A DNA stretch of 64,000 nucleotides, taken from assembly GCF_022810305.1 (NCBI RefSeq), contig NZ_JALGQH010000006.1, positions 62,001 to 126,000 on the forward strand, in the 5' to 3' direction. Positions 1-64,000 of the stretch are shown one piece after another (position 1 is the first letter of the stretch; each line of letters begins with the position of its first letter). Below the pieces are notes generated by a model. The model was given only the letters and a program-made list of their open reading frames with translations, did not search any database and had not been told where the DNA came from. The stretch is from Rhodococcus sp. ARC_M6. GTDB lineage: Bacteria; Actinomycetota; Actinomycetes; Mycobacteriales; Mycobacteriaceae. The position numbers and the translations under genes are program-made.

Positions 1-1789
1 CGGTCCTGCCGCGCAAAACGTGCGGAGCGCGTGTTGCCGGGTCGATGTTTCGAGTTCTGGTGCGGTCGTCGATCGGGAACACCTGGTAGCGAGCACCTTC
101 GAGAAGGAATTTCTCTTGTAGCTCACGCAGTTTGGCCGGACGCTCGTCCGCAAGGTTTCGGGCCTGCGACCAGTCTACCGAGGTGTCGTACAGCTCCCAC
201 GTGTCATCGGCGTAGTCCTGGCCGGGCAGCGCCAACTCCCACGGCCGGCGGTGCGCTGTCACAGCCGTCCAGCCGTGATCGTAGAGGCCTCGATTTCCGA
301 AAATCTCGAAGTACTGGGTCACATGCTGATCTGCCGCTTCGGCGTCGTCGAACGTGTAGTTCATCGCGGTGCCCTCGATCGGCTGCTGCGGAACACCGTC
401 CACCATCGTCGGCGACGGGATGCCGACCGCCTCGAGAATCGTCGGAGTGATGTCCACGCAGTGATGCCACTGATTGCGAACCTCGCCTCTGGCCCCGATT
501 CCGTCGGGCCAATGCATAACCAGCCCGTTGCGCGTTCCGCCGTAGTGCGACGCAACCTGCTTGGCCCACTGGTACGGAGTGTCCAGCGCGAGCGCCCATC
601 CCACGGGATAGTGCGCGTAGCTGTCCTCGGTTCCGATGTCGTCGAGGCGCGCGTTGATCTCCTCCGGCGTCTGCGGATACCCGTTGAGAGTGGCCATGTA
701 GTTGAACGAACCGTCCAGGCCGCCTTCCGCGGACGCGCCGTTGTCGCCGATCATGTAGATGACCAGCGTGTTATCCAGCAATTCACGCTTCTCGAGGTGA
801 TCGACGAGGCGTCCGACCTGATCGTCGGTGTGCTCGAGGAACGCCGCATAGGTTTCCATCAGACGTGCGGAAACCGTGCGTTGGACGTCGGTCAATGTGT
901 CCCAATGCGGCACCCCCGGTGCCCACGGCGCCAACTCGGTGTCCTCGCCGACAACGCCGAGTTCCTTTTGCCGAGCGAGGGTGATCTCGCGCTGCTCGTC
1001 CCAACCGTGATCAAACTTGCCGCGGTATTTTTCCTGGTACGAGTCGGGAATCTGCAACGGCGCATGAACCGCTCCGAACGGTACGTAGCAGAACCACGGC
1101 TTGTCCGGGTCCATCGTATTGACGCCGTCGATCCACTTGATCGACTGGTCCACGAGGTCTTCGGAGAGGTGGTAGCCCTCGGCCGCGGTCTTCGGCGGGG
1201 CGATCATGGTGTAGCCGTCGTAGAGTACCGGCGCGAACTGATCTGCCTCGGCTCCGAGGAATCCGTAGAACTTGTCGAAGCCTTCACGCAGCGGCCAGTG
1301 GTCGAACGGGCCGGCTGCGGTTGTTTCCCACGGCGGCGTCTGGTGCATCTTGCCGAAGGCGCCGGTAGCATATCCGTTGCCCTGCAACACCCGTGCGACG
1401 GTCGCTGCACTGGCGGGACGCATTCCGTTGTAGCCGGGCGACGTCGTGGAGACCTCGGCAATATTGCCGAAGCCGACACTGTGGTGGTTGCGACCGGTCA
1501 GTGTGGCGGCGCGGGTCGGTGAGCACAGAGCTGTTGTGTGAAACTTGTTGTACTTCAATCCCTCCGAGGCCAACCGGTCTGCAGTCGGCGTATGGCACGG
1601 TCCACCGAAGGTTGACGCGGCACCAAATCCCACGTCATCGATCATGACGAGAAGTACGTTGGGTGCGTCTTCCGGCGGTCGCACTGGATCCACCCGATTG
1701 AATTTCGGAACCTGATCTTGGACAAACACAGCCGGTTTGGGCTGTGCCACGTTGTTGACGATCGGAATTGTGAAACGGTTTACAGTCAT
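1..1789 (-). CDS. Arylsulfatase, type I (formylglycine type), C-terminus beyond window
   Basis: Hydrolyses a sulfate ester, releasing sulfate and an alcohol or phenol. The frame opens at the ATG at 1789 and is still open at base 2, giving 596 residues; the stop lies outside the window. The metal-binding pair D51-D52 sits in LLVMIDDVG, and the CSPTR sulfatase signature starts at C89, the residue matured to formylglycine in this family. The related sulfatase at 24289 has 749 residues, so about 150 residues are probably missing. No signal peptide is visible, so it is likely cytosolic. The start codon overlaps the stop of the upstream oxidoreductase (ATGA), so the two are translationally coupled in an operon that begins with a TauD-type dioxygenase. 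The family is certain; the substrate is unknown. Confidence 0.93.
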   Translation of the reverse strand, partial: MTVNRFTIPIVNNVAQPKPAVFVQDQVPKFNRVDPVRPPEDAPNVLLVMIDDVGFGAASTFGGPCHTPTADRLASEGLKYNKFHTTALCSPTRAATLTGRNHHSVGFGNIAEVSTTSPGYNGMRPASAATVARVLQGNGYATGAFGKMHQTPPWETTAAGPFDHWPLREGFDKFYGFLGAEADQFAPVLYDGYTMIAPPKTAAEGYHLSEDLVDQSIKWIDGVNTMDPDKPWFCYVPFGAVHAPLQIPDSYQEKYRGKFDHGWDEQREITLARQKELGVVGEDTELAPWAPGVPHWDTLTDVQRTVSARLMETYAAFLEHTDDQVGRLVDHLEKRELLDNTLVIYMIGDNGASAEGGLDGSFNYMATLNGYPQTPEEINARLDDIGTEDSYAHYPVGWALALDTPYQWAKQVASHYGGTRNGLVMHWPDGIGARGEVRNQWHHCVDITPTILEAVGIPSPTMVDGVPQQPIEGTAMNYTFDDAEAADQHVTQYFEIFGNRGLYDHGWTAVTAHRRPWELALPGQDYADDTWELYDTSVDWSQARNLADERPAKLRELQEKFLLEGARYQVFPIDDRTRTRNIDPATRAPHVLRGRT

Positions 1790-3045
1790 GGAACCATCGC
1801 TCCTTCGCCTGCTGCAGCCATTGTCGGCATCGCAAGCATTGTCGGCATCGACGGCGACTCCGGGCGCAGTACACAGTGGGTATTGAAGAAATTGGTCGGC
1901 ATGCATTTGTTGCAGTGAATACACAGTGAACGTGTGGCATTGTCTGCCTGCAGTTTTCGAACCAGGTCGGGTTCCCGAAGCAGCGCGCGACCCATCGCGA
2001 CAAACTCGAAGCCGGACTCCATCGCGGTGTTCATTCCCGCCAGGTCAGTGACACCGCCGAGCAAAATGAGCGGAATCTTGACTGCCGCCCTGATCTGACG
2101 CGCCTGCTCGAGCATGAACAGCGGTTCGTACGGATAGCTGTGCAGCATGTACTTACCGACCACCTTGAGCCCGAGCTTACGAACCGGGGGCATCAACGCT
2201 GCCATTTCTCGGATCGGCGCCTCGCCGCGGAAGAGGTACATCGGATTGAGAGGCGAACTTCCCACCGTCATCTGCAGAGCGTCGACCAACCCCTCCGCTT
2301 CGAGAAGCTGCGCCAGGCGTACGGCCTCTTCGATCCAGAACCCGCCGGCGACACCGTCATCCATGTTCATTTTCGCGGTGACGGCCATGCGGTCCCCGAC
2401 TCGGTCCCGCACCGCACGCAAGGAGTTGAGCGCTACCTTCGACCGATTTTCGAAGGATCCGCCGTATTCATCCTTGCGCTTGTTGATCTTGGGGCTGAGG
2501 AACGAACTCGCAAAATAGTTGTGCCCCAAGTGGACCTCGACCGAATCGAAGCCCGACTCCAGTGCAAGTTCGGCGGCAGTCCCGTGCGATCGCGCGATGC
2601 GGGCGATGTCGTCAACCGTTGCACTACGGGAGAATTTTGCCTTGGCCGGATCCCATCTGTTCGTGGGCCCCAGCGCCGGCAACCCGGTGGACGTCGAATT
2701 TGCGACGATTCCCGCATGACCGATCTGAGCCTGAGCTGCGGCGCCCTGTGCGTGCACGGCATCGGTGAGCTTTCGGAGGCCCGGAACGGCATCCGGGCGC
2801 ATCCAGATCTGTCCCCCCTGCGTGCGCCCCTCAGGCTGCACGGCGCAGTAGGCGACAGTGGTCATTGCAGCGCCACCTGCTGCCACCTCGGCATGGAAAG
2901 CGATCAACTCGTCGGTAACCAATGCGTCGGGCGTTCGACCCTCGAACGTCGCAGCTTTGATGATGCGGTTTCGAAGAGTCAGCGGTCCAATTCGACCCGG
3001 CGTGAACACAACTGAACTCTGCGTGCCTTGCTCGTTCACCGTCAT
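1786..3045 (-). CDS. Old Yellow Enzyme family NADH:flavin oxidoreductase
   Basis: An FMN-dependent alkene or enoate reductase, 419 residues, single-domain TIM barrel. The signature VHLGHNYFASSFLSPK (from V171) includes the histidine pair H172/H175 that contacts substrate carbonyls in this family, followed by the KDEYGGSFENR segment. Near the C-terminus four cysteines (C375, C378, C381, C391) resemble the Fe-S cluster ligands of the 2,4-dienoyl-CoA reductase branch, but the second FAD/NADH half of those proteins is absent. I chose the ATG at 3045 because GGAGGAG lies about 6 nt upstream; the frame extends further without a ribosome site. It is second in a three-gene operon between the dioxygenase and sulfatase genes. 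A role in reducing an enone or dienoyl intermediate is inference. Confidence 0.88.
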   Translation of the reverse strand: MTVNEQGTQSSVVFTPGRIGPLTLRNRIIKAATFEGRTPDALVTDELIAFHAEVAAGGAAMTTVAYCAVQPEGRTQGGQIWMRPDAVPGLRKLTDAVHAQGAAAQAQIGHAGIVANSTSTGLPALGPTNRWDPAKAKFSRSATVDDIARIARSHGTAAELALESGFDSVEVHLGHNYFASSFLSPKINKRKDEYGGSFENRSKVALNSLRAVRDRVGDRMAVTAKMNMDDGVAGGFWIEEAVRLAQLLEAEGLVDALQMTVGSSPLNPMYLFRGEAPIREMAALMPPVRKLGLKVVGKYMLHSYPYEPLFMLEQARQIRAAVKIPLILLGGVTDLAGMNTAMESGFEFVAMGRALLREPDLVRKLQADNATRSLCIHCNKCMPTNFFNTHCVLRPESPSMPTMLAMPTMAAAGEGAMVP

Positions 3046-3106
3046 TTCGCTCCTCCGTCTGTGATGTCGCTCCACTATGGACCGGGGGAACCACGTGCCG
3101 TTACTC

Positions 3107-3124
3107 CCCGTCTCACGAGACGGG
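3107..3124. other. Short hairpin between dioxygenase and OYE genes
   Basis: CCCGTCT and AGACGGG form a 7-bp stem around a CACG loop. Read on the plus strand it is followed by AGGTTTTA, which looks like a weak terminator, but both flanking genes are on the minus strand and that side has no T-run. It may attenuate or process the operon message. Confidence 0.3.
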
Positions 3125-3170
3125 AGGTTTTATTGCAATATCGGCAAACAGATCGGTCGAACCCGCTGGA

Positions 3171-3992
3171 CTAGAACGGTCGATCCCCGTCGATCACTAC
3201 GCGGTGCATCAGTCGCGGCTGCGTGTAGTCCGCTACCGCATAGTGCTGGGTGCAGCGGTTGTCCCAGAAAGCGACGGAACCTGCCGTCCAGGTGAATCGG
3301 CACTGGAACTCGGGGCCGCGAACGTGATCACACAGGAAGGGCAACAGCATTTCGTTCTCACGTTCACTGAGTCCGTCGATTCGCGTGGTGAACGTCCGGT
3401 TGACGTACAACGACTTTCGTCCCGTTACCGGATGCGTCCGGACTACCGGTTGTGAGATCGGCGGGTAGACGTCACCGAGAGGATGGTTACGGTGCGTACT
3501 CGAATTCTTGAAATCGTGTGTCGCCGTCATACCGTCGAGCATCTCCTGCAATCGAGGTGACAATGCTTCGTAGGCAGCTTCCATGTTGGCCCACAAGGTA
3601 TCTCCGCCAGTGGACGGCGAGATCAGCGAACGCAGAATCGATCCCATCGGTGGAGTGGCCTGGAAGGTCGCGTCGGAGTGCCAGATATCGGCATTGGAGC
3701 GCTTCGGCTTGGTTCCACCACTGGCGAGCGCGTGAACCTCGGGTACGTCCTCGGCTACCGGCGGCAGGAAGGCGAAATGCTGAGAAACTCCGAAGTGTGC
3801 AGCGAAGTCCGCATGTGCGCGATCGTCGAGTTCTTGATCGCGGAAGAACAGCACTTTGTGTTCGAGCAGTGCCATCGACACGAATTCGATGTCCGCGGCG
3901 GAAGTGCGGGCAAGATCGATCCCGGAAATTTCGGCACCGATGACAGAGGTGAGCGGGCGGACGGCTGGGTTTACCAGTGACTGTAGACGCAT
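3171..3992 (-). CDS. TauD/TfdA-family Fe(II)/2-oxoglutarate dioxygenase
   Basis: A 273-residue 2-oxoglutarate-dependent oxygenase. The facial triad is H105-x-D107 (in WHSDATF) and H250 (in CTQHYA); an arginine at R260 or R264 would bind the oxoglutarate carboxylate. Family members hydroxylate next to a sulfonate or sulfate and release it (TauD on taurine, AtsK on alkyl sulfates). Sharing an operon with a sulfatase and an OYE reductase makes a sulfated or sulfonated substrate plausible, but that is inference. It is the first gene of the operon. The ATG at 3992 has no ribosome site but a promoter placed so that transcription would begin at the start codon, so the message is probably leaderless. 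A perfect palindrome covers the start. Confidence 0.88.
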   Translation of the reverse strand: MRLQSLVNPAVRPLTSVIGAEISGIDLARTSAADIEFVSMALLEHKVLFFRDQELDDRAHADFAAHFGVSQHFAFLPPVAEDVPEVHALASGGTKPKRSNADIWHSDATFQATPPMGSILRSLISPSTGGDTLWANMEAAYEALSPRLQEMLDGMTATHDFKNSSTHRNHPLGDVYPPISQPVVRTHPVTGRKSLYVNRTFTTRIDGLSERENEMLLPFLCDHVRGPEFQCRFTWTAGSVAFWDNRCTQHYAVADYTQPRLMHRVVIDGDRPF

Positions 3993-4000
3993 GTCTACAG
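3981..4000. promoter_or_regulatory. Perfect 20-bp palindromic operator over dioxygenase start
   Basis: CTGTAGAC-GCAT-GTCTACAG has 8-bp arms with no mismatch and overlaps the -10 edge, expected +1 and start codon of the dioxygenase gene. A repressor bound here would block initiation. The divergent TetR gene 76 bp away is the obvious candidate. I found no second copy in the window. Confidence 0.65.
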
Positions 4001-4026
4001 ATTAGGCATTCTGTCGGTCATGTCAA
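3999..4026 (-). promoter_or_regulatory. Leaderless-type promoter of dioxygenase operon
   Basis: On the minus strand TTGACA (4026-4021) and TAATCT (4004-3999) are separated by 16 nt, a near-consensus sigma-70-type promoter. Only six bases separate the -10 from the ATG at 3992, so the expected transcription start is the start codon itself. TAnnnT followed by 6-7 nt and then ATG is the usual arrangement of leaderless genes in actinobacteria. Confidence 0.7.
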
Positions 4027-4076
4027 GAGCAAGTTTGTTGCCACCCAACATTTCTCGCCCACGATAGGGTGGACCA

Positions 4077-4646
4077 ATGGCACCTGAATCCATCCCGAAA
4101 CCGACCGGCGCAGAAGAGGTCAGAGCTGCCGTAATCGAGGTCGCGGGCCGGCATTTCGCAAAAGTGGGCACCAGAGCGTCGCTACGCGACATCGCGGCCG
4201 AGGCACGGGTCAACCTGGGACTCATCCACCGCCACATCGGCAACAAGGACGACTTGTTGCGCGCAGTACTGGAATCCCGCAGTCAATCCGGGCTTCAGAT
4301 CGTCGAATCGACAGCCGATCCCAGCGACGCGATGTCGGAGATCTTTCGTGCCACCATCGCCAACGGCTTGTCCGTTCGAACGCTGGCCTGGCTACTGCTT
4401 TCGGACGAGGACCGCGACAAGTTTCCGGTCCAGTTCCCGGCGATCGAAGAACTCAAGCGCCGACTCGGAGCCGGTTCCCACATCGACCTGATCGGCGCTT
4501 TTGCCCTCACCTACGGATGGACCGTCTTCGGCGAACAACTTGTCGACGCCTTCGGAAACAGTCCGGACAACAAGAGTGACATCGACGAACGACTTGCCCT
4601 CCTGGTCGGCAGGCTCGTCTCACAACCGATCACACCGGAGGCGTAA
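4077..4646 (+). CDS. TetR-family transcriptional regulator
   Basis: 189 residues. The N-terminal helix-turn-helix is clear (GRHFAKVGTRASLRDIAAEARVNLGLIHRHIGNKDDLL, about residues 25-60), and the rest is a helical ligand domain without recognisable family features. It is divergent from the dioxygenase operon and lies just upstream of an MFS exporter gene, the usual layout for a local repressor acting on both sides. The ATG at 4077 has no Shine-Dalgarno; TAGGGT ends 6 nt upstream, so this message too may be leaderless. Its likely operator is the palindrome at 3981-4000. Confidence 0.85.
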   Translation: MAPESIPKPTGAEEVRAAVIEVAGRHFAKVGTRASLRDIAAEARVNLGLIHRHIGNKDDLLRAVLESRSQSGLQIVESTADPSDAMSEIFRATIANGLSVRTLAWLLLSDEDRDKFPVQFPAIEELKRRLGAGSHIDLIGAFALTYGWTVFGEQLVDAFGNSPDNKSDIDERLALLVGRLVSQPITPEA

Positions 4647-4893
4647 CCCCCCACACGTGGACGACACTGACCACACAGGTCCCGAACACCTTCTCCCCCA
4701 GCACACTTCAGGCGCCAACCGGACCGAATGGTTTGATTGACAGATCGCACACGGCCGCACCCACAGGAAGGCCCTGGGCGCCGGATTCGTCGGAGTACGA
4801 TTCCTCCCGATGACTGGGAGAACTCCTAGACGAAGATCGCGTGCTACACGGAAAGTGACTGACATCACGTCACCTACCAACCTTGGAGATGCC

Positions 4894-6393
4894 ATGGCAA
4901 ACGCCGTGCCAGCAGCTACACCTTCGGGCTTTGACTCCGATACCGAATCGCGCTCCAAAAAACAGTCGATTCTCATCATCGCGCTCATCGCATTGATGAC
5001 CGAAATCGTCGCCTTCGAATTCACTCTCATCAGTCCCGGGCTCACTGACATGGCCATCGCGTTCAAGACCAATCAAGTGGGACTGGTCATGACCGTTCCC
5101 TTGCTCGTCGGTGGTGTGGTCGTTCCGATCCTCGGAAAACTTGCCGATGTCCACGGTAAGAAGAAGATGCTGATGTGGGCGAGCGCGTTCTTCCTCCTCG
5201 GCACCGCAATCTGCGCAACCGTCACCAACTTCAACTTCTTCCTCGTCGGGCGTGGCCTGCAGGCAGTCGGTCTGGCATCGGCGGTTATCTGCTACGGATT
5301 GATCCGCGACTTGATCCCCGCTCGCTGGGTCCCTTTGGGCGTAGGCGGAATTGGTGTAGGAATTGGCGCATCGTCCCTCGGCGGACCACTGATCGGTGGC
5401 TGGCTCATCGACAATCACGGCTTCCGATCAGCCTTCTGGTTTCTCTTCGTCTACTCCGCAGTAGTCATCCTCGCCACTGCGGTGTTCGTCCCCGAGTCGA
5501 AGGTCCGCATCAATCACACCATCGACTACCTCGGCGCAGCGTTGCTCGGACTCGGTGCCAGTTCACTGATCTTCGGAGCGATCCGGCCTGATTATCGGGC
5601 GGTCGCCTTCACCGTCGGTGTAGCGATGATCATCGCGTTCATCGTCGCCGAACGCCGCATCGACCAGCCTCTGATCTCGATGGGGCTCCTCTCACGGCCC
5701 GGGGTCTGGATGACACTGCTGATTGCCGCCTGCTACGGCGTGTACAACGGCGCAAACGGCGCGCTGATGCCCCAGATGCTCCGCACCCCCGCTATTCCCG
5801 GCAACGACGAGTCGGGTCTGGGATTCACTGCCACCGGATACGCTATGCACTACGGCTTACCGTCCGGACTGGCCGCAGCGATCTGCGGCATCCTCGGCGG
5901 GTGGTTGGCCCGTAGGTACTCACCGCGTTTCGTGATGATCTTCGCGCTCACCATGTGTCTGCTCACCGCCGTCCTTATCGGAGTCGGCGCAGTGGATACC
6001 CCCTCCATGACAATCCTGGTCGCTATGGTGGCCGGCACCGGAATGGGACTGTACTTCGTCGCCTCCACCAATCTCCTGATCGAAGCGGTTCCTGCCAACA
6101 CCCAAGCAGTCACCGGTTCGATGAAGTTCACGTCGGAGCAGGTCTCCGGAGCACTCTCGAGCGCATTCTTGGGAGCCTTGGCCGCAAACTACGTCCTCAT
6201 GCTCAATCCGACTACGCAGCAGCCGATTTCCTCCGTGCAAGGCTTCGAATACGGATATCTCATCTGCGCGGCCGTGCTCGTCGTGGGTATCGGCGTCGCG
6301 CTTATCATGCGCCACGGACGCACACCGGCGACCGGTGGTGTCAGCTCGAACCAGACCGAAAACTCGGTCTCGGCAGCACAACTCGCACACTAG
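4894..6393 (+). CDS. MFS drug/solute transporter, DHA2-like
   Basis: About 499 residues, predominantly hydrophobic, with about 14 predicted membrane spans. Motif A appears as GKLADVHGKKKM after the second span, and motif C-like GGPLIGGWLIDNHGFRSAFW follows near residue 165, typical of proton-coupled DHA2 exporters. I chose the ATG at 4894, preceded by TTGGAGA at 5-nt spacing, over an in-frame ATG at 4810 whose added 28 residues are polar and basic. It follows the TetR gene with a 247-bp gap in which I recognise no gene. It probably moves a pathway substrate, product or toxic intermediate; direction and substrate are not evident. Confidence 0.85.
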   Translation: MANAVPAATPSGFDSDTESRSKKQSILIIALIALMTEIVAFEFTLISPGLTDMAIAFKTNQVGLVMTVPLLVGGVVVPILGKLADVHGKKKMLMWASAFFLLGTAICATVTNFNFFLVGRGLQAVGLASAVICYGLIRDLIPARWVPLGVGGIGVGIGASSLGGPLIGGWLIDNHGFRSAFWFLFVYSAVVILATAVFVPESKVRINHTIDYLGAALLGLGASSLIFGAIRPDYRAVAFTVGVAMIIAFIVAERRIDQPLISMGLLSRPGVWMTLLIAACYGVYNGANGALMPQMLRTPAIPGNDESGLGFTATGYAMHYGLPSGLAAAICGILGGWLARRYSPRFVMIFALTMCLLTAVLIGVGAVDTPSMTILVAMVAGTGMGLYFVASTNLLIEAVPANTQAVTGSMKFTSEQVSGALSSAFLGALAANYVLMLNPTTQQPISSVQGFEYGYLICAAVLVVGIGVALIMRHGRTPATGGVSSNQTENSVSAAQLAH

Positions 6394-6431
6394 CGGTCGA
6401 CGGTACCTTCCACACACAACCTGCTCAAATG

Positions 6432-6459
6432 AATTGGCGCCCTCACCGGGGCGCCAATT
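6432..6459. terminator. Hairpin after MFS gene
   Basis: AATTGGCGCCC and GGGCGCCAATT form a perfect 11-bp stem around TCACCG, 39 bp after the MFS stop and followed by CGTTTGTCGTT. A good candidate terminator for the TetR-MFS transcript. Confidence 0.75.
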
Positions 6460-6501
6460 CGTTTGTCGTTGCTTACTCCACCCTCACAGATTCGAAACAA
6501 A

Positions 6502-6542
6502 ATGGCTGTACCCCGCCACCTTGGGTGACGGGGTACAGCCAT
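6502..6542. terminator. Hairpin after BVMO gene
   Basis: ATGGCTGTACCCCG and CGGGGTACAGCCAT form a perfect 14-bp stem; the loop holds a further CACC/GGTG pair. It lies 22 bp beyond the BVMO stop on the minus strand and 109 bp beyond the MFS stop, so it may separate both convergent transcripts. Confidence 0.7.
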
Positions 6543-6564
6543 CTATCGAGAAGCCGGCGGTAGA

Positions 6565-8199
6565 TCAGTCGTCTGATGCGACCATTTCAAACCCCTTGTA
6601 CCCGGAAGCACTGACGTCTTCACAGATTTGCCGGTAGGTGCCGAACCCGCCGATGAACGGCATGAACACCCGCGGCTTACCCGGAATGTTCGCGCCCAGA
6701 TACCACGAGTTGGCCGAAGGGAAGAGGGTACGAGAGGCCCGTTCGGAGCACTCCTCCACCCACGCATCGGTGGCGGAGGTCGTGGCTTCGACTGTGCGCA
6801 GGCCATGATCATCGAGGTAGGTGATGAAATCGGAGATCCAGTCCGCATGCTGCTCACCGGCCAGAATCACGTTCGCGAGCACACCGGGGCTACCCGGCCC
6901 GGTCATGATGAACAGGTTCGGAAATCCCGGAACACCCAGTCCCAGATACGTTCTCGGACCCGCTTCCCAAGCCTGCTTGAGGGTTACCCCACCCCTGCCG
7001 GTCACGGAGATTCGTTCCAATGCGCCCGTCATGGCGTCGAAGCCCGTAGCAAAGACTATGTCGTCGAGTTCGTAATGCTCGGACATAGTCTTGATCCCAG
7101 CCTCGTCGATCGCCTCGATCGGATCGGACTTGAGATCCACCAGGGTGACGTTGTCCCGGTTATACGTCTCGTAATAGTTGGTGTCGGTGACGATTCGCTT
7201 TGTCCCGATCGGATGATCCTTGGGAATCAGCACTTCCGCGACCGCGGGATCGTCGATCACCGAGCGGATCTTGTCCTCGGCAAACCGTCGAGCAGTGTCA
7301 TTGGCTTCGATGTTGCTGGTTTGGTCGGCGAACGTCTTGCCGAACAGCACACCGCCGAGCGTCCAACGCTTGTTGTAGGCCTCGATGCGTTCTTCTTCCG
7401 ATACTTCCAATGCACTACGGGGATCCGCCGTGAACGGTGACCCGCCGCCGCTGAGCCTCGACAACCGTCGGCGCTCTGCGTAATTGGCTTTCTGCTCCCG
7501 ACGGGTTGCTTCGTCGAGTACCGCGTTCCCAGCCGGCACGCTGTAGTTCGCGCTGCGCTGAAAAACATAGAGTTGATCAGCTTGCTCAGCCAGAAGCGGG
7601 ATCGATTGAATTCCGGACGAGCCTGTTCCGATGACCCCGACTCGTCGTCCGGTGAAGTCCACACCCTCGTGCGGCCAATGCCCGGTGTGATAAGTGTTGC
7701 CCGCAAAGGTGTCTCGCCCCTCGATGTTCGGAACATTCGCGGCCGAAAGGCAACCCGTGGCAAAGATGCAGAACCTCGAAGTGATGTCGTGTCCTTGATC
7801 CGTGGTCACGCGCCACAGTGAAGCCTCCTCGTCGAATTCAGCGCTGAGAACTCGGGTGTCGAAGGCGAAGTCACTGCGCAGATCGAAACGCTCCGCAACG
7901 AAGTTGATGTACGAGAGAATCTCAGGCTGGGTAGCGTACTTCTCGCTCCAATCCCATTCCTGCTGAACCTCTTCGGAGAACGAGAATGAGTAGTCGACGC
8001 TCTCCACATCGCAGCGTGCGCCCGGGTAGCGATTGAAGTACCAGGTCCCACCGACATCGGATCCAGCTTCGAAACCCTGGACTGTCAAGCCACTTTGGCG
8101 TAACTTGTGCATCGCGTACATACCGGAAACTCCGGCGCCGACCAGCACCACGTCGACTGTTGCAGCTTCTCGCGAATGTCCCGGGGACGGTTTACTCAT
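6565..8199 (-). CDS. Type I Baeyer-Villiger monooxygenase
   Basis: FAD- and NADPH-dependent insertion of oxygen next to a ketone, giving an ester or lactone. The 544-residue protein has the FAD GxGxxG at G21-G26 (VLVGAGVSG), the BVMO fingerprint FAGNTYHTGHWP at 165-176, and the NADPH site GTGSSG at 191-196. GTWYFNRYPGARCDVES (51-67) is typical of the cyclohexanone/phenylacetone/steroid monooxygenase branch. I placed the start at 8199 (MSKPSPGH) because AAGGACT precedes it and the longer in-frame N-terminus reads as non-coding. It is a single gene, divergent from a ThDP enzyme gene. A ring or methyl ketone substrate is likely; its identity is unknown. Confidence 0.93.
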   Translation of the reverse strand: MSKPSPGHSREAATVDVVLVGAGVSGMYAMHKLRQSGLTVQGFEAGSDVGGTWYFNRYPGARCDVESVDYSFSFSEEVQQEWDWSEKYATQPEILSYINFVAERFDLRSDFAFDTRVLSAEFDEEASLWRVTTDQGHDITSRFCIFATGCLSAANVPNIEGRDTFAGNTYHTGHWPHEGVDFTGRRVGVIGTGSSGIQSIPLLAEQADQLYVFQRSANYSVPAGNAVLDEATRREQKANYAERRRLSRLSGGGSPFTADPRSALEVSEEERIEAYNKRWTLGGVLFGKTFADQTSNIEANDTARRFAEDKIRSVIDDPAVAEVLIPKDHPIGTKRIVTDTNYYETYNRDNVTLVDLKSDPIEAIDEAGIKTMSEHYELDDIVFATGFDAMTGALERISVTGRGGVTLKQAWEAGPRTYLGLGVPGFPNLFIMTGPGSPGVLANVILAGEQHADWISDFITYLDDHGLRTVEATTSATDAWVEECSERASRTLFPSANSWYLGANIPGKPRVFMPFIGGFGTYRQICEDVSASGYKGFEMVASDD

Positions 8200-8215
8200 A
8201 GTCCTTATTCCTTTC

Positions 8216-8228
8216 GTGTGAAACACAC
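8216..8228. promoter_or_regulatory. Small palindrome in BVMO/ThDP divergent promoter region
   Basis: GTGTG-AAA-CACAC lies 17 bp upstream of the BVMO start in the 160-bp divergent gap. It could be an operator. It matches neither the 18-bp nor the IclR-type motif seen elsewhere here. Confidence 0.35.
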
Positions 8229-8359
8229 TGACCGCCACAGGGGCAGCCGAGTTCATGGACGGGACGCTACAAGTGATGCGCCCCGATGCGGAACGCATTC
8301 TCCCGGCCAGTGGGTTACTCGAGATCCGCAGCAGATACACCCAGGGAAAGAGATTGTCG

Positions 8360-10030
8360 ATGAATATGTTCGAGACGACAGATGAGATCACCGGCGGAAT
8401 GAGTGTCGCGTTGGCGCTCCAAGCAATGGACGTCACCACCGTCTTCACCATTCCCAGCGCACACAACATGACGATTCTGCGATCGATCGAAGACCTCGGG
8501 ACCATCAGGGTTGTCGGTTGCCGCCACGAACAAGGTGTCCTTCACAGCGCCGACGCCTACGCCCGGGTCAGTGGCGGACTAGGCGTGGCGATAGTCAGTG
8601 GGGGTCCGGGCACCGCCAATACGATGGGCGGATTGTACGAGGCTCATCATGCGTCTTCACCCGTCCTTCTGATCACCAGCCAGGTTGAAACCGGCCATCT
8701 CGGCCGCGGGCGCGGCTACGTTCACGAGGCCGAGCATCAGAGCGAGATGTTGCGCACCGCATCCAAGGAGACGGTGACGGTCGAATCAGTGGATGACATC
8801 GCGACGACTGTCCTGAGACTTGGCCGCGCCGCCCGTTCGGGCCGTCCACGGCCGACGTGTGTCGAGATTCCGTTGGACCTTCAGGACGCGGTCATCGGTG
8901 ACCCGCACGCGCTCGACTGCCTTGACACAGATATCCGTCCGCTAGTTCGCAAGGCCCCCGATGCAGTCAGCATCGAGGAAGCCGTGGCGTTGCTGTCCCA
9001 GGCACAGACGCCGATCATCTGGGCGGGAGGCGGCGTGGTCCGCTCCGACGCCGGCGCTGCGTTGAAGCTCTTCGCGGAGCGCTGGGATGCACCGGTGATC
9101 ACCAGCCGCGAGGGTCGCGGCGCCATCTCGGAATTGGATCCTCGCAGTCTCGGCGGCTATGCGACACTTCCGCCAATGCGTGAGTTCTTGGATACGTGCG
9201 ATGTGATGCTCGCAGTGGGCACACGGTTCCAGATGTATCCGACGGCGCAATGGAATCTGAAACTACCGCCCACCGTGGTTCATCTCGACATCGATCCAAC
9301 GATGATCGGATTGAACTATCCGGCTGCAGCTTCCGTGATTGCCGACGCCGCGGCCGGACTCGACAGTCTCACAAAATCCATGCCGTCGACCGTCGATGCC
9401 CCAACCAGAGCCGCCCACCTCGAGGCCGGCCGCGACGCTGCGGCGGCAGCACGCGAACTGGTGGCACGTCAGGCCGGCACAGATCACCTTGCGATCAGTG
9501 AGATCATCACGAGACTGAAGCCCAACGACGGCGCGTTGGTCTGCGACGCTACAGTTCCCGCGTACGTGTGGGGCGATCGACTGGTCCCCGTCACGGATGC
9601 CGGAACCTCTGTTCGTTCGACGGCAGCCGGCATCGGACCTGGCATGGCGATGGCGGTGGGCGCAGCTCTTGCCGCCGACCAACACACGGTCCTGTTACAG
9701 GGCGACGGCGGATTCATGTTGGGTGTAGCCGAATTAGCCACCGCCGTACAGTCTTCCGCGAAGGTGATCGTGTGCCTTTTCGACGATCACGGATACGGAA
9801 TGCTGCGTGGAATCCAGAGCACCATCGGCGACGGTTCACATCATCACGTCGATCTGGCAACCCCCGACTTCACTGCCCTGGCATCGGCATTCGGCGCCCA
9901 GGCCCGTCGGGTTTCCGATGTCGGCCAGTTCGAATCGGCGTTCACCGAGGCACTCGGACACGACGGTCCGACGCTCATCCATGTCGAGATGGCGGCTCTG
10001 GCTCCATTGCAGCGCAACCTCGGGACGTGA
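8360..10030 (+). CDS. Thiamine-diphosphate-dependent enzyme (acetolactate synthase/benzoylformate decarboxylase fold)
   Basis: About 556 residues with the three-domain layout of POX/AHAS-type ThDP enzymes: N-terminal PYR domain with the cofactor-activating glutamate E57 (CRHEQG), central domain, and C-terminal PP domain with GDG at 448-450 and a ThDP-motif end of FDDHGYG near 474-480, where most relatives have NN. Such enzymes decarboxylate 2-oxo acids or cleave/join C-C bonds. The start at 8360 (MNMFETT) is chosen for the upstream AAAGAG; an in-frame start at 8255 would add 35 residues unlike the family N-terminus. It converges on a second ThDP enzyme gene 25 bp away. Substrate unknown. Confidence 0.85.
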   Translation: MNMFETTDEITGGMSVALALQAMDVTTVFTIPSAHNMTILRSIEDLGTIRVVGCRHEQGVLHSADAYARVSGGLGVAIVSGGPGTANTMGGLYEAHHASSPVLLITSQVETGHLGRGRGYVHEAEHQSEMLRTASKETVTVESVDDIATTVLRLGRAARSGRPRPTCVEIPLDLQDAVIGDPHALDCLDTDIRPLVRKAPDAVSIEEAVALLSQAQTPIIWAGGGVVRSDAGAALKLFAERWDAPVITSREGRGAISELDPRSLGGYATLPPMREFLDTCDVMLAVGTRFQMYPTAQWNLKLPPTVVHLDIDPTMIGLNYPAAASVIADAAAGLDSLTKSMPSTVDAPTRAAHLEAGRDAAAAARELVARQAGTDHLAISEIITRLKPNDGALVCDATVPAYVWGDRLVPVTDAGTSVRSTAAGIGPGMAMAVGAALAADQHTVLLQGDGGFMLGVAELATAVQSSAKVIVCLFDDHGYGMLRGIQSTIGDGSHHHVDLATPDFTALASAFGAQARRVSDVGQFESAFTEALGHDGPTLIHVEMAALAPLQRNLGT

Positions 10031-10055
10031 GAATCATTCAACTACCAGGAGGCCG

Positions 10056-11729
10056 TCAGCGAAAGTTGTCGGGTACCGGCGATATGTACGTGTCGCCGCC
10101 GTGTGTGGAGATGCGCAGCTCTCGCGAGGTGATGAACTCCAGGAGCACGGGGCGACCGGCCTCCGTCTGTGCGATTCCGCGCTTCAGGGCGCCGGCAATC
10201 TCACTTGGATCGTCGATACGCTCGGCGTATGCACCCAACGAGCGGGCCATCGCGGTGTAGTCACCCGAGATGTTCATCGTGCCGAACTTCTTCTGGGACA
10301 ACCCCATCGCGTTGGTCTCCATCGCCATGTACGAGTTGTTCAAGAGGATCGACAAGATGGGGATCTGCTCTCGCACGCAGGTTTCCAGCTCGAGCCCGGT
10401 GAATCCGATGGCAGCGTCACCCCAGACATTGATGCACAACTTCTCGGGGTGAACCAGTTTCGCGCCCATCGCGAGGCCGAGCCCGTAACCGAGTTGAGTG
10501 GTCTTTCCCCACCCGAGGTAGGACAGGGGCGCGACAGACTTCCAGAACGGTGACAGCTGATCCCGTGGCGAGCCCGCGTCGTGCGTGATGACGGTGTCTG
10601 CGGGATCAGTCGCCTGGATGAGTTCCCAGATCACTCGATATGCGGAAACAGGATTCTCGTCGGAGGTGAGAAGTGGCATCCATTCCGCCAGCCACGCGTC
10701 GTACACCTCACGAATTTCGCTCACGACGGCTTCACTGTCTCGAACGGTGCCGTCGGTCAATTCTGTCACCGCCGCCAGCAGCGCGTCGAGGGTGAGCGCG
10801 GCGTCGCCGACCAACCCGATCTCGGTTACGACCGAATTATCGAGGTGTGCCGGATCCAGCGTCGCATGAATCACCCGCTTACCCTTGGGAATCGCGACGC
10901 CGAAATCGGTTGGAGTGAAACTGCATCCGACGCCGAGAATCACATCCGCTTTCTCGAGGAAGTGATGGACAGTACGAGGCATTGCTCGTCCGCCCGTCCC
11001 GAGAGACAGAGGGTGGTTCTCCGGGAATGCACTCTTGCCTTCCTGGGTCGTCAGGACCGGGATGGCCAGCATTTCTGCACACTGCTGCAGCTGCGACCAG
11101 GCCTGCGCGTAGTGCACACCCTGACCGACATAGATGACGGGACGCTCAGCCGCGACAAGCAGTTCTGCCGCGCGTCGCACAGCGACCGGGTCCGGACCGG
11201 ATCGGGTTCTGACAACTGGCTGATAATCGAAGGGCACAGTGACGTCTTCGAACCACAGGTCGCGGGGAATCTCGACCACAACCGGCCCGCCTCTTCCGTT
11301 CTTCAATCGGCTGAACGCTCGACGGAAAACAGGAACGACCTGGTTGGGATCGTTGATCGGTTCGACCGACTTCGAAATTGAACGCAGGCTGATCGTGGAG
11401 TTGAAATTCGGCGCGAGGTGGGCTTCGTCTCTCCGATAGCCCATCGGGAGAACCAGAATCGGCACGGACTCACCGTACGCTTGCGCAACTGCTCCCAGAC
11501 CGTTCTCGATTCCAGGTCCGTGCTGTGTGGCATAGACGCCGATCTTTCGACCGCTCGTAACCCGTGAAATTGCATCTGCGATATGGCCGCCGGTTCGTTC
11601 AGCTCGCGTGATGACCGGCCGAATATCCGCATCCGCCGCATATTCGAAGACGTAGTTCAGTGGGTACCCGCACACGATCTCGATACCTTCTGCTTCGAGA
11701 ATTCGGGCTACAGCTTCGCCGAATTTCAT
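10056..11729 (-). CDS. Second thiamine-diphosphate-dependent enzyme, acetolactate synthase-like
   Basis: 557 residues from the ATG at 11729, which has GGGAG 6 nt upstream. PYR-domain glutamate E44 (TRAERTGGH), central domain around 175-330, PP domain with GDA at 437-439 in place of GDG and LLNNSYM at 462-468. It is clearly diverged from the neighbour at 8360 and is not a recent duplicate. The upstream region carries two copies of the 18-bp KstR2-like operator, so it is probably controlled with the catabolic genes to its right. A role as a 2-hydroxyacyl-CoA lyase or 2-oxo-acid decarboxylase removing a short carbon unit is possible; the sequence does not decide. Confidence 0.85.
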   Translation of the reverse strand: MKFGEAVARILEAEGIEIVCGYPLNYVFEYAADADIRPVITRAERTGGHIADAISRVTSGRKIGVYATQHGPGIENGLGAVAQAYGESVPILVLPMGYRRDEAHLAPNFNSTISLRSISKSVEPINDPNQVVPVFRRAFSRLKNGRGGPVVVEIPRDLWFEDVTVPFDYQPVVRTRSGPDPVAVRRAAELLVAAERPVIYVGQGVHYAQAWSQLQQCAEMLAIPVLTTQEGKSAFPENHPLSLGTGGRAMPRTVHHFLEKADVILGVGCSFTPTDFGVAIPKGKRVIHATLDPAHLDNSVVTEIGLVGDAALTLDALLAAVTELTDGTVRDSEAVVSEIREVYDAWLAEWMPLLTSDENPVSAYRVIWELIQATDPADTVITHDAGSPRDQLSPFWKSVAPLSYLGWGKTTQLGYGLGLAMGAKLVHPEKLCINVWGDAAIGFTGLELETCVREQIPILSILLNNSYMAMETNAMGLSQKKFGTMNISGDYTAMARSLGAYAERIDDPSEIAGALKRGIAQTEAGRPVLLEFITSRELRISTHGGDTYISPVPDNFR

Positions 11730-11749
11730 GGAATCTCCCTCTGGTTCAT

Positions 11750-11767
11750 TAATGAAATGTTTGCTAC
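11750..11767 (-). promoter_or_regulatory. KstR2-like operator copy 1 (half conserved)
   Basis: Minus strand GTAGCAAACATTTCATTA, 20 bp upstream of the ThDP enzyme start. The left half GTAGCAAA matches the consensus exactly; the right half keeps TTT and is degraded. See copy 2 at 11968. Confidence 0.5.
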
Positions 11768-11967
11768 TTGAAGTGCAGCCGAGATCACCCGATCGAACCG
11801 CATTCCGCAAGAAATCATCCCGCCTAGCGGACCTTCGGTCCCGATCGTGACTGAGCCCGGCACACGCGCTCACTCGATCTGCGATGCGGTCAGATCCGCT
11901 TCCCAGGGAGGTCTGAATCCCCCTGTCCCCCAGTGCTCGACGGTACAGATTGCCAAGCGGCCGAAAT

Positions 11968-11985
11968 GTAGCAAATGTTTGATAC
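11968..11985. promoter_or_regulatory. KstR2-like operator copy 2 (consensus)
   Basis: GTAGCAAATGTTTGATAC, identical to the copy at 29974. It lies in the 444-bp region between the ThDP enzyme start and the tnpB remnant, where I see no gene. Confidence 0.75.
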
Positions 11986-12057
11986 ACCGGTTAGTGTTGG
12001 CGCCTGGACGACTTGTCGACAACAACTCGAAGAACGACCCAGCAGTGGTGGCGTGAC

Positions 12058-12173
12058 TTGACTTCCTCTCGGCCGTGAACCGACCGAGATTCCCTACAGG
12101 ACTCACACCCCGTAGTTGCCCCTGAAACTCGCGTCCCAGAGTTCCTGTTTCACAGACAGTTGCCTCTACACGC
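12058..12173 (-). ncRNA. Candidate omega-RNA / right end of IS605-family element
   Basis: Directly downstream of the tnpB stop, on the tnpB strand, lie a GC-rich region with a CTCGG/CCGAG stem-loop, two copies of GGTGTGAGTCCT (one just inside tnpB) and a final GGAAGTCAA at 12066-12058. TnpB nucleases use an RNA made from this position, whose scaffold ends at the element border and whose guide is the flanking DNA; the guide here would start with GTCACGCCACCACTGCT. Position and structure fit, but the tnpB is broken and no expression is implied. Confidence 0.45.
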
Positions 12174-13118
12174 TTACGCGAGCAGAGGACTCACACCATC
12201 TCCACAGGCTGAAACCGCCAGTCCGACGGCCAAAATGTTGATCGCAGCATTGATATCCCGATCGTGATGGGCACCGCACCGGCACGTCCACACCCGCACG
12301 TCCAACGGCAACGACTCGACCACAACACCACATACCGAGCAGGTTTTCGACGACGGATAAAACCGGTCGATCGCGATTACCTGCCGCCCGTACCAATCGG
12401 CTTGGTAGTCGAGCATCGACCGGAACTCCGACCACGCCGCATCCGAAATCGCCCGCGACAAACTGCGGTTCTTCAGCATGTTCTGCACACTCAAAGTCTC
12501 GACGGCGATCACTTGGTTTTCGCGTACCAGTCGAGTGGAGAGTTTATGCAAATGATCGCGCCGCCGATCAGCAACACGCCCATAGATTTTCGCTACCTTC
12601 AACCGGGCCTTCGCCCGGTTCGCCGATCCCTTCTGTTTTTTCGCCAGCGCCCGTTGCGCTTTCGCCAACCGGACACGATCCTTCGCCTCATGACGCGGGT
12701 TGTCGATCTTCTCCCCCGACGACAACGTGAACAGGCTCGTGATCCCGGCATCCACGCCGACAGTGGTCCGTCGGCGTCAGTGCAGCGATTTCGGTCTCGA
12801 CGAGAATCGAAATATGGTACTGCCCACGAGAATTACGGGACACCGTCACCTGCGAAGGAATGGCACCGTGGGGCAATGGTCGCGACCATCGGATGTCCAA
12901 CGGCTCCGACTGCTTCGCCAACCGAATGACACCGCCCCGGTAGGTGAAGCAGTTCGAAAAATATGTTGCCGAATCCTTCGAGACACCCCGCTTCTTGAAC
13001 GTCGGATACCGGGTCTGCTTACGCCAGAACTTGTCGAACGCACTCTGCAGTTGCCGTAACGATTCCTGCAGTGGGCCTTTCGACGGCTCCGCCAACCATG
13101 TGGTGTCCGGCCAGTTAA
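12174..13118 (-). pseudogene. tnpB: tnpB (IS605-family OrfB), 3' part, frameshifted
   Basis: RNA-guided nuclease TnpB of IS200/IS605-type elements. One frame (about 13110-12770) encodes WLAEPSKGPLQESLRQLQSAF up to VETEIAALTPTD. A one-base shift near 12760, at a PTD/TTVGVDAG boundary, moves the rest to a second frame. That part holds the RuvC residues D (GVDAG), E (AVETLSV) and D (HDRDINAA) and the CSVCG/CRCG zinc ribbon, ending at 12174. The N-terminal part is separated by 1.37 kb and lies at 14479-14600. Catalytic residues survive but no continuous protein can be made. Confidence 0.85.
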
Positions 13119-14487
13119 CTGCACTAGAGATGGGTATCCTGCCGCCAACGACAGGGGTGCGCGATGGACGACGTACGACGCTTGCTGGGACACCGCAGCC
13201 CGCTCGCCCAGGTACCTCAGTTTCGACGTGCGCCGCTGCGTCAGAAGAAACCTCGGCGAGCGCCGTCCTCAGGCCGGGGCGATACCGAGTTCCACACCCA
13301 CGTACGACATGTCGTCGACGCCCTGGGCATTCGAGAATGCCTGGAAAACAAGCTCGTTGGGATGTGCCACTCCCGCGACATCGCGCAAGGTCACCATCGT
13401 CCGAACGGCCAGTTCGTGCATGGTGGGATGCGTCGTGTCCATTCCGGTCGGCGGGCCCAGCCAGATCGGCGCGTCGACAGCCCCGTGATGATCGGGCGTC
13501 CACTGCCACCCGAGAACGCTCATCAGCCGGTTGATTTCCTTCAGGTCCGATCTTGCAGCATCCCCGAAACCACACTCGCTGTCGATGTCACCACCGGAGT
13601 TGTAGAACTGTACGTCAACCTGGTTGTTCGATCCTTTTTGAGGGGCATCCAGGATGACATTGCCCAGCCACGGCAAAGTGGCCAGAACCCACTCGAACCG
13701 CGTGACGAACTCGTCCCACCCTGAGCACCGTGCCGGAAGGCCGGACAACGTCGGACGGTCGGAAGCGACCTCGCCCACCCGCTGTGTGCGGGTGGGGCCG
13801 AAGTTGTTGTAAGAGCTGACACGGAGCCGGTCAGGAGTCGTACCCAGTCCGTCGCGCAACACCGCGACGATTGCAGCGGCGATCTCGTATCGTTGGTCGT
13901 CGGCATTGTGGCGCCATCCCGTTCTCCACTCCCGCGCGTACTCCTCGACACGCCGGCCCCCGTGTTCGACGTCGTGATCGCGGCCGATACGGATTTCGAC
14001 AGACTTCCACAACGGCTGGTCGAGTGGCACCCAACGACCGGACTCACGGTCACGGACCTGGGAAAACAAGGTGGTCCGCTGCGACTGGATCACCGCCCGT
14101 AATCGGGCAGCCGTCACTGGTTCATCGGGCACCGTCACCCTGATATCAAGTCCTTTGTCGTCTTCTCGGAACAGGATCCGCTGCCCGGTCAACGTGTCTC
14201 GCAGTTGAAGGCTGTCGCCATCCGTCGGCGAAATCAGCGTCTCGTTGTCATCCCAGTCCGGGTACAGCACCAGTTGGATGTCCTCAAACAGACTGGTCCA
14301 AACGTCATCAGCCACAACCACTCCCCGTTTCCGAAACCTCCCGACAAACCTCCCGACAACCTACCGACACGCCCCGACACGTACGTTTCCGACGCCAACA
14401 AACAATCCGCCTCGGTAGCCGGGCGACAATCTCCAGACTGTCGAACGGTTCCGCCTTGTTTCAGACGAGAAGGCTTGCTTAGTGCAG
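13119..14487. mobile_element. 1.37-kb segment inserted within tnpB
   Basis: The two halves of tnpB join naturally as ...GWKRDP / (PDT)TWLAEPSKG..., yet lie 1.37 kb apart. The intervening DNA is bounded by inverted 8-mers, CTGCACTA at 13119-13126 and TAGTGCAG at 14480-14487. The only gene inside is a 348-residue protein with no transposase features. No clear target duplication is visible. It may be a small non-autonomous cassette or a product of recombination. Confidence 0.5.
13269..14315 (-). CDS. Protein of unknown function, possible TY-Chap-type domain
   Basis: 348 residues, soluble, no signal peptide or membrane span. The C-terminal half has WDEFVTRFEWVLATLP, then QVDVQFYNSGGDIDSECGFGD and INRLMSVLGWQWTP. 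This order (VQF strand, sparse acidic patch, then LGW) resembles the TY-Chap peptide-binding chaperone domains of actinobacterial proteins; I hold that tentatively. The GTG at 14315 is chosen because GGGGA lies 6 nt upstream; another GTG two codons earlier has no spacing. It is the only gene in the segment interrupting tnpB, on the same strand. Function unknown. Confidence 0.6.
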   Translation of the reverse strand: MADDVWTSLFEDIQLVLYPDWDDNETLISPTDGDSLQLRDTLTGQRILFREDDKGLDIRVTVPDEPVTAARLRAVIQSQRTTLFSQVRDRESGRWVPLDQPLWKSVEIRIGRDHDVEHGGRRVEEYAREWRTGWRHNADDQRYEIAAAIVAVLRDGLGTTPDRLRVSSYNNFGPTRTQRVGEVASDRPTLSGLPARCSGWDEFVTRFEWVLATLPWLGNVILDAPQKGSNNQVDVQFYNSGGDIDSECGFGDAARSDLKEINRLMSVLGWQWTPDHHGAVDAPIWLGPPTGMDTTHPTMHELAVRTMVTLRDVAGVAHPNELVFQAFSNAQGVDDMSYVGVELGIAPA

Positions 14488-14600
14488 AGAAGGATCCCGT
14501 TTCCAGCCGGTCAGCATCTTCGACGTATCGGCATACGAGACACGTCGTTGCTCCTGCTGCCACGCCCGCGAGCGCTCCGCGAGCGCCCGGTTGTAGACGT
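14479..14600 (-). pseudogene. tnpB: tnpB 5' fragment
   Basis: The minus strand encodes VYNRALAERSRAWQQEQ and SYADTSKMLTGWKRDP, the conserved N-terminal region of TnpB, then runs into a stop at the border of the inserted segment. The first 30 or so TnpB residues and the left end of the element are missing; the fragment abuts a transketolase remnant on the opposite strand. Confidence 0.75.
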
Positions 14601-14602
14601 GG

Positions 14603-14821
14603 ACCGGCGCGATCCTGACGGTGGAGGAGCACAACGTAATCGGCGGTCTGGGTTCTGCGGTGGCCGAAGTACTCGGCCGCAATGGCGTCTCCACCCGACT
14701 CGGAATCGTTGCACTACCAGACGAGGATCTCGAGGTCGGCGTTCCTGCGGACCTACTTGCCCACTACGGCATTACAGCCGAGGGCGTCACCCGGCAGGCA
14801 TTGGCACTGCTGTCCAGATGA
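14603..14821 (+). pseudogene. Transketolase C-terminal fragment
   Basis: About 72 codons encode GAILTVEEHNVIGGLGSAV followed by a DLLAHYGIT segment and end at a natural stop, matching the C-terminal domain of transketolase-family proteins (TVEEHNVIGGLGSAV is highly conserved). No upstream part exists; the frame hits a stop at 14594 where the tnpB remnant begins. A decayed remnant truncated at the IS junction. It has no ThDP-binding part. Confidence 0.7.
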
Positions 14822-14850
14822 CATCAGAAGTCGCGTGGAAGTTGGCCGTC

Positions 14851-16455
14851 TCACACTCGCGAGAGGGCCAACTTTCGCACCTCGCCCTTGGCAACTTTCC
14901 CACCGGGCCCAGTGGGAAGGTCGTCGACAAAGACCACATATTCCGGAATGTATTCGGTGCTAATTCCCTTCGCGCGCATCCATTCCGACAGTATCGCCGT
15001 GGAAAGTTCGACACCGGATTCGGCGACCACCACGGCGCACACCCGCTCCCCGAAAACGTCGTCACGCACCCCGACCACGGAAACAGCTCGAACTGACGGA
15101 TGCGCGCACATCAGTTCTTCGACGTCGACTGCGGAGATGTTCTTACCTCCGCGGATGATGATGTCGGCAATGCGTCCGACAACCCGTACCCGACCGGCAG
15201 CGTCGATATCCACTATGTCCCCGAGCAACATCCATCCATCTACCGTGTAAAGCTCGGCGTTCGCGTCTTCGTCCTGCCAGTAGCCCAGCGATTCGAGCGG
15301 CCCGTGGACAGCAGGTTGTCCACGCCGAGGCTCACCCTCACCGCCATTGTCAGAGAAAATCCGCACGTTCATGGACTCGATGACATGCCCGCAGGTTCTC
15401 AACCGAGTCTCACGGTCGTCATCGAGCGTGGTCTGACTGACAGCACCGGCTTCGTTCGAACCGTAGAACTGCAAAACCTTGGCACCCGTTCGCTGTTCGA
15501 ATGCCAGCGCCTCGGAGTAGGGAACCGCTTCGCCACCCGTGTAGAGCACTCGGAGACTGGACAGGTCTGCTTTACGCGCCCGTTCCGATCGAAGCAACAT
15601 CTTGAATTGTGTACTGACACAACACAGCACGGTGACTCGTTCGCGCTCGATCAGATCTATCATCACCTCGACGTCGAACTTCTCCAGGACGGCGGTGCGT
15701 GCACCGAGCAGAGTGGGCAAAAAATGGGCAGACCACAGCCCGAAGCCGAACGGCGCCGGTACTGCCGAGCAGAAAACATCGACGTCGGTGATCCGCGCAC
15801 CCACCATCGCCAATCGTGCGAATTCGATCCACTTCTTCTCGTTGTGCGCCACTACTTTCGGCAGTCCGGTGGTGCCCGAGGTCGAGTTCAGCAGCGTGGT
15901 GTCGGACGTAGTGAAGACTCCGACACTGTTGGACGACTCAGATGACTCGACGCTACTGCGCGCCTCCGTGCGATCGGTGGTACCCAGCTCCACCACGCCG
16001 TCGTCATCGACCACAATGACGCTGAGAACCGTCGCCCCACTTCGCTGCAGGTCATCGACAACGTCGTAACAGCTGCGGCCGCGGACTGTTGCGGTGGTGA
16101 TCAGAACCCGGCAGTCGGCTTTGACCATCAGGTGCGCGATTTCTCGTGTCCCGGAACGAAAACCGATTCCAGCTGCGACCCGGCCGGCCCGATAGGCGCC
16201 ACACAATGCGGCATGCACTGCCATGGTGTCGGGGAGATAGATCGCCACACCGGAACCGCCGACCGATTCTGCGGCAGCGAGTGCTGCGGCGATTCGGTCG
16301 GCGGTCAGATCGTAGTCGCGCCAGGTGTAGCGGCGGTCCCCGGTGACGAAGGCTACCGAGTCGGGCTTGCTCGCGGCCCGGTGACGGACGACCTCGCTGA
16401 TACTGACGTCCGAAAAGGCTTCAGGGTTGTCTGCGAACGTACTTCGACCCAACAT
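14851..16455 (-). CDS. Acyl-CoA synthetase (AMP-forming), FadD-like
   Basis: Activates a carboxylic acid to its CoA thioester with ATP. 534 residues, usual for the family. The P-loop STSGTTGLPK is at 191-200, an adenine-binding YGSNEAG motif lies around 340, GWMLLGDIVDIDAAGRVRVVGR is the hinge region, and the catalytic lysine is K520 in GPGGK. The ATG at 16455 has AGAGG 6 nt upstream. It is last in a leftward operon (SDR, two MaoC proteins, oxidoreductase, acyl-CoA dehydrogenase, ligase), 18 bp after the dehydrogenase gene. A pathway acid side chain is the expected substrate. Confidence 0.9.
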   Translation of the reverse strand: MLGRSTFADNPEAFSDVSISEVVRHRAASKPDSVAFVTGDRRYTWRDYDLTADRIAAALAAAESVGGSGVAIYLPDTMAVHAALCGAYRAGRVAAGIGFRSGTREIAHLMVKADCRVLITTATVRGRSCYDVVDDLQRSGATVLSVIVVDDDGVVELGTTDRTEARSSVESSESSNSVGVFTTSDTTLLNSTSGTTGLPKVVAHNEKKWIEFARLAMVGARITDVDVFCSAVPAPFGFGLWSAHFLPTLLGARTAVLEKFDVEVMIDLIERERVTVLCCVSTQFKMLLRSERARKADLSSLRVLYTGGEAVPYSEALAFEQRTGAKVLQFYGSNEAGAVSQTTLDDDRETRLRTCGHVIESMNVRIFSDNGGEGEPRRGQPAVHGPLESLGYWQDEDANAELYTVDGWMLLGDIVDIDAAGRVRVVGRIADIIIRGGKNISAVDVEELMCAHPSVRAVSVVGVRDDVFGERVCAVVVAESGVELSTAILSEWMRAKGISTEYIPEYVVFVDDLPTGPGGKVAKGEVRKLALSRV

Positions 16456-16473
16456 CTAGTGCCTCTGTTCTTG

Positions 16474-17673
16474 TCAGCGATACTTGCGGATCTCGGTCCG
16501 CGCGACACTGCGGATATGGACTTCGTCCGGTCCGTCGGCAATTCCCAAAATCCTGGCACTGGCCCACATCCGGGCAATGGGGAAATCCTCGGTGACTCCC
16601 CCGCCACCGTGGCATTGGATGGACCGTTCGAGAACAGAGCGTGCCACTCGCGGAGCGATGACCTTGACCGCGGCAATTTCGATCGCGGCTTCCTTGACAC
16701 CCATCTGGTCGATGATCCACGCGGTCTTGAGAACCAGCAGACGCGCCTGCTCGATCTCCATGCGGGACTCCGCAATCCACGTCCGAACAACACCTTGGTC
16801 AGAAATCGGACCACCGAAAGCGTCGCGCGACAACGTTCGCCGGACCATCAATTCCAGTCCACGTTCCGCCATTCCGATGCAACGCATCGCGTGATGGATT
16901 CGGCCCGGACCCAACCGAGCTTGTGCAATGGCAAATCCTTCACCTTCACCAGCGAGAATGTTGGTTACGGGCACTCGCACGTCCGTGAACGTAATTTCGC
17001 AGTGTCCGTGCTGATCGTGGTAACCGAAGATCGGTAGTGACCGGATGATCTCGACGCCCGGCGTGTTCACCGGTACCAGGACCATCGACTGCTGGCGGTG
17101 GGGCGCCGCCTCAGGGTCGGTCTTGCCCATCAAAACCAAGATCTCGCAACGTGGGTCGGCGGCGCCCGTTGTCCACCACTTGCGACCGTTGATGACGTAT
17201 TCGTCGCCGTCACGAACGATGGAGGTGCTGATGTTTCGAGCATCCGACGACGCGACAGCAGGCTCGGTCATGGAGAACCCGGAACGCATACGGCCGTCCA
17301 GCAGAGGCTCGAGCCACTGCTCCTTCTGCTCGGGCGTGCCGAACATATGAAGGATCTCCATGTTGCCGGTGTCCGGTGCCGCGCAATTCAGCGCTTCCGG
17401 CGCGATGTAAGGCGACCGTCCGGTGATCTCGGCGATGTGCGCATAGTCGAGGTGTGAGAGCCCGGACAGCGAGGGAAGGAACAGATTCCACATCCCCTGA
17501 CGCCGAGCCTCGGCCTTCAGTTCTTCGACCACAGGCGGCAACGTGTGATTACGCGGCCCCATCTCTTCCATCTGCTGCGCGTACACCGACTCGGCCGGAT
17601 ACACATGATCGACCATGAACGCGTTCAAGCGGTCCATGATCTCCTGGGCTGCCGGGCTGGGAGCTAGGTCCAC
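16474..17673 (-). CDS. ACAD11/LvaC-type acyl-CoA dehydrogenase
   Basis: 399 residues. Long stretches recall the C-terminal half of mammalian ACAD11: NLFLPSLSGLSHLDYA, APDTGNMEILH, MTEPAVASSDARNI, VINGRKWWTTGA and LGPGRIHHAMR, and IQCHGGGGVTEDFP. Proteins of this branch, including LvaC of the Pseudomonas levulinate pathway, act with a kinase to remove the hydroxyl of 4-hydroxyacyl-CoAs via a phosphorylated intermediate. A matching kinase gene occurs at 28198. The start is the GTG at 17673, with AGAGGA about 8 nt upstream. Ordinary FAD-dependent alpha,beta-dehydrogenation remains the alternative role. Confidence 0.88.
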   Translation of the reverse strand: MDLAPSPAAQEIMDRLNAFMVDHVYPAESVYAQQMEEMGPRNHTLPPVVEELKAEARRQGMWNLFLPSLSGLSHLDYAHIAEITGRSPYIAPEALNCAAPDTGNMEILHMFGTPEQKEQWLEPLLDGRMRSGFSMTEPAVASSDARNISTSIVRDGDEYVINGRKWWTTGAADPRCEILVLMGKTDPEAAPHRQQSMVLVPVNTPGVEIIRSLPIFGYHDQHGHCEITFTDVRVPVTNILAGEGEGFAIAQARLGPGRIHHAMRCIGMAERGLELMVRRTLSRDAFGGPISDQGVVRTWIAESRMEIEQARLLVLKTAWIIDQMGVKEAAIEIAAVKVIAPRVARSVLERSIQCHGGGGVTEDFPIARMWASARILGIADGPDEVHIRSVARTEIRKYR

Positions 17674-17741
17674 GATAGAAGTCCTCTCAGTTCTCACAAT
17701 ATGAATGCGTGTGTATGCACGGGAGATCGATTCCGAACCGA

Positions 17742-18710
17742 TCAGTCGCGGACCAAAATCACCTTGCCGGCAGCCTGCCGATTCATCACGATGTTCAGGG
17801 CTTCGGACGCGTCGTCGAACGGCAAGGTCCGAGACACGTGCGGCACCAGCAGCCCCTGCTCGTACCAGTCCAGCAACTGACGCATGTTGCTCGCATTCTC
17901 GGCCGGGTTCCGTTTCGCCCACACGCCCCACAACACACCGAGAAGTGAGGCCGACGAGATGAGTAGACGGTTCATTCCCACCTTCGGAATGTCGCCACTC
18001 GCGTATCCGACGGTCAGGTACCGGCCGCCCCATTGGAGCGCCCTGATTGCAGCCTGCGCCGCGTCGCCGCCGACCGGGTCGTAGACGACGTCGACGCGTT
18101 CGCGTGTCTTCAGTTCGGATGCCAGATCACACTCTGCGTAGTTGATCAGTGTCGACGCACCGTGCTCTTGGCACAGCGCCAACTTCTCGGCGGTGGATGC
18201 CGCGGCAATGACCTCGGCTCCCAAGGCTCGACCGATCTCGACAGCAGTGAGCCCGACACCGCCAGCCGCACCGAGCACCAGAAGTCGTTCTCCGGCTGCA
18301 AGTCCCGCTCGGTCTACGAGGCCGTGGTAGGAGGTTCCGTATGTCACGGAGAATCCTGCGGCGTCAGGGAAGGGCATCGCGTCGGGAATCGCGAATACTT
18401 GTGACGCTGGTACCGGGACCTGCTCGGCGTAACCGCCGATTCCACAGAACGCCAGGACACGAGTCCCCACGTTCAAACCTTCGACACCGTCTCCGACTGC
18501 CCGGATTACGCCGGCCACTTCGGATCCCGGAGTGAAGGGCAGGGGCGGCTTAGTCTGGTAGTTTCCGGCGACCATCAGTCCGTCCGGGAAGTTGATGCCG
18601 CAAGCCCGGACATCCACGACCACAGTTCCCGGTGCCGCAACCGGGTCCGGCACATCGGTAAGCCGGAGGACATCCGGCTCACCGAGCGTGTGGCACTGGT
18701 GCGCCTTCAC
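17742..18710 (-). CDS. Quinone oxidoreductase-like MDR enzyme
   Basis: NADPH-dependent medium-chain reductase of the QOR branch, 322 residues. GroES-like domain at 1-115 without the cysteine cluster of zinc alcohol dehydrogenases, then the nucleotide fold with GAAGGVG at 147-153. It probably reduces an enone, enoyl-CoA or quinone-like intermediate. The GTG start at 18710 overlaps the stop of the upstream MaoC gene (GTGA), so it is translationally coupled in the operon. Confidence 0.85.
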   Translation of the reverse strand: MKAHQCHTLGEPDVLRLTDVPDPVAAPGTVVVDVRACGINFPDGLMVAGNYQTKPPLPFTPGSEVAGVIRAVGDGVEGLNVGTRVLAFCGIGGYAEQVPVPASQVFAIPDAMPFPDAAGFSVTYGTSYHGLVDRAGLAAGERLLVLGAAGGVGLTAVEIGRALGAEVIAAASTAEKLALCQEHGASTLINYAECDLASELKTRERVDVVYDPVGGDAAQAAIRALQWGGRYLTVGYASGDIPKVGMNRLLISSASLLGVLWGVWAKRNPAENASNMRQLLDWYEQGLLVPHVSRTLPFDDASEALNIVMNRQAAGKVILVRD

Positions 18711-19138
18711 CCCGACACCACACCGGGAGCGATGACGAAGGTTGCCCACACCCGCACCGCGACGCCGCCCGTCTGGCGGGCGCACTCGAGTTCCACGTCG
18801 ACCTTGCTCTCGGTGTTGTCCTGATATTCCTTGACAACCTTGGCGGTACACGTCAGGACGTCTCCGGGCCACACTTGCTCGAGGAATCGAATACGGAAGG
18901 ACCGTACGTTCTCGGCACCGAGCCAGTCCGTCGCATAGGTGCCCAGCACTCCGGCCTGGAACATTCCCACGGAGAACGGACTCTCGAATCCTGCGGCCTT
19001 GGCGAAGGTCTCGTCATGATGAATCGGGTTCATATCCCCCGACGCACCTTGGTAGCGAACGAAGTCCGTGCGGGTTACCGGTCCGATGGTCCACGGCCGC
19101 GGTGCCGTCATTGCGGTGGGCTGTGCTGTCATGGTCAT
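18707..19138 (-). CDS. MaoC-like enoyl-CoA hydratase subunit (catalytic type)
   Basis: 143 residues with the hydratase-2 motif GDMNPIHHDETFAKAAGF, where D35 and H40 correspond to the catalytic pair. It hydrates trans-2-enoyl-CoA to a 3-hydroxyacyl-CoA. It overlaps its upstream partner (ATGA at 19138) and its downstream neighbour. In mycolate bacteria such adjacent short MaoC genes often encode heteromeric hydratases (ChsH1-ChsH2 in cholesterol side-chain degradation, HadAB/HadBC in mycolate synthesis), and a heteromer is likely here. Confidence 0.85.
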   Translation of the reverse strand: MTMTAQPTAMTAPRPWTIGPVTRTDFVRYQGASGDMNPIHHDETFAKAAGFESPFSVGMFQAGVLGTYATDWLGAENVRSFRIRFLEQVWPGDVLTCTAKVVKEYQDNTESKVDVELECARQTGGVAVRVWATFVIAPGVVSG

Positions 19139-19584
19139 GATTCCTCCGACGGTGCTCGTCCGGTCTCGACGCCGGTCATCTTCGCCTGCGCCACCAAGGT
19201 TCCGTTTTCGTCCACGAAGTCGGTGACCATGACTGCGAAGGTCATTTCGCCGCCTCGTCGACCTTCCTTGGTGAAGACGTCGGTGATCCGTGAGCGGGCC
19301 TCGAGTTTGGTTCCCGCTCGCGGCGGCGGACCGAAGAAGGTGTATTCCTGTTCAGCATGCAGACCTCGCTGCTGATTCAGTTCGACTGCGCTCCAAGGGT
19401 TCTGATCGCCGGACTGCCAGAAGAACGTGGTGGTCAAGAAGGTCGGCGGACTGACCGGGTTTTCCGAGTCGAGGTACTCAGGATTGGTGCTGCGGATCGC
19501 GTGGGCGAATTCGCGGACCTTTCCGCGTTCCACGTCGAGCCGGAACGGTGTTCCCGTTACACCCACGGCATCTTTGTTTGCCAT
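19135..19584 (-). CDS. MaoC N-terminal-like dehydratase partner (FAS1-type hot-dog)
   Basis: 149 residues, hot-dog fold of the MaoC_dehydrat_N type: PPTFLTTTFFWQSG, then LHAEQEYTFFGPPPRAG and an ITDVFTKEGRRGGEMTF strand pair. It lacks the D-x4-H catalytic motif found in the next gene, as expected for the structural partner of a two-subunit hydratase. The start at 19584 is preceded by CTCGGAGTGAG on the coding strand. It follows the SDR gene by 33 bp. Confidence 0.8.
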   Translation of the reverse strand: MANKDAVGVTGTPFRLDVERGKVREFAHAIRSTNPEYLDSENPVSPPTFLTTTFFWQSGDQNPWSAVELNQQRGLHAEQEYTFFGPPPRAGTKLEARSRITDVFTKEGRRGGEMTFAVMVTDFVDENGTLVAQAKMTGVETGRAPSEES

Positions 19585-19617
19585 AGCTCACTCCGAGTTT
19601 CTTTGTCGTAGGGTCGC

Positions 19618-20493
19618 TTACGCGAAGGTCTTCATTTCCGTCGCCAGCTCTTCGAGTGTCCAGCGTGCGTCCTTCACGATGCTCTTGCCGTACGACCAGC
19701 CGAGGAACTGCTTGATCTCGCCGCCCTTCGCATAGAAGACCGAGCCGTTGGTGTCGCAGTCGGCGGTGAGCAGGTGCGCGACCACCGGAGACACGTTGCC
19801 CGGGTGGTAGACGTCGAAGTCGTTCGGATCCGCCGGAACCGCCACCATCTCGGCGATTCCGGGGACGTTCTCTGTCATTCGAGTGCGCGCGACCGGGGTG
19901 ATGGCATTGACGCGCACTCCATAGCGGCTGATTTCCTGCGCCAAAATCACAGTGAGCGCGGCAATCCCCGCTTTGGCGGCGCCGTAGTTGCTCTGCCCGA
20001 CTGCACCGAGAAGCCCCGACGTGGACGAGACGTTCACGATGGATGCTGCGACGGCGTCGCCGGCCTTGGAACGATCACGCCAGTGCGCGCCGAACACGCG
20101 GCAGGGAGCAAACGTCGCGCGAAGCTGACCAGCGATCACGGTGTCCCATTCTTCTTCACTCATGTTCACGAACATCCGGTCGCGGAGAACACCCGCATTA
20201 TTGACCAGTCCGTGAACTGCGCCGAAGTTCTCCACTGCCAGATCGAGAAGGGCCTGAGCTCCGGCGACTGTGGTGACGTCCGCGGTACTGGCGATTGCGC
20301 TGCCACCGAGAGCTGTGATCTCAGCAGTGACCGCTGCGGCCAGAGCGTCATCCGTTCCCGAGCCGTCGGCGGCGGCGCCGGTGTCGTTGACTACGACGTG
20401 CGCGCCTTCCGCTGCAGCAAGGAGCGCGTGTTCGCGCCCGATTCCACGGCCGGCTCCGGTGACGACAACAACACGACCTTCAAGCTGATTCAT
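19618..20493 (-). CDS. SDR dehydrogenase, multifunctional-enzyme type
   Basis: 291 residues, NAD(P)-dependent. Cofactor site GAGRGIG at 13-19, NNAG, SSTSG, and the active-site YGAAK. The spacing and GREHALLAAAEGAHVVVND resemble the 3-hydroxyacyl-CoA dehydrogenase domain of peroxisomal multifunctional enzyme 2 and the actinobacterial steroid 17-beta-HSD-like SDRs. It would oxidise the product of the adjoining MaoC hydratase pair. The ATG at 20493 has AAGGGA 6 nt upstream. It heads the six-gene operon, with an 18-bp operator 22 bp upstream. Confidence 0.88.
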   Translation of the reverse strand: MNQLEGRVVVVTGAGRGIGREHALLAAAEGAHVVVNDTGAAADGSGTDDALAAAVTAEITALGGSAIASTADVTTVAGAQALLDLAVENFGAVHGLVNNAGVLRDRMFVNMSEEEWDTVIAGQLRATFAPCRVFGAHWRDRSKAGDAVAASIVNVSSTSGLLGAVGQSNYGAAKAGIAALTVILAQEISRYGVRVNAITPVARTRMTENVPGIAEMVAVPADPNDFDVYHPGNVSPVVAHLLTADCDTNGSVFYAKGGEIKQFLGWSYGKSIVKDARWTLEELATEMKTFA

Positions 20494-20514
20494 CAAAGTC
20501 CCTTTCGAATACGT

Positions 20515-20532
20515 GTATCAAACATGTCAAGC
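20515..20532 (-). promoter_or_regulatory. KstR2-like operator copy 3
   Basis: Plus strand GTATCAAACATGTCAAGC; the first eleven bases match the reverse complement of the consensus exactly. It sits between the ipdC-like stop and the SDR start, overlapping the last codons of ipdC, so the SDR operon has its own control point inside the longer leftward array. Confidence 0.65.
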
Positions 20533-21600
20533 AGAGAGTCGAGTGAGAACCGAATTTGCCTCGGCCACAATTCTGTTGATCAATTCGCTGCAACTGGGCA
20601 CGTCCTCGATCAGCCCGACTACCTGCCCTGTTGCCATGACGCCGACGTCGACGCGACCGTCCACCAATGCGGACCGGTACAGCATCGGAGCGTTAGCAGC
20701 CATCACCACCTGACTCCAGCCGAGTTCGTGACTCTTCTTCATTGCGAGACCCTCACGGATCATGTCGCGCCACGGTGTGCCGGAGAGCTTCTGGAATGCC
20801 AGAGCGTTGCGGCCCGCACGGATCATCCGACCCGGACCCGTTGTGGACTCCAGCTGATCAATGGTCCCCGCGCGCAGAACACGTTGCGGCACACCGTCGA
20901 TCTCGAGTGTGACCACGGTGTCGTTGACCGACTTCGACAGGTACACATCCTTGACTTGCTGCGCCACCGGGGAATCGCTCGTCATCATGAATCGTGTACC
21001 CATCGCGATTCCGGCGGCGCCATAGGACAGTGCCGAGACCAGGCCCCGGCCGTCGAAGTAACCGCCCGCCGCGATCACCGGGATGTCCACGGCATCTACT
21101 ACCTGAGGCAGAAGCAATGAGGTCGGCACAGCACCGGTGTGGCCGCCGCCCTCACCACCCTGAACGATAACCGCGTCAACGCCCCACGAAGCAACTTTTT
21201 CCGCGTGACGGCGTGCCCCGATAGACGGAACCACCACCAGCCCGGCGTCTTTCAATCGGCCGATGAGAGCCTGCTTGGGCGCCAGAGCGAACGACGCAAC
21301 CTTGACACCGGATCGGATCAGCAGATCGATTCGCTTGTCGATGTCCGCCTGATCTGCTCTCAGATTCACCCCGAATGGATTATCGGTCTGGGCTTGAACT
21401 TCCGCGATCGCCGCAGCGAGTTCCTCGTAGGTCAACATTCCGCCGGCGATTATGCCGAGCCCGCCGGCCGCCGCTGTGGCAGCGGTCAGCGTCGAGTTGG
21501 AGACGTAGCCCATTCCGGTCTGCACGATCGGGTATTTGACCCCGAAGAGGTCGCAGGCCCGCGTGTGCAGGGCCCGGTGGTCTGCAGCAAGGTCAGTCAT
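20527..21600 (-). CDS. IpdC-like flavin reductase (nitronate monooxygenase family)
   Basis: 357-residue FMN TIM-barrel protein. VQTGMGYVSNSTLTAATAAAGGLGIIAGG, FGVNLRADQAD, VQGGEGGGHTG and AAGGYFDGRGL closely follow Mycobacterium tuberculosis Rv3553 (IpdC), the reductase acting beside IpdAB in steroid C/D-ring breakdown. Rv3553 was compared from memory. The ATG at 21600 overlaps the stop of the ipdB-like gene. Because steroid-degrading rhodococci normally carry ipdABC in the KstR2 regulon elsewhere, this is probably a paralogue serving another ring compound. Confidence 0.85.
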   Translation of the reverse strand: MTDLAADHRALHTRACDLFGVKYPIVQTGMGYVSNSTLTAATAAAGGLGIIAGGMLTYEELAAAIAEVQAQTDNPFGVNLRADQADIDKRIDLLIRSGVKVASFALAPKQALIGRLKDAGLVVVPSIGARRHAEKVASWGVDAVIVQGGEGGGHTGAVPTSLLLPQVVDAVDIPVIAAGGYFDGRGLVSALSYGAAGIAMGTRFMMTSDSPVAQQVKDVYLSKSVNDTVVTLEIDGVPQRVLRAGTIDQLESTTGPGRMIRAGRNALAFQKLSGTPWRDMIREGLAMKKSHELGWSQVVMAANAPMLYRSALVDGRVDVGVMATGQVVGLIEDVPSCSELINRIVAEANSVLTRLSA

Positions 21601-22373
21601 GCCGAAACCTCCTTGTTACGCAGTCCCTTGGGATCGATGACGTCCCGAATGAGCTGTAGCTCTTCGGCGCTCGGAAGCCGAGTCTGTGGAACCGACTGGG
21701 GAATCTCGAGATCGAATCCGGTCGCTGCCACCACGTCGTCGACGCTGACCCCCGGATGCACCGACACAAGTCGAAGTCGACCCGAGTCTGCGTAATCGAG
21801 CACCGCCAAGTTTGTTACGACTTGGCGCAGATCGTGGTGCTTGCTCGCAGCCGGACCTGCCTTGGCCGCGTTGTCGTTACCGACTCCCGAGACCATATCT
21901 ACACGAGGCACGAACACACGGGTGCTGTGTGCGGGAACCCAGTAGCTGGTGGGGTGGTAAACACTGTTTCCCGGTGCACCCCGCACACCCAGAAGCTGCA
22001 CCTTGGGCGCCGCGTGATCACCGATCGCCGAGATATTGCTGTTGCCGTAGACGTCGAGTTGGGTGGGGATCATCATGATGTGGCGCTTGCCGTTCCACAC
22101 CAGATTGAAGATCGCACTGAACGGCATCCACGCTTCGATCTCCCCCTCTGCCGGCCCGCCGACGGCCCAGGTGCCACGAACTCCATGCGCCTCGCCGTCG
22201 GAGATCACCAGATCCTGTTCGAAGGTGTGTCGTGCCAACCGAACTCCGATGGCCGGAATGGTTCCGAAGGCACTCGCGATGACCTCACCGTTGCCGCGAT
22301 ACGCTTCGGCGCAGGCAATGACGCACACTTCGGCTCGGGTAGCAGGAGCCACGTTCGCACTCGACTCGCTCAT
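21597..22373 (-). CDS. IpdB-like CoA-transferase-fold ring hydrolase, beta subunit
   Basis: 258 residues. TRAEVCVIACAEAYRGNGEVIAS, EAWMPFSAIFNLVWNGKRHIMM, GNSNISAIGD, LLGVRGAPGNSVYHPTSYWV and LPSAEELQLIRDVIDPKGLR are shared with M. tuberculosis Rv3552 (IpdB), recalled from memory. IpdAB has a class I CoA-transferase fold but works as a hydrolase opening the last steroid ring of COCHEA-CoA. The gene overlaps both neighbours by 4 bp, as expected for stoichiometric subunits. Confidence 0.87.
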   Translation of the reverse strand: MSESSANVAPATRAEVCVIACAEAYRGNGEVIASAFGTIPAIGVRLARHTFEQDLVISDGEAHGVRGTWAVGGPAEGEIEAWMPFSAIFNLVWNGKRHIMMIPTQLDVYGNSNISAIGDHAAPKVQLLGVRGAPGNSVYHPTSYWVPAHSTRVFVPRVDMVSGVGNDNAAKAGPAASKHHDLRQVVTNLAVLDYADSGRLRLVSVHPGVSVDDVVAATGFDLEIPQSVPQTRLPSAEELQLIRDVIDPKGLRNKEVSA

Positions 22374-23236
22374 GCCGACACCGCCTGGGAATCGCGCATC
22401 GCGACAGCGCGCTGGTAGTCCGCTTCGCTACCGGAAAGGTACTCGCCGACAAAGGCTTTCCACTGTTGTGGATCGCGGGCGGCGGCCGCATATTCCCGCT
22501 GGAAGGATTCGTCGCGTTCGTAGTTCGGCACGCACGAGGTGAAATGTGCGCCGTTCGGTGCTTCGACCACACCGGAGACCAGGAGACGGGCGATCCGCAG
22601 CGTCGACGGATGAGCATCGGCCGTCAAGTCCTTGGTGGGCACGATTTCCTCGCACGACACATAGGCGTCCTCGGCTGCCATGCAGAACAGATCGTCGAAA
22701 TACAGGTCAGGGCCCAAGAATTGGGCATTGCCATGCCTGTCTGCACGGTTCATGTGCACCAGTGCCGCGTCAAGATTCAATGCGGGCATCGCTGCAAAAA
22801 TCTCGTCTCCGTACGGGTCGGACACGGTACGCATATCGGGGTTGACCGTCATGACGTCCGATCCCAGTCCAGCTCGGGTCGGCAAGAAGGGCATCCGGAT
22901 GCCGGCAGCATACAAACCCCACTGCAGCATTCCCTCGTCGTACTCGGCCACTTCCACCGCTCCGGCCTGACGGACGGCCCGGAAATGCGGATCGAGGGCA
23001 ATCGAGTCCAACGAAACGAACCCGAAAATCACCTTCTTGACCTTCCCTGCTGCACAGAGCAATCCGACGTCAGGTCCACCGTAGGACACGATGGTCAGAT
23101 CCTTCAGGTCGGATCGAAGAATTGCACGCACGAGGGACATCGGCTTGCGCCGTGACCCCCAACCACCGATACCGATCGTCATACCGGACCGCAGCCGACG
23201 TACGACATCGTCCTCGGTCATCGTCTTGTCACTCAA
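22370..23236 (-). CDS. IpdA-like CoA-transferase-fold ring hydrolase, alpha subunit
   Basis: 288 residues. LRSGMTIGIGGWGSRRKPMS, LTIVSYGGPDVGLLCAAGKV, FGFVSLDS, YFDDLFCMAAE and VVEAPNGAHFTS follow M. tuberculosis Rv3551 (IpdA), from memory. The start is the TTG at 23236: AAAGGG lies 8 nt upstream and the resulting N-terminus has the same length as the mycobacterial protein. A GTG three codons earlier and an ATG five codons later are alternatives. A consensus-like 18-bp operator lies 54 bp upstream, so ipdABC form their own unit here. Confidence 0.87.
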   Translation of the reverse strand: MSDKTMTEDDVVRRLRSGMTIGIGGWGSRRKPMSLVRAILRSDLKDLTIVSYGGPDVGLLCAAGKVKKVIFGFVSLDSIALDPHFRAVRQAGAVEVAEYDEGMLQWGLYAAGIRMPFLPTRAGLGSDVMTVNPDMRTVSDPYGDEIFAAMPALNLDAALVHMNRADRHGNAQFLGPDLYFDDLFCMAAEDAYVSCEEIVPTKDLTADAHPSTLRIARLLVSGVVEAPNGAHFTSCVPNYERDESFQREYAAAARDPQQWKAFVGEYLSGSEADYQRAVAMRDSQAVSA

Positions 23237-23289
23237 TGGGTCCACCCTTTCGAATTCGGGGAAACGTTGCTCTGGCGCGTCATCGTCGC

Positions 23290-23307
23290 GTAGCAAACGT
23301 TTGATTC
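23290..23307 (-). promoter_or_regulatory. KstR2-like operator copy 4
   Basis: GTAGCAAACGTTTGATTC, with a perfect AGCAAACGTTTG core and one mismatch at the penultimate base. It lies between the ipdA-like start and the stop of the TIM-barrel gene. Confidence 0.75.
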
Positions 23308-23313
23308 ACATCA

Positions 23314-24168
23314 TCATGGTTTCATCTCCGCGTCAACCGCCAACTGCGCGGTGAGCCAGGAATACGCTCGCCTGAGCGCACTCTCCGGCCCTTCCTCCTC
23401 AATCGCAGGACCGAGTATCTCCAGCTCAACAGCACCGCAGTAGCCGAGACCGAGCACTTCACGTAACAGTCGATCCATCGGAAGATCTCCGTCGCCGGGT
23501 ACCCACCGGTTGGGAACCGCGAGCGTTCCTACCCGGAAATCGCTTACCTGCACGATCTGCACCCGATCGAGTTCAGCCCGCAAGGTACCGAGTAGATCCG
23601 GTTCCTGGAATGCGCAATAGAGGTCGACGACCATTCCGATGTCCAGACGCCGTGCGATTACCGCCGCATCGCGAACTGTATGAACGAAACTCAGATCCGA
23701 ACGCATCTGCATGGTGTTCTCCAGGGCGAGCCGAACCCCCAACTGTTTGGCCCGCTCGGCCACTGGCGACACGCGATCGATCAATCGGTCTGCTGCAGCT
23801 TCCCAGCTGAGACGTCCGGACGGTCCCGTTGTGAACAGCACCGTCGATGCTCCCAGACCTGCCGCGCCGACCACTGCTGCGTCGAGTGCCGCAATCTCCC
23901 TCTCCCAGGCAGTTCCATCGTCCGGATCGGCTGTGATTCCGTGCGCGATACAGCCGACCGCGACGCCGAACTCATGGGCCAGCGATACCGTTTCCGGCCA
24001 ACCGGTTCGACCCGCTTTGTACGCGGACAGTGCCACGGCGGAAATCCCGAGACGTCGGCAGAGCGCCAACTCGTCACGCAGTGCCCAACTCGCGGTCGTA
24101 ATCAGACTGACGGAAGGAAATGGGCCTCGCACCAGGTCCATCTGGCGGGATTTGTCGTTGTGATCCAT
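23314..24168 (-). CDS. Xylose-isomerase-like TIM-barrel protein
   Basis: 284 residues of the sugar phosphate isomerase/epimerase superfamily. Candidate metal ligands come in the usual order on successive strands: E in LALENTM, D in MVVDLYCAF, D in VQVSDF and E in AVELEILG. I chose the ATG at 24168 because GCAGGAG precedes it; the frame extends to 24288 without a ribosome site. It is transcribed away from the second sulfatase and shares its operator. Relatives include epimerases, inosose dehydratases and hydroxypyruvate isomerases; no specific reaction can be assigned. Confidence 0.75.
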   Translation of the reverse strand: MDHNDKSRQMDLVRGPFPSVSLITTASWALRDELALCRRLGISAVALSAYKAGRTGWPETVSLAHEFGVAVGCIAHGITADPDDGTAWEREIAALDAAVVGAAGLGASTVLFTTGPSGRLSWEAAADRLIDRVSPVAERAKQLGVRLALENTMQMRSDLSFVHTVRDAAVIARRLDIGMVVDLYCAFQEPDLLGTLRAELDRVQIVQVSDFRVGTLAVPNRWVPGDGDLPMDRLLREVLGLGYCGAVELEILGPAIEEEGPESALRRAYSWLTAQLAVDAEMKP

Positions 24169-24230
24169 AGTCGCTCCTGCTTTCCTCGATTGACCGTGAA
24201 TCACACCGTAATCCCAATTTGAAACATTGC

Positions 24231-24248
24231 GTAGCAAATGCTTGATAC
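24231..24248. promoter_or_regulatory. KstR2-like operator copy 5, divergent TIM-barrel/sulfatase region
   Basis: GTAGCAAATGCTTGATAC, one base from consensus, 40 bp upstream of the sulfatase start and 62 bp upstream of the TIM-barrel gene. A TTGAAA at 24219 and TGATAC at 24243 with 18-nt spacing could be the sulfatase promoter, overlapped by the site. Confidence 0.75.
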
Positions 24249-24288
24249 GGTGCATACTGCCTTCAGAATCCATTCCAGGAGTGCACAT

Positions 24289-26538
24289 ATGAACGTCGAT
24301 ACCCGCACGAGTACCTCGGGTTCACAGCGCCGCGAACCCAGCGAATCCGATGCACCGAAATGGCCGGTTCCCGTGTCGGCGCCCGCAGGCGCACCGAACG
24401 TTCTCGTGATCATGACCGATGACGTCGGTTACGGGGCAAGCAGCACTTTCGGTGGACCGATTCCCACTCCGGCGCTCGACGGACTCGCCGAAACCGGTTT
24501 GCGCTACACGCAGTTCCATACAACTGCGATGTGTTCCCCGACCCGCGCGGCACTCATGACCGGTCGCAACCACCACAAGGTCGGTGCGGGGCGCGTCACC
24601 GAGATGGCGCTTGCCTACGACGGATACACCAGCATCATCCCCGACAGCGCTGCCACGATTGCCGAAATGCTGCGGTGCAACGGATATTCCACCGCACAGT
24701 TCGGTAAGTACCACAACGTCCCCGTCTACGAGACCGGGCCGGCCGGACCGTTCGATCATTGGCCCACGAACATGGGATTCCAACATTTCTACGGCTACCT
24801 CGGCGGCAGCACCGACAATTGGGCCCCCGCACTGTACGAGGGCACCAGTCCGGTGGAACCACCGACGGACGATGCCACCTACCACCTCGAAAAAGACCTG
24901 GCAGACAAGGCAATTACCTGGATTCGTCGGCAAAAGTCGGCAGCACCGAACAAGCCTGTCTACATCCAATACAGCAATGCCGCCACTCACGCTCCGCACC
25001 ATGCACCACGAGAGTGGATCGATCGATTCCGCGGGCAGTTCGATCAAGGATGGGATGCCATTCGCGAAGAAACGATCGCTCGGCAGAAACAACTCGGTGT
25101 TGTACCCACAGACACCGAACTGACCGAACGTCCCGAACAGATCGCATCATGGGACTCCCTCACCGCCGACCATCAAAAAGTGGCAGCCCGCATGATGGAG
25201 GTCTACGCCGGCGCTCTCGCTTACGCCGACTCCCAGATAGGCCGTGTTCTCGAAGAATTGGAACGCATCGGCGAACTCGACAACACGCTGGTCTTCTACA
25301 TCCAAGGCGACAACGGAGCCAGTCCCGAAGGTGGAGCCAACGGCTCTCTCAACGAGATGAGCTACGTCAACCGTCTGGAAGACAGCACCGAATCCCTCCT
25401 CGAACACCTCGACGAACTGGGCGGCCCCCTGCACTACAACCACTTTCCAGCCGGTTGGGCCCACGCGACCGACACCCCGTTCAAGTGGTTCAAGATGGTC
25501 GCGTCGCATTTCGGAGGCACTCGCAACGGGATGGTGCTCTCTCACACTGCGCGAATCACCGACGCCGGCGGGATCCGCACGCAATTCCACCACGTCATCG
25601 ACGTCGTTCCCACCATCCTCGATGCCATCGGAATAGAAGCACCCAAACAGATTCGGGGCGTAGAACAGATGCCGCTGTGCGGAGTCCCGATGACCTACAC
25701 CTTCGCTGATCCGGCTGCACCTTCTACCCGAACGACACAATACTTCGAATTGATGGGCAACCTCGCAATCTATTCCGACGGGTGGGTTGCCGCTACTACG
25801 CCCCGGGAAATGCCGTGGGAATTCGCCACCGGCGCAGACTCTCTCGACGATGCGAACTGGGAGTTGTACCACGTCGAGAACGACTACAGCCAATCCGACG
25901 ACCTGTCGGCGCAGTACCCCGACAAACTCAGCGCGCTGGTCGACCTGTTCTGGGGGGAGGCCGAAGCAAACCAGGTTCTTCCCGTCATCGTCAAAGCGCT
26001 CAATCCTGGCCCGCCCAAGCCGAACCCGACTTTCGGCCTGACCACGTTCGTCTACTACGACGGGGTGACGCGAGTGACTCCCGGCAGTGCACCCGATGTC
26101 ACCAACAAGCCGTTCAGCATTTCCGCGGACGTAGTGTTGACTTCGAACCACGCACACGGCATGCTCCTGTCCCAAGGTGGACGATTCGGTGGCCATGCCC
26201 TGTATCTGGCAGACGGTGTCCTCACCTACCATTACAACCTCTTGGGTCGCGAGCGCTCTACGGTCACTTCTGAATTCGCGCTTCCGGTCGGTCGACACCA
26301 ACTCACGGCCGTGGTCGATATCGATCCCACGCAGCGCGGCGGATCGGCAGCGATAACCCTGCTCTGCGATGACGAGAAGGTTGGATACGGAACGGTGGCG
26401 AACACTGCCCCGTTCCGCCTCAACTACATCGAAGGCCTGAGCGTCGGGCGGGATACCGGAACCCCGGTGTCCGAGCAGTACCAGCTGCCGTTCATCTTCG
26501 ACGGAGTACTCGACAAAGTCACCGTCACGCTTGACTGA
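24289..26538 (+). CDS. Arylsulfatase, type I, with C-terminal beta domain
   Basis: 749 residues. D43-D44 (VIMTDDVGYG) bind metal, and C82 in CSPTR is the formylglycine site with RAALMTGRNHHKVG following. GDNGASPEGG near 365 supplies further metal ligands. The last 170 residues after TFGLTTFVYYDG form a beta-rich domain (lectin/jellyroll-like). No signal peptide, so desulfation would occur inside the cell after uptake. The ATG at 24289 has AGGAG at 7-nt spacing. It heads a unit with a binding-protein gene 59 bp downstream and a kinase gene. It is clearly related to the sulfatase at 1-1789 but diverged. Confidence 0.93.
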   Translation: MNVDTRTSTSGSQRREPSESDAPKWPVPVSAPAGAPNVLVIMTDDVGYGASSTFGGPIPTPALDGLAETGLRYTQFHTTAMCSPTRAALMTGRNHHKVGAGRVTEMALAYDGYTSIIPDSAATIAEMLRCNGYSTAQFGKYHNVPVYETGPAGPFDHWPTNMGFQHFYGYLGGSTDNWAPALYEGTSPVEPPTDDATYHLEKDLADKAITWIRRQKSAAPNKPVYIQYSNAATHAPHHAPREWIDRFRGQFDQGWDAIREETIARQKQLGVVPTDTELTERPEQIASWDSLTADHQKVAARMMEVYAGALAYADSQIGRVLEELERIGELDNTLVFYIQGDNGASPEGGANGSLNEMSYVNRLEDSTESLLEHLDELGGPLHYNHFPAGWAHATDTPFKWFKMVASHFGGTRNGMVLSHTARITDAGGIRTQFHHVIDVVPTILDAIGIEAPKQIRGVEQMPLCGVPMTYTFADPAAPSTRTTQYFELMGNLAIYSDGWVAATTPREMPWEFATGADSLDDANWELYHVENDYSQSDDLSAQYPDKLSALVDLFWGEAEANQVLPVIVKALNPGPPKPNPTFGLTTFVYYDGVTRVTPGSAPDVTNKPFSISADVVLTSNHAHGMLLSQGGRFGGHALYLADGVLTYHYNLLGRERSTVTSEFALPVGRHQLTAVVDIDPTQRGGSAAITLLCDDEKVGYGTVANTAPFRLNYIEGLSVGRDTGTPVSEQYQLPFIFDGVLDKVTVTLD

Positions 26539-26597
26539 AAATACACGTACGCCTGATCGACAACATTCCTTCGAACGCAATCGAAGAGAGGTAAACC

Positions 26598-28172
26598 ATG
26601 ACACACACCCGGTTCGGCAAGGGAAAGCTCGTCACTGCTCTTGCCGTGGCAGCGCTGTCACTGTCCGCCTGTGGCGGAGGCGCAAGCGGCACGACGAACA
26701 GTGGAAGCGTCGGCGGTGAGGTCGACCCCGCTGCAGTGATACGGATTGCCTCCGCCGGCACGTCCAACAATCTCGACCCCCAGCAACAGATGACCATCGG
26801 TGGCTGGAGCCATCTCACGGCACTCTTCGATCGACTCATGACCGTCGACAGCAACGACAAAATTGTTCCCGGACTTGCCAAGTCGTGGGAATTCAGCTCG
26901 GACGGCAAGTATCTGGAGCTGAAGCTGCGTGACGACGTCACCTTCAACGATGGCACCCGCTTCGACGCCGAGGCGGTTGCCGCCACCCTGAAACGAGGCA
27001 AAACACTCGCGGGCAGTACCTCGGCTGCGGCGCTCGCGGGCGTCATCGATATCACTGCGACTGACATGTACACCGCGCGCATCGAACTGGCCCCGGGAGC
27101 CGGTGTCGAACTACCCGGAGTATTCACCACTCCGGTAGGCATGATGATCAGTCCCGCAATGATCGCCGCCGGAACCGATATCCGCAACGATCCGGGACTT
27201 GCAGGTTCCGGCGCCTACGTCGTCACCAAATACGTTCCCGGAGAGTCGCTTGTAATGAAGCGGTCCGATCGTCCGTACTGGGACGCGGAGGGCGGACGCC
27301 TCGGCGGCATCGATATCACGCTTGTCCCCGACGCGTCGACGCGTCTGAATGCCATCCAGACCGGAGCACTGGATCTCACGTGGGTCAGTTCGGCCAGCGA
27401 AGTGGTGCAGGCAAATACGCTTGCCGACCGCGGCGCCTTCGCTATCGACAAGGTTCCATTCCGAAGCACCCTCGGTGTCTATCTGCGTCCGACGGGTCAG
27501 CTGGCCGATCAGGAAATACGTCAAGCGGTTGCACAGTCGATCAATCCGGATGAGATCAACGCGCTGTTCTCCGGGAACTGCACACCACACAACCAGATGT
27601 TCCCGAAGACGAGCTCGGCATTCGATCCCGACTACAAGTATCCGTACGCCTTCGATCCGGAGGCGGCCAAGGCATTGGTCCAGAAGAATGGAAACACCAA
27701 GGTCACGCTAACGTTCGGTGCCGGGAGCAACACCGAAAAGCCCACCAACGTCATCCAGTCTGCCCTGTCCACTTCGGGCTTCGATGCCGAGCTCAATCCC
27801 GTTCCGCTCAACCAACTCGAACCACGCTACATTGCCGGTGAATTCGATCAGATGGTCGCCAACTCGTTCACACCTAAAGTCGATCCTGCGGAAACCGTGA
27901 ACTTCTACTTGGTCAACAACTTCAAGTTCGCTGCCGACGACCCGGAAATCCTGGGCATGATCGAGCAGGCTGCCGATCCGACGATGTCCGAGAACGACCG
28001 TGCCGAGCTGTACCACAAGATCTCGGCGAAGACGCTGGAGAAGGCCCTGTGGGTCCCGATCTGCAACCAGACCAACGCCACGCTCTCGAGCAACAAAGTG
28101 GTCGGCGCCGACGACGTCCCGTGGGTCAACGTCGGAATCTACGATCTTCGCCATCTTGCGATGACAAAGTAG
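26598..28172 (+). CDS. ABC transporter substrate-binding lipoprotein, family 5 (DppA/OppA-like)
   Basis: 524 residues. Lipoprotein signal with lipobox LSAC, C25 being the lipidated cysteine, then a Gly/Ser linker. SBP_bac_5 features: NLDPQQQMTIGGWSHLTALFDRLM, LELKLRDDVTFNDGTRFDAEAV and NPDEINALF. The family binds peptides, but also opines, nickel chelates and other organic solutes. The ATG follows AGAGAGG. It sits between the sulfatase and kinase genes with no permease of its own; the only permease/ATPase set nearby is dppFDCB-like at 34-38 kb. Confidence 0.9.
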   Translation: MTHTRFGKGKLVTALAVAALSLSACGGGASGTTNSGSVGGEVDPAAVIRIASAGTSNNLDPQQQMTIGGWSHLTALFDRLMTVDSNDKIVPGLAKSWEFSSDGKYLELKLRDDVTFNDGTRFDAEAVAATLKRGKTLAGSTSAAALAGVIDITATDMYTARIELAPGAGVELPGVFTTPVGMMISPAMIAAGTDIRNDPGLAGSGAYVVTKYVPGESLVMKRSDRPYWDAEGGRLGGIDITLVPDASTRLNAIQTGALDLTWVSSASEVVQANTLADRGAFAIDKVPFRSTLGVYLRPTGQLADQEIRQAVAQSINPDEINALFSGNCTPHNQMFPKTSSAFDPDYKYPYAFDPEAAKALVQKNGNTKVTLTFGAGSNTEKPTNVIQSALSTSGFDAELNPVPLNQLEPRYIAGEFDQMVANSFTPKVDPAETVNFYLVNNFKFAADDPEILGMIEQAADPTMSENDRAELYHKISAKTLEKALWVPICNQTNATLSSNKVVGADDVPWVNVGIYDLRHLAMTK

Positions 28173-28197
28173 GCCTACGCATGAACAAGGACCGCAC

Positions 28198-29256
28198 ATG
28201 ACCGATAGATCCACTGCTACCAGAACCACGGCCACGCTCGGTATCGAGCGTCTCGCGGTCACCGCCTGGTTCGAGCGCGCCGTCCCGAATGCTCTCGCTC
28301 CGTTCAGCTTCGAACAGATAGCCGGGGGCCGGTCAAATCTGACGTACCTGGTCACCGACACCGCGGGTACTCGTTGGGTACTCCGCCGACCCCCGTTGGG
28401 AAAGATCGTGGCCACCGCCCACGACGTCGTCCGCGAGGCAGGCATCTTGTCTCGACTCTCAGATACCGGGGTTCCGGTTCCAACGGTCGTCGGTGTCTGT
28501 ACCGATCTCGAGATCAACGGATCTCCATTTTTCGTCATGGAATTCCTGGACGGAGAAATCCTGCGGGACTCGGACGCGGTGGAGGCTTTCCTCCCTCTCG
28601 CCGAACGCCGCGCACTCGGCGATTCGCTCGTCGACACTCTCGCGCGCCTGCACTCGTTGGACCCCGCCGCTCATGGTTGGTCTCAGCGCTCGGCATCGGG
28701 AGGGTATGTCGAACGGCAACTCTCACGCTGGTCCGCCAGCTGGGAAGGAGATCGTGTGCGAGTCCTCGAGGACATCAGTCGCACCCGTGACGCATTGAGT
28801 CGCCGGATCCCACCCCAATTTCGCTCGAGCGTCGTACACGGTGACTATCGCCTCGACAACGCTCTGATGGGTACACAGGGCCAGGTGCTCGGAGTCCTCG
28901 ACTGGGAACTGTCGACAGTCGGTGACCCACTGGCGGACCTGGGGCAGTTCTTGATGTACTGGGCGCAACCTGGCGACGAGGTAACCGCGCTCGAGACGCC
29001 CCCGACGTTCGCGGCCGGTCTACCCACTCGAGACGAACTGGCTGATCGCTACCTGACCGCGACCGGTATGCCTGGCGACGACTTGGAGTACTACCTGGCA
29101 TTCAACTGGTGGAAAACGGCCTGCATTGTCGAAGGCGTCTACACCCGCGTATCGCGCGGGTCGATGGGCCGCACCGACCGCACCCCCGAATCGTTCGGCG
29201 TCCAGGCGCAGCGTCTGGCGGCACAGGCCTGGTCGTGCGCACAGAACCTCGCGTGA
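28198..29256 (+). CDS. APH-fold acyl-CoA kinase, LvaA / ACAD11 N-domain type
   Basis: 352 residues of the aminoglycoside-phosphotransferase/choline kinase fold. N-lobe GGRSNLTYLVTD (43-54), Brenner motif VVHGDYRLDNALM with D216 and N221, and metal site LDWELSTVGDPLADLG with D235. This subgroup corresponds to the N-terminal kinase of mammalian ACAD10/ACAD11 and to LvaA, which phosphorylate the 4-hydroxyl of 4-hydroxyacyl-CoAs. The partner ACAD11-type dehydrogenase is at 16474. It follows the binding-protein gene by 25 bp, in the sulfatase unit. The acyl substrate is unknown. Confidence 0.82.
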   Translation: MTDRSTATRTTATLGIERLAVTAWFERAVPNALAPFSFEQIAGGRSNLTYLVTDTAGTRWVLRRPPLGKIVATAHDVVREAGILSRLSDTGVPVPTVVGVCTDLEINGSPFFVMEFLDGEILRDSDAVEAFLPLAERRALGDSLVDTLARLHSLDPAAHGWSQRSASGGYVERQLSRWSASWEGDRVRVLEDISRTRDALSRRIPPQFRSSVVHGDYRLDNALMGTQGQVLGVLDWELSTVGDPLADLGQFLMYWAQPGDEVTALETPPTFAAGLPTRDELADRYLTATGMPGDDLEYYLAFNWWKTACIVEGVYTRVSRGSMGRTDRTPESFGVQAQRLAAQAWSCAQNLA

Positions 29257-29285
29257 AACGCAGCGGTGCCCTTTTCGCCGGGCGC

Positions 29286-29303
29286 GCATCAAACCTTTGT
29301 TCA
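29286..29303 (+). promoter_or_regulatory. KstR2-like operator copy 6 (weaker), regulator promoter
   Basis: GCATCAAACCTTTGTTCA keeps ATCAAA and TTTG at the right spacing. It lies 50 bp upstream of the KstR2-like TetR gene, as expected for autoregulation. Confidence 0.5.
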
Positions 29304-29353
29304 ACTGTCGTAGAATTCGCGACGCGATCCTTGCACAAACATCGGAGGTAGGC

Positions 29354-29932
29354 ATGGAGTGGTCTGAGCGCCACGACCTGATTCTCGGGCAGGCAGCATC
29401 GCTGTTTGCCACCAAGGGAATCGCAGGCACCCCGGTGCGGGATATCGCCGACGGAGTCGGCATCCTCTCCGGCAGCCTTTATCACTACTTCGAATCCAAG
29501 GATGCTATCGCGTACATGATCGTGTCGAGGTATCTCGACGATCTGACTGCTCGATACGAAGCGATTGCCGACGCCGATCCGCGGGATCGGCTTAGCTCGA
29601 TCGTCCACGCCTCACTGGCCGCAAGCGTTGCGCACCCACATGCCTCGGAGATCTATCAGAACAATTCCGAGTATCTTCGAAAACTTCCGGGGAACAACAC
29701 TATTCGTTCCGCTGCCCGCACCACCAAGGCAACGTGGATGGATGCGATCGCCTCCGGAATCGAAGCCGGACAGCTGCGCGCGGATCTACCCGCAGACGTC
29801 ATCTACGGATTGATGCGCGACGCGGTCTGGTTGTCGCTCCGGTGGTTCTCCCCCACCAAGAACTATTCGATCGAACAGTTCGGAGACACCTTGATCTCAG
29901 TCTTCCTCGAAGGCATCGAACCACAAAAGTAA
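29354..29932 (+). CDS. KstR2-like TetR-family regulator
   Basis: 192 residues. The DNA-binding half AASLFATKGIAGTPVRDIAD then GVGILSGSLYHYFESKDA, and the C-terminal GIEAGQLRADLPADVIYGLM then RDAVWLSLRWFSP, match M. tuberculosis KstR2 (Rv3557c) as I recall it. KstR2 is an acyl-CoA-responsive repressor of HIP (C/D-ring) genes. The ATG at 29354 has GGAGG at 5-nt spacing. Sites at 29286 and 29974 flank the gene, and five more copies lie within 18 kb upstream. I infer that it is the repressor of this regulon, released by a pathway CoA thioester. Confidence 0.85.
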   Translation: MEWSERHDLILGQAASLFATKGIAGTPVRDIADGVGILSGSLYHYFESKDAIAYMIVSRYLDDLTARYEAIADADPRDRLSSIVHASLAASVAHPHASEIYQNNSEYLRKLPGNNTIRSAARTTKATWMDAIASGIEAGQLRADLPADVIYGLMRDAVWLSLRWFSPTKNYSIEQFGDTLISVFLEGIEPQK

Positions 29933-29973
29933 CCGACCCCGCACAGTTCACACCACCGTCTACATTCTCCCAT

Positions 29974-29991
29974 GTAGCAAATGTTTGATAC
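29974..29991 (+). promoter_or_regulatory. KstR2-like operator copy 7 (consensus)
   Basis: GTAGCAAATGTTTGATAC, identical to the copy at 11968, 18 bp upstream of the SDR start at 30010. Confidence 0.75.
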
Positions 29992-30009
29992 GCCCCCGAA
30001 AGGTGCACT

Positions 30010-30801
30010 ATGATCGACAAGAATTACTACGGCCCCTGGGCTGTCATTGCCGGCGGATCCGAAGGCGTGGGCAGTGCATACGCCCGCCAATTAGCCACTG
30101 TCGGTATTAATCTCGTACTTCTGGCCCGCAAGAGTGGCCCACTCGAAGAGACCGCATCCGAGGCGCGCGCCCTGGGTGTCGAGGTCACGACACTCGAACT
30201 CGATCTACTCGAAGACGATGCGCTCGATCGCCTGCGAGCGGTCACGGACCTACTCGACGTGGGATTGCTCGTATTCAACGCCGGCGCAGGATCATATGCC
30301 AGCGAATTCGTCAGCAGTGACCTCGCGGCTGTGCAGCGCACTATCGATCTGAACATCAAGAGCCAACTGGCCCTCACCCACCACTTCGGTGGCCGGATGA
30401 AAGAACGCGGTAGTGGCGGCATCATCCTGATGGGGTCGATCTCCGGGTACCTCGGAACCGAGCACATCAGTTTCTATGCTGCAGCAAAAGCTTTCGGAAG
30501 AATTTTTGCCGAGGGTTTGTGGCTCGAACTGGCTCCGCTCGGTGTTCACGTACTCGAAGTAATTCCCGGCGCAACACGAACACCGGCGTTGGGCCGTCTG
30601 GGATTGAATCTCGACATGCCGGGCTTGGTCCTGGCAGATCCCGAAGAGGTAGCCCGCGAAGGCCTGGAGCACCTCGATCAGGGCCCGATCTGGATTACCA
30701 CCGGCCACTTCGAGACGGCACAGAAGCAAAGCGGCTTCGACCGCAGCGCACTGCTTCTCGAAGCTGCCGAGCGATTCCGAAAGATGTCGTCAGCGACGTA
30801 A
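30010..30801 (+). CDS. Short-chain dehydrogenase/reductase
   Basis: 263 residues, NAD(P)-dependent. Cofactor motif GGSEGVG at 15-21 in place of the usual GxxxGIG, FNAGAG, SISGYLG serine, and active-site Y-AAAK in FYAAAKAFG. The C-terminal region is that of SDRs acting on bulky alcohols; no membrane span. GAAAGG precedes the ATG. It is under an 18-bp operator and is followed 34 bp later by another SDR. Confidence 0.82.
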   Translation: MIDKNYYGPWAVIAGGSEGVGSAYARQLATVGINLVLLARKSGPLEETASEARALGVEVTTLELDLLEDDALDRLRAVTDLLDVGLLVFNAGAGSYASEFVSSDLAAVQRTIDLNIKSQLALTHHFGGRMKERGSGGIILMGSISGYLGTEHISFYAAAKAFGRIFAEGLWLELAPLGVHVLEVIPGATRTPALGRLGLNLDMPGLVLADPEEVAREGLEHLDQGPIWITTGHFETAQKQSGFDRSALLLEAAERFRKMSSAT

Positions 30802-30835
30802 ATACCCTGCAATCCCAGAGAGAATCGAGAAGACC

Positions 30836-31612
30836 ATGGGCAGAAAGCTCAGCAACAAAATTGCTGTTATCACCGGCGCCGGCAGCGGCATCGGACGGGC
30901 ATCTGCGATACGGTTCGCTGCCGACGGAGCAACCGTCGTGGTCAGCGATATCAACGGCGATTCTGCGACTGCCACAGCTGATCTGATCACCGACGCCGGC
31001 GGCAAAGCTACAGCCGTCACGACAGACGTCACCGACGCCGAGGCTGTTTCATCCCTCGTGACCGGTACCGTCGAGAGCTACGGACGGCTCGATATCCTCT
31101 ACAGCAATGCCGGTGGGCAGCAACCCAAACCCACCCTCGAGGTCACTCCCGCCGCCTTCGCCAATACTGTTGTGCTCAACCTGAATTCCATGTACTACGG
31201 AATATCAGCTGCACTGCCATTCATGCTCGAACAGAAATCAGGAGTATTCCTCTCGACGACCTCGGGAGCAGGTATCGGAGCGGTCCCGGGCCTGGCGGCA
31301 TACGGAGCAGCCAAAGCCGGGATGATCAGCCTCACCCGAAGTATCGCAGTCGAATACGGAGCCTTGGGCATTCGCGCAAACGTGATCTCACCCGGATCAA
31401 TGGACACCCCCGGTCTACGTCGATGGCTCGAAACCCATCCCGACGGTCCCGAAGCCTATGCGGCGCAGATCCCGTCAGGGCGTCTGGGCACTGCCGAGGA
31501 TATCGCGTCGGTAGCGTCATTTCTGGTGAGCGACGAGTCCGCGTACATCAACGGCACTCTGGTTCCGGTAGACGGAGCCGCCCACTCCAGGCTCAGCATC
31601 CCCCGCTTCTGA
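30836..31612 (+). CDS. FabG-like short-chain dehydrogenase
   Basis: 258 residues. GAGSGIG at 14-20, DIN after the second strand, SNAGG, TTSGAG serine and YGAAK. The C-terminus VSDESAYINGTLVPVDGAA is typical of classical SDRs. GAGAAG precedes the ATG. Probably co-transcribed with the SDR just upstream. The oxidised or reduced group is unknown. Confidence 0.85.
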   Translation: MGRKLSNKIAVITGAGSGIGRASAIRFAADGATVVVSDINGDSATATADLITDAGGKATAVTTDVTDAEAVSSLVTGTVESYGRLDILYSNAGGQQPKPTLEVTPAAFANTVVLNLNSMYYGISAALPFMLEQKSGVFLSTTSGAGIGAVPGLAAYGAAKAGMISLTRSIAVEYGALGIRANVISPGSMDTPGLRRWLETHPDGPEAYAAQIPSGRLGTAEDIASVASFLVSDESAYINGTLVPVDGAAHSRLSIPRF

Positions 31613-31668
31613 GTACCCGAATGGATGCATCCAGAGCGCCAAATCAATAGGGCTGCAAAGAAATACAC

Positions 31669-31689
31669 TTCTCCCAGTGAACGGGAAGA
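31669..31689. promoter_or_regulatory. IclR-type palindrome, copy A
   Basis: TTCTCCC-AGTGAAC-GGGAAGA, 90 bp upstream of the second binding-protein gene. The same pattern recurs at 38073 and, in part, at 40236. Confidence 0.6.
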
Positions 31690-31778
31690 CGTAGCGACCT
31701 CCACGCACACCGCACACTACGGTCATCTCAGAACTTCGCCATCCGGACGCATTCGCGTCACCTCTGGAAGGAACTCTC

Positions 31779-33386
31779 ATGAGATCGAAACGTGAACAGC
31801 GTTGGCTGTCTGTGGCGGCCGTCGCGGCTGCAGGAGCGGTGGCCTTGACCGGCTGTGGCAGCCCGAGTGCGGCTGTCGGAGGCGCAGCGGCCGGCACGGG
31901 AAGTCAAGGCAGCACCGGCGAAGTCGATACCAACGCCACGATGCGCGTCGGGGCAACTGTCGCCACGTCGCTCGATCCAATCGCGGCCCCCGAGGCGGTG
32001 CGGACCCTGATGTCGACATGGCCCGTCTACGACCGACTTCTCCAAGTCACCGAAGACGGCCAGTATGCCCCGATGCTCGCCACCGAGTGGACCTTCTCGG
32101 ACAACGGGTCAACGCTGGATCTGAAACTGCGAGAAGGGGTTACGTTCACCGACGGCACACCGTTCAACGGTGATGCGGTAAAGGCGAACATCGACCGGTA
32201 TCGGTCGGCAGCAGGATCTGCCTCCGCAACCGCGACCGCAGCCATCAGTTCGGTAGACGTAGTGGCGCCCAACGAAGTGAAGCTTCGATTGAGCCGCCCC
32301 ACCACAACCATCCTCAACACCATCGCCATCCCGATCGGTGGCGCGATGATCAGTCCCAAAGCACTCGGAAACTCCGATCTCGCAACAAAACCGGTTGGCA
32401 CCGGTGCGTACGTCCTCGAATCATTCGAGCCCGGACAGAAGATCACCTACAAGCGGCGCTCCGACGGGAATATCTGGGATACCAATGCCGGAAAACCCGC
32501 AGAAGTACAAATCGGTGCCTACGCGCCCGATGCCAGCAACAACGCCATTCGCACCGGACAGTTGGACGTTGCGCAGGCCGGCGGCGGCACCACGCAGCTG
32601 CAGAGTGAGATCGACTCGGGCAAGGTGATCGTCCGACGCCAACCGACTGCCTCGACGGTTTCCGGAATGTTCTTGAACAGCACGATTCCCGCGCTGGCCA
32701 ACATCAAGGTCCGTCAGGCTATCAACACTGCCCTCGATCGGGAGGCTTTGGTGGCGGCGTTCGGCGAAGGCCAGGCAGCACGTGTGCAACCCTTCCCGAG
32801 CACTTTGCCCGGATTCTACGAGGCCGGCGAAAAGTCCTACGCCTACGATGTCGACGCAGCCAAGAAACTTCTCGCAGAGGCCGGATACCCGAACGGGCTG
32901 GACCTCGGCGAGTTCCTGGTAGCCAACAACGGCAGGATGCCGGCCCAGGCTCAGGCCATCCAGGCAGGATTGGCAGAGATCGGCATCCAGATCGGACTGC
33001 GCTCGGTCGATATCCTGCAGTTGACCACTGAATACAGCAAGTCCAACGCACCCGGCATGTTCACGTACATGACCTCCGCGTCTCTTGATCCTTCCGCCTG
33101 GTTCACCTGGCTCTACACCAGCCCGCTCACCCTTCCCGGCGGCACTCCCGAAGCCATGAAACCGCTCCTTGTCGGCGTCGACGACTCTTCACTCTCGGAC
33201 ACCGAGCGCAAGGCGAAAGCTGAAGCCGTGAACAAGTTCTCGGTCGATAATGCCCTCTATGCACCGCTGATGCAGGGCGTCACGGGCATGCTGATCACCC
33301 CGAAGGTCGGCGGAACCGGCACGGGCAATCTTCCCTTCACTCCGTTCGGAGTCAGTGATCTCAGAAACGTGTACATCACCAAGTAG
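31779..33386 (+). CDS. Second ABC substrate-binding lipoprotein, family 5
   Basis: 535 residues. Lipobox LTGC with C26, followed by a low-complexity Gly/Ala linker. SBP_bac_5 landmarks: ATSLDPIAAPEAVRTLMSTWPVYDRLL, LDLKLREGVTFTDGTPFNGDAV, RQAINTALDREALV and YAYDVDAAKKLLAEAGYPNG. Only distantly similar to the binding protein at 26598. The ATG follows GGAAGGA. It is preceded by the IclR-type palindrome rather than the KstR2-like site and followed by a strong terminator, so it is a single-gene unit. The dppFDCB-like genes are its likely partners since they share the palindrome. Confidence 0.9.
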   Translation: MRSKREQRWLSVAAVAAAGAVALTGCGSPSAAVGGAAAGTGSQGSTGEVDTNATMRVGATVATSLDPIAAPEAVRTLMSTWPVYDRLLQVTEDGQYAPMLATEWTFSDNGSTLDLKLREGVTFTDGTPFNGDAVKANIDRYRSAAGSASATATAAISSVDVVAPNEVKLRLSRPTTTILNTIAIPIGGAMISPKALGNSDLATKPVGTGAYVLESFEPGQKITYKRRSDGNIWDTNAGKPAEVQIGAYAPDASNNAIRTGQLDVAQAGGGTTQLQSEIDSGKVIVRRQPTASTVSGMFLNSTIPALANIKVRQAINTALDREALVAAFGEGQAARVQPFPSTLPGFYEAGEKSYAYDVDAAKKLLAEAGYPNGLDLGEFLVANNGRMPAQAQAIQAGLAEIGIQIGLRSVDILQLTTEYSKSNAPGMFTYMTSASLDPSAWFTWLYTSPLTLPGGTPEAMKPLLVGVDDSSLSDTERKAKAEAVNKFSVDNALYAPLMQGVTGMLITPKVGGTGTGNLPFTPFGVSDLRNVYITK

Positions 33387-33403
33387 GTAGTTCTGCCGCA
33401 AGA

Positions 33404-33445
33404 ATCGAGGCGGTTGTTCGGCGCAAGCCGAACAACCGCCTCGAT
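33404..33445 (+). terminator. Strong hairpin after second binding-protein gene
   Basis: A perfect 19-bp stem (arms 33404-33422 and 33427-33445, core CGAGGCGGTTGTTCGGC) closes on a GCAA tetraloop, 18 bp after the stop. No T-run follows. It reads the same from both sides. Confidence 0.8.
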
Positions 33446-33635
33446 CACTGGGTATTGCCATGTTCGTCTCTAAATTCAGCCGCTCGTCGCGAACGAAGCT
33501 GATCACGACCAGTGGACACTGCAGCCTTGAGTTCTCACCGGTAAAGAAGGAACCGATCTCGCTGTCACGGTAGGAAATACACCGTTGAGCCTGCCGGTCG
33601 TCCTCTCCCCCACGGAATGACCGTCGGCAGGCGTC

Positions 33636-34043
33636 CGTACCGGAGAATCCTTGGCCAAGAAGTTCGTGGCCCGAGCACGCAATGCCGGATACAGTGCATT
33701 GATTGTCACCGTCGACGTACCCGTCCCCGGAAATCGAGAAGGTGAACGCAAGCGCGGCATGGGAATTCCGCCCAGCCTGACACCAACCAGCGTGCTCGAC
33801 GCAGCACGCCGGCCACGGTGGGAAACGACTCAAAGGCATTCTCGATCCCGAGGACGCTGCAGCAGCGGTAGAACTGGGGGCCGACGGCATTGTGGTGTCG
33901 AACGACGGTGGTCGTCAACTCGACGGCGAATTGTCGGGCATCGAAGCCGTTCCCCAGTTGTGGACCGGGTCGGCGGCATTGGCAGAGTACCCGTCTACTT
34001 GGACGGCGGCATCCGACGGGGCAGCGACATCTCAGCCAGGTAG
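33636..34043 (+). pseudogene. Decayed FMN-dependent alpha-hydroxyacid dehydrogenase (LldD-like)
   Basis: One frame encodes RTGESLAKKFVARARNAGYS then ALIVTVDVPVPGNRE. About 80 residues of the normal sequence are missing. A second frame then encodes [20 protein letters not shown] and [10 protein letters not shown], where active members have SNHGG, and the frame switches back for [14 protein letters not shown]. Internal deletion, two frameshifts and loss of the catalytic histidine mark it as dead. It fills most of the 700-bp gap between the binding-protein and ATPase genes. Confidence 0.8.
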
Positions 34044-34082
34044 TAGGTACCGCCTGCAATTTCGTCGACGGTACCTACTACC
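34039..34082. terminator. 14-bp inverted repeat after ABC ATPase gene
   Basis: GGTAGTAGGTACCG (34039-34052) and CGGTACCTACTACC (34069-34082) are perfect arms around 16 nt, immediately beyond the stop of the leftward dppF-like gene. Likely its terminator; it also truncates the lldD pseudogene. Confidence 0.65.
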
Positions 34083-34088
34083 CCGTGC

Positions 34089-34937
34089 TCAGCGCGAGAA
34101 GCGTCTCAAACGAGGACTACGACCAGGAATCGCCGAGAGCAATTCTCGCGTGTACTCGTGCTTGGGGTGATCGAACACCGCGACCGCGTCACCCGTCTCC
34201 ATGATCCGTCCCCGCTTCATCACTGAAACGTTGTCTGCAATAAGGCGTACCAACCGAAGATCATGTGAGATGAACAGATAGGCCAAGCCTCGCTCGGTTT
34301 GAAGGTCTCGAAGCAGGTTGATCACCTGCGCCTGGGTGGAGACGTCCAAAGCCGCCACCGGTTCATCACACACCATGAAACTCGGATCGGTGATCAATGC
34401 CCGTGCGATTGCCACACGCTGCAATTGTCCACCCGACATTTCGTACGGGTAACGCTCGAGGTGAGCCGCCGTGAGACCCACTCGCTTGATCATGTCCGTG
34501 GCCTTGGCGTATCGCTGGGCGCGAGAGCTTCCGCCCTTGACCAACAGCGGCTCGGTCACCGAATCCTTGATCAGCATACGAGGATTGAGCGAAGTGTACG
34601 GATCCTGGAAAATCATGGTGGCATCCGAACGCATCTTCTCGAGCTCGCGGCGCCCGAGTTCTGCAATGTCGGTCCCGAGCAGTTCGATCGAGCCCGAGTC
34701 GGGTTCGATGAGGCGAAGCACCAACCGCCCGACTGTGGATTTGCCGGCCCCGCTCTCCCCCACCAACCCCATAGTTGTGCCAGGCGCGATTTCGAGGTCC
34801 ACCGAATCCACAGCTGTGAAGGTAGAACCCTTACGACGCAACAGAGTAGGTCCGTTCCCGTAAGTCTTTGTCAGGCCCCGAACGGACAGTGTTGCCCGGC
34901 CCGTCGACACTGCTCGTTCGCTCGATTGCACAGTCAT
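34089..34937 (-). CDS. ABC transporter ATPase, DppF/OppF-like
   Basis: 282 residues. Walker A GESGAGKS at 60-67, Q-loop [12 protein letters not shown], signature MSGGQLQR, Walker [13 protein letters not shown], and switch histidine in FISHD. The usual C-terminal oligopeptide HPY domain is absent. ATG at 34937 with AGGAG 7 nt upstream; it overlaps the dppD-like stop by 4 bp. It is last of four coupled transporter genes and forms the ATPase pair with the next protein. Confidence 0.92.
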
Positions 34938-35968
34938 GCGGACACTCCTGGTAAAGCCAGATCGGCAGCTCGGGCACACCGGGTCAGGTGCGCTGCACTC
35001 ACATTTTCCAGATTCACTTCTCGACCACACACGGATTCGACTGCGTGTGTGCAGCGTTCTCGGAAACGGCATGACGACGGAAACAGATGGGGCGGCGGGA
35101 CGGATCCGGGGATGTAGCCCAACGGTTCCCCGCGCCCGGAGGGCTCCAGCATCGATTGCAGCAAGGCACTCGTGTACGGGTTCTTCGGCGTATAGAACAG
35201 GGGATCCACTGCTGCCGACTCCACAACTTGTCCGGCGTACATGACGGTCACCCGATCACACATCTCGGCAACGACACTCAGATCGTGGGTGATGAGCAGG
35301 ACTCCCAGACCCAACTCTCCCTGCAACCTTCGGATGAGTTCGAGAACCTGGCGCTGCACGGTCACGTCCAGAGCCGTGGTCGGTTCGTCTGCGATCAACA
35401 GTTCGGGATCACAGGCCAACGCCATTGCAAGCATGACCCGTTGGCACATGCCACCGCTGAACTCGTGCGGGTATTGGTCGATTCGACGAGCCGCATCGGG
35501 GATCTCGACAAGGTCGAACAGTTCGATAACTCGCGCCTTCGCCTGCTTGCGTGACCAACCACGGTGTCTACGTAAGGATTCAGCCACTTGATCACCCACC
35601 GTGAATGCCGGATTCAGACAACGCCGAGGCTCCTGGAAGATCATCGCGGCCTGAACACCGCGGATGTCACTGAGCGCCTTCTCCGACAACCCGGAGATGG
35701 TTCGTCCGGACAGCCTGACGTCGCCGCGGCTGATTCGTGCGTTCTCCGGGAGCAACCCCATGACGGCGAGCGAGGTCAGTGTCTTTCCGGATCCGGATTC
35801 ACCGACCAGTCCCACGGTCTCGTTACGCCGAACCGTCAGATCAACGCCGTACACGACCTCAACCCAACCGTGCTCAGTACTGACTTCCACTGTGAGACCG
35901 GTGGTCTGCAGAACGACGTCCGAACCGGCGGCCTTGTCGACGACCACCGTCTGATCAAGAGTAGTCAC
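34934..35968 (-). CDS. ABC transporter ATPase, DppD/OppD-like
   Basis: 344 residues. Walker A GESGSGKT at 56-63, Q-loop MIFQEP, signature FSGGMCQR, Walker B LLIADEPTTALD, ITHD histidine. The C-terminal segment with CRFRERC and further cysteines is the oligopeptide/dipeptide C-terminal region that carries an Fe-S cluster in some DppD proteins. Overlaps dppC- and dppF-like genes by 4 bp on each side. Confidence 0.92.
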   Translation of the reverse strand: MTTLDQTVVVDKAAGSDVVLQTTGLTVEVSTEHGWVEVVYGVDLTVRRNETVGLVGESGSGKTLTSLAVMGLLPENARISRGDVRLSGRTISGLSEKALSDIRGVQAAMIFQEPRRCLNPAFTVGDQVAESLRRHRGWSRKQAKARVIELFDLVEIPDAARRIDQYPHEFSGGMCQRVMLAMALACDPELLIADEPTTALDVTVQRQVLELIRRLQGELGLGVLLITHDLSVVAEMCDRVTVMYAGQVVESAAVDPLFYTPKNPYTSALLQSMLEPSGRGEPLGYIPGSVPPPHLFPSSCRFRERCTHAVESVCGREVNLENVSAAHLTRCARAADLALPGVSA

Positions 35969-36897
35969 TTGCCTCCCTCCTTGTTCTGTCGTCCCATGGC
36001 GTCCCGCAGGCCGTCACCGAGCAGTGACAGTGCCAAGATTGTCACCGAGATCATGACTGCGGGAGGAAACAGCAGGTAGCTGCTGGTAGCAAGCGAGGAC
36101 GCAGCTTCCTTGAGCATCAGACCCCAGGTCGCCTGCGGCGCACGGGCTCCGAGGCCCAGGTACGAGAGACTTGCCTCCGCGACAATGGCTGCCGAAGCTG
36201 CGAAGGAAGCCTGGACGAGCAACGGCGCTGATACTGCGGGTAGTACGTGTCTGAAGATGATACGACCGTGCCCGCATCCAGCGGCGCGGGCACTTTCGAT
36301 GTACAACTCGGACCGAGTGCTCTGGGTGGACGCGCGGACAACTCGGTAGATGGACGGGATGATCAGGATGCCGATGGCCAGCATCGCCGTAGTCAGTCCG
36401 GGGCCGAGAATGCCGATGATCACCACCGCCAGGATGAGTGGCGGCAAGGTCATCAGAGCATCGATGACACGACTGGTTACGGCATCACCGACACCGCCGA
36501 AGTACCCGGCCAACAGTCCGAGTGGCACGCCGATCGCCAGTGCGATACCCACTGCTTCGAAGGACGCGAGCAAATCGAGTCGGGTGGCCACGATCAACCG
36601 GCTGAGGACGTCCCGGCCGAGTTCATCGGTACCCAGCCAGTGCGCCGACGACGGTGGTTTCAGGCGATCCGCGATCGACGCCTTGTTCGGGTCTTGCGGG
36701 GCAAGCCAATCCGCACATACCGCCACTGCGATCAGGAGCGTAATGACTCCGACGGCAGTCATCGCGATCTTGTCTGCGAGCAGTCTTCGAAGGACTCTGC
36801 TGCGCTGGAACCACGACTTCGACTCGACCGGCGCCTCTTTCTGCGAATCCGGCCGATTCACAACAACTTCGAACTTTTCGAGCTCAGGTATCGTCAT
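35965..36897 (-). CDS. ABC transporter permease, DppC/OppC-like
   Basis: 310 residues with about six membrane spans: one after an N-terminal cytoplasmic stretch of about 45 residues (MTAVGVITLLIAVAVCADWLA), then a five-span BPD_transp_1 core. The EAA loop appears as ESARAAGCGHGRIIFRHVLP. APQDPN after the first span is the usual OppC N-terminal motif. Overlaps both neighbours by 4 bp. Confidence 0.92.
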   Translation of the reverse strand: MTIPELEKFEVVVNRPDSQKEAPVESKSWFQRSRVLRRLLADKIAMTAVGVITLLIAVAVCADWLAPQDPNKASIADRLKPPSSAHWLGTDELGRDVLSRLIVATRLDLLASFEAVGIALAIGVPLGLLAGYFGGVGDAVTSRVIDALMTLPPLILAVVIIGILGPGLTTAMLAIGILIIPSIYRVVRASTQSTRSELYIESARAAGCGHGRIIFRHVLPAVSAPLLVQASFAASAAIVAEASLSYLGLGARAPQATWGLMLKEAASSLATSSYLLFPPAVMISVTILALSLLGDGLRDAMGRQNKEGGK

Positions 36898-37838
36898 CGG
36901 ACTCTCAATCTCGGGTTGAAGTAGCCGTAGGAGGCGTCAACAAGTAGATTCACCGCGGTAACCACCAGTGCAATGAAGAGCACGAGGCCTTGCAAAGTCA
37001 CCAGATCACCAGTCAGTACCGCGTCTACGCTCACCGACCCGAGTCCGGGGATAGCAAAGAGTTTCTCCACCACTACTGCGCCACCGACCATTTGGGTAAC
37101 TACCAATCCCAAGACAGTCACTACTGGAACGGCAGCATTCTTGGCCGCGTGTTTTCCGACCACGGTGACGCGCCGGAGTCCTTTCGCCCGCGCGGTTCGG
37201 ACGTAATCCTCTTCGAGAGCGTCGACCATGGCGCTGCGCACTTGGCGCGTAAGCAATGCCGCAGGAATCAGTGCGAGAGACAACGCAGGCAGGGTCATGT
37301 ACGTGAGCCAAGGAACCAGTCCGTCCGACAGCGTCGCGTATCCGGTTGCCGGGAACATCTGCGACGATACTGCGAGAAACAAGATGAGTAGAACTCCCGC
37401 GACAAACGGCGGGACTGACATCAACAGCGCGGCAACACTATTTGCGAGCCAGTCCACGACCCCTCCCTTGTAGACGGCAGCGAGGGTTCCGAGTGTCAGA
37501 CCCAGGACAACCGTAAAGATGAGCGAAAGCAGAACCAACGCGGCTGTAATCGGTAAGCGGAACATCAGATCACTCAGGACCGACTGGTGTGTGATCGGCG
37601 AAGTCCCGAAATCACCACGCACGGCGTTTCCCAGATATTCGACGTATCTGACCAGCATGGGCCGATCCAGTCCCAACGCGGCTCGCGATTCTGCCAGTTT
37701 CTCCGGCGTCGGATTGTCGCCGGCCAGTGCCAGAGCAGGATCGGAAGGCGACAACTCCATCAGGACAAAAACTAGAAATGTCACGATGAGGATCGTCGGT
37801 ATGGCAAGCAGCACTCGTTGCCTGATAAATCGCACCAT
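36894..37838 (-). CDS. ABC transporter permease, DppB/OppB-like
   Basis: 314 residues, six spans. MVRFIRQRVLLAIPTILIVTFLVF is the typical DppB first span; GDFGTS and the EAA loop RTARAKGLRRVTVVGKHAAKNA follow. I chose the ATG at 37838; the ATG four codons upstream (37850) has GAGG directly against it and is the alternative. First gene of the transporter operon. The 280-bp upstream region holds no gene but two palindromes (37939 and 38073). Confidence 0.9.
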   Translation of the reverse strand: MVRFIRQRVLLAIPTILIVTFLVFVLMELSPSDPALALAGDNPTPEKLAESRAALGLDRPMLVRYVEYLGNAVRGDFGTSPITHQSVLSDLMFRLPITAALVLLSLIFTVVLGLTLGTLAAVYKGGVVDWLANSVAALLMSVPPFVAGVLLILFLAVSSQMFPATGYATLSDGLVPWLTYMTLPALSLALIPAALLTRQVRSAMVDALEEDYVRTARAKGLRRVTVVGKHAAKNAAVPVVTVLGLVVTQMVGGAVVVEKLFAIPGLGSVSVDAVLTGDLVTLQGLVLFIALVVTAVNLLVDASYGYFNPRLRVR

Positions 37839-37938
37839 CAGCTTCACCATCCTCGAAAACCCGCGCGCACATCGGCAGACGGGTCGACACATGAACATTG
37901 ACCGGAGCTCACGAATGGAAGGAAATGTTCTGAAAAAT

Positions 37939-37951
37939 GTTGCATTGCAAC
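37939..37951. promoter_or_regulatory. Small palindrome upstream of dppB-like gene
   Basis: GTTGCA-T-TGCAAC, 100 bp before the start, in an unusually AT-rich stretch. Could be an operator; single copy in the window. Confidence 0.35.
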
Positions 37952-38072
37952 TGATTAGACACATTGTGAGTCACCTCGACGTCAGTTGAACGTCGCAGAG
38001 GAGATTTCCCGGTAGCCGCAACTGCGGGCAGTGCCGTGAGGATAGAGGCGCCCGCGCGCCGGAGTCACACCA

Positions 38073-38093
38073 TTCTCCCGCTGAACGGGAGAA
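38073..38093. promoter_or_regulatory. IclR-type palindrome, copy B (best)
   Basis: TTCTCCCG-CTGAA-CGGGAGAA, perfect 8-bp arms, between the iclR stop and the dpp operon, 235 bp upstream of dppB. IclR regulators commonly bind imperfect palindromes of this length. Confidence 0.65.
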
Positions 38094-38117
38094 CGAACGC
38101 TGACGGAGTACCTCAGG

Positions 38118-38960
38118 TCAGAGTCGTTCGGTCCCGCGACTCATATCGAGCATCCACGACAACACCCGGCTGCTCGCCGGTGCCGCGTTACCTTCGCGCA
38201 CAACAGAATCGCTGGGTGCATCGGGGAACAGTGTCTCTGTCGCGCGGCGCGATGCGGCAAGCAATACCGGTGCCGCGCGTTCGAAAACCCCAGGCCTGAG
38301 GTCACCGGAAAGTGAGAAGCCGGCGTGCACACCGGTTGGCGCCCGCAATGCCGCGGCCACACAACCGATTCCGAAGGCGACCTCCTGACGGTCGAACGCA
38401 AGTCCGTTGCGAGCACGGATTCGGGCAAGCTCATGATGCAAAAAGCTGCGGTCGACTATCGTCGACGCGGTACGGGCAGACAGCGTCGCAGGAAGTACCG
38501 TGTCCACCTGCTCAGGCGACCAAAACGACAACACCGATTTTCCCAGCGCGGTGGCATGCGCGGGAATCCGGATGCCCACTCGCGTCGGCACTCGCGGAAA
38601 CGCCTGTCCCCCTACCTTGTCGAGATACACTACGTCGGTTTCGTCCAGGTAGCCGAGATGCGCAACCAAACCGGTCTCGGCGTGCAGCGTATGCAATATC
38701 GGTGCAGCGGCGGTTCTCAGTCGGGAATGGTTGACCACCTTGGCACCAAGCTCCTTGGAGCGAGCACCCAGAAGATAGAAGTCGCCCGTGTGTCGAAGCC
38801 ACCCGTAACCCACCAACTGTTCGAGAATCCGATGGGTGGTCGACCGTGCCAGCCCCGTGCGCTCGGTAACGTCCACGAGGCGCAACATCGACGTGTCGGT
38901 ATCGAAGACACTCATGATCAGAGTCATCCGCTCGATCATCGACGGAGATCCGGTAGTCAT
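38118..38960 (-). CDS. IclR-family transcriptional regulator
   Basis: 280 residues. N-terminal winged helix (VDVTERTGLARSTTHRILEQLVGYGWLRHTGDFYLLGAR, about 28-66), then the GAF-like effector domain with HLGYLDETDVVYLDKVGGQ and AHATALGKSVLSFW. The ATG at 38960 is preceded by GAGGAG. It lies between the dpp operon and the HsaA-like gene, same strand, so it is well placed to govern both and is the first candidate for the TTCTCCCG palindromes. The effector is probably a small aromatic or pathway acid. Confidence 0.85.
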   Translation of the reverse strand: MTTGSPSMIERMTLIMSVFDTDTSMLRLVDVTERTGLARSTTHRILEQLVGYGWLRHTGDFYLLGARSKELGAKVVNHSRLRTAAAPILHTLHAETGLVAHLGYLDETDVVYLDKVGGQAFPRVPTRVGIRIPAHATALGKSVLSFWSPEQVDTVLPATLSARTASTIVDRSFLHHELARIRARNGLAFDRQEVAFGIGCVAAALRAPTGVHAGFSLSGDLRPGVFERAAPVLLAASRRATETLFPDAPSDSVVREGNAAPASSRVLSWMLDMSRGTERL

Positions 38961-39024
38961 TTTCTCCTCGCCTGCTGGTCAATATCTCTGCTGGTCCGAT
39001 ATCTCACTGTGTTTGTCGCCTCGA

Positions 39025-40194
39025 TCAGATGGCCAGGAACCCAGCGCTCACGTCCAGTCCGGTCGCCCACTGTCCATACACTTCGAGAGGACGCTCCGCA
39101 CTGTGGACGGTGTACACCCTGGCTGTGCGGGCATCTCGCCACACTCGCTGACGCGGATCGTCCACGGCGATCGCACCGTTGCCCGCGGTCGCGAAAATCA
39201 GTTCGACTGCTGCGACAACACGCTCGAATGCCAGGATCTGATCTCGGCGACCTCGAACCCACTCGCCCGTTTCGAGTTCTCGATGCTCTTCGGTGGCCGT
39301 CGTCGCTACCTCGATACTGCGGTCCAGAAGCAAAGCAGCGGTATCGATGTCGCCGGCCGCACGCGAGATCGACGCATAGCCGTCGCGGTCGGCCGAAGAC
39401 AGTGGGCCCGTTCTTGTTTCGTGAGCCGACCGAACACTCTCGATGTGATGACTCAACGCACTCTGCGCTGCACCGATGATCGGTTCCGTCAGTGCGTGCA
39501 CGTACAAGACTGATTGTGGGAATCTGTAGAGAAGTTCGTGACGACTATTTACCTTCGCGCGCTCGGCCGTTCCGAACACTCGATGCTGCGGTACGGAGGC
39601 GCCAGCGACAACGAGGTCGTTCATGTCCGCCCCACGCAACCCGAGGGCATCGGTGCCCGCCTCAATCCGATAGTCCTTGGCATTCACCAATACGAGGACG
39701 AAGTCGACGGGCGCGCCGGACTGATCCGATAGCACTGCCCCGACGATTGCCCACTCCGATCCGCGGCTTCCCACGACGTACTTCCATCGGCCTCGCAGAA
39801 CAAGGCCTCTGCCGGTCGAAGTCAGAGTGCCGCCTGGGGTGAGCGATCCACACAACCTGGCACGGGGACCGCTCAGACCGCCCCACACGTCGGCTTGCGC
39901 CTCATCGGTGAACAGCGCCAATTGCCAAGCGGCAATCCCGAAGGATGCAGTAACCCAGCCCGCTGATGTGCAGGACGTTGCCAGTTCACGCACCGTCCGT
40001 AGAAATACAGACGGATCAGCCTGCGATCCCCCGAATCGATTCGGGATACACAGCGCAAATGCCCCGGCTTCACTCAAAGCGTCCACAGTGTCCTCATGCA
40101 ACCGCCCGCGGCGATCCGCTTCGGTAGCACGCACGGCGATCTCGGGAAGCAAGGAAGCAATTGCTTCGGCAAGGGAATCACTGACACTGTCCAC
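39025..40194 (-). CDS. HsaA/DszC-like flavin monooxygenase (acyl-CoA dehydrogenase fold)
   Basis: 389 residues. LPEIAVRATEADRRGRLHEDTVDALSEAGAF, TSCTSAGWVTASFGIAAWQLALF, RISRAAGDIDTAA and QRVWRDARTARVYTVHSAERPLEVYG follow HsaA, the flavin-dependent 3-HSA hydroxylase of steroid ring A/B degradation, and other two-component monooxygenases of this fold. The conserved RxxRD-like DARTARVY near the C-terminus is typical. A flavin reductase partner is not encoded nearby. The GTG at 40194 lies 6 nt after a CATAAT box, suggesting a leaderless message. Divergent from a KshA-like gene. Hydroxylation of a ring is likely; the substrate is not known. Confidence 0.8.
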   Translation of the reverse strand: MDSVSDSLAEAIASLLPEIAVRATEADRRGRLHEDTVDALSEAGAFALCIPNRFGGSQADPSVFLRTVRELATSCTSAGWVTASFGIAAWQLALFTDEAQADVWGGLSGPRARLCGSLTPGGTLTSTGRGLVLRGRWKYVVGSRGSEWAIVGAVLSDQSGAPVDFVLVLVNAKDYRIEAGTDALGLRGADMNDLVVAGASVPQHRVFGTAERAKVNSRHELLYRFPQSVLYVHALTEPIIGAAQSALSHHIESVRSAHETRTGPLSSADRDGYASISRAAGDIDTAALLLDRSIEVATTATEEHRELETGEWVRGRRDQILAFERVVAAVELIFATAGNGAIAVDDPRQRVWRDARTARVYTVHSAERPLEVYGQWATGLDVSAGFLAI

Positions 40195-40206
40195 GCTCCG
40201 ATTATG
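40194..40206 (-). promoter_or_regulatory. Candidate leaderless promoter of HsaA-like gene
   Basis: Minus strand CATAAT (40206-40201), then CGGAGC and the GTG start. The -10 is good, the -35 (GAATTG) weak. Transcription starting at the GTG would fit actinobacterial leaderless genes and the lack of a spaced ribosome site. Confidence 0.4.
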
Positions 40207-40235
40207 ACCGGCGCCACAATTTCCAATTCACACGG

Positions 40236-40249
40236 TCCAGTGAACGGGA
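40236..40249. promoter_or_regulatory. IclR-type palindrome, copy C (partial)
   Basis: TCCAGTGAACGGGA shares the central TGAACGGGA with copies A and B; the left arm is degenerate. It is in the HsaA-like/KshA-like divergent region, 42 bp upstream of the HsaA-like start. Confidence 0.45.
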
Positions 40250-40456
40250 GTCGTGAGCAGTGCCGCCAGCCCACAATGCGCTGGCACTCACAAAATTGAC
40301 CCATGCCATATTTCGGCTGAAAAGACACAGGCCAGCTGCCATGTTCCGCCTACCGGGAGATGATCTTCCCCGCATCCACACTTCAAGATTCTATGAGGTG
40401 GATCACATGGAAACGACTGAGCGCTCGACGCAACATCGACGCGGCACGGAGGAAAC

Positions 40457-41641
40457 ATGACGCTCGACACCGCCCCCACCATCAACACCGACACCGACAC
40501 CGACACCGACGAAGCGATCCGCTTGATCGAGGCTGCACCCGCACCGTCTCGGTTCGCCCGCGGGTGGCATTGCCTCGGCCTGAGCGAGACGTTCCGAGAC
40601 GGCAAGCCACACCAGATCGAAGCATTCGGAACGAGCCTCGTCGTCTTCGCCGACAGCAAGGGCGACATCAAAGTGCTGGATGCCTACTGCCGACACATGG
40701 GTGGCAACTTGGCACTCGGAGAAGTAAAGGGCGACTCGATCGCGTGTCCTTTCCACGACTGGCGCTGGGGCGGCAACGGGAAATGCACCGACATTCCCTA
40801 CGCACGACGCGTACCTCCGCTCGCTCGCACTCGCGCCTGGACCACTCTCGAACGCAACTGCCAACTTTTTGTCTGGCACGACCCGGAGGGCTCCATGCCC
40901 ACCGACGAGGTCACCATCCCTCAGATCGAGGGGGTCGGCACTGACGAGTGGACTGACTGGACGTGGAACGCACAGATCATCAAGGGCTCTCACTGCCGCG
41001 AGATTATCGACAATGTTGTAGACATGGCGCACTTCTTCTATGTCCACAAGTCATTCCCTCGATTTTTTAAGAACGTTTTCGAGGGTCACATCGCGACGCA
41101 GTACCAGGAGTCGACACCCCGCCTCGACGTCGAGGCGTCCTACAACGATCCGAACCAGCATTTGCGCTCGGATGCGTCCTACTTCGGCCCGTCGTACATG
41201 GTCGACAAACTCTGGATCAACGCCAATGGCGCAGAGGTCGAGACGGCGCTGATCAACTGCCACTATCCGATCGACGAGAATTCATTTGTCCTGATGTACG
41301 GCGTCTCGATGAAGAAGCTGCCGGGCATGACCGACGAAGAGTCCGCCGCGATGGCGGTCCAGTTCGTCACGGGCGTCGAGAGCGGTTTCCTACAGGATGT
41401 CGAGATCTGGAAGAACAAGGCTCCCATCGACAATCCCCTGCTCTGCGAAGAAGACGGACCTGTTTATCAGCTGCGACGCTGGTATCAGCAGTTCTACGTC
41501 GACGTCGCGGATATCACCCCGGACATGACTCGCCGTTTCGAATTCGAAATCGATACGACTCGCGCCATCACAGCTTGGGAACAGGAAGTTGCCGAGATCA
41601 TTGCTCGCCGCGAATCCGAATTGCAGGACACCGAATCTTGA
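40457..41641 (+). CDS. KshA-like Rieske non-heme iron oxygenase
   Basis: 394 residues, strongly similar to the oxygenase of 3-ketosteroid 9-alpha-hydroxylase as I recall it: RFARGWHCLGL, FGTSLVVFADS, NIxYARRVPP-type loop, and CEEDGPVYQLRRWYQQFYVDV. Rieske ligands C78, H80, C97 and H100 (CRHMGG/CPFHDW); mononuclear iron site in NVVDMAHFFYVH. KshA hydroxylates C9 of 3-ketosteroids with reductase KshB, which is absent here. Rhodococci often carry several kshA copies of differing specificity. The N-terminus has four (ACCGAC) repeats giving TDTDTDTD. GGAGG precedes the ATG. Substrate may be a steroid or a related polycycle. Confidence 0.9.
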   Translation: MTLDTAPTINTDTDTDTDEAIRLIEAAPAPSRFARGWHCLGLSETFRDGKPHQIEAFGTSLVVFADSKGDIKVLDAYCRHMGGNLALGEVKGDSIACPFHDWRWGGNGKCTDIPYARRVPPLARTRAWTTLERNCQLFVWHDPEGSMPTDEVTIPQIEGVGTDEWTDWTWNAQIIKGSHCREIIDNVVDMAHFFYVHKSFPRFFKNVFEGHIATQYQESTPRLDVEASYNDPNQHLRSDASYFGPSYMVDKLWINANGAEVETALINCHYPIDENSFVLMYGVSMKKLPGMTDEESAAMAVQFVTGVESGFLQDVEIWKNKAPIDNPLLCEEDGPVYQLRRWYQQFYVDVADITPDMTRRFEFEIDTTRAITAWEQEVAEIIARRESELQDTES

Positions 41642-41818
41642 GTGGCGAAACGTATCTGGGGCACTGACGACCAATAGACCTTCCGGCCCGCGGGACGTGT
41701 CAGCGCCCCGCAGGCCGGACGCATATCCGTCACGATTCCTCATGAAATACCAATATCAGAGCATTGCTGGCAGTTATCGACAGCTTCGCTGAACACACAG
41801 TTACAACAGGGAGAAGAC

Positions 41819-42616
41819 ATGACCGGTCAGGTCCGGAGTACCGATTCCGCCCCCACTGCAATTCTGGACAGGGTCTCGCTGGTCCTTGACGCCTTCGACG
41901 GACCCGGGCTCCTCACGCTTACCCAAGTAGTCACACTGACCGGGCTACCGCGATCGTCGGCGCATCGAATACTCGAACGACTGGTGCAGATGCGATGGCT
42001 GCGGCGAGACGGCCGCAACTACGAACTCGGACTCCGCCTCATGGAGCTCGGATCTCTTGCCATCCATCAGGATCGCCTACATCACGCAGCATTGCCCTTC
42101 CTCCACGAATTGCATCGGGTAACCGGCCACGTCGTGCATCTCGGCATCCTCCATGACTCGGACGTGATCTATCTAGAGAAGATCGGTGGGCGCGTCGCAT
42201 CCGCACTACCGTCCCGCGCCGGGGGTCGATTCCCCGCGGACAAGTCACCGATCGGGAAGGCACTCCTCGCCTGCTCGGCCACAGCGCCGGCGGCAGGCTC
42301 GCCCGCCCTCGCAGACGAGCTCGACAAGATTCGCCAACAGGGTATGGCCTTCGCAACCGGTGAAAATGTCACGGGCATAGGCGGCATCGCCGTGCCCATC
42401 GGCCCGATCGGTGGCGCGATCGCGGCCATCTCGATCTGCGGACCCACTAAGCATCTCAAATTTGACCATCACCACGCAGCTCCGGTCAGAATGGCAGCTA
42501 TCGCGATCATGCGGAACATGTCCGGCACTCAATCCATTGTTCCGACTTTGCAACGCCGCAGCCAGCTCCGCAGCCTCCCGACTGCCGCTCGCATGCCCCA
42601 GGTTCGCTACGCCTGA
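41819..42616 (+). CDS. Second IclR-family regulator
   Basis: 265 residues. Winged helix TLTQVVTLTGLPRSSAHRILERLVQMRWLRRDGRNYELGLR (about 33-74), effector domain with VHLGILHDSDVIYLEKIGG, and a GIGGIAVPIGPIGGAIAAIS strand. GGGAGAAG precedes the ATG. It follows the KshA-like gene in the same direction and borders the conserved dnaE1 region. It resembles the IclR at 38118 and could regulate the KshA/HsaA-like pair. Confidence 0.85.
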   Translation: MTGQVRSTDSAPTAILDRVSLVLDAFDGPGLLTLTQVVTLTGLPRSSAHRILERLVQMRWLRRDGRNYELGLRLMELGSLAIHQDRLHHAALPFLHELHRVTGHVVHLGILHDSDVIYLEKIGGRVASALPSRAGGRFPADKSPIGKALLACSATAPAAGSPALADELDKIRQQGMAFATGENVTGIGGIAVPIGPIGGAIAAISICGPTKHLKFDHHHAAPVRMAAIAIMRNMSGTQSIVPTLQRRSQLRSLPTAARMPQVRYA

Positions 42617-42645
42617 ATCCAGGTCGAAACACTCCAAACCAATAA

Positions 42646-42709
42646 CGACAAACCCCACCGAATGACGGCGATGGAAGATTCCACCACCCATATTCGACGG
42701 GGTTTGTCG
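42646..42709. terminator. Bidirectional hairpin between iclR and dnaE1
   Basis: CGACAAACCCC (42646-42656) and GGGGTTTGTCG (42699-42709) pair, with CCGAAT/ATTCG extending the stem. It separates the convergent iclR and dnaE1 transcripts and marks the right edge of the catabolic region. Confidence 0.6.
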
Positions 42710-42736
42710 GGGTCTGTCAGCCGGAGCGGCTCAGGG

Positions 42737-45700
42737 CTACACCGCCAGGCAAGCCGGCCCGAGTAGTGCCTTGAGATCACCCATCAGCGCCGACGACGGT
42801 TCTACCCGTAGTACGTCGTCAACCTTCCACAACGTGACCTCCGTGCCACCGATCAGTCGAACGTGCACATCCGACGTTCCGGGATGGCGGGTCAAAATCT
42901 GCTTGAGAGCACCGAGCTTGTCCTTGGTGCACTGACGCAACGGCAATGACACCGAGAGCGGCCGCGCCACTCCGATTGCCGAAAGATCCGGAACTGCAAG
43001 GTCATTGCCGATCAGCGACATCCGATCGTCACGGATGGAGACGCGCGCCTTGACCAGAACGATCGCGTCCTCCGCGATGTCCATCCCGTAGACGGCGTAG
43101 GCCTGCGGGAAGAACAGCACCTCGATGCCACCGACCAGATCCTCCAGAGTCACGATGCACCAGGTCAGGCCGTTCTTGTTCACCCGGCGGTCAACCGAGG
43201 CGATGATGCCGCCCAAGGTGACCTGCGCGCCGTCCTGGACCCCGCCCTCGAGAATCGAGGCGATAGAGGTGTCGGACTGCTGCTTGAGAATATGTTCGAC
43301 GCCGTTGAGCGGGTGCCCGGAAACGTAGAGCCCCAGCATTTCCCGCTCGAGTGCAAGACGATGCTTGGTTTCCCACTCCTCGTCCGGAATCTTGACGTCG
43401 AATACCGACGCGATGGATTCGTCTGCCTCAGCCCCGCCGAACAGATCGAACTGGCCGATCGCCTCTGCCTTCTTGGTGCTCATGACAGCGTCGATAGCGT
43501 CGGCATGCACCAACATCAAGCCCTTACGCGGATGCCCGAGAGAGTCGAATCCTCCTGCCTTGATGAGAGATTCAGTGACCTTCTTGTTGCATGCCATCGC
43601 GTCGATCTTGCCGAGATAATCGGAGAAGTCGGTGAACTTCGATTTTTCGGTTCGCGCCTTGATGATGGACGCCACCACGTTGGCACCGACGTTGCGCACG
43701 GACCCCATACCGAAACGGATGTCCTCACCGACAGTCGCGAAGTCGACGCGCGACTCGTTGACGTCCGGCGGTAGCACCGTGATGCCCATTCTGCGGCAGT
43801 CTGCGAGATAGATAGCGGACTTGTCCTTGTCGTCACCGACAGAGGTGAGCAGGCCGGCCATGTACTCGGCCGGATAGTTCGCCTTGAGGTACCCGGTCCA
43901 GTACGAGACCAGCCCGTACCCAGCGGAGTGCGACTTGTTGAACGCGTAGCCGGCGAAGGGCAACACGGTATCCCAGAGAGCCTTGATGGCAGCTTCACTG
44001 AAGTTGTTGTCCAACATGCCCTGACGGAAACCGGCGTACGCCTTTTCAAGTTCGGAGAGCTTCTTCTTACCCATGGCGCGGCGCAGCAAGTCGGCCTGTC
44101 CGAGGGTGTAGCCGGCGACCTTCTGTGCCAGCTGCATGATCTGCTCCTGGTAGATGATCAAACCGTATGTCTCCGAAAGGATCTCCGCGAGCGGCTCTTC
44201 CAGTTCGGGGTGAATCGGACTGACCACTTCGAGTGCATTCTTACGTTTCGCGTACGAGATGTGGGCATCCACACCCATCGGACCCGGTCGGTACAGCGCC
44301 AGAGCGGCCACGATGTCGCCGAAACCGGTGGGCTGCATCAGTTTCAGCAGTTCACGCATACCGCCGCCGTCGAGCTGGAACACGCCCAGGGTGTCGCCGC
44401 GCGCGAGGAGTTCGTAGGTAGCCGGATCATCCATCGGCAAGGTATCGAGGTCGATGTCGATACCGCGGTTGGCCTTGATGTTCTCGAGCGTGTCACCGAT
44501 GACCGTGAGGTTACGCAGACCCAAGAAGTCCATCTTGAGCAGACCGATGTCTTCACACGACGGGTAATCCCAGCCGGTGATGATGGCACCGTCCTGGGCG
44601 CGCTTCCACACCGGAATAGCGTCCATCAGCGGCTCGGACGACATGATGACGGCACACGCGTGCACACCGGCGTTACGGATCAGACCTTCGAGACCCTTTG
44701 CGGTCTTGTAGATCTTTGCGACGTCGGGGCTCGAGTCGATGAGCGCCCGAACCTCGGCCGCTTCCTTGTACCGCTCGTGCTTGGGATCGGTGATACCGGA
44801 CACCGAGATGTCCTTGGCCATGATCGGGGGCGGCAGCGCCTTGGTGATCTGGTCGGCGATTGCAAAACCAGGCTTACCGAACTGCACACGTGCGGAGTCC
44901 TTGATGGCTGCCTTGGTCTTGATGGTTCCGAACGTGATGACCTGCGCGACGCGGTCGCTTCCCCACTTGTCCGTCGCGTAGCGAACCATCTCGCCGCGAC
45001 GGCGATCATCGAAGTCGATATCGATATCGGGCATCGACACACGCTCGGGGTTGAGGAATCGCTCGAACAGCAGACCGTACGGAATGGGGTCGATGTTGGT
45101 GATGCCCATCGCGTACGCAACCAACGAACCGGCTGCGGATCCACGGCCGGGGCCGACGCGGATTCCGACGTCCTTAGCGTGGTTGATGAGGTCACCGACC
45201 ACGAGGAAGTAGGCCGGGAAGCCCATCTCGTTGATGACGCCGATCTCGTAATCGGCGCGCGCCAGATACTCCTGCGGCGGACCACTGGGGAATCGGCGGT
45301 CCAAACCTCGCATGACCTCCTCGCGCAGGAAGCTCTGCTGCGTATGTCCCTCGGGAACCGGGAAGATCGGCATCCGATCGTGGAATGCCCAGACGTCCTC
45401 GTAGGACTGGACACGCTCACCGATGGCCACCGTGTTGTCGCAGGCCCCGGGAACTTCCTTGTCCCAGATCGCCCGCATCTCGGCAGCCGACTTGAGGTAG
45501 TAACCATCGCCGTCGAACTTGAAGCGAGTGGGATCCGAGAGTGTCTTACCGGTCTGGATGCAGAGCAGTGCCTCGTGGTTTTCGGCAGCGTCCTTAGTGA
45601 CGTAATGGCAGTCGTTGGTAGCGAGGGGCGGAATGCCGAGTTGCTTACCGATATCGAGCAAGCCTTCACGAACCCGACGCTCGATCGAAAGACCGTGATC

Positions 45701-46273
45701 CATCAGTTCCAGGAAGAAGTTGTCGGGGCCCCAGATCTCCTGCCACTTCGCGGCAGCCTCGAGAGCCTCGCGATCATGACCGAGTCGCAAACGAGTCTGA
45801 ATCTCCCCCGACGGGCACCCTGTGGTGGCGATGATGCCCTCGGAATGAGTCGCGATGAGCTCCTCGTCCATCCGCGGCCACTTGCCGAGCTGACCTTCGA
45901 TGGAGGCGAGCGACGAAAGTTTGAAGAGGTTACGCAGACCCGTCGCGTTCTCCGCGACCATCGTCATGTGCGTGTACGCGCCGCTACCCGAGACGTCGTC
46001 GGACTTCTGGCTACGATCGCCCCACAGCACGCGCTTGGTGTTGAACCGTGACTCGGGAGCGATGTACGCCTCGATACCGATGATCGGCTTGATGCCGGCC
46101 TTTTTAGCCTCGTTGTAGAACTGGCTGGCGCCGTACATGTTTCCGTGGTCGGTCATGCCGACGGCCGTCATGTCGAGACGTGCGGCCTCCTCGAACATGG
46201 CGCCGACTTTGGCCGCACCGTCGAGCATCGAGTACTCGGTGTGATTGTGAAGGTGAACGAACGAGTCAGCCAC
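42737..46273 (-). CDS. dnaE1: DNA polymerase III alpha subunit
   Basis: The replicative polymerase, 1178 residues, close to the usual actinobacterial DnaE1 length. N-terminal PHP domain opens with [17 protein letters not shown] (metal-binding histidines at 8 and 10), the catalytic aspartates are in [10 protein letters not shown] near 414, the helix-hairpin-helix follows, and the C-terminal OB fold includes [18 protein letters not shown]. The GTG at 46273 is preceded by AGAGAGG. In mycobacteria dnaE1 lies in the same neighbourhood as ileS, dinX, lspA and an RluD gene. Confidence 0.97.
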
Positions 46274-46387
46274 GTGCGCCTCTCTGAAGGTCTGGGAGCT
46301 TGATCGAGTGTAGGCCCCGCTACCGACAAGGTCGGCGGCCGAGCATCTGTATCCGAGGTAGTAGTGACGAGAGTTACGAGACCGGAC

Positions 46388-47032
46388 TCACGGAATCGGA
46401 CCATCGTCCGGGCCGGGAACAACCACGTCCACATACTCGGGCAACAACGGCCGAACTGCCGCGCGCCACGGCGTTCCGTCGACCGGCATCGCCTCGAGAG
46501 CCCGCACTGCAGGATTTGTTGCCAGCACTGCCAGGTCACCGGCATCGCCACGAACGACCACACCGACCGCGCAGGAGCAGTCCGCGGAGAGAGATCGAAC
46601 TGACGCAGCGGCAATCAGCTTCTGCCGGTCGTCCACCCCGGACATCGAGGCAAGCCGAGTCGCCGCAGCACCCGGCGACTGCTTGATCGCCACGTCGTTG
46701 TCCGGTACGGCAATCGAGACCAACGGCGTCTGGACGCGGTCGATCGGCACCCGCCACAGCACCTCCGACACCCTGATTCCGGGCGTCGCAGCAATCACCT
46801 CGTCGGCAGTCATCGGTGCCGCGAAAGACGCCAACGCCCAGGTCGGCCCGTCCACATTCGACAGTGTCGCCTGTGCCCGATCAAGATAATCGACAACCAG
46901 TTCCCCGCCGTCAGGGCCGAGCGAATCCGTTCCGATCGGGGCCGTCGGCACCGGATTCATCAGTCCTGCGCCAACCACCAGCACGACAACTGCCACGCCG
47001 GCCAACGCGGAACCGATTCCGCGCAGCGTCAC
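46388..47032 (-). CDS. Membrane-anchored protein of unknown function
   Basis: 214 residues. One N-terminal membrane span ([17 protein letters not shown], about 9-25), the rest predicted outside the membrane. Two cysteines in DCSCAVGV. I recognise no domain. The ATG overlaps the rluD stop (ATGA), so it is the last gene of the lspA-rluD operon. Possibly a cell-envelope protein. Confidence 0.75.
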
Positions 47033-47955
47033 GTCGATCGAAGGACCTCGAGCGCGTCCGCGAGATCCTTCGGGTACTCACTCTTGATCTCGACCCACCG
47101 GCCGTCGGCCGGGTGAGCGAAACCGAGCGACACTGCGTGCAACCACTGGCGCTCGAGACCCAGACGCTCGGCCAGCCGCGGGTCTGCCCCGTAGGTCAAG
47201 TCGCCGCAACATGGATGTCGCAGTGCGGAGAAGTGGACCCGAATCTGGTGTGTCCGACCGGTTTCGAGATGAACGTCCAACAGACTCGCGGCCTGAAACG
47301 CCTCGATGGTGTCGTAGTGCGTGACACTCGCCTTGCCATCAGCTCGCACAGCAAAACGCCAGTCGTTTCCGTGGTGGCGGCCGATGGGAGCGTCGATGGT
47401 TCCGCTACTCGGATCCGGATGGCCCTGCACCAGCGCGTGGTAGCGCTTGTCGATGGTCCGTTCCTTGAAAGCACGCTTGAGCACTGTGTACGCCCGCTCG
47501 GACGTAGCGACCACCATGACACCCGACGTCCCGACGTCGAGCCGGTGGACGATGCCCTGACGCTCGTGTGCGCCGGACGTCGAGATCCGGTAGCCCGCTG
47601 CAGCAAGTCCGCCGATCACCGTCGGCCCCGTCCATCCGACGCTGGCGTGCGCCGCGACTCCGACGGGCTTGTTCACGGCAACAACATCGTCGTCCGAGTA
47701 CAGGATCTCCATGCCCTCGACCGGAGTCGCCTCGACGGTCAGCGGACGCGGCGGCTCCGGCAACGTGACCTCGAGCCACGAACCCGCGGGCAACCGATCG
47801 GACTTACCGACGGCAACGCCGTCGAGCAGCACCGAACCCTCCTCGGCGAGAGTCGCCGCGACGGTGCGGGAAAGTCCGAGTAGACGAGCCAAACCGGCGT
47901 CGACGCGCATCGCATCAAGTCCGTCCGGCACTGGCATCGACCGAGATTCCCTCAT
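47029..47955 (-). CDS. rluD: 23S rRNA pseudouridine synthase, RluD-type
   Basis: 308 residues. N-terminal S4 domain ([32 protein letters not shown]), then the catalytic domain with [10 protein letters not shown]140 being the nucleophile, and [20 protein letters not shown]. It converts uridines of 23S rRNA helix 69 in the model enzyme. Overlaps lspA upstream and the membrane-protein gene downstream by 4 bp. Confidence 0.93.
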
Positions 47956-48608
47956 TTGTTTTCCCCTTGGGATTCAGACTTGCTGTCGCCGGTCTTGTCG
48001 GTGCCGGACTTGCCACTGCCGGACTTGCCGCTGTGGAGTCGCTCCCCGTTGGGCTCGAACCCGAACAGAGTCAAGACGACCAGGAGAATCGCGCCGCACA
48101 CGATTGCGGAATCAGCGATGTTGAACACCGGCCACCAGCCGATGGACATGAAGTCGACAACGTGTCCCTGCATGAACCCCGGTGTCCGGAACAACCGGTC
48201 CATCAAATTGCCGAGAGCGCCGCCGAGTACGAGACCGAGGCCCAGAGCCCACCACGGCGAGCGGAGTGTGCGGCCGATCTTGATCACGCCGATCACCACA
48301 CCGATCGCCACCAGTGTGAGGATCCACGTCATGGACGTCGCCATCGAGAATGCTGCGCCCGGGTTTCGGACCAACGTGAAAGTGACAACGTCACCGATGA
48401 TTTCGATCGGCTGACCGGGCGTGATCGCTGCAACAGCCCACACCTTGGTCAGGATGTCCGCGACTAGGATTACTGCCGCAATCACGATCAGCATCACCAA
48501 CCGCAGCGGGCGCTGGGGAGCATCGGGCTGCGGCGAGTCAGGCTTCGATAAATCGGTAATCGGCTGATCCTCCGCGTTGACATCTCGTTCTGGGTGGTCT
48601 GTACTCAC
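47952..48608 (-). CDS. lspA: Lipoprotein signal peptidase (signal peptidase II)
   Basis: Cleaves the signal peptide of lipidated prolipoproteins, 218 residues. Four membrane spans; catalytic aspartates in GNLMDRLF and [16 protein letters not shown] is conserved. A polar N-terminal stretch of about 35 residues and a Gly/Ser/Lys tail ([17 protein letters not shown]) extend beyond the enzyme core, as in other actinobacterial LspA proteins. The GTG at 48608 is my start; the frame extends upstream without a ribosome site. Several lipoproteins in this window are potential clients. Confidence 0.94.
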
Positions 48609-48698
48609 GCCACCATCATCCCCTATGTTCGGCGCTCGGCCTGCACTCACTCCCCGACCTCGACCGGGCACTTCGGGGAACCGGTTAACCTGGAGCGC

Positions 48699-49640
48699 GT
48701 GCCACAGTTGTCTACGTCCGGCAGGCGCGTTCCGTATGCGTTCGCAGCCGCCCTCACTCTCGCTACTCTGCTCACCGCCTGTAGTGGCTCGGAGCAACCT
48801 CCCAACACCTCCTCGGCGACGCCCAGCGAGTTCACCGTTCCGGTAACCGCCTCCACCGTCGAGGTGCTCGATGCCGGCATCGAACCACGTCAAAGCCTTC
48901 GAATGAGCCCGCCGGTCGGAACAACTCAAGCCGCGACGCTGATCACCTCTGCCGTCGTTAGTCAGCAGATCGATCAGCAACCGGTCAAAGACTTCTCCTC
49001 ACCCGAAATCACGATTCCCCTGAACGCAGTTGTCACGACTGCTGCGTCGGCACAAACTCCGACGACGGTGGTCGACCTCACCCTGTCGGACATGAGCACT
49101 CCCGACGCGACACTGCAAGCAGCGCTCGGTGGCGCCGACGGTTCGGGAGCCGGATTGAGCATCACGGAGTCCGGATCCATCACGGCACTGCGACTACGTC
49201 CGGCCGGCGATTCCGCGAACGCCGCCCGTGCCGCTATCGAGCAGGCTTTCGGTCAGGCTGTCTACCGCACCGTTGCGCTACCCGACGCTCCCGTCGGAGT
49301 CGGGGCGCGATGGACCGTCAAGCAGGAGGTCAGCAGCGAGATCCTCCTGGATCAGACCACCACCGTCACATTGACCGCACGCGACGGCGACCGTCTCACT
49401 CTCGCCGTCGAGGTCTCTCAGACTCCGCAGAGCAGTGTCTGGAATCTGGCCGGCAACGCCGGGATACTCAACATCGATCAGTACGTGATGGCCGGTTCCG
49501 GGACTGTCACTGTCGACATGACACTGCCCCTTCCCGTCAGCGGGGACATGTCGATCGGCGGCGACCAGGCGTACAGCGACCCGGACGGATCGTCCGTCAT
49601 CAAACAGAGCATCACGAACACCATTCGGTGGACGCAGTAA
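48699..49640 (+). CDS. Uncharacterised lipoprotein
   Basis: 313 residues. Signal sequence with lipobox LTAC (C28), then a Ser/Thr-rich linker. The mature part is beta-rich; [13 protein letters not shown] and [21 protein letters not shown] suggest a substrate-binding or envelope domain that I cannot name. GTG start, with TGGAG close upstream and a TAACCT box 7 nt before, so possibly leaderless. Divergent from lspA; the next gene starts within its stop codon (TAATG). Confidence 0.75.
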
Positions 49641-50395
49641 TGGCGCGTCGTATCGCACTCGGACTCGGTGTTGCAGCGGTCCTCGTCGTCAGCGGGTGCG
49701 GTTCCGACACGGCGGAACCCTCTTCGGCAATTGCTTCAGCGGTTCCCGAAGTTTCGCTCGTTCCGTTCACCCCAGCCGAGTCGGGTGATCTCAGCGGCAC
49801 TCCTCTGGACAAGGAGACACTGCAACGGACCGTCCTCACATTGAGTGATCTTCCCGCCGATTTCGACATCGTGCCGGACCCGGTCGAAGACTTGGGCCTC
49901 GCGCCGGCACCGTCGACGTCGGACTCCGACAAGTCCACTACCGACCCCGCCGCATGTGCGGCCGTGCTCGCACCGATCTCCACCCAGATCCCCGGATCGG
50001 TCGCTTCGATCACGAAAACGTTCGCCGGACCGGATTTCACGAGCATCGATCAGGACAGCGCCTCGTTTACCGACGGTGCCACTGCCGCAACAGCTTTCCG
50101 CACGATGCAGGATATCCTGGCCGGCTGCGCGGAGTATTCCGGTACCGACGCCGACGGCACAACGGTGTCCTATCGAGTCGGCGCGGGACACCAGCCGAGC
50201 GTCGGCGACGCGTCCTTCTCGTACCGAATCATCACTACCAGTGAAGGATTCACACTTGTTGCCGATGTTGTCGTTGCTGCGGTCGGTACTACTCTGACAC
50301 AGCTTTCAGCAACGGCGCCGACGCCCATCGCCCCGGACGTGCTGGGTTCCATGGCGGTTACTGCGGCGCAGCGATTGATCGTTCCGACCCCGTAG
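49640..50395 (+). CDS. Uncharacterised lipoprotein, sensor-domain-like
   Basis: 251 residues. Lipobox VSGC (C20). LTLSDLPADFDIVPDP near residue 70, two more cysteines, and a conserved layout reminiscent of the extracellular PknH-type sensor domains of mycobacteria. That likeness is weak. It is coupled to the preceding lipoprotein gene by TAATG overlap. Confidence 0.75.
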   Translation: MARRIALGLGVAAVLVVSGCGSDTAEPSSAIASAVPEVSLVPFTPAESGDLSGTPLDKETLQRTVLTLSDLPADFDIVPDPVEDLGLAPAPSTSDSDKSTTDPAACAAVLAPISTQIPGSVASITKTFAGPDFTSIDQDSASFTDGATAATAFRTMQDILAGCAEYSGTDADGTTVSYRVGAGHQPSVGDASFSYRIITTSEGFTLVADVVVAAVGTTLTQLSATAPTPIAPDVLGSMAVTAAQRLIVPTP

Positions 50396-50470
50396 CCGTC
50401 ATTGTGCGCAGCGCGGTCAACATCCACGAGTTACCCTGCGCCCGCGAAGATGGATGCGGACCCGCCAGAG

Positions 50471-51307
50471 CTATCGCCCTTCCCAGACGGGCTCACGTTT
50501 CTGAGCGAAGGCCAGCGGACCCTCTCGAGAATCGCGGGTCGCTCCCACCCTCGCCATTTCCGCGTACGAACGCCCCCAGGCCGCTTGTTCGCCAACAAGA
50601 CTGCCATCGACAATTCCGGCCACCAGCCGCTTGGTGGACTGCACCGCCAACGGCGCGTTTGCAGCCACCGACGCAGCCAGTTCGAGTGCCGATTCGAGAG
50701 ATGCACCCGGCTCACTGATCCGATTGACCAGTCCCCATTCCTTGGCCTGGTGCGCACCGAAGTGATCTCCGATCAGGAGCACTTCCATGGCAATCGCTTT
50801 CGGCAACCACTGCGCCAGCCGGATTGCACCACCGGCCGAGGCGATAAATCCGTTGCGAACCTCGGGCAGCGAGAATTCTGCCTTCGGGTCGGCGACAACC
50901 AAATCGCACGCCAGGGCAATTTCGGCGCCTCCACCGATCGCAAATCCGTTGACAGCAGCAATGATCGGTTTCTCGATCACATGCTCACAAACACCGCCGA
51001 ATCCACGTGCCCGCTTCACGGGGTCATTGGGCACCAGGTCCTCTCCTGCTGCCATCGCTTTGAGATCGCCACCGCCGCAGAATGACAGGTCGCCGGATCC
51101 GGTCAGAACGATCACCCGGATGCGAGGGTCGGATTCGGCATCGGCCAGTGCGTCGCCGATGCCCTCCGCAACAGCAGCATTGACAGCATTACGTGCGCTA
51201 GGCCGGTTAATGGTGATAATCGAGATAAACCCGCGTCGCTCGCTGAACACCTCGGCGCCTGGTCCGTAGGAGTACGTCATGATAATTTCCTGTGCAATGT
51301 CAGCCAT
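50471..51307 (-). CDS. Enoyl-CoA hydratase/isomerase family protein
   Basis: 278-residue crotonase. Both catalytic glutamates are present (GGGAEIALACDLVVA and SLPEVRNGF), with oxyanion-hole segments SFCGGGDLKA and ASAGGAIRL. It hydrates trans-enoyl-CoA in beta-oxidation. Single gene with no obvious partners; not preceded by either catabolic operator. Confidence 0.88.
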   Translation of the reverse strand: MADIAQEIIMTYSYGPGAEVFSERRGFISIITINRPSARNAVNAAVAEGIGDALADAESDPRIRVIVLTGSGDLSFCGGGDLKAMAAGEDLVPNDPVKRARGFGGVCEHVIEKPIIAAVNGFAIGGGAEIALACDLVVADPKAEFSLPEVRNGFIASAGGAIRLAQWLPKAIAMEVLLIGDHFGAHQAKEWGLVNRISEPGASLESALELAASVAANAPLAVQSTKRLVAGIVDGSLVGEQAAWGRSYAEMARVGATRDSREGPLAFAQKREPVWEGR

Positions 51308-51479
51308 GACAGGACCGTACCTTCGGTGGAATCAGCACTAAAATTCGAGATCCCCGGCATGCAACTCAAGTTCTTCAGCGATCCCGAATCCTGCCTTCTC
51401 CGCAGTCGCGTCTACCGCAACAACGCCGCCCGTAAACAACGGGATCATCGGCTTGGACAAGGGAAGTCGCGGAATCCAA

Positions 51480-52124
51480 TCAGGATCCGAGCTCAATTGC
51501 CAACTCGCGCACCGCATTCTCAGCTTGTTCGAGGCTAGCGGATGCGCGTTCTGCCAGAGGTGCCATCGGCGGGATGCGCCCGGCCAACGTCAATTCTGCA
51601 GTGACAACCGAAACCTGCATGCCCAGGGAGCTTCCCAGCACCTCGCGCAGAGGCGGAATCGTAAAATCGAGACCCGCATTGTGACTTCCCGGCGCGTACG
51701 TATTGCCTCGACTCGACACGATGACAACAGGTTTACCGGAGAAGGGCCGATTCGGTTCGTCGAAGGGAACCGTCGTGCCCAGTACATGGATGTAGTCGAT
51801 CCACGCTTTCAGCGTCGAAGGCAACGACCAGTTGTACATCGGAGCGCCGATGACAAGAACATCGGAGGCAGCGACCTCGGCAATCAACTCAGCTTGCAGC
51901 GCCTCGGCTCGGGCGTCGGGCGCACTGCCCGGCTTCCGAAGTCGCTTCGCGTAATGCAACTCTGCATCAGGAAGGTGGGGCAGTTGCGCGCGGTGCAAAT
52001 CTCGTCTGACGACACGGTGATCCGCCCCCTGTTCACGCCAGGTCTGGGCGAACAGCCCCGTCAATGTTCGGGAAACCGAGGTTTCCAACTCCGCGGACGA
52101 ATCGATGTGCAACAGCTGTGGCAT
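51480..52124 (-). CDS. FMN-dependent NADH azoreductase/quinone reductase
   Basis: 214 residues, flavodoxin-like. [15 protein letters not shown] binds FMN phosphate, [19 protein letters not shown] is diagnostic of the AzoR family, and [11 protein letters not shown] follows. Two-electron reduction of quinones or azo compounds using NADH. The ATG at 52124 has GAGGAG 6 nt upstream; the longer frame lacks one. Divergent from an NDH-2-like flavoprotein gene 246 bp away. The 172-bp gap on its 3' side holds only a possible 36-codon remnant. Confidence 0.87.
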
Positions 52125-52370
52125 CTGTACTCCTCGAGGTTGCGTGCGCCGGCGATTGGTCGAACCCATGTCCGAGTTCGCCGGCACAACTGGCTCAAGT
52201 ATTCGTACCTTACTGGCCACACTTCATTAGCCTCGTGCTTTCACACTGAGCGCTTCGAAACCCTGATTCGGACAAAAAGGCGACCCGACCTTGAAAAATG
52301 CGGATTGTCGAGGCAGTTTTCCAACGCCGCACGCACCCGTTGTCGCCGCGATCCGTGAGACCCTCAACGT

Positions 52371-53591
52371 ATGAGCGATGTCATCATCATCGGTTCCGGC
52401 TTCGCCGGATTGTGGGCCGCGCTCGGCGCTGCCCGGCAGCTCGACGAACTCGGGATACCGGCCGGGCAGGTGTCGATCACGGTGCTCAGTGCCCGGCCCT
52501 TCCACGACATCCGGGTGCGCAACTATGAGGCCGATCTCAGCGCCTGCCGCATCCCACTGGCCGATGTCCTCGACCCGGTCGGGATCGCGTACGTCGCCGC
52601 GGACGTGACCACGATCGACACCGATGCACGGACGGTCTCCACCAACGTTGGTGGTCAGGCGCAGGCGTATAGCTACGACCGCCTCGTACTGGCAGCAGGT
52701 AGCCGTGTAGTGCGGCCCGATATCCCGGGTCTGCGGGAGTTCGGGTTCGACGTCGACACCTACGACGGCGCAATGAAACTCGAGGCCCATCTAGCCGCGC
52801 TGGCCGACGGATCCGCCACGCCCGCCGCAACGACCGTGGTGGTGGTCGGGGCCGGTCTGACGGGCATCGAGACCGCATGCGAGCTGCCGGGCCGGCTCGC
52901 GGCCTTGTTCGGCGCCGACGTGACGTCGCGCGTGGTGCTGGTGGACCACAACCCCACCGTCGGATCGGATATGGGCGAGTCGGCGCGGCCGGTCATCGAA
53001 GCCGCGTTGTCCAACACCGGTGTCGAGGCACTGACCGGGGTGGGCGTGGCCGCTGTGGACCAGGGCGGGGTGACGCTGTCGTCCGGTGAGGTGGTGCCCG
53101 CCGCGACGGTCATCTGGTGCGCTGGAATGAAGGCAAACCCGTTGACCTCGCAGTTCCCGGTCGAGCGTGATCGGCTCGGGCGGCTCCCCGTCGACGACTA
53201 TCTACGGGTGATCGGTGTGCCAGGCGTGTTCGCTGCCGGCGACGTCGCCACCGCGAAGATGGACGATCAGCATCAGTCAGTGATGTCCTGCCAGCACAGC
53301 CGGCCGATGGGCCGCTACGCCGGGCACAACGTGATCAGCGATCTGCTCGACAATCCGATGCTGACCCTCCGCATCCCTTGGTATGTCACGGTTTTGGACT
53401 TAGGGCCGGCGGGCGCGGTCTACACCGAGGGCTGGGATCGGCAGGTTGTGGCGACGGGCGCCGAGGCCAAGGCCACCAAGAACACCATCAACACCGCGCG
53501 CATCTATCCGCCGTTGACCCGCGATCGGGCCGCCCTGCTGCACGCCGCCGCGCCGGAACTGCAGACCCGGCCAGCCCGCGGCCACCAGTAG
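52371..53591 (+). CDS. NDH-2-like NAD(P)/FAD oxidoreductase
   Basis: 406 residues. FAD-binding GSGFAG at 8-13, a second Rossmann site GAGLTG around 165, and the FAD-contacting GVFAAGDVA. Type II NADH dehydrogenases and related quinone or electron-transfer reductases have this layout. A C-terminal membrane-anchoring helix is not evident. The gene is visibly more GC-rich than its surroundings, hinting at separate acquisition. Function may be NADH oxidation to quinone or thioredoxin-like electron transfer. Confidence 0.82.
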   Translation: MSDVIIIGSGFAGLWAALGAARQLDELGIPAGQVSITVLSARPFHDIRVRNYEADLSACRIPLADVLDPVGIAYVAADVTTIDTDARTVSTNVGGQAQAYSYDRLVLAAGSRVVRPDIPGLREFGFDVDTYDGAMKLEAHLAALADGSATPAATTVVVVGAGLTGIETACELPGRLAALFGADVTSRVVLVDHNPTVGSDMGESARPVIEAALSNTGVEALTGVGVAAVDQGGVTLSSGEVVPAATVIWCAGMKANPLTSQFPVERDRLGRLPVDDYLRVIGVPGVFAAGDVATAKMDDQHQSVMSCQHSRPMGRYAGHNVISDLLDNPMLTLRIPWYVTVLDLGPAGAVYTEGWDRQVVATGAEAKATKNTINTARIYPPLTRDRAALLHAAAPELQTRPARGHQ

Positions 53592-53659
53592 TCCACCCAC
53601 CGCGACGCTCCGACAACCTCACCGAAGCCGACCGACGGTGCACTCGGCGACAATCGTTG

Positions 53660-54289
53660 TCAGGCCATCTCGGGTACGTGCAGATGAGCGATCGCCAGCT
53701 CGAACTCACCTACCTCGAGCAGCCGCGCACCAGACTCACGGATTCCCGAAGTTCTGATGGTCTCGGACTCCTTCCTGCTTCCATTCATCGCCGCGGCGCT
53801 GTCGAAGGTCACCGACGACACAGCGCGACCGGCGGCAGGATCAACCAGCAAGCTGGCACTGCAGAACCCCTCGAGCTCTTCCATCGCGGGCAGGGAGACC
53901 ATCTTGTACACGTCGACGGCGCGCTCCAGGTGGCCCGGCTCGACGTGAACCCACGAGACCCGCACGCAGGCACCACGGCGTGAGCGGTGGTCGCGGTGCA
54001 GGGCGGCGATGTCCCACCGCGCGACGGTGGCGGTGCCGTGGAAGACCTCAGCCGCGCCGGCGCGGAGCTGCAGTACTGGTCCTTCACTCGCACGAAGGGA
54101 ATCCTCATCCATCCAGGAACTGGTCACGATGCACCGGCCGGAACTGCGGTCGACCAGCAGGGACAGTCCGGCGCAGCCGTCGATGCCGGCAAGCGCGGGC
54201 ATCACGGTATCGCGCATGTGTTTGATCCCGACGTCGATGAACGACGGCTGCGCATCAATGGTGGTAGAGCGTGCATACACGATCGACAC
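53660..54289 (-). CDS. Tandem ABM-like (dimeric alpha-beta barrel) protein
   Basis: 209 residues made of two similar halves: SIVYARSTTIDAQPS...LSLLVDRSSGRCIVTSSWMDEDSLRAS and VSWVHVEPGHLERA...ASLLVDPAAGRAVSSVTFDSAAAM. The pattern matches antibiotic-biosynthesis-monooxygenase-like domains, so one polypeptide may form the barrel usually made by a dimer. The GTG at 54289 has GAGGAG 7 nt upstream. No neighbours suggest a pathway. Confidence 0.65.
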   Translation of the reverse strand: MSIVYARSTTIDAQPSFIDVGIKHMRDTVMPALAGIDGCAGLSLLVDRSSGRCIVTSSWMDEDSLRASEGPVLQLRAGAAEVFHGTATVARWDIAALHRDHRSRRGACVRVSWVHVEPGHLERAVDVYKMVSLPAMEELEGFCSASLLVDPAAGRAVSSVTFDSAAAMNGSRKESETIRTSGIRESGARLLEVGEFELAIAHLHVPEMA

Positions 54290-54403
54290 CCTTCTCCTCT
54301 GGCAGCGCCCCGACGGCGCCGACGGGTCAATCCCCCATCTCTCACACTCCTCCACCGGACCGAATCGAAGCAATGACGAATACGGACCTGTGCGCGAAAG
54401 AAT

Positions 54404-54694
54404 GTGCGCGCAGCGAAGAAGACTCTCGGCGACGCCGGCTGGAAGCCCGGATCCGACGGTGTTCTGACCAAGGGCGGTCACGCTCTGCACCTGACAGTCA
54501 TCTTCGCCAACGTCCTCGATAGCACCTCTGCCGCAGCCGAATACGCAATGAAGCAGTGGCAGGAACTCGGAGCGAAGGTGGAGTTGCGCGGCGGTGACAA
54601 CAACTTCAACATCTCCAACACGTTCGCGGCGAAGGACCTGACCTCGTGGTCGATCTCGATCGGACTGACCGTCCAGAGCGACAAGGCAAGCGCG
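54404..54694 (+). pseudogene. Fragment of a family 5 substrate-binding protein
   Basis: About 97 codons encode AAKKTLGDAGWKPGSDGVLT, YAMKQWQELGAKVELRGGD and ISNTFAAKDLTSWSISIG, the middle of a DppA-like binding protein. Neither lipobox nor C-terminal part is present, and the frame runs into unrelated sequence near 54694. A remnant of a third transporter binding protein. Confidence 0.7.
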
Positions 54695-54975
54695 GCAAGC
54701 ACCAAGAGTGAGCCCCCGATGCGCGCGAATACTCCACTCTCGAGAATGACGATTGCCGCGCCGCTAACTAATAGAGCGAGCATGTAGAGCAATTTGAGTA
54801 TCTTCCAGGGCACAGAATTTGGCCTTGCCTTGAAAGGCGTGTCTCGCTGTTCGTTCCATGTCGTTCTACTATGCGAGAAAACCGGAACCAGAGGCACTTT
54901 GACCGCGTTGCCCTTTGACAACTCCCCCGCCACCATGTTCGGTAAGTAGAGCTGGGAAAAAGACGAAAGCGCCAC
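54478..54975 (-). other. Chimeric frame: truncated small membrane protein?
   Basis: About the first 95 codons (54975 to about 54690) encode a plausible membrane protein with two spans (ILKLLYMLALLVSGAAIVILES and IGGSLLVLAALALSLW); the remainder is antisense to the binding-protein remnant. Probably the 5' end of a gene cut at the same junction. No ribosome site is evident. Confidence 0.3.
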
Positions 54976-54997
54976 ACCGATGTGAGGAGCAGAGTTA

Positions 54998-56389
54998 ATG
55001 CCAGAACCGAGAAGAGCCGACCACTCCGACTACGTTTCCGTAAATCCGATCTTTTCCAGACCTGGCGAAGATTCGGTTGCCTCGAAGTACACCCTCGAAC
55101 CTGACGGGATGCTCCCCGAAACCGCGTATCAGATCGTCCACGACGAAACGATGCTCGACGGCAATGCCCGCCTTAATCTCGCCACATTTGTGGGCACGTG
55201 GATGGACGATCACGCCACTCGCCTTTACACCGAATCGTTCGACAAGAACATGATCGACAAGGACGAGTATCCGCAGACCGCTGCAATCGAGACGTATTGC
55301 TGGCGAATTCTCGCTGATTTGTGGCACGCACCGTCACCGAAGGACGCGATCGGAACGTCGACCATCGGTTCCTCCGAGGCCTGCATGCTGGGTGGGCTCG
55401 CTCTCAAACGACGCTGGCAGCACGCACGCCGAGCTGCCGGCAAGCCGACGGATCGACCGAACATGGTCATGAGTTCGGCAGTGCAGGTGTGCTGGGAGAA
55501 ATTCTGCAACTACTGGGACGTCGAAGCGCGATACGTACCGATCAGCGAGGAGCATCGCACCCTCGACGGGCATGACCTTGACAAGTACGTCGACGAGAAC
55601 ACCATCGGGGTTGTCGCGATCATGGGAGTTACATACACGGGCATGTACGAGCCCGTGCTCGAAATTTCCAACGCACTCGACGCAATCCAGGCAAAGACCG
55701 GTCTGGACGTCCCCATTCACGTCGACGGAGCTTCGGGCGCAATGATCGCGCCGTTCCTTCAACCGGAAATCGAGTGGGACTTCCGTCTTCCACGGGTGCA
55801 CTCGATAAATACATCGGCTCACAAATATGGACTGGTCTATCCGGGACTGGGCTGGGTGGTGTGGCGGTCGGAAGATCTACTCCCGGATGATCTCGTATTC
55901 AAGGTCAGCTATCTCGGCGGCAGCATGCCGACCTTCGCGCTTAATTTTTCCCGTCCCGGCGCGCAGGTGATCCTGCAGTTCTACTTGTTCCTTCGACTGG
56001 GACGCGACGGATATCGCAGCATCCAACAGTCCTCGCAGGACGTCGCGAAGTTCCTGGCGGAGGGCATCGGAAAACTCGACGCCTTCGAGCTCTGGAACGA
56101 CGGCACCGACATTCCGGTCTTCGCGTGGCGTCTCAAGCCCGGGCACACAGAAAATTGGACCCTCTACGACCTGTCGGATCGCCTTCGCTCCAAGGGCTGG
56201 CTGGTTCCCGCGTACCCGATGCCCGACAACCTGACCGACCTCACCGTTCAACGCATCGTCGTGCGGAACGGCTTGAGTATGGACTTGGCGGCAAGCCTGT
56301 TGCGCGTCATCGAGGAAGAAACCGCATTCCTCGACGAACTCGCCACTCCGATGCCCCGGCCACGCGTCACCGAAGGCTTCCATCACTGA
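54998..56389 (+). CDS. gadB: Glutamate decarboxylase
   Basis: PLP enzyme converting glutamate to GABA and CO2, consuming a proton; 463 residues, the usual length. The PLP lysine is K276 in NTSAHKYG, HVDGASGAMIAPF (241-253) holds the cofactor aspartate, and GTSTIGSSEA is the phosphate-binding loop. The C-terminal VTEGFHH resembles the pH-sensing C-terminus of bacterial Gad proteins. GGAG precedes the ATG. No antiporter gene lies alongside. Followed by a terminator. Confidence 0.93.
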   Translation: MPEPRRADHSDYVSVNPIFSRPGEDSVASKYTLEPDGMLPETAYQIVHDETMLDGNARLNLATFVGTWMDDHATRLYTESFDKNMIDKDEYPQTAAIETYCWRILADLWHAPSPKDAIGTSTIGSSEACMLGGLALKRRWQHARRAAGKPTDRPNMVMSSAVQVCWEKFCNYWDVEARYVPISEEHRTLDGHDLDKYVDENTIGVVAIMGVTYTGMYEPVLEISNALDAIQAKTGLDVPIHVDGASGAMIAPFLQPEIEWDFRLPRVHSINTSAHKYGLVYPGLGWVVWRSEDLLPDDLVFKVSYLGGSMPTFALNFSRPGAQVILQFYLFLRLGRDGYRSIQQSSQDVAKFLAEGIGKLDAFELWNDGTDIPVFAWRLKPGHTENWTLYDLSDRLRSKGWLVPAYPMPDNLTDLTVQRIVVRNGLSMDLAASLLRVIEEETAFLDELATPMPRPRVTEGFHH

Positions 56390-56404
56390 CCTGCTGAACA
56401 GAAA

Positions 56405-56446
56405 AAACTGCCGTCGGCTCCCCCTTTCAGGGACCGACGGCAGTTT
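56405..56446. terminator. Bidirectional terminator between gadB and lipoprotein gene
   Basis: AAACTGCCGTCGG and CCGACGGCAGTTT form a 13-bp stem with A-tract upstream and T-tract downstream, so it fits intrinsic termination from both sides. Confidence 0.85.
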
Positions 56447-56463
56447 CTATTCAGAGTTGAAAA

Positions 56464-56973
56464 TCAAGCACACGCAGGCGACGTCAGGTTCGCAACCGGA
56501 AGAATCGCGCAAGCGGTGGTCTTCGAAAGCTTCCACACGCCATCGGAGTACACGAAGGACGCCTGAGCGCCCTGACCGAGCGGCTGTCCGTTGACGATGA
56601 TGTTCAAGGAAGCCGAAGCAGTATCGCTACCCGTGTCGATGACCGGGTCGAGAATCTCGACCGTAGCGTTGGCAGCCTTGGCAGCTGCGGCAACCTGGTT
56701 CATCAGCTCGGGATCAGCCTCGGCACCCTCGACGAGGTTGGCACGCTCCGCGACGGGAACACTCTCGTCGAGGCCCTTGACCAGAAGTGCATTGAGGTCG
56801 GCAGCCGACGGCAGCGCTACCGAGGTTGTTTCAGGAGCGGCCGTCGTGGTCTTGGTAGTCGTCTTCGGGGTCTCGGTCTCGCTGGAACTGCAGGCAGTCA
56901 TCGTCAGGGCCGCTGCAATCGCGACGGCTGCGACGGTCATGTTACGAAGCTTCAACTTCTCAGTCCTATCCAT
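56464..56973 (-). CDS. Mtb12-like low-molecular-weight antigen lipoprotein
   Basis: 169 residues. Lipobox MTAC (C28), Thr/Ala/Pro-rich linker, then a small alpha-beta domain with LPSAADLNALLVKGLDE, RANLVEGAE, ASFVYSDGVWKLSKTTACAIL. This order recalls M. tuberculosis MTB12 (Rv2376c) family secreted proteins. Two cysteines near the C-terminus may form a disulfide. ATG at 56973 taken over an upstream one at 57012. Confidence 0.75.
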   Translation of the reverse strand: MDRTEKLKLRNMTVAAVAIAAALTMTACSSSETETPKTTTKTTTAAPETTSVALPSAADLNALLVKGLDESVPVAERANLVEGAEADPELMNQVAAAAKAANATVEILDPVIDTGSDTASASLNIIVNGQPLGQGAQASFVYSDGVWKLSKTTACAILPVANLTSPACA

Positions 56974-57067
56974 TCCGGTGTTCACATACGAGCGCACCAT
57001 AAACGTGGGCACTCGCGGTCCTTCATCACATTACCCAACGGTAAGTGTGGAAAGTCTAAGGATCTCC

Positions 57068-58417
57068 TCAGAGTAGGCTGCCGAGCGCATCCGCCACTTG
57101 GAGATACGCGTCGTCGTCGGGAAATGTTTTGGCGATTCCTGTTCCCGTGGAACGGGTTTCGAACCGGACCGTGACCACACCGTGTCCAGCACCCTGCACC
57201 CAACCGTGTCCGAATTCTGGATGGCTCACGTCCAGACCGGGGTGCCAGTATCTCTCCGGAACCCGAGCCGGCACCGGTGCGTCGGGTTCGTCCGACACCG
57301 TTTCAACCAGATACCCCGGCACATCCTGGTCGAGTTCCGGAAACAACGACCCTTGACGGACGGTCGACAGCCCGGCAAAACCCACCCCGACAAGCCGGAT
57401 CGGACCCAACTCCAACGGATCGATCACCTGTTTCTGCGCAGTCGCGATCAGGATCGCGCGGTCGAGGGTTGCATACGGCAGGGTCACTGATCGGGTCAGG
57501 ACACTCATATCGGATTTCCGGAGCTTGAGTACCACAGTCCGAGCAGCGCGGCCGTCCTTCTCCAGTCTGGAATAGGCAGAGCCACCACTGTTTTCGACCG
57601 CAGCACGCAACTGCGCCAACGTCACGATGTCGGTGGCGTACGTCGATTCTGCACTGATCTGCTTGGACTCCGCACGCTCCGCGACCGGACGATCGTCGAT
57701 GCCCTGAGCCAGCCGGTGCAGGCCCGGCCCCACCGTTGTGCCCAGGATCGATGCAACCTCCGCAGGAGGTGTCCGCACAAACCCGCCGATGGTCACGATC
57801 CCGAGCCGTTTAAGTTTCTCCTCCGCCACCGGACCGATTCCCCACAGCTTGCGTACCGGCAACGGATCGAGCAGATCCCGCTGCTGACCAGGCGGAACCA
57901 CCGCAACGCCATTCGGTTTGGCCAGGCCCGACGCAATTTTGGCCACCTGCTTGCCGGCCCCCGCACCGATGGACGCAACCAATCCCGTCTCGGCCAGGAC
58001 GAGAGCACGAATGTCCTCACAGAACGCGCGAACCTCATCGGCACCGGCGCCCGCCAGTTCCGTCGGCTCACCGAATGCCTCGTCCACTGACAACTGTTCC
58101 AGCACCGGCATTCGCAGCCTCAACGCGTCAAATGCCTGCTTGCTCAGCACCGAATAGAGCGACATCCGCGGCGGAAGAACTACTCCCCCACCGCCCACCA
58201 ATCGACGTGCCTGATGCATCGGCATAGCGGAGCGAGCCCCGAAAGCACGGGCCTCGTAACTACAACCGGCAACCACACCCCGGCCACCCAGACCGCCCAC
58301 CATCACCGGGCGGCCCCGCAAAGTCGGACGAGTCAACTGCTCGGCGGAAGCGAAAAACGCATCCATGTCGAGATGAAGTACCCACCTTCGACTTCGCGTC
58401 GGGTCAGCGTGATTCAT
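57068..58417 (-). CDS. dinX: Y-family DNA polymerase IV, DinX-type
   Basis: Translesion polymerase, 449 residues, longer than E. coli DinB because of a C-terminal extension ending [12 protein letters not shown]. Catalytic D17 ([10 protein letters not shown]) and D112-E113 (SVDEAF); helix-hairpin-helix [18 protein letters not shown]. The position next to ileS and close to lspA matches mycobacterial dinX. The ATG at 58417 lies inside the 3' end of the TfoX-domain gene (14-bp overlap). Confidence 0.88.
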
Positions 58418-58760
58418 CGGCGATAATGGGCAATTTCTTCTTCGGCGATTTCTTCTTGGGCAGCGGCAACGCGTCAGCAGTTCGCTGGATAAATGCCTGA
58501 AGTTCCTCGACGTCGTCCAGACCCTCTCGAGGCACCCGGTAGTAGTCTTTGGCTCCCGGATACGGCGGTGCCAACTCCGCCATCGATACAAACTCCCCAC
58601 TGACCTTTGTGGGTTTGACGAACAGCAGATCGCCGCAGATCAGGCCAACGATCTTCTCGTCGCAATACAACCCGTACTCACCGAACATAGCCCGGGCACG
58701 GACGTCGAGCGGCTCCAACTGTTCCAGGATCCACGCGACCGTGTCTTTGCTCGAGCTCAT
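58404..58760 (-). CDS. TfoX N-terminal-domain protein
   Basis: 118 residues. [31 protein letters not shown] is the TfoX N-terminal fold (named after the Sxy/TfoX competence regulator); no C-terminal HhH half. The tail [14 protein letters not shown] is basic. It overlaps dinX by 14 bp, so the two are co-translated. A stand-alone role is unknown. Confidence 0.8.
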
Positions 58761-58765
58761 GCCAG

Positions 58766-58814
58766 CACGCTACTCCGGCGCCCCGACACATTTCGGGGCA
58801 CCGGAGTCAGCGTG
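58766..58814 (-). terminator. Hairpin between ileS and TfoX-domain gene
   Basis: CACGCT-ACTCCGG-GCCCCGA pairs with TCGGGGC-CCGGAGT-AGCGTG in a long stem just after the ileS stop. It probably ends the ileS message. Confidence 0.75.
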
Positions 58815-58832
58815 CATTAGGCCTACTTGTAC

Positions 58833-61800
58833 TCAGGCCTTCGTGATCGCGGCGCGGATTCCCTCAGCGAGGTCCACAGCGTCGCTACCGGCCTCACCGA
58901 CGGAGAATTCGACCGCCAGAACCTCACCGGCGATCATGTCACCGTGGCGCTGTGCCCAGTCCTTGCGATCCTCAGGTACCTCGAGGATGACCTTGATGCG
59001 GTCCGACACGGCGAGACCGGCATTGCGGCGTGCATCCTGCAATTCACGGACACGGTCCTTGGCCCAACCCTCAGCCTCGAGCTCTTCGGTCACGGCCGAG
59101 TCGAGAACAACCAGGCCGATGCCATCGGGAAGAGCAGCCGTTGAATCAGGTTCTGCTGCAACCAGTTTCTGCGTGTACTCCTCCGGAAGGAGTTCAATTC
59201 CGGCGGCGACGACAACGCCGTCGGCGTTCTCGGTCCAGTCGCCGGCCTTCACTGCCTTGATGACGGTCTGCACGGACTTGCCCAGACGCGGGCCGGCAGC
59301 GCGCGCGTTGACCACAATCTCGAAGCGACCGTGAGCGTCGACGTCGTCCGTGAGATCGACCTTCTTGACGTTGACCTCGTCGGCGATCAAGCCGAGGAAC
59401 GGACGCAGACGCTCAGAATCGGGCGCAGCGACAGTGACCTCGGGCAGCGGCAACCGAACCCGCAGGTTCTGTGCCTTACGCAGGCTCAGCACGGTGGAGC
59501 AGACCACACGCACGTCATCCATCGCGGAAACCAGTTCAGGGTTGGCCGGCAATTCCGACGCCTCCGGCCAATCAGCCAGGTGCACCGAACGTTCACCGGT
59601 CAATCCGCGCCAGATCACTTCGGACACCAACGGCAGCAGCGGCGCAGCCAAACGCGTGACTACTTCGAGAACAGTGTGGAGCGTGTCGATCGCGTCGCGA
59701 TCCTCATCCCAGAAACGTGAACGTGAGCGTCGCACATACCAATTGGTGAGTGCATCACAGAACAAGCGCAATTCGTCGCAGGCACCGGAGATGTCGTTAG
59801 CCTCGAGAGCGTCGGTGATGACATCGCGAGTACTCGCGAGCTTCGCCAAGATGTACTGGTCGAGGATGTTCTCCGAATCCGTACGCCACACACCGGATTC
59901 CGGTGCATACAACTGTAGGAAGCTCCAGGCATTCCACAGCGGCAGCAGCGCTTGGCGAACACCTTCGCGAATGCCCTGCTCGGTGACAACAAGGTTTCCA
60001 CCACGCAGGATCGGCGAGGACATCAGGAACCAGCGCATGGCATCACTGCCGTCGCGGTTGAACACCTCCTTGACATCCGGGTAGTTGCCCTTGGACTTGC
60101 TCATCTTCAATCCGTCGTCACCGAGGACGATGCCGTGTGCCACAACAGTTTTGAACGCGGGACGATCAAACAATGCGGTAGCGAGCACGTGCAGGTTGTA
60201 GAACCAGCCGCGCGTCTGACCGTTGTACTCGACGATGAAATCGCCGGGGTAGTGAGTCTCGAACCAATCCTGGTTCTCGAAGGGGTAGTGAACCTGAGCG
60301 AACGGCATGGAACCTGATTCGAACCAGCAGTCCAGAACCTCGGGCACCCGACGCATCATCGACTTGCCGGTCGGGTCGTCCGGGTTGGGACGGACCAAAT
60401 CGTCGATCACCGGACGGTGCAGATCGGCCGGGCGCACGCCGAAGTCTGCCTCCAGCTGATCGAGCGAACCGTATACATCCATGCGCGGGTACTGCGGATC
60501 GTCGGACATCCACACCGGGATCGGACTGCCCCAGTAGCGGTTTCGGCTGATGTTCCAGTCGCGAGCACCTTCGAGCCACTTACCGAACTGGCCGTCGCGG
60601 ATATGGTCGGGCACCCACGTGATGCCCTGGTTGAGCTCGACCATGCGGTCGCGGAACTTGGTGACGGAAACGAACCACGACGGAACTGCCATGTAGATAA
60701 GCGGCTGACCACTGCGCCAACTGTGCGGGTACGAGTGCTCAATCGTCTCGTGCCGCAACAACTTTCCGGCAGCCTTGAGATCCTTGATGATGACCGGGTT
60801 CGCATCGAAGACCATCAAGCCCTCGTACGTCGGCACCATCGACGTGAACTTTCCGCCAGCGTCGAGAGGCTGAACGACCTCGATACCGTTGGCAGTAGCG
60901 ACATCCATATCCTCTTCACCGAAAGCTGGTGCGAGGTGGACGATTCCGGTTCCCGAATCCACGGTGACATAGTCGGCGGACAAAACGACATGCGAATTCG
61001 GATGTCCCACAAAGAAATCGAACGGCGGGGTGTAAGACAATCCGACGAGTTCGCTGCCCTTGTGGCGCGAAACCACCTCGGGCTCCTCCCCCAGCTCACG
61101 CGCGTAATGACCGACGCGAGCTTCCGCCAACACATACCGCTTGCCGTCCAAGCCGAGTACCTGGACATAGTCGATCTCGGGGTGCACCGCTGTCGCCAAG
61201 TTGGAAGGAAGCGTCCACGGCGTCGTGGTCCAGATGATCGCGTTGGCGCCGTCGAGAGGCGAACCCGGCGCCACCAACGGCATGTCGACCGTGACAGCCG
61301 GATCCTGACGCATCTTGTACGCGTCATCCAGCTTGGTTTCCTGGTTGGACAGCGGCGTCTGCTCGTACCAGCTGTACGGCAGGACGCGGAATCCCTGGTA
61401 GATCAGGCCCTTGTCGAAAAGTTCCTTGAACGCCCACATGACCGACTCCATGAAGTCGATATCGAGGGTCTTGTAGTCGTTGTCGAAATCGACCCAGCGA
61501 GCCTGACGGGTGACGTACTCACGCCAGTCATCGGTGTACTTGAGTACCGACGACCTGCAGTAGTCGTTGAACTTGGCGAGACCCATGACGTCGATCTCGG
61601 ACTTGTCCTTGATGCCGAGCTGCTTCTCGGCCTCGAGCTCAGCCGGCAGTCCGTGGCAGTCCCAACCGAATCGGCGTTCGACCTTGCGGCCCCGCATGGT
61701 CTGGAAACGCGGCACGAGGTCCTTGACGTAGCCCGTCAGCAAGTGACCGTAGTGGGGCAAACCATTGGCGAACGGCGGGCCGTCGTAGAAGACGAACTCC

Positions 61801-61946
61801 TCGTTGCCGTCGCGATTGGCAACAGACGCCCGGAAGGTGTCGTCGTCAGCCCACTCTTTCAGGACCTTTTCTTCCAGAACCGGAAACTTGACCCCGGTAT
61901 CGGCGGGGACGCCGTAATCGACTTTGGGGTACCCGTTACTCGCCAC
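58833..61946 (-). CDS. ileS: Isoleucyl-tRNA synthetase
   Basis: Charges tRNA-Ile; 1037 residues. HIGH motif HYGH at 65-68, KMSKS at 614-618, a CP1 editing domain between, and the C-terminal anticodon-binding region [11 protein letters not shown]. The GTG at 61946 has AGGAG 7 nt upstream; the in-frame extension to 62054 lies inside the T-box leader and is not coding. Translation is expected to be controlled by the T-box. Confidence 0.97.
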
Positions 61947-62192
61947 TGCGATCTCCTCGTGCCTGTCCGACTCGGCACGGGGACGATAAGTGCGCATCTG
62001 CGTACGTACCGCGGTACCACCCCGCTTGCAACACGTGAATCCGGCGACGTTCACCTTCCGGACTTCCGGTTACCTCTCTGATCGAGCTGTGACGGGCTCA
62101 CCCGTTCGGTTCTACTGAGTGCCCGGCAGGCTCGATTGCCTACTGAATCACCGTTCTTCCGAAGGCTCCCCGGTGATAGCCGGTTCATCGCC
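61947..62192 (-). promoter_or_regulatory. Actinobacterial ileS T-box riboswitch
   Basis: The conserved T-box AAGCGGGGTGGTACCGCGG is at 62027-62009. Stem I (GGCGATGAACCGGC...CCGGGGAGCC, 62192 downward) is short and shows the isoleucine specifier AUC (62177-62175). Actinobacterial ileS T-boxes are known to have an ultrashort stem I and to act on translation: uncharged tRNA-Ile pairs with the bulge and exposes the ribosome site, here next to GTG 61946. A CTAATTAGGATTTA region just upstream may hold the -10. Confidence 0.92.
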
Positions 62193-62230
62193 AGATAAAT
62201 CCTAATTAGCCTGTGTTCGTGTCGACCAGT

Positions 62231-62512
62231 CTAATGCTCGTCGTTTTCATTCGCTGATCCGCCATCGGTGTGCGCAGAATCGGGCGCGTCCCCGGAATCC
62301 GGGATCGGCCCGGCCCCGGAGACAGCGGACCGATCCGGCTCATCCAACGGCAGAACCGCCCTCTTGCTGGTCAGCGCACTGACCAGCAAGAGAACGGCAC
62401 CTGCGATGCAAATTGCGATACAAGCCCACGCCCAGACAATCGAACCGGTTGCCAGAGCAATGACCAGGAACGCGAATCCTGCCGCAGCGAGAACTATCGT
62501 CGAGACCAGCAC
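62231..62512 (-). CDS. Small membrane protein
   Basis: 93 residues with two N-terminal membrane spans (STIVLAAAGFAFLVIALATG and WACIAICIAGAVLLLVSALTS) and a polar, acidic Gly/Asp/Ser C-terminal tail of about 45 residues. GTG start with AGAGGG 6 nt upstream. Lies between wag31 and ileS, where Rhodococcus and Nocardia also carry a small membrane gene. Function unknown. Confidence 0.7.
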   Translation of the reverse strand: MLVSTIVLAAAGFAFLVIALATGSIVWAWACIAICIAGAVLLLVSALTSKRAVLPLDEPDRSAVSGAGPIPDSGDAPDSAHTDGGSANENDEH

Positions 62513-62559
62513 GTGTCACCCTCTACCGGTGTCGCCGCTGACCGTCGAGAATCTCTCGG

Positions 62560-63384
62560 TCAGCTGTTTCCCTTTGCGAACGACGGGCTGAAAGATTCCT
62601 GGCCACCGTCGACCGGCACTGCGGAACCGCGCTGTTCGAGCTCTTCGAGCTGCGATTCCAGGTAGGACTTGAGACGCACCCGGTACTCACGTTCGAACGT
62701 CTTGAGCTGCTCGATACGGCCTTCGAGGACCGAACGCTGCTGGTTGATCGTCGCCATGATCTCGGTGTGCTTCTTCTCGGCGTCTGCCTTGAGAGCATCG
62801 GCCTTCTCCTGAGCCTGACGAAGCTGGGTCTCGGAGCGAGTCTGCGCGTCGGTGAGCATTGCTTCCGACTTGTTGCGCGCGTCAGAGATCATGCCGTCGG
62901 CCTTGCTGCGAGCTTCGCTCATCAGCTGCTCGGAGTTGGTACGAGCGCTTCCGAGCAACTGCTCGGACTCCGCCTTGGCATCACCGGTGAGGCGATCAGC
63001 CATCTCCTGCGCCAGGCCGAGGACCTTGGCTGCCTGCATGTGTGTGTCAGCGCTCTGCGGTACCGGAGCTGCTGCGGCCACGGGGACCGGTGCCACGACG
63101 GGAGCGGGCTTGGGAGCCTCGACCACGCGAGCCGGTTCAGGCTTGGGCTGCGGAGCAACCGGAGCAGCCTGCGCACCAGCGGGCGCCTTCTTCGCGGCGG
63201 CAAGTTCCTGATCCAGCTCACCTACGCGCTGATGCAAATCTGCATTTTCTTCGATGAGCTGCGACAGTGCCTGCTCGACGAGATCAAGAAAAGCGTCGAC
63301 CTCGTCTTCGTTGTAGCCACGCTTGCCGATAGGCGGCTTGCTGAACGCAACGTTGTGCACGTCAGCTGGAGTCAGTTGCGGCAT
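62560..63384 (-). CDS. wag31: Polar growth scaffold DivIVA/Wag31
   Basis: 274 residues. N-terminal DivIVA domain ([34 protein letters not shown], with the phenylalanine/arginine membrane tip), a Pro/Ala-rich linker (about 65-110), and a long coiled coil (about 115-250) that assembles at cell poles. Essential scaffold for apical wall growth in mycolate bacteria. Followed by the small membrane gene; yggT lies upstream in the usual sepF-yggT-wag31 order. Confidence 0.95.
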
Positions 63385-63500
63385 GGAAGGATCCCTTCAC
63401 GCGTCATTAGGCGGTCTAGCAAGCATTCAGCTACAGCACGGTGTACGTAGCGGCGAACCGCCACACGAGCTATGGGTTCCATTCTGGCACACCCGCTCTA

Positions 63501-63788
63501 CTACCGCGCCGAGCCGACAACCGACATCAGGATGATGACGATGAAAAGCAAGACCATGATGGATAGATCCAGGCGAACTCCACCCAAGTTGATCGGAGGG
63601 ATCAACTTGCGAAGAAGTTTCACCGGCGGATCGGTGATAGTGAAAACTGCTTCGAGAATGACTGCGACCACTCCCGACGGTCGCCAGTCTCTGGCGAACG
63701 AACGAACGAACTCGACTATTACTCTGCCGATCAGCAAAAGCCAGAACAGCACCAGCACGAGATAGATCACATCAAAAAGCGCGCTCAC
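63501..63788 (-). CDS. YggT-family membrane protein
   Basis: 95 residues with two spans (FDVIYLVLVLFWLLLIGRVIVEF and LDLSIMVLLFIVIILMSVVG) around the conserved FTITDPPVKLLRKLIPP. The homologue in mycobacteria lies between sepF and wag31 and is thought to help cell division or osmotic tolerance. GTG at 63788 chosen over an upstream in-frame ATG. Confidence 0.85.
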   Translation of the reverse strand: MSALFDVIYLVLVLFWLLLIGRVIVEFVRSFARDWRPSGVVAVILEAVFTITDPPVKLLRKLIPPINLGGVRLDLSIMVLLFIVIILMSVVGSAR

Positions 63789-64000
63789 ACCCTCACTCTG
63801 CCTGACTTCTGCGTGGCGTCCAAAACAGACATCCTGCATCGGCAGCAAAACCGGAGCTCCGCAAACTCACTGAATCACGAGCGGGCACGCCGTCGATCGA
63901 GGTCATCTGCACGGGCTTCAGCCAACCAACATTCGCAGCGTTTCCGCTGTTCAGGGAGCTATCCGTAATCGAGAGAATCATTTTTGGCTGTAGAAGCCTG
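63789..64000. other. Right-edge region with no recognisable gene
   Basis: About 210 bp upstream of yggT. sepF would be expected here in the conserved order but no SepF sequence is visible, so it must lie beyond the edge. Confidence 0.4.

Follow-up and report, generated by a model that had tools for sequence, protein, structure and literature searches.

A KstR2-like TetR protein with a putative A-type operator and a predicted ring-opening regulon in Rhodococcus

A TetR-family gene in the analysed stretch of Rhodococcus DNA (64,000 nucleotides, here denoted the window) appears to encode an autoregulated repressor of the KstR2 subfamily, TetR_A, controlling a ring-opening regulon. Its predicted operator carries A/T instead of G/C at bases 8/11 (A-type, CAAAnnTTTG, in place of the KstR2-type or G-type CAAGnnCTTG), a difference that seems to go back to a one-time switch. 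We consider this the best explanation as a whole and a highly probable one. The initial annotation had described seven copies of an 18-bp operator and read the TetR as a diverged KstR2 paralogue; comparative evidence confirms the observation and largely supports the interpretation.

Table 1. Putative operators and genes of the predicted regulon (window positions)
Feature	Position	Strand	Remarks
Thiamine-pyrophosphate (TPP) enzyme, PRK06154 family	10056..11729	-	NCBIfam NF004807, 820 bits, above cut-off
Putative operator, half-conserved	11750..11767	.	16.9 bits; 20 bp before TPP-enzyme start
Putative operator, perfect 18-mer	11968..11985	.	238 bp upstream of TPP-enzyme gene
AMP-dependent acyl-CoA ligase	14851..16455	-	PF00501
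Acyl-CoA dehydrogenase	16474..17649	-	PF00441
Zinc-type NAD(P)H quinone oxidoreductase-like	17742..18722	-	PF00107
MaoC-like hydratase	18707..19138	-	PF01575
MaoC-like hydratase, FAS1_DH type	19135..19584	-	PF13452
SDR1	19618..20493	-	53% identity to SDR divergent from housekeeping ipdA
Weak putative operator	20515..20532	.	5.8 bits; junction of IpdC-like gene and SDR1
IpdC-like flavoenzyme, NMO fold	20527..21600	-	PF03060; 58% to gene adjoining housekeeping ipdAB
IpdB2-like ring-hydrolase beta subunit	21597..22373	-	6co6_B, E 2.5e-71
IpdA2-like ring-hydrolase alpha subunit	22370..23224	-	6co6_A, E 1.5e-103
Putative operator	23290..23307	.	29.6 bits; 65 bp before ipdA2-like gene
Xylose-isomerase-like TIM barrel	23314..24174	-	PF01261
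Putative operator	24231..24248	.	26.7 bits; divergent promoter, TIM-barrel gene / sulfatase
S1-type arylsulfatase, C-S-P-T-R signature	24289..26538	+	best PDB 4cxk, E 5e-62
Extracellular solute-binding protein (SBP) family 5	26598..28172	+	PF00496
APH-like kinase, related to kinase part of ACAD11	28198..29256	+	PF01636; 3dxp, 8v3v
Weak putative operator	29286..29303	.	7.7 bits; 50 bp before tetR
KstR2-like TetR, putative repressor (TetR_A)	29354..29932	+	PF00440; best PDB match KstR2 4w97, E 9e-38
Putative operator, perfect 18-mer	29974..29991	.	18 bp before SDR2
SDR2	30010..30801	+	PF00106
SDR3	30836..31612	+	PF13561
Second solute-binding lipoprotein	31779..33386	+	translation read by eye; regulon membership suggested by position only

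Scanning the whole window, we found GTAGCAAATGTTTGATAC exactly at 11968 and 29974, with one mismatch at 24231 (a mixed CAAA/CTTG site) and two at 23290; these are the only four matches with up to three mismatches, where 0.01 would be expected. At 29286 the core AnCAAAnnTTTGnT is kept and the flanks are not, and 11750 and 20515 keep one half-site each. By a matrix trained independently of the window (35 sites from 12 other genomes, the genomes being related and the sites picked by their A-type core), the seven claimed sites are all present and are the top seven of the window, at 32.2, 32.2, 29.6, 26.7, 16.9, 7.7 and 5.8 bits; as had been claimed, there is no further copy, all else staying below 4 bits. 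Among the 70 half-sites of this training set, with its preselected core, 68 have A at operator position 8. The top score in each of 40 first-order Markov shuffles had a mean of 4.2 and a maximum of 13.1, so that 20515 and 29286 lie inside the shuffled range and are not significant by score alone. Four sites are graded strong by the matrix (11968, 23290, 24231, 29974), 11750 half-conserved, and 29286 and 20515 weak; only four or five of the seven are strong. The initial annotation had called 11750 and 29286 weaker, and 20515, 23290 and 24231 close variants.

The genome-wide motif scan proposed at that stage gave a concentration in the window for the core AnCAAAnnTTTGnT (four of seven places in the whole genome; reversed control 1). 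For GTAnCAAAnnTTTGnTAC, the genome-wide matches with zero or one mismatch are the four strong window sites and a single palindrome located close to contig ends, in C3 and C134; at three mismatches the scan stays at control level and is uninformative (69 places vs 76 in the reversed control). TetR_A is sporadic in the family (15 of 401 genomes), and the strict 18-mer is present in all 15 genomes with it and in one of the 386 without it (G390, a single copy), a co-occurrence with a Fisher value of 2e-26 among genomes that are not independent. A looser 18-mer was found at 40 places in the 14 other TetR_A genomes (reversed control 1); 39 are in tetR_A or ipdA2 clusters, and the remaining one (G051) is ~25 kb off, near an orthologue of the TPP gene. 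One genome, G067, has TetR_A and sites and no IpdA2 at the cut-off, indicating that IpdAB2 is not obligatory.

This distribution bears on a reading that assigns the sites, as weak or alternative operators, to the housekeeping KstR2 or a further KstR2-like paralogue, with TetR_A incidental. It would fit the near-identical recognition helices throughout the subfamily, the mixed site at 24231 and the co-existence of five clear KstR2-like regulators, TetR_A included, in the host genome. However, 385 of the 386 family genomes without TetR_A lack strict A-type 18-mers, the KstR2, C82 and C98 regulator loci of the host have CAAG-type sites, and the 11 matches to AnCAAGnnCTTGnT in the genome all lie on contigs other than that of the window. 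As a total of 11 is no more than chance would give (the reversed control has 12), only matches near regulators are telling. Given the genome distribution, the housekeeping KstR2 is an unlikely binder, and the reading as a whole keeps a small share of probability.

Repression by TetR_A is suggested by the placement of the sites. Site-to-start distances are 18-65 bp in every case but 11968, which recurs in a syntenic stretch of G016 and G023. The claim that every copy precedes a catabolic gene or operon stands in part: 29286 precedes the regulator, 11968 has its nearest start codon 238 bp away, and 20515 is inside an operon, overlapping the last bases of the IpdC-like gene. The position of 20515 lends it some support, as the same gap has a site in three of 11 diverged clusters with both genes, one of the three being mixed CAAG/TTTG. 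An A-type site is found upstream of ipdA2 in 11/11 diverged TetR_A genomes with ipdA2; the lone CAAG..CTTG match in the cluster, at 22621, is inside the ipdA2 gene. In 10 of 12 diverged clusters the 350 bp upstream of the orthologous tetR contain A-type sites, and TetR_A probably regulates itself through 29286. G101 and G067 (L155, L156) showed none at that distance from tetR, although sites do precede the adjoining kinase gene. An activator or dual role for TetR_A would suit the 238-bp distance of 11968, which is unusual for simple repression, but the other sites are placed like those of the repressor KstR2, 22-82 bp from start codons in the available text of Kendall 2010 (PMC3068626), and we consider such a role improbable. 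That the palindromes merely reflect shared ancestry of a horizontally spread block, with no selection as operators, agrees with the sporadic occurrence of the cluster but is very improbable, as the 18-mers are nearly unchanged between clusters in which the identity of core genes has fallen to 44-88%, gene order differs between clusters, and in G114 the cluster is split over two contigs.

The resemblance of TetR_A to KstR2 that the initial annotation had pointed out extends over the full length (best phmmer hits 4w97, 4w1u and 2ibd, over residues 6-189). Its ligand domain has YGLMRDAVW, matching YxxxRDxxW, whose R and W we take to contact HIP-CoA. YxxxRDxxW is the KstR2-5 motif in the available text of PMC13176608, which gives the KstR2-3 signature, [ED][DE][RM]N[RK][QE]QRK, as found only in Mycobacteriaceae. 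This signature is absent from TetR_A, which has IRSAARTTKA there, and also from 2ibd (R. jostii KstR2), so that it does not define the KstR2-like subfamily.

In the tree KstR2 (100/100) and TetR_A (100/99) form clades apart, as had been anticipated, and the A-operator TetR proteins are set off together by a single branch (100/99). Support for joining TetR_A to its G-type relatives is weak (79/67), and the latter do not form a single group (two changes). We rejected TetR_A as a KstR2 orthologue: it is outside the KstR2 clade, its predicted operator is not AnCAAGnnCTTGnT, and it is not among fadD3, fadE30 or ipdF genes. In the 20 kb surrounding the host's own KstR2 (L031), the window proteins have matches at 28-33% only, and with the FadD3 model, whose cut-off is 657 bits, the ligase reaches 224. 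The description as a diverged KstR2 paralogue holds for its relatedness and its own operator; TetR_A is no simple twin, being one of five clearly KstR2-like regulators in the genome.

The one symmetric base change from the KstR2 motif is confirmed at bases 8/11. It looks derived, a single event, which the trees support, as distant TetR relatives and the IpdA2 genes of two genomes without TetR_A at the cut-off (G044 and G069, with the site before ipdA2) have KstR2-type CAAG..CTTG sites. A-operator IpdA2 proteins form one clade (98/89). Order-level TetR relatives gave 17 matches at 46-54% identity; 12 of the 13 loci examined have G-type sites, and L241 has neither site type. Where G-type loci have IpdA2, the site is directly before ipdA2 in 3/6, within the stretch examined. 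Palindromes of CAAG or CAAA type were not seen within ~1.5 kb of 14 other IpdA-like genes (62-67% identity) or of the genome's own ipdA; an imperfect AAACCAAGCGATTGCTTG adjoins the genome's own ipdA.

Alignment with KstR2 relatives, also proposed earlier, yielded residues exclusive to TetR_A; the recognition helix leaves the switch unexplained, a result new in this analysis. The helix reads GILSGSLYHYF in 11 of 15 TetR_A proteins (GVLSGSLYHYF in the other four) and in 9/9 proteins of the C98 clade, paralogues with CAAG-type sites (CAAGCRYTCG in eight of nine promoters, CTAGCGCTTGCTAG in L169) whose helix is letter-identical to most TetR_A. D30 and Y45 were rejected as causes, both being present in this clade. 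Against 29 G-type rows, W3, H7, Q13 and K/P/S27 are exclusive to TetR_A, position 3 being a gap in 11 of the rows and operator type being given by clade for some, such as the genome's own KstR2 (nearest exact site ~2 kb off). Left out of this comparison were C41 (L028), two L171 proteins, eight X-clade proteins and L241 (no clear operator found), and L065 as a near-copy. Seven of the eight X-clade proteins have S or P at position 27; loss of T27 is therefore not unique to TetR_A among all relatives.

Besides beta-oxidation enzymes and a sulfatase, the predicted regulon codes for a ring hydrolase of IpdAB type and a flavoenzyme resembling IpdC, and the proposal of a parallel pathway is supported by ring-opening genes that are paralogues of ipdA, ipdB and ipdC. 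IpdA2 is 61% identical to the genome's own IpdA and falls in a group apart from IpdA (100/100). Aligned to the 6co6 and 6coj chains, the alpha subunit keeps the glutamate changed in the 6coj chain (EYDEGM), which we take to be catalytic, and the beta subunit keeps Gly (SDGEA; aligned to Gly57) where CoA-transferases have glutamate. On these catalytic residues we rejected a CoA-transferase reading of 21597-23224, and they mark the predicted product as an IpdAB-type ring hydrolase; for the significance of Gly57 of IpdB in place of that glutamate we follow the available text of PMC5380842. The acyl-CoA dehydrogenase is 82-88% identical in diverged clusters with the whole gene. The C-S-P-T-R motif in the product of 24289..26538 is presumably an arylsulfatase signature.

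TetR_A is like KstR2 (Rv3557c, MSMEG_6009, ro04598) in TetR subfamily, size, CAA..TTG inverted repeat, YxxxRDxxW, a site before its own gene, predicted ipdA/ipdB/ipdC-type targets and site-to-start spacing. It differs in operator bases 8/11 and its separate clade, and in a cluster with a sulfatase, a kinase, a MaoC pair and a TPP enzyme. The window pair keeps the catalytic-site residues of the COCHEA-CoA ring hydrolase IpdAB (6co6, 6coj, 6con), but no crotonase partner was seen in the cluster; neither a crotonase (EchA20-type) nor a thiolase (FadA6-type) gene was found among the cluster genes scanned. By description, R. equi ipdA2B2 (REQ_00850/00860) is likewise a second IpdAB set without an echA20-type partner: the available text of PMC3161971 reports no adjoining echA20 paralogue and no assigned physiological role, and states that the set seems to allow growth of an ipdAB mutant after a lag. 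The name KstR3 is not usable for TetR_A, as KstR3 of Mycolicibacterium neoaurum is, in the available text of PMC10398937, a third TetR repressor of sterol catabolism and controls a side-chain (HBC) operon. Among the matches listed from the open-licence literature, we found no description of this regulon, its operator or a sulfatase-linked IpdAB.

We propose that a TetR_A dimer binds the 18-bp pseudopalindrome G(T/C)A(G/T)CAAA(T/C)(G/A)TTTG(A/C)TAC and would block about six units: the TPP enzyme, the ligase-to-IpdA2 operon, the TIM barrel, sulfatase-SBP-kinase, tetR, and SDR2-SDR3. Most likely, a CoA-thioester intermediate made in the pathway, a ligand class we infer, relieves repression by releasing TetR_A from DNA. 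The pathway would run parallel to the last steps of steroid breakdown, with SDR, IpdC-like and IpdAB-like enzymes dehydrogenating and then hydrolytically opening one carbocycle; the substrate may come in as a sulfate ester. The ancestral regulon would have had CAAGnnCTTG, with one replacement of G/C by A/T at bases 8/11 on the stem branch leading to the TetR_A clade, accompanied by substitutions elsewhere in the protein than the recognition helix (R7 to H, T27 to K/P/S, also W3 and Q13). A more specific version, which we offer tentatively and with limited confidence, is that residues of helix 2 and the N-terminus (T27 to K/P/S, R7 to H) brought about this single code change (CAAGnnCTTG to CAAAnnTTTG) with no explanatory recognition-helix change, that the change insulates a second regulon for ring cleavage from the cell's four KstR2-like paralogues, and that the substrate degraded by this regulon is sulfated, is opened at only one ring and is so far unconnected with IpdAB chemistry.

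TetR_A offers a compact natural experiment in the joint change of a repressor and its operators, with one base pair per half-site, apparently one tree branch, orthologous targets on either side of the switch, and paralogues that share the recognition helix but have CAAG-type sites. It points to named residues for swapping. A second IpdAB-type ring hydrolase gains a gene context and a putative regulatory handle; the additional copy described in R. equi (ipdA2B2) had no role assigned in the text available. The host is a soil Rhodococcus. Of the 80 loci from a search of genome contigs with this one TetR, one has a close relative (98%), and a plasmid search gave seven records, all below 60%.

The initial annotation placed seven copies of a candidate operator at window positions 11750, 11968, 20515, 23290, 24231, 29286 and 29974, and a sequence check located all seven there. 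Four of them match GTAGCAAATGTTTGATAC with 0-2 mismatches, where 0.01 matches with up to 3 mismatches are expected in the window. A symmetric matrix built from 35 A-type (CAAA..TTTG) sites of 12 other genomes, and used to score the window independently, returned these seven as its top seven, everything else falling below 4 bits. In 40 shuffles the best score averaged 4.2 and once reached 13.1, hence sites 29286 (7.7 bits; before tetR_A) and 20515 (5.8 bits; in the IpdC-like/SDR1 gap) are supported by position and not by score. In 35 of the 41 A-type sites from the window and 14 related loci, the two halves differ at position 4 (G against T), so the palindrome has a conserved asymmetry. The palindrome GTGCCAAATTTTTGGTAC lies near one end of each of two contigs (G000:C3:149330 and G000:C134:255) and is probably a repeated element.

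KstR2, its motif and three sites per genome are already known (PMC3068626), and R. equi is reported to carry an additional IpdAB set that has no assigned role (PMC3161971). Our literature search, covering open-licence papers, found no description of the A-type operator or regulon. TetR_A belongs to the KstR2 subfamily, and its operator code has probably changed. The source genome (G000; 6.34 Mb, 134 contigs) encodes five clearly KstR2-like proteins, after which scores drop. The protein at C14:53194 is assigned as the housekeeping KstR2, because it grouped with the KstR2 of M. tuberculosis and R. jostii. The KstR2-like regulators of loci L030 (C82) and L027 (C98) each have their own CAAG-type operator variant.

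Features of the window and KstR2-like paralogues of the source genome
Feature	Location	Remark
TetR_A	window 29354-29932	best match among solved structures KstR2 4w97, E 9e-38
KstR2-like paralogue	C98:21550	46% to TetR_A
KstR2-like paralogue	C41:463852	42% to TetR_A
KstR2-like paralogue	C82:31146	36% to TetR_A
KstR2-like paralogue	C14:53194	33% to TetR_A
IS605-type tnpB	window 12174-12755	other part apparently in another frame, 12688-13575
TY-Chap3-domain gene	within window 12057-14602	
KshA-type Rieske oxygenase	window 40457-41641	3-ketosteroid 9alpha-hydroxylase C-terminal domain
Oligopeptide-type ABC transporter	window 34089-37964	two permeases, two ATPases; convergent to second solute-binding protein

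Of the 400 other family genomes, 14 encode a TetR_A relative (59-98% identity); in two of them, both from the same genus and one being G023, the identity is 98%. With TetR_A counted as present at 59% identity or more, the strict 18-mer GTANCAAANNTTTGNTNC was found in 16 of 401 family genomes, namely 15/15 with TetR_A plus G390 (Fisher 2e-26, overstated because the genomes are related). IpdA2 (76% or more) is present in 16 family genomes, 14 of which carry TetR_A.

Twelve of these genomes are diverged (their TetR is 59-69% identical to TetR_A), and there A-type 18-mers precede the orthologous units: upstream of ipdA2 in all 11 genomes with that gene, no more than 350 bp from tetR in 10/12, and near the kinase and TIM-barrel genes. 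The IpdC-SDR1 gap has a site in 3 of 11 clusters, one of the three mixed. Across the whole genomes of 14 other TetR_A carriers, pattern GNANCAAANNTTTGNTNC occurs at 40 places (reversed control, 1); 39 fall inside tetR_A or ipdA2 clusters, and the remaining one (G051) lies ~25 kb off, within 2 kb of an 82% TPP-gene orthologue. In L159 (G023) the operator at 4015 is retained and the TPP-enzyme gene is mostly gone, leaving a short 59% match. L156 (G067) has TetR_A and A-type sites alongside SDR1, the MaoC pair, QOR and ACAD; a search of that genome detected no IpdA2 at the cut-off. At L152:13337 and L275:4674-4734, A-type sites are flanked by a transketolase-like gene and an MFS transporter and may extend the regulon in the genomes concerned.

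Order-level TetR_A relatives (46-54%) gave 17 matches; 12 of the 13 loci examined contain G-type (CAAG..CTTG) CAAGCGCTTG sites, for example GTAGCAAGCGCTTGGTTG, and a scan of the thirteenth, L241, found none. Four of these (L229, L232, L234, L240) also hold IpdA2/IpdB2/IpdC-like genes. A G-type site precedes ipdA2 in G044 and G069, which have IpdA2 and no TetR_A at cut-off. In all, three of the six G-type IpdA2 loci (L229, L242, L243) show the site at this place; the other three have none before ipdA2 within the available stretch. One change suffices for the A-operator proteins in the regulator tree (support 100/99), where the deeper node joining TetR_A to its G-type relatives has weak support (79/67); in the IpdA tree, A-operator loci form one clade (98/89) nested in G-type IpdA2. 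The simplest reading of these sites and trees would be a single G to A change at operator positions 8/11, within an otherwise continuous regulon.

Comparison of the first 60 positions of 15 TetR_A proteins and 29 regulators of CAAG-type clades identified W3, H7, Q13 and K/P/S27 as exclusive to TetR_A; R7 and T27 occur in 29/29 of the others. Helix GILSGSLYHYF is found in 11/15 TetR_A and 9/9 C98-clade proteins, 8/9 of the latter having CAAGCRYTCG upstream of their own gene. By comparison with TetR, position 27 presumably starts helix 2, beside an arginine reading a base near the operator centre, a placement that would fit positions 8/11.

Both ring-hydrolase subunits of the window, alpha (E 1.5e-103) and beta (E 2.5e-71), are IpdAB-like. 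They are 60-61% (IpdA2) and 48% (IpdB2) identical to the genome's own IpdA/IpdB, and they retain the glutamate that is changed in 6coj as well as the glycine replacing the transferase glutamate. The IpdC-like enzyme is 58% to the gene adjoining the genome's own ipdAB, and SDR1 53% to the SDR divergent from its ipdA. No crotonase-family (EchA20-type) gene was found among the scanned cluster genes, so one ring opening, not two, is likely; an enoyl-CoA hydratase (50471-51307) is distant from the sites. The window sulfatase has a C-S-P-T-R signature, G036, G101, G114, G198 and G252 have sulfatase-like genes (44-71% identity) within or close to their clusters, and L153 has a formylglycine-generating-enzyme-like gene, together suggesting a sulfate ester as substrate source. 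Adjacency to an A-type site holds for only some of these genes, among them the G114 sulfatase (71%). By analogy, dehydration of 4-hydroxyacyl-CoA may be the task of the acyl-CoA dehydrogenase and the APH-like kinase, which is related to ACAD11.

A blastn comparison with the syntenic G016 locus gave no match for window 12057-14602. The matrix scan of the window detected no A-type site at the ABC transporter or near the KshA-type gene. An IclR regulator lies downstream of the latter and a second upstream, beyond an acyl-CoA-dehydrogenase-like gene.
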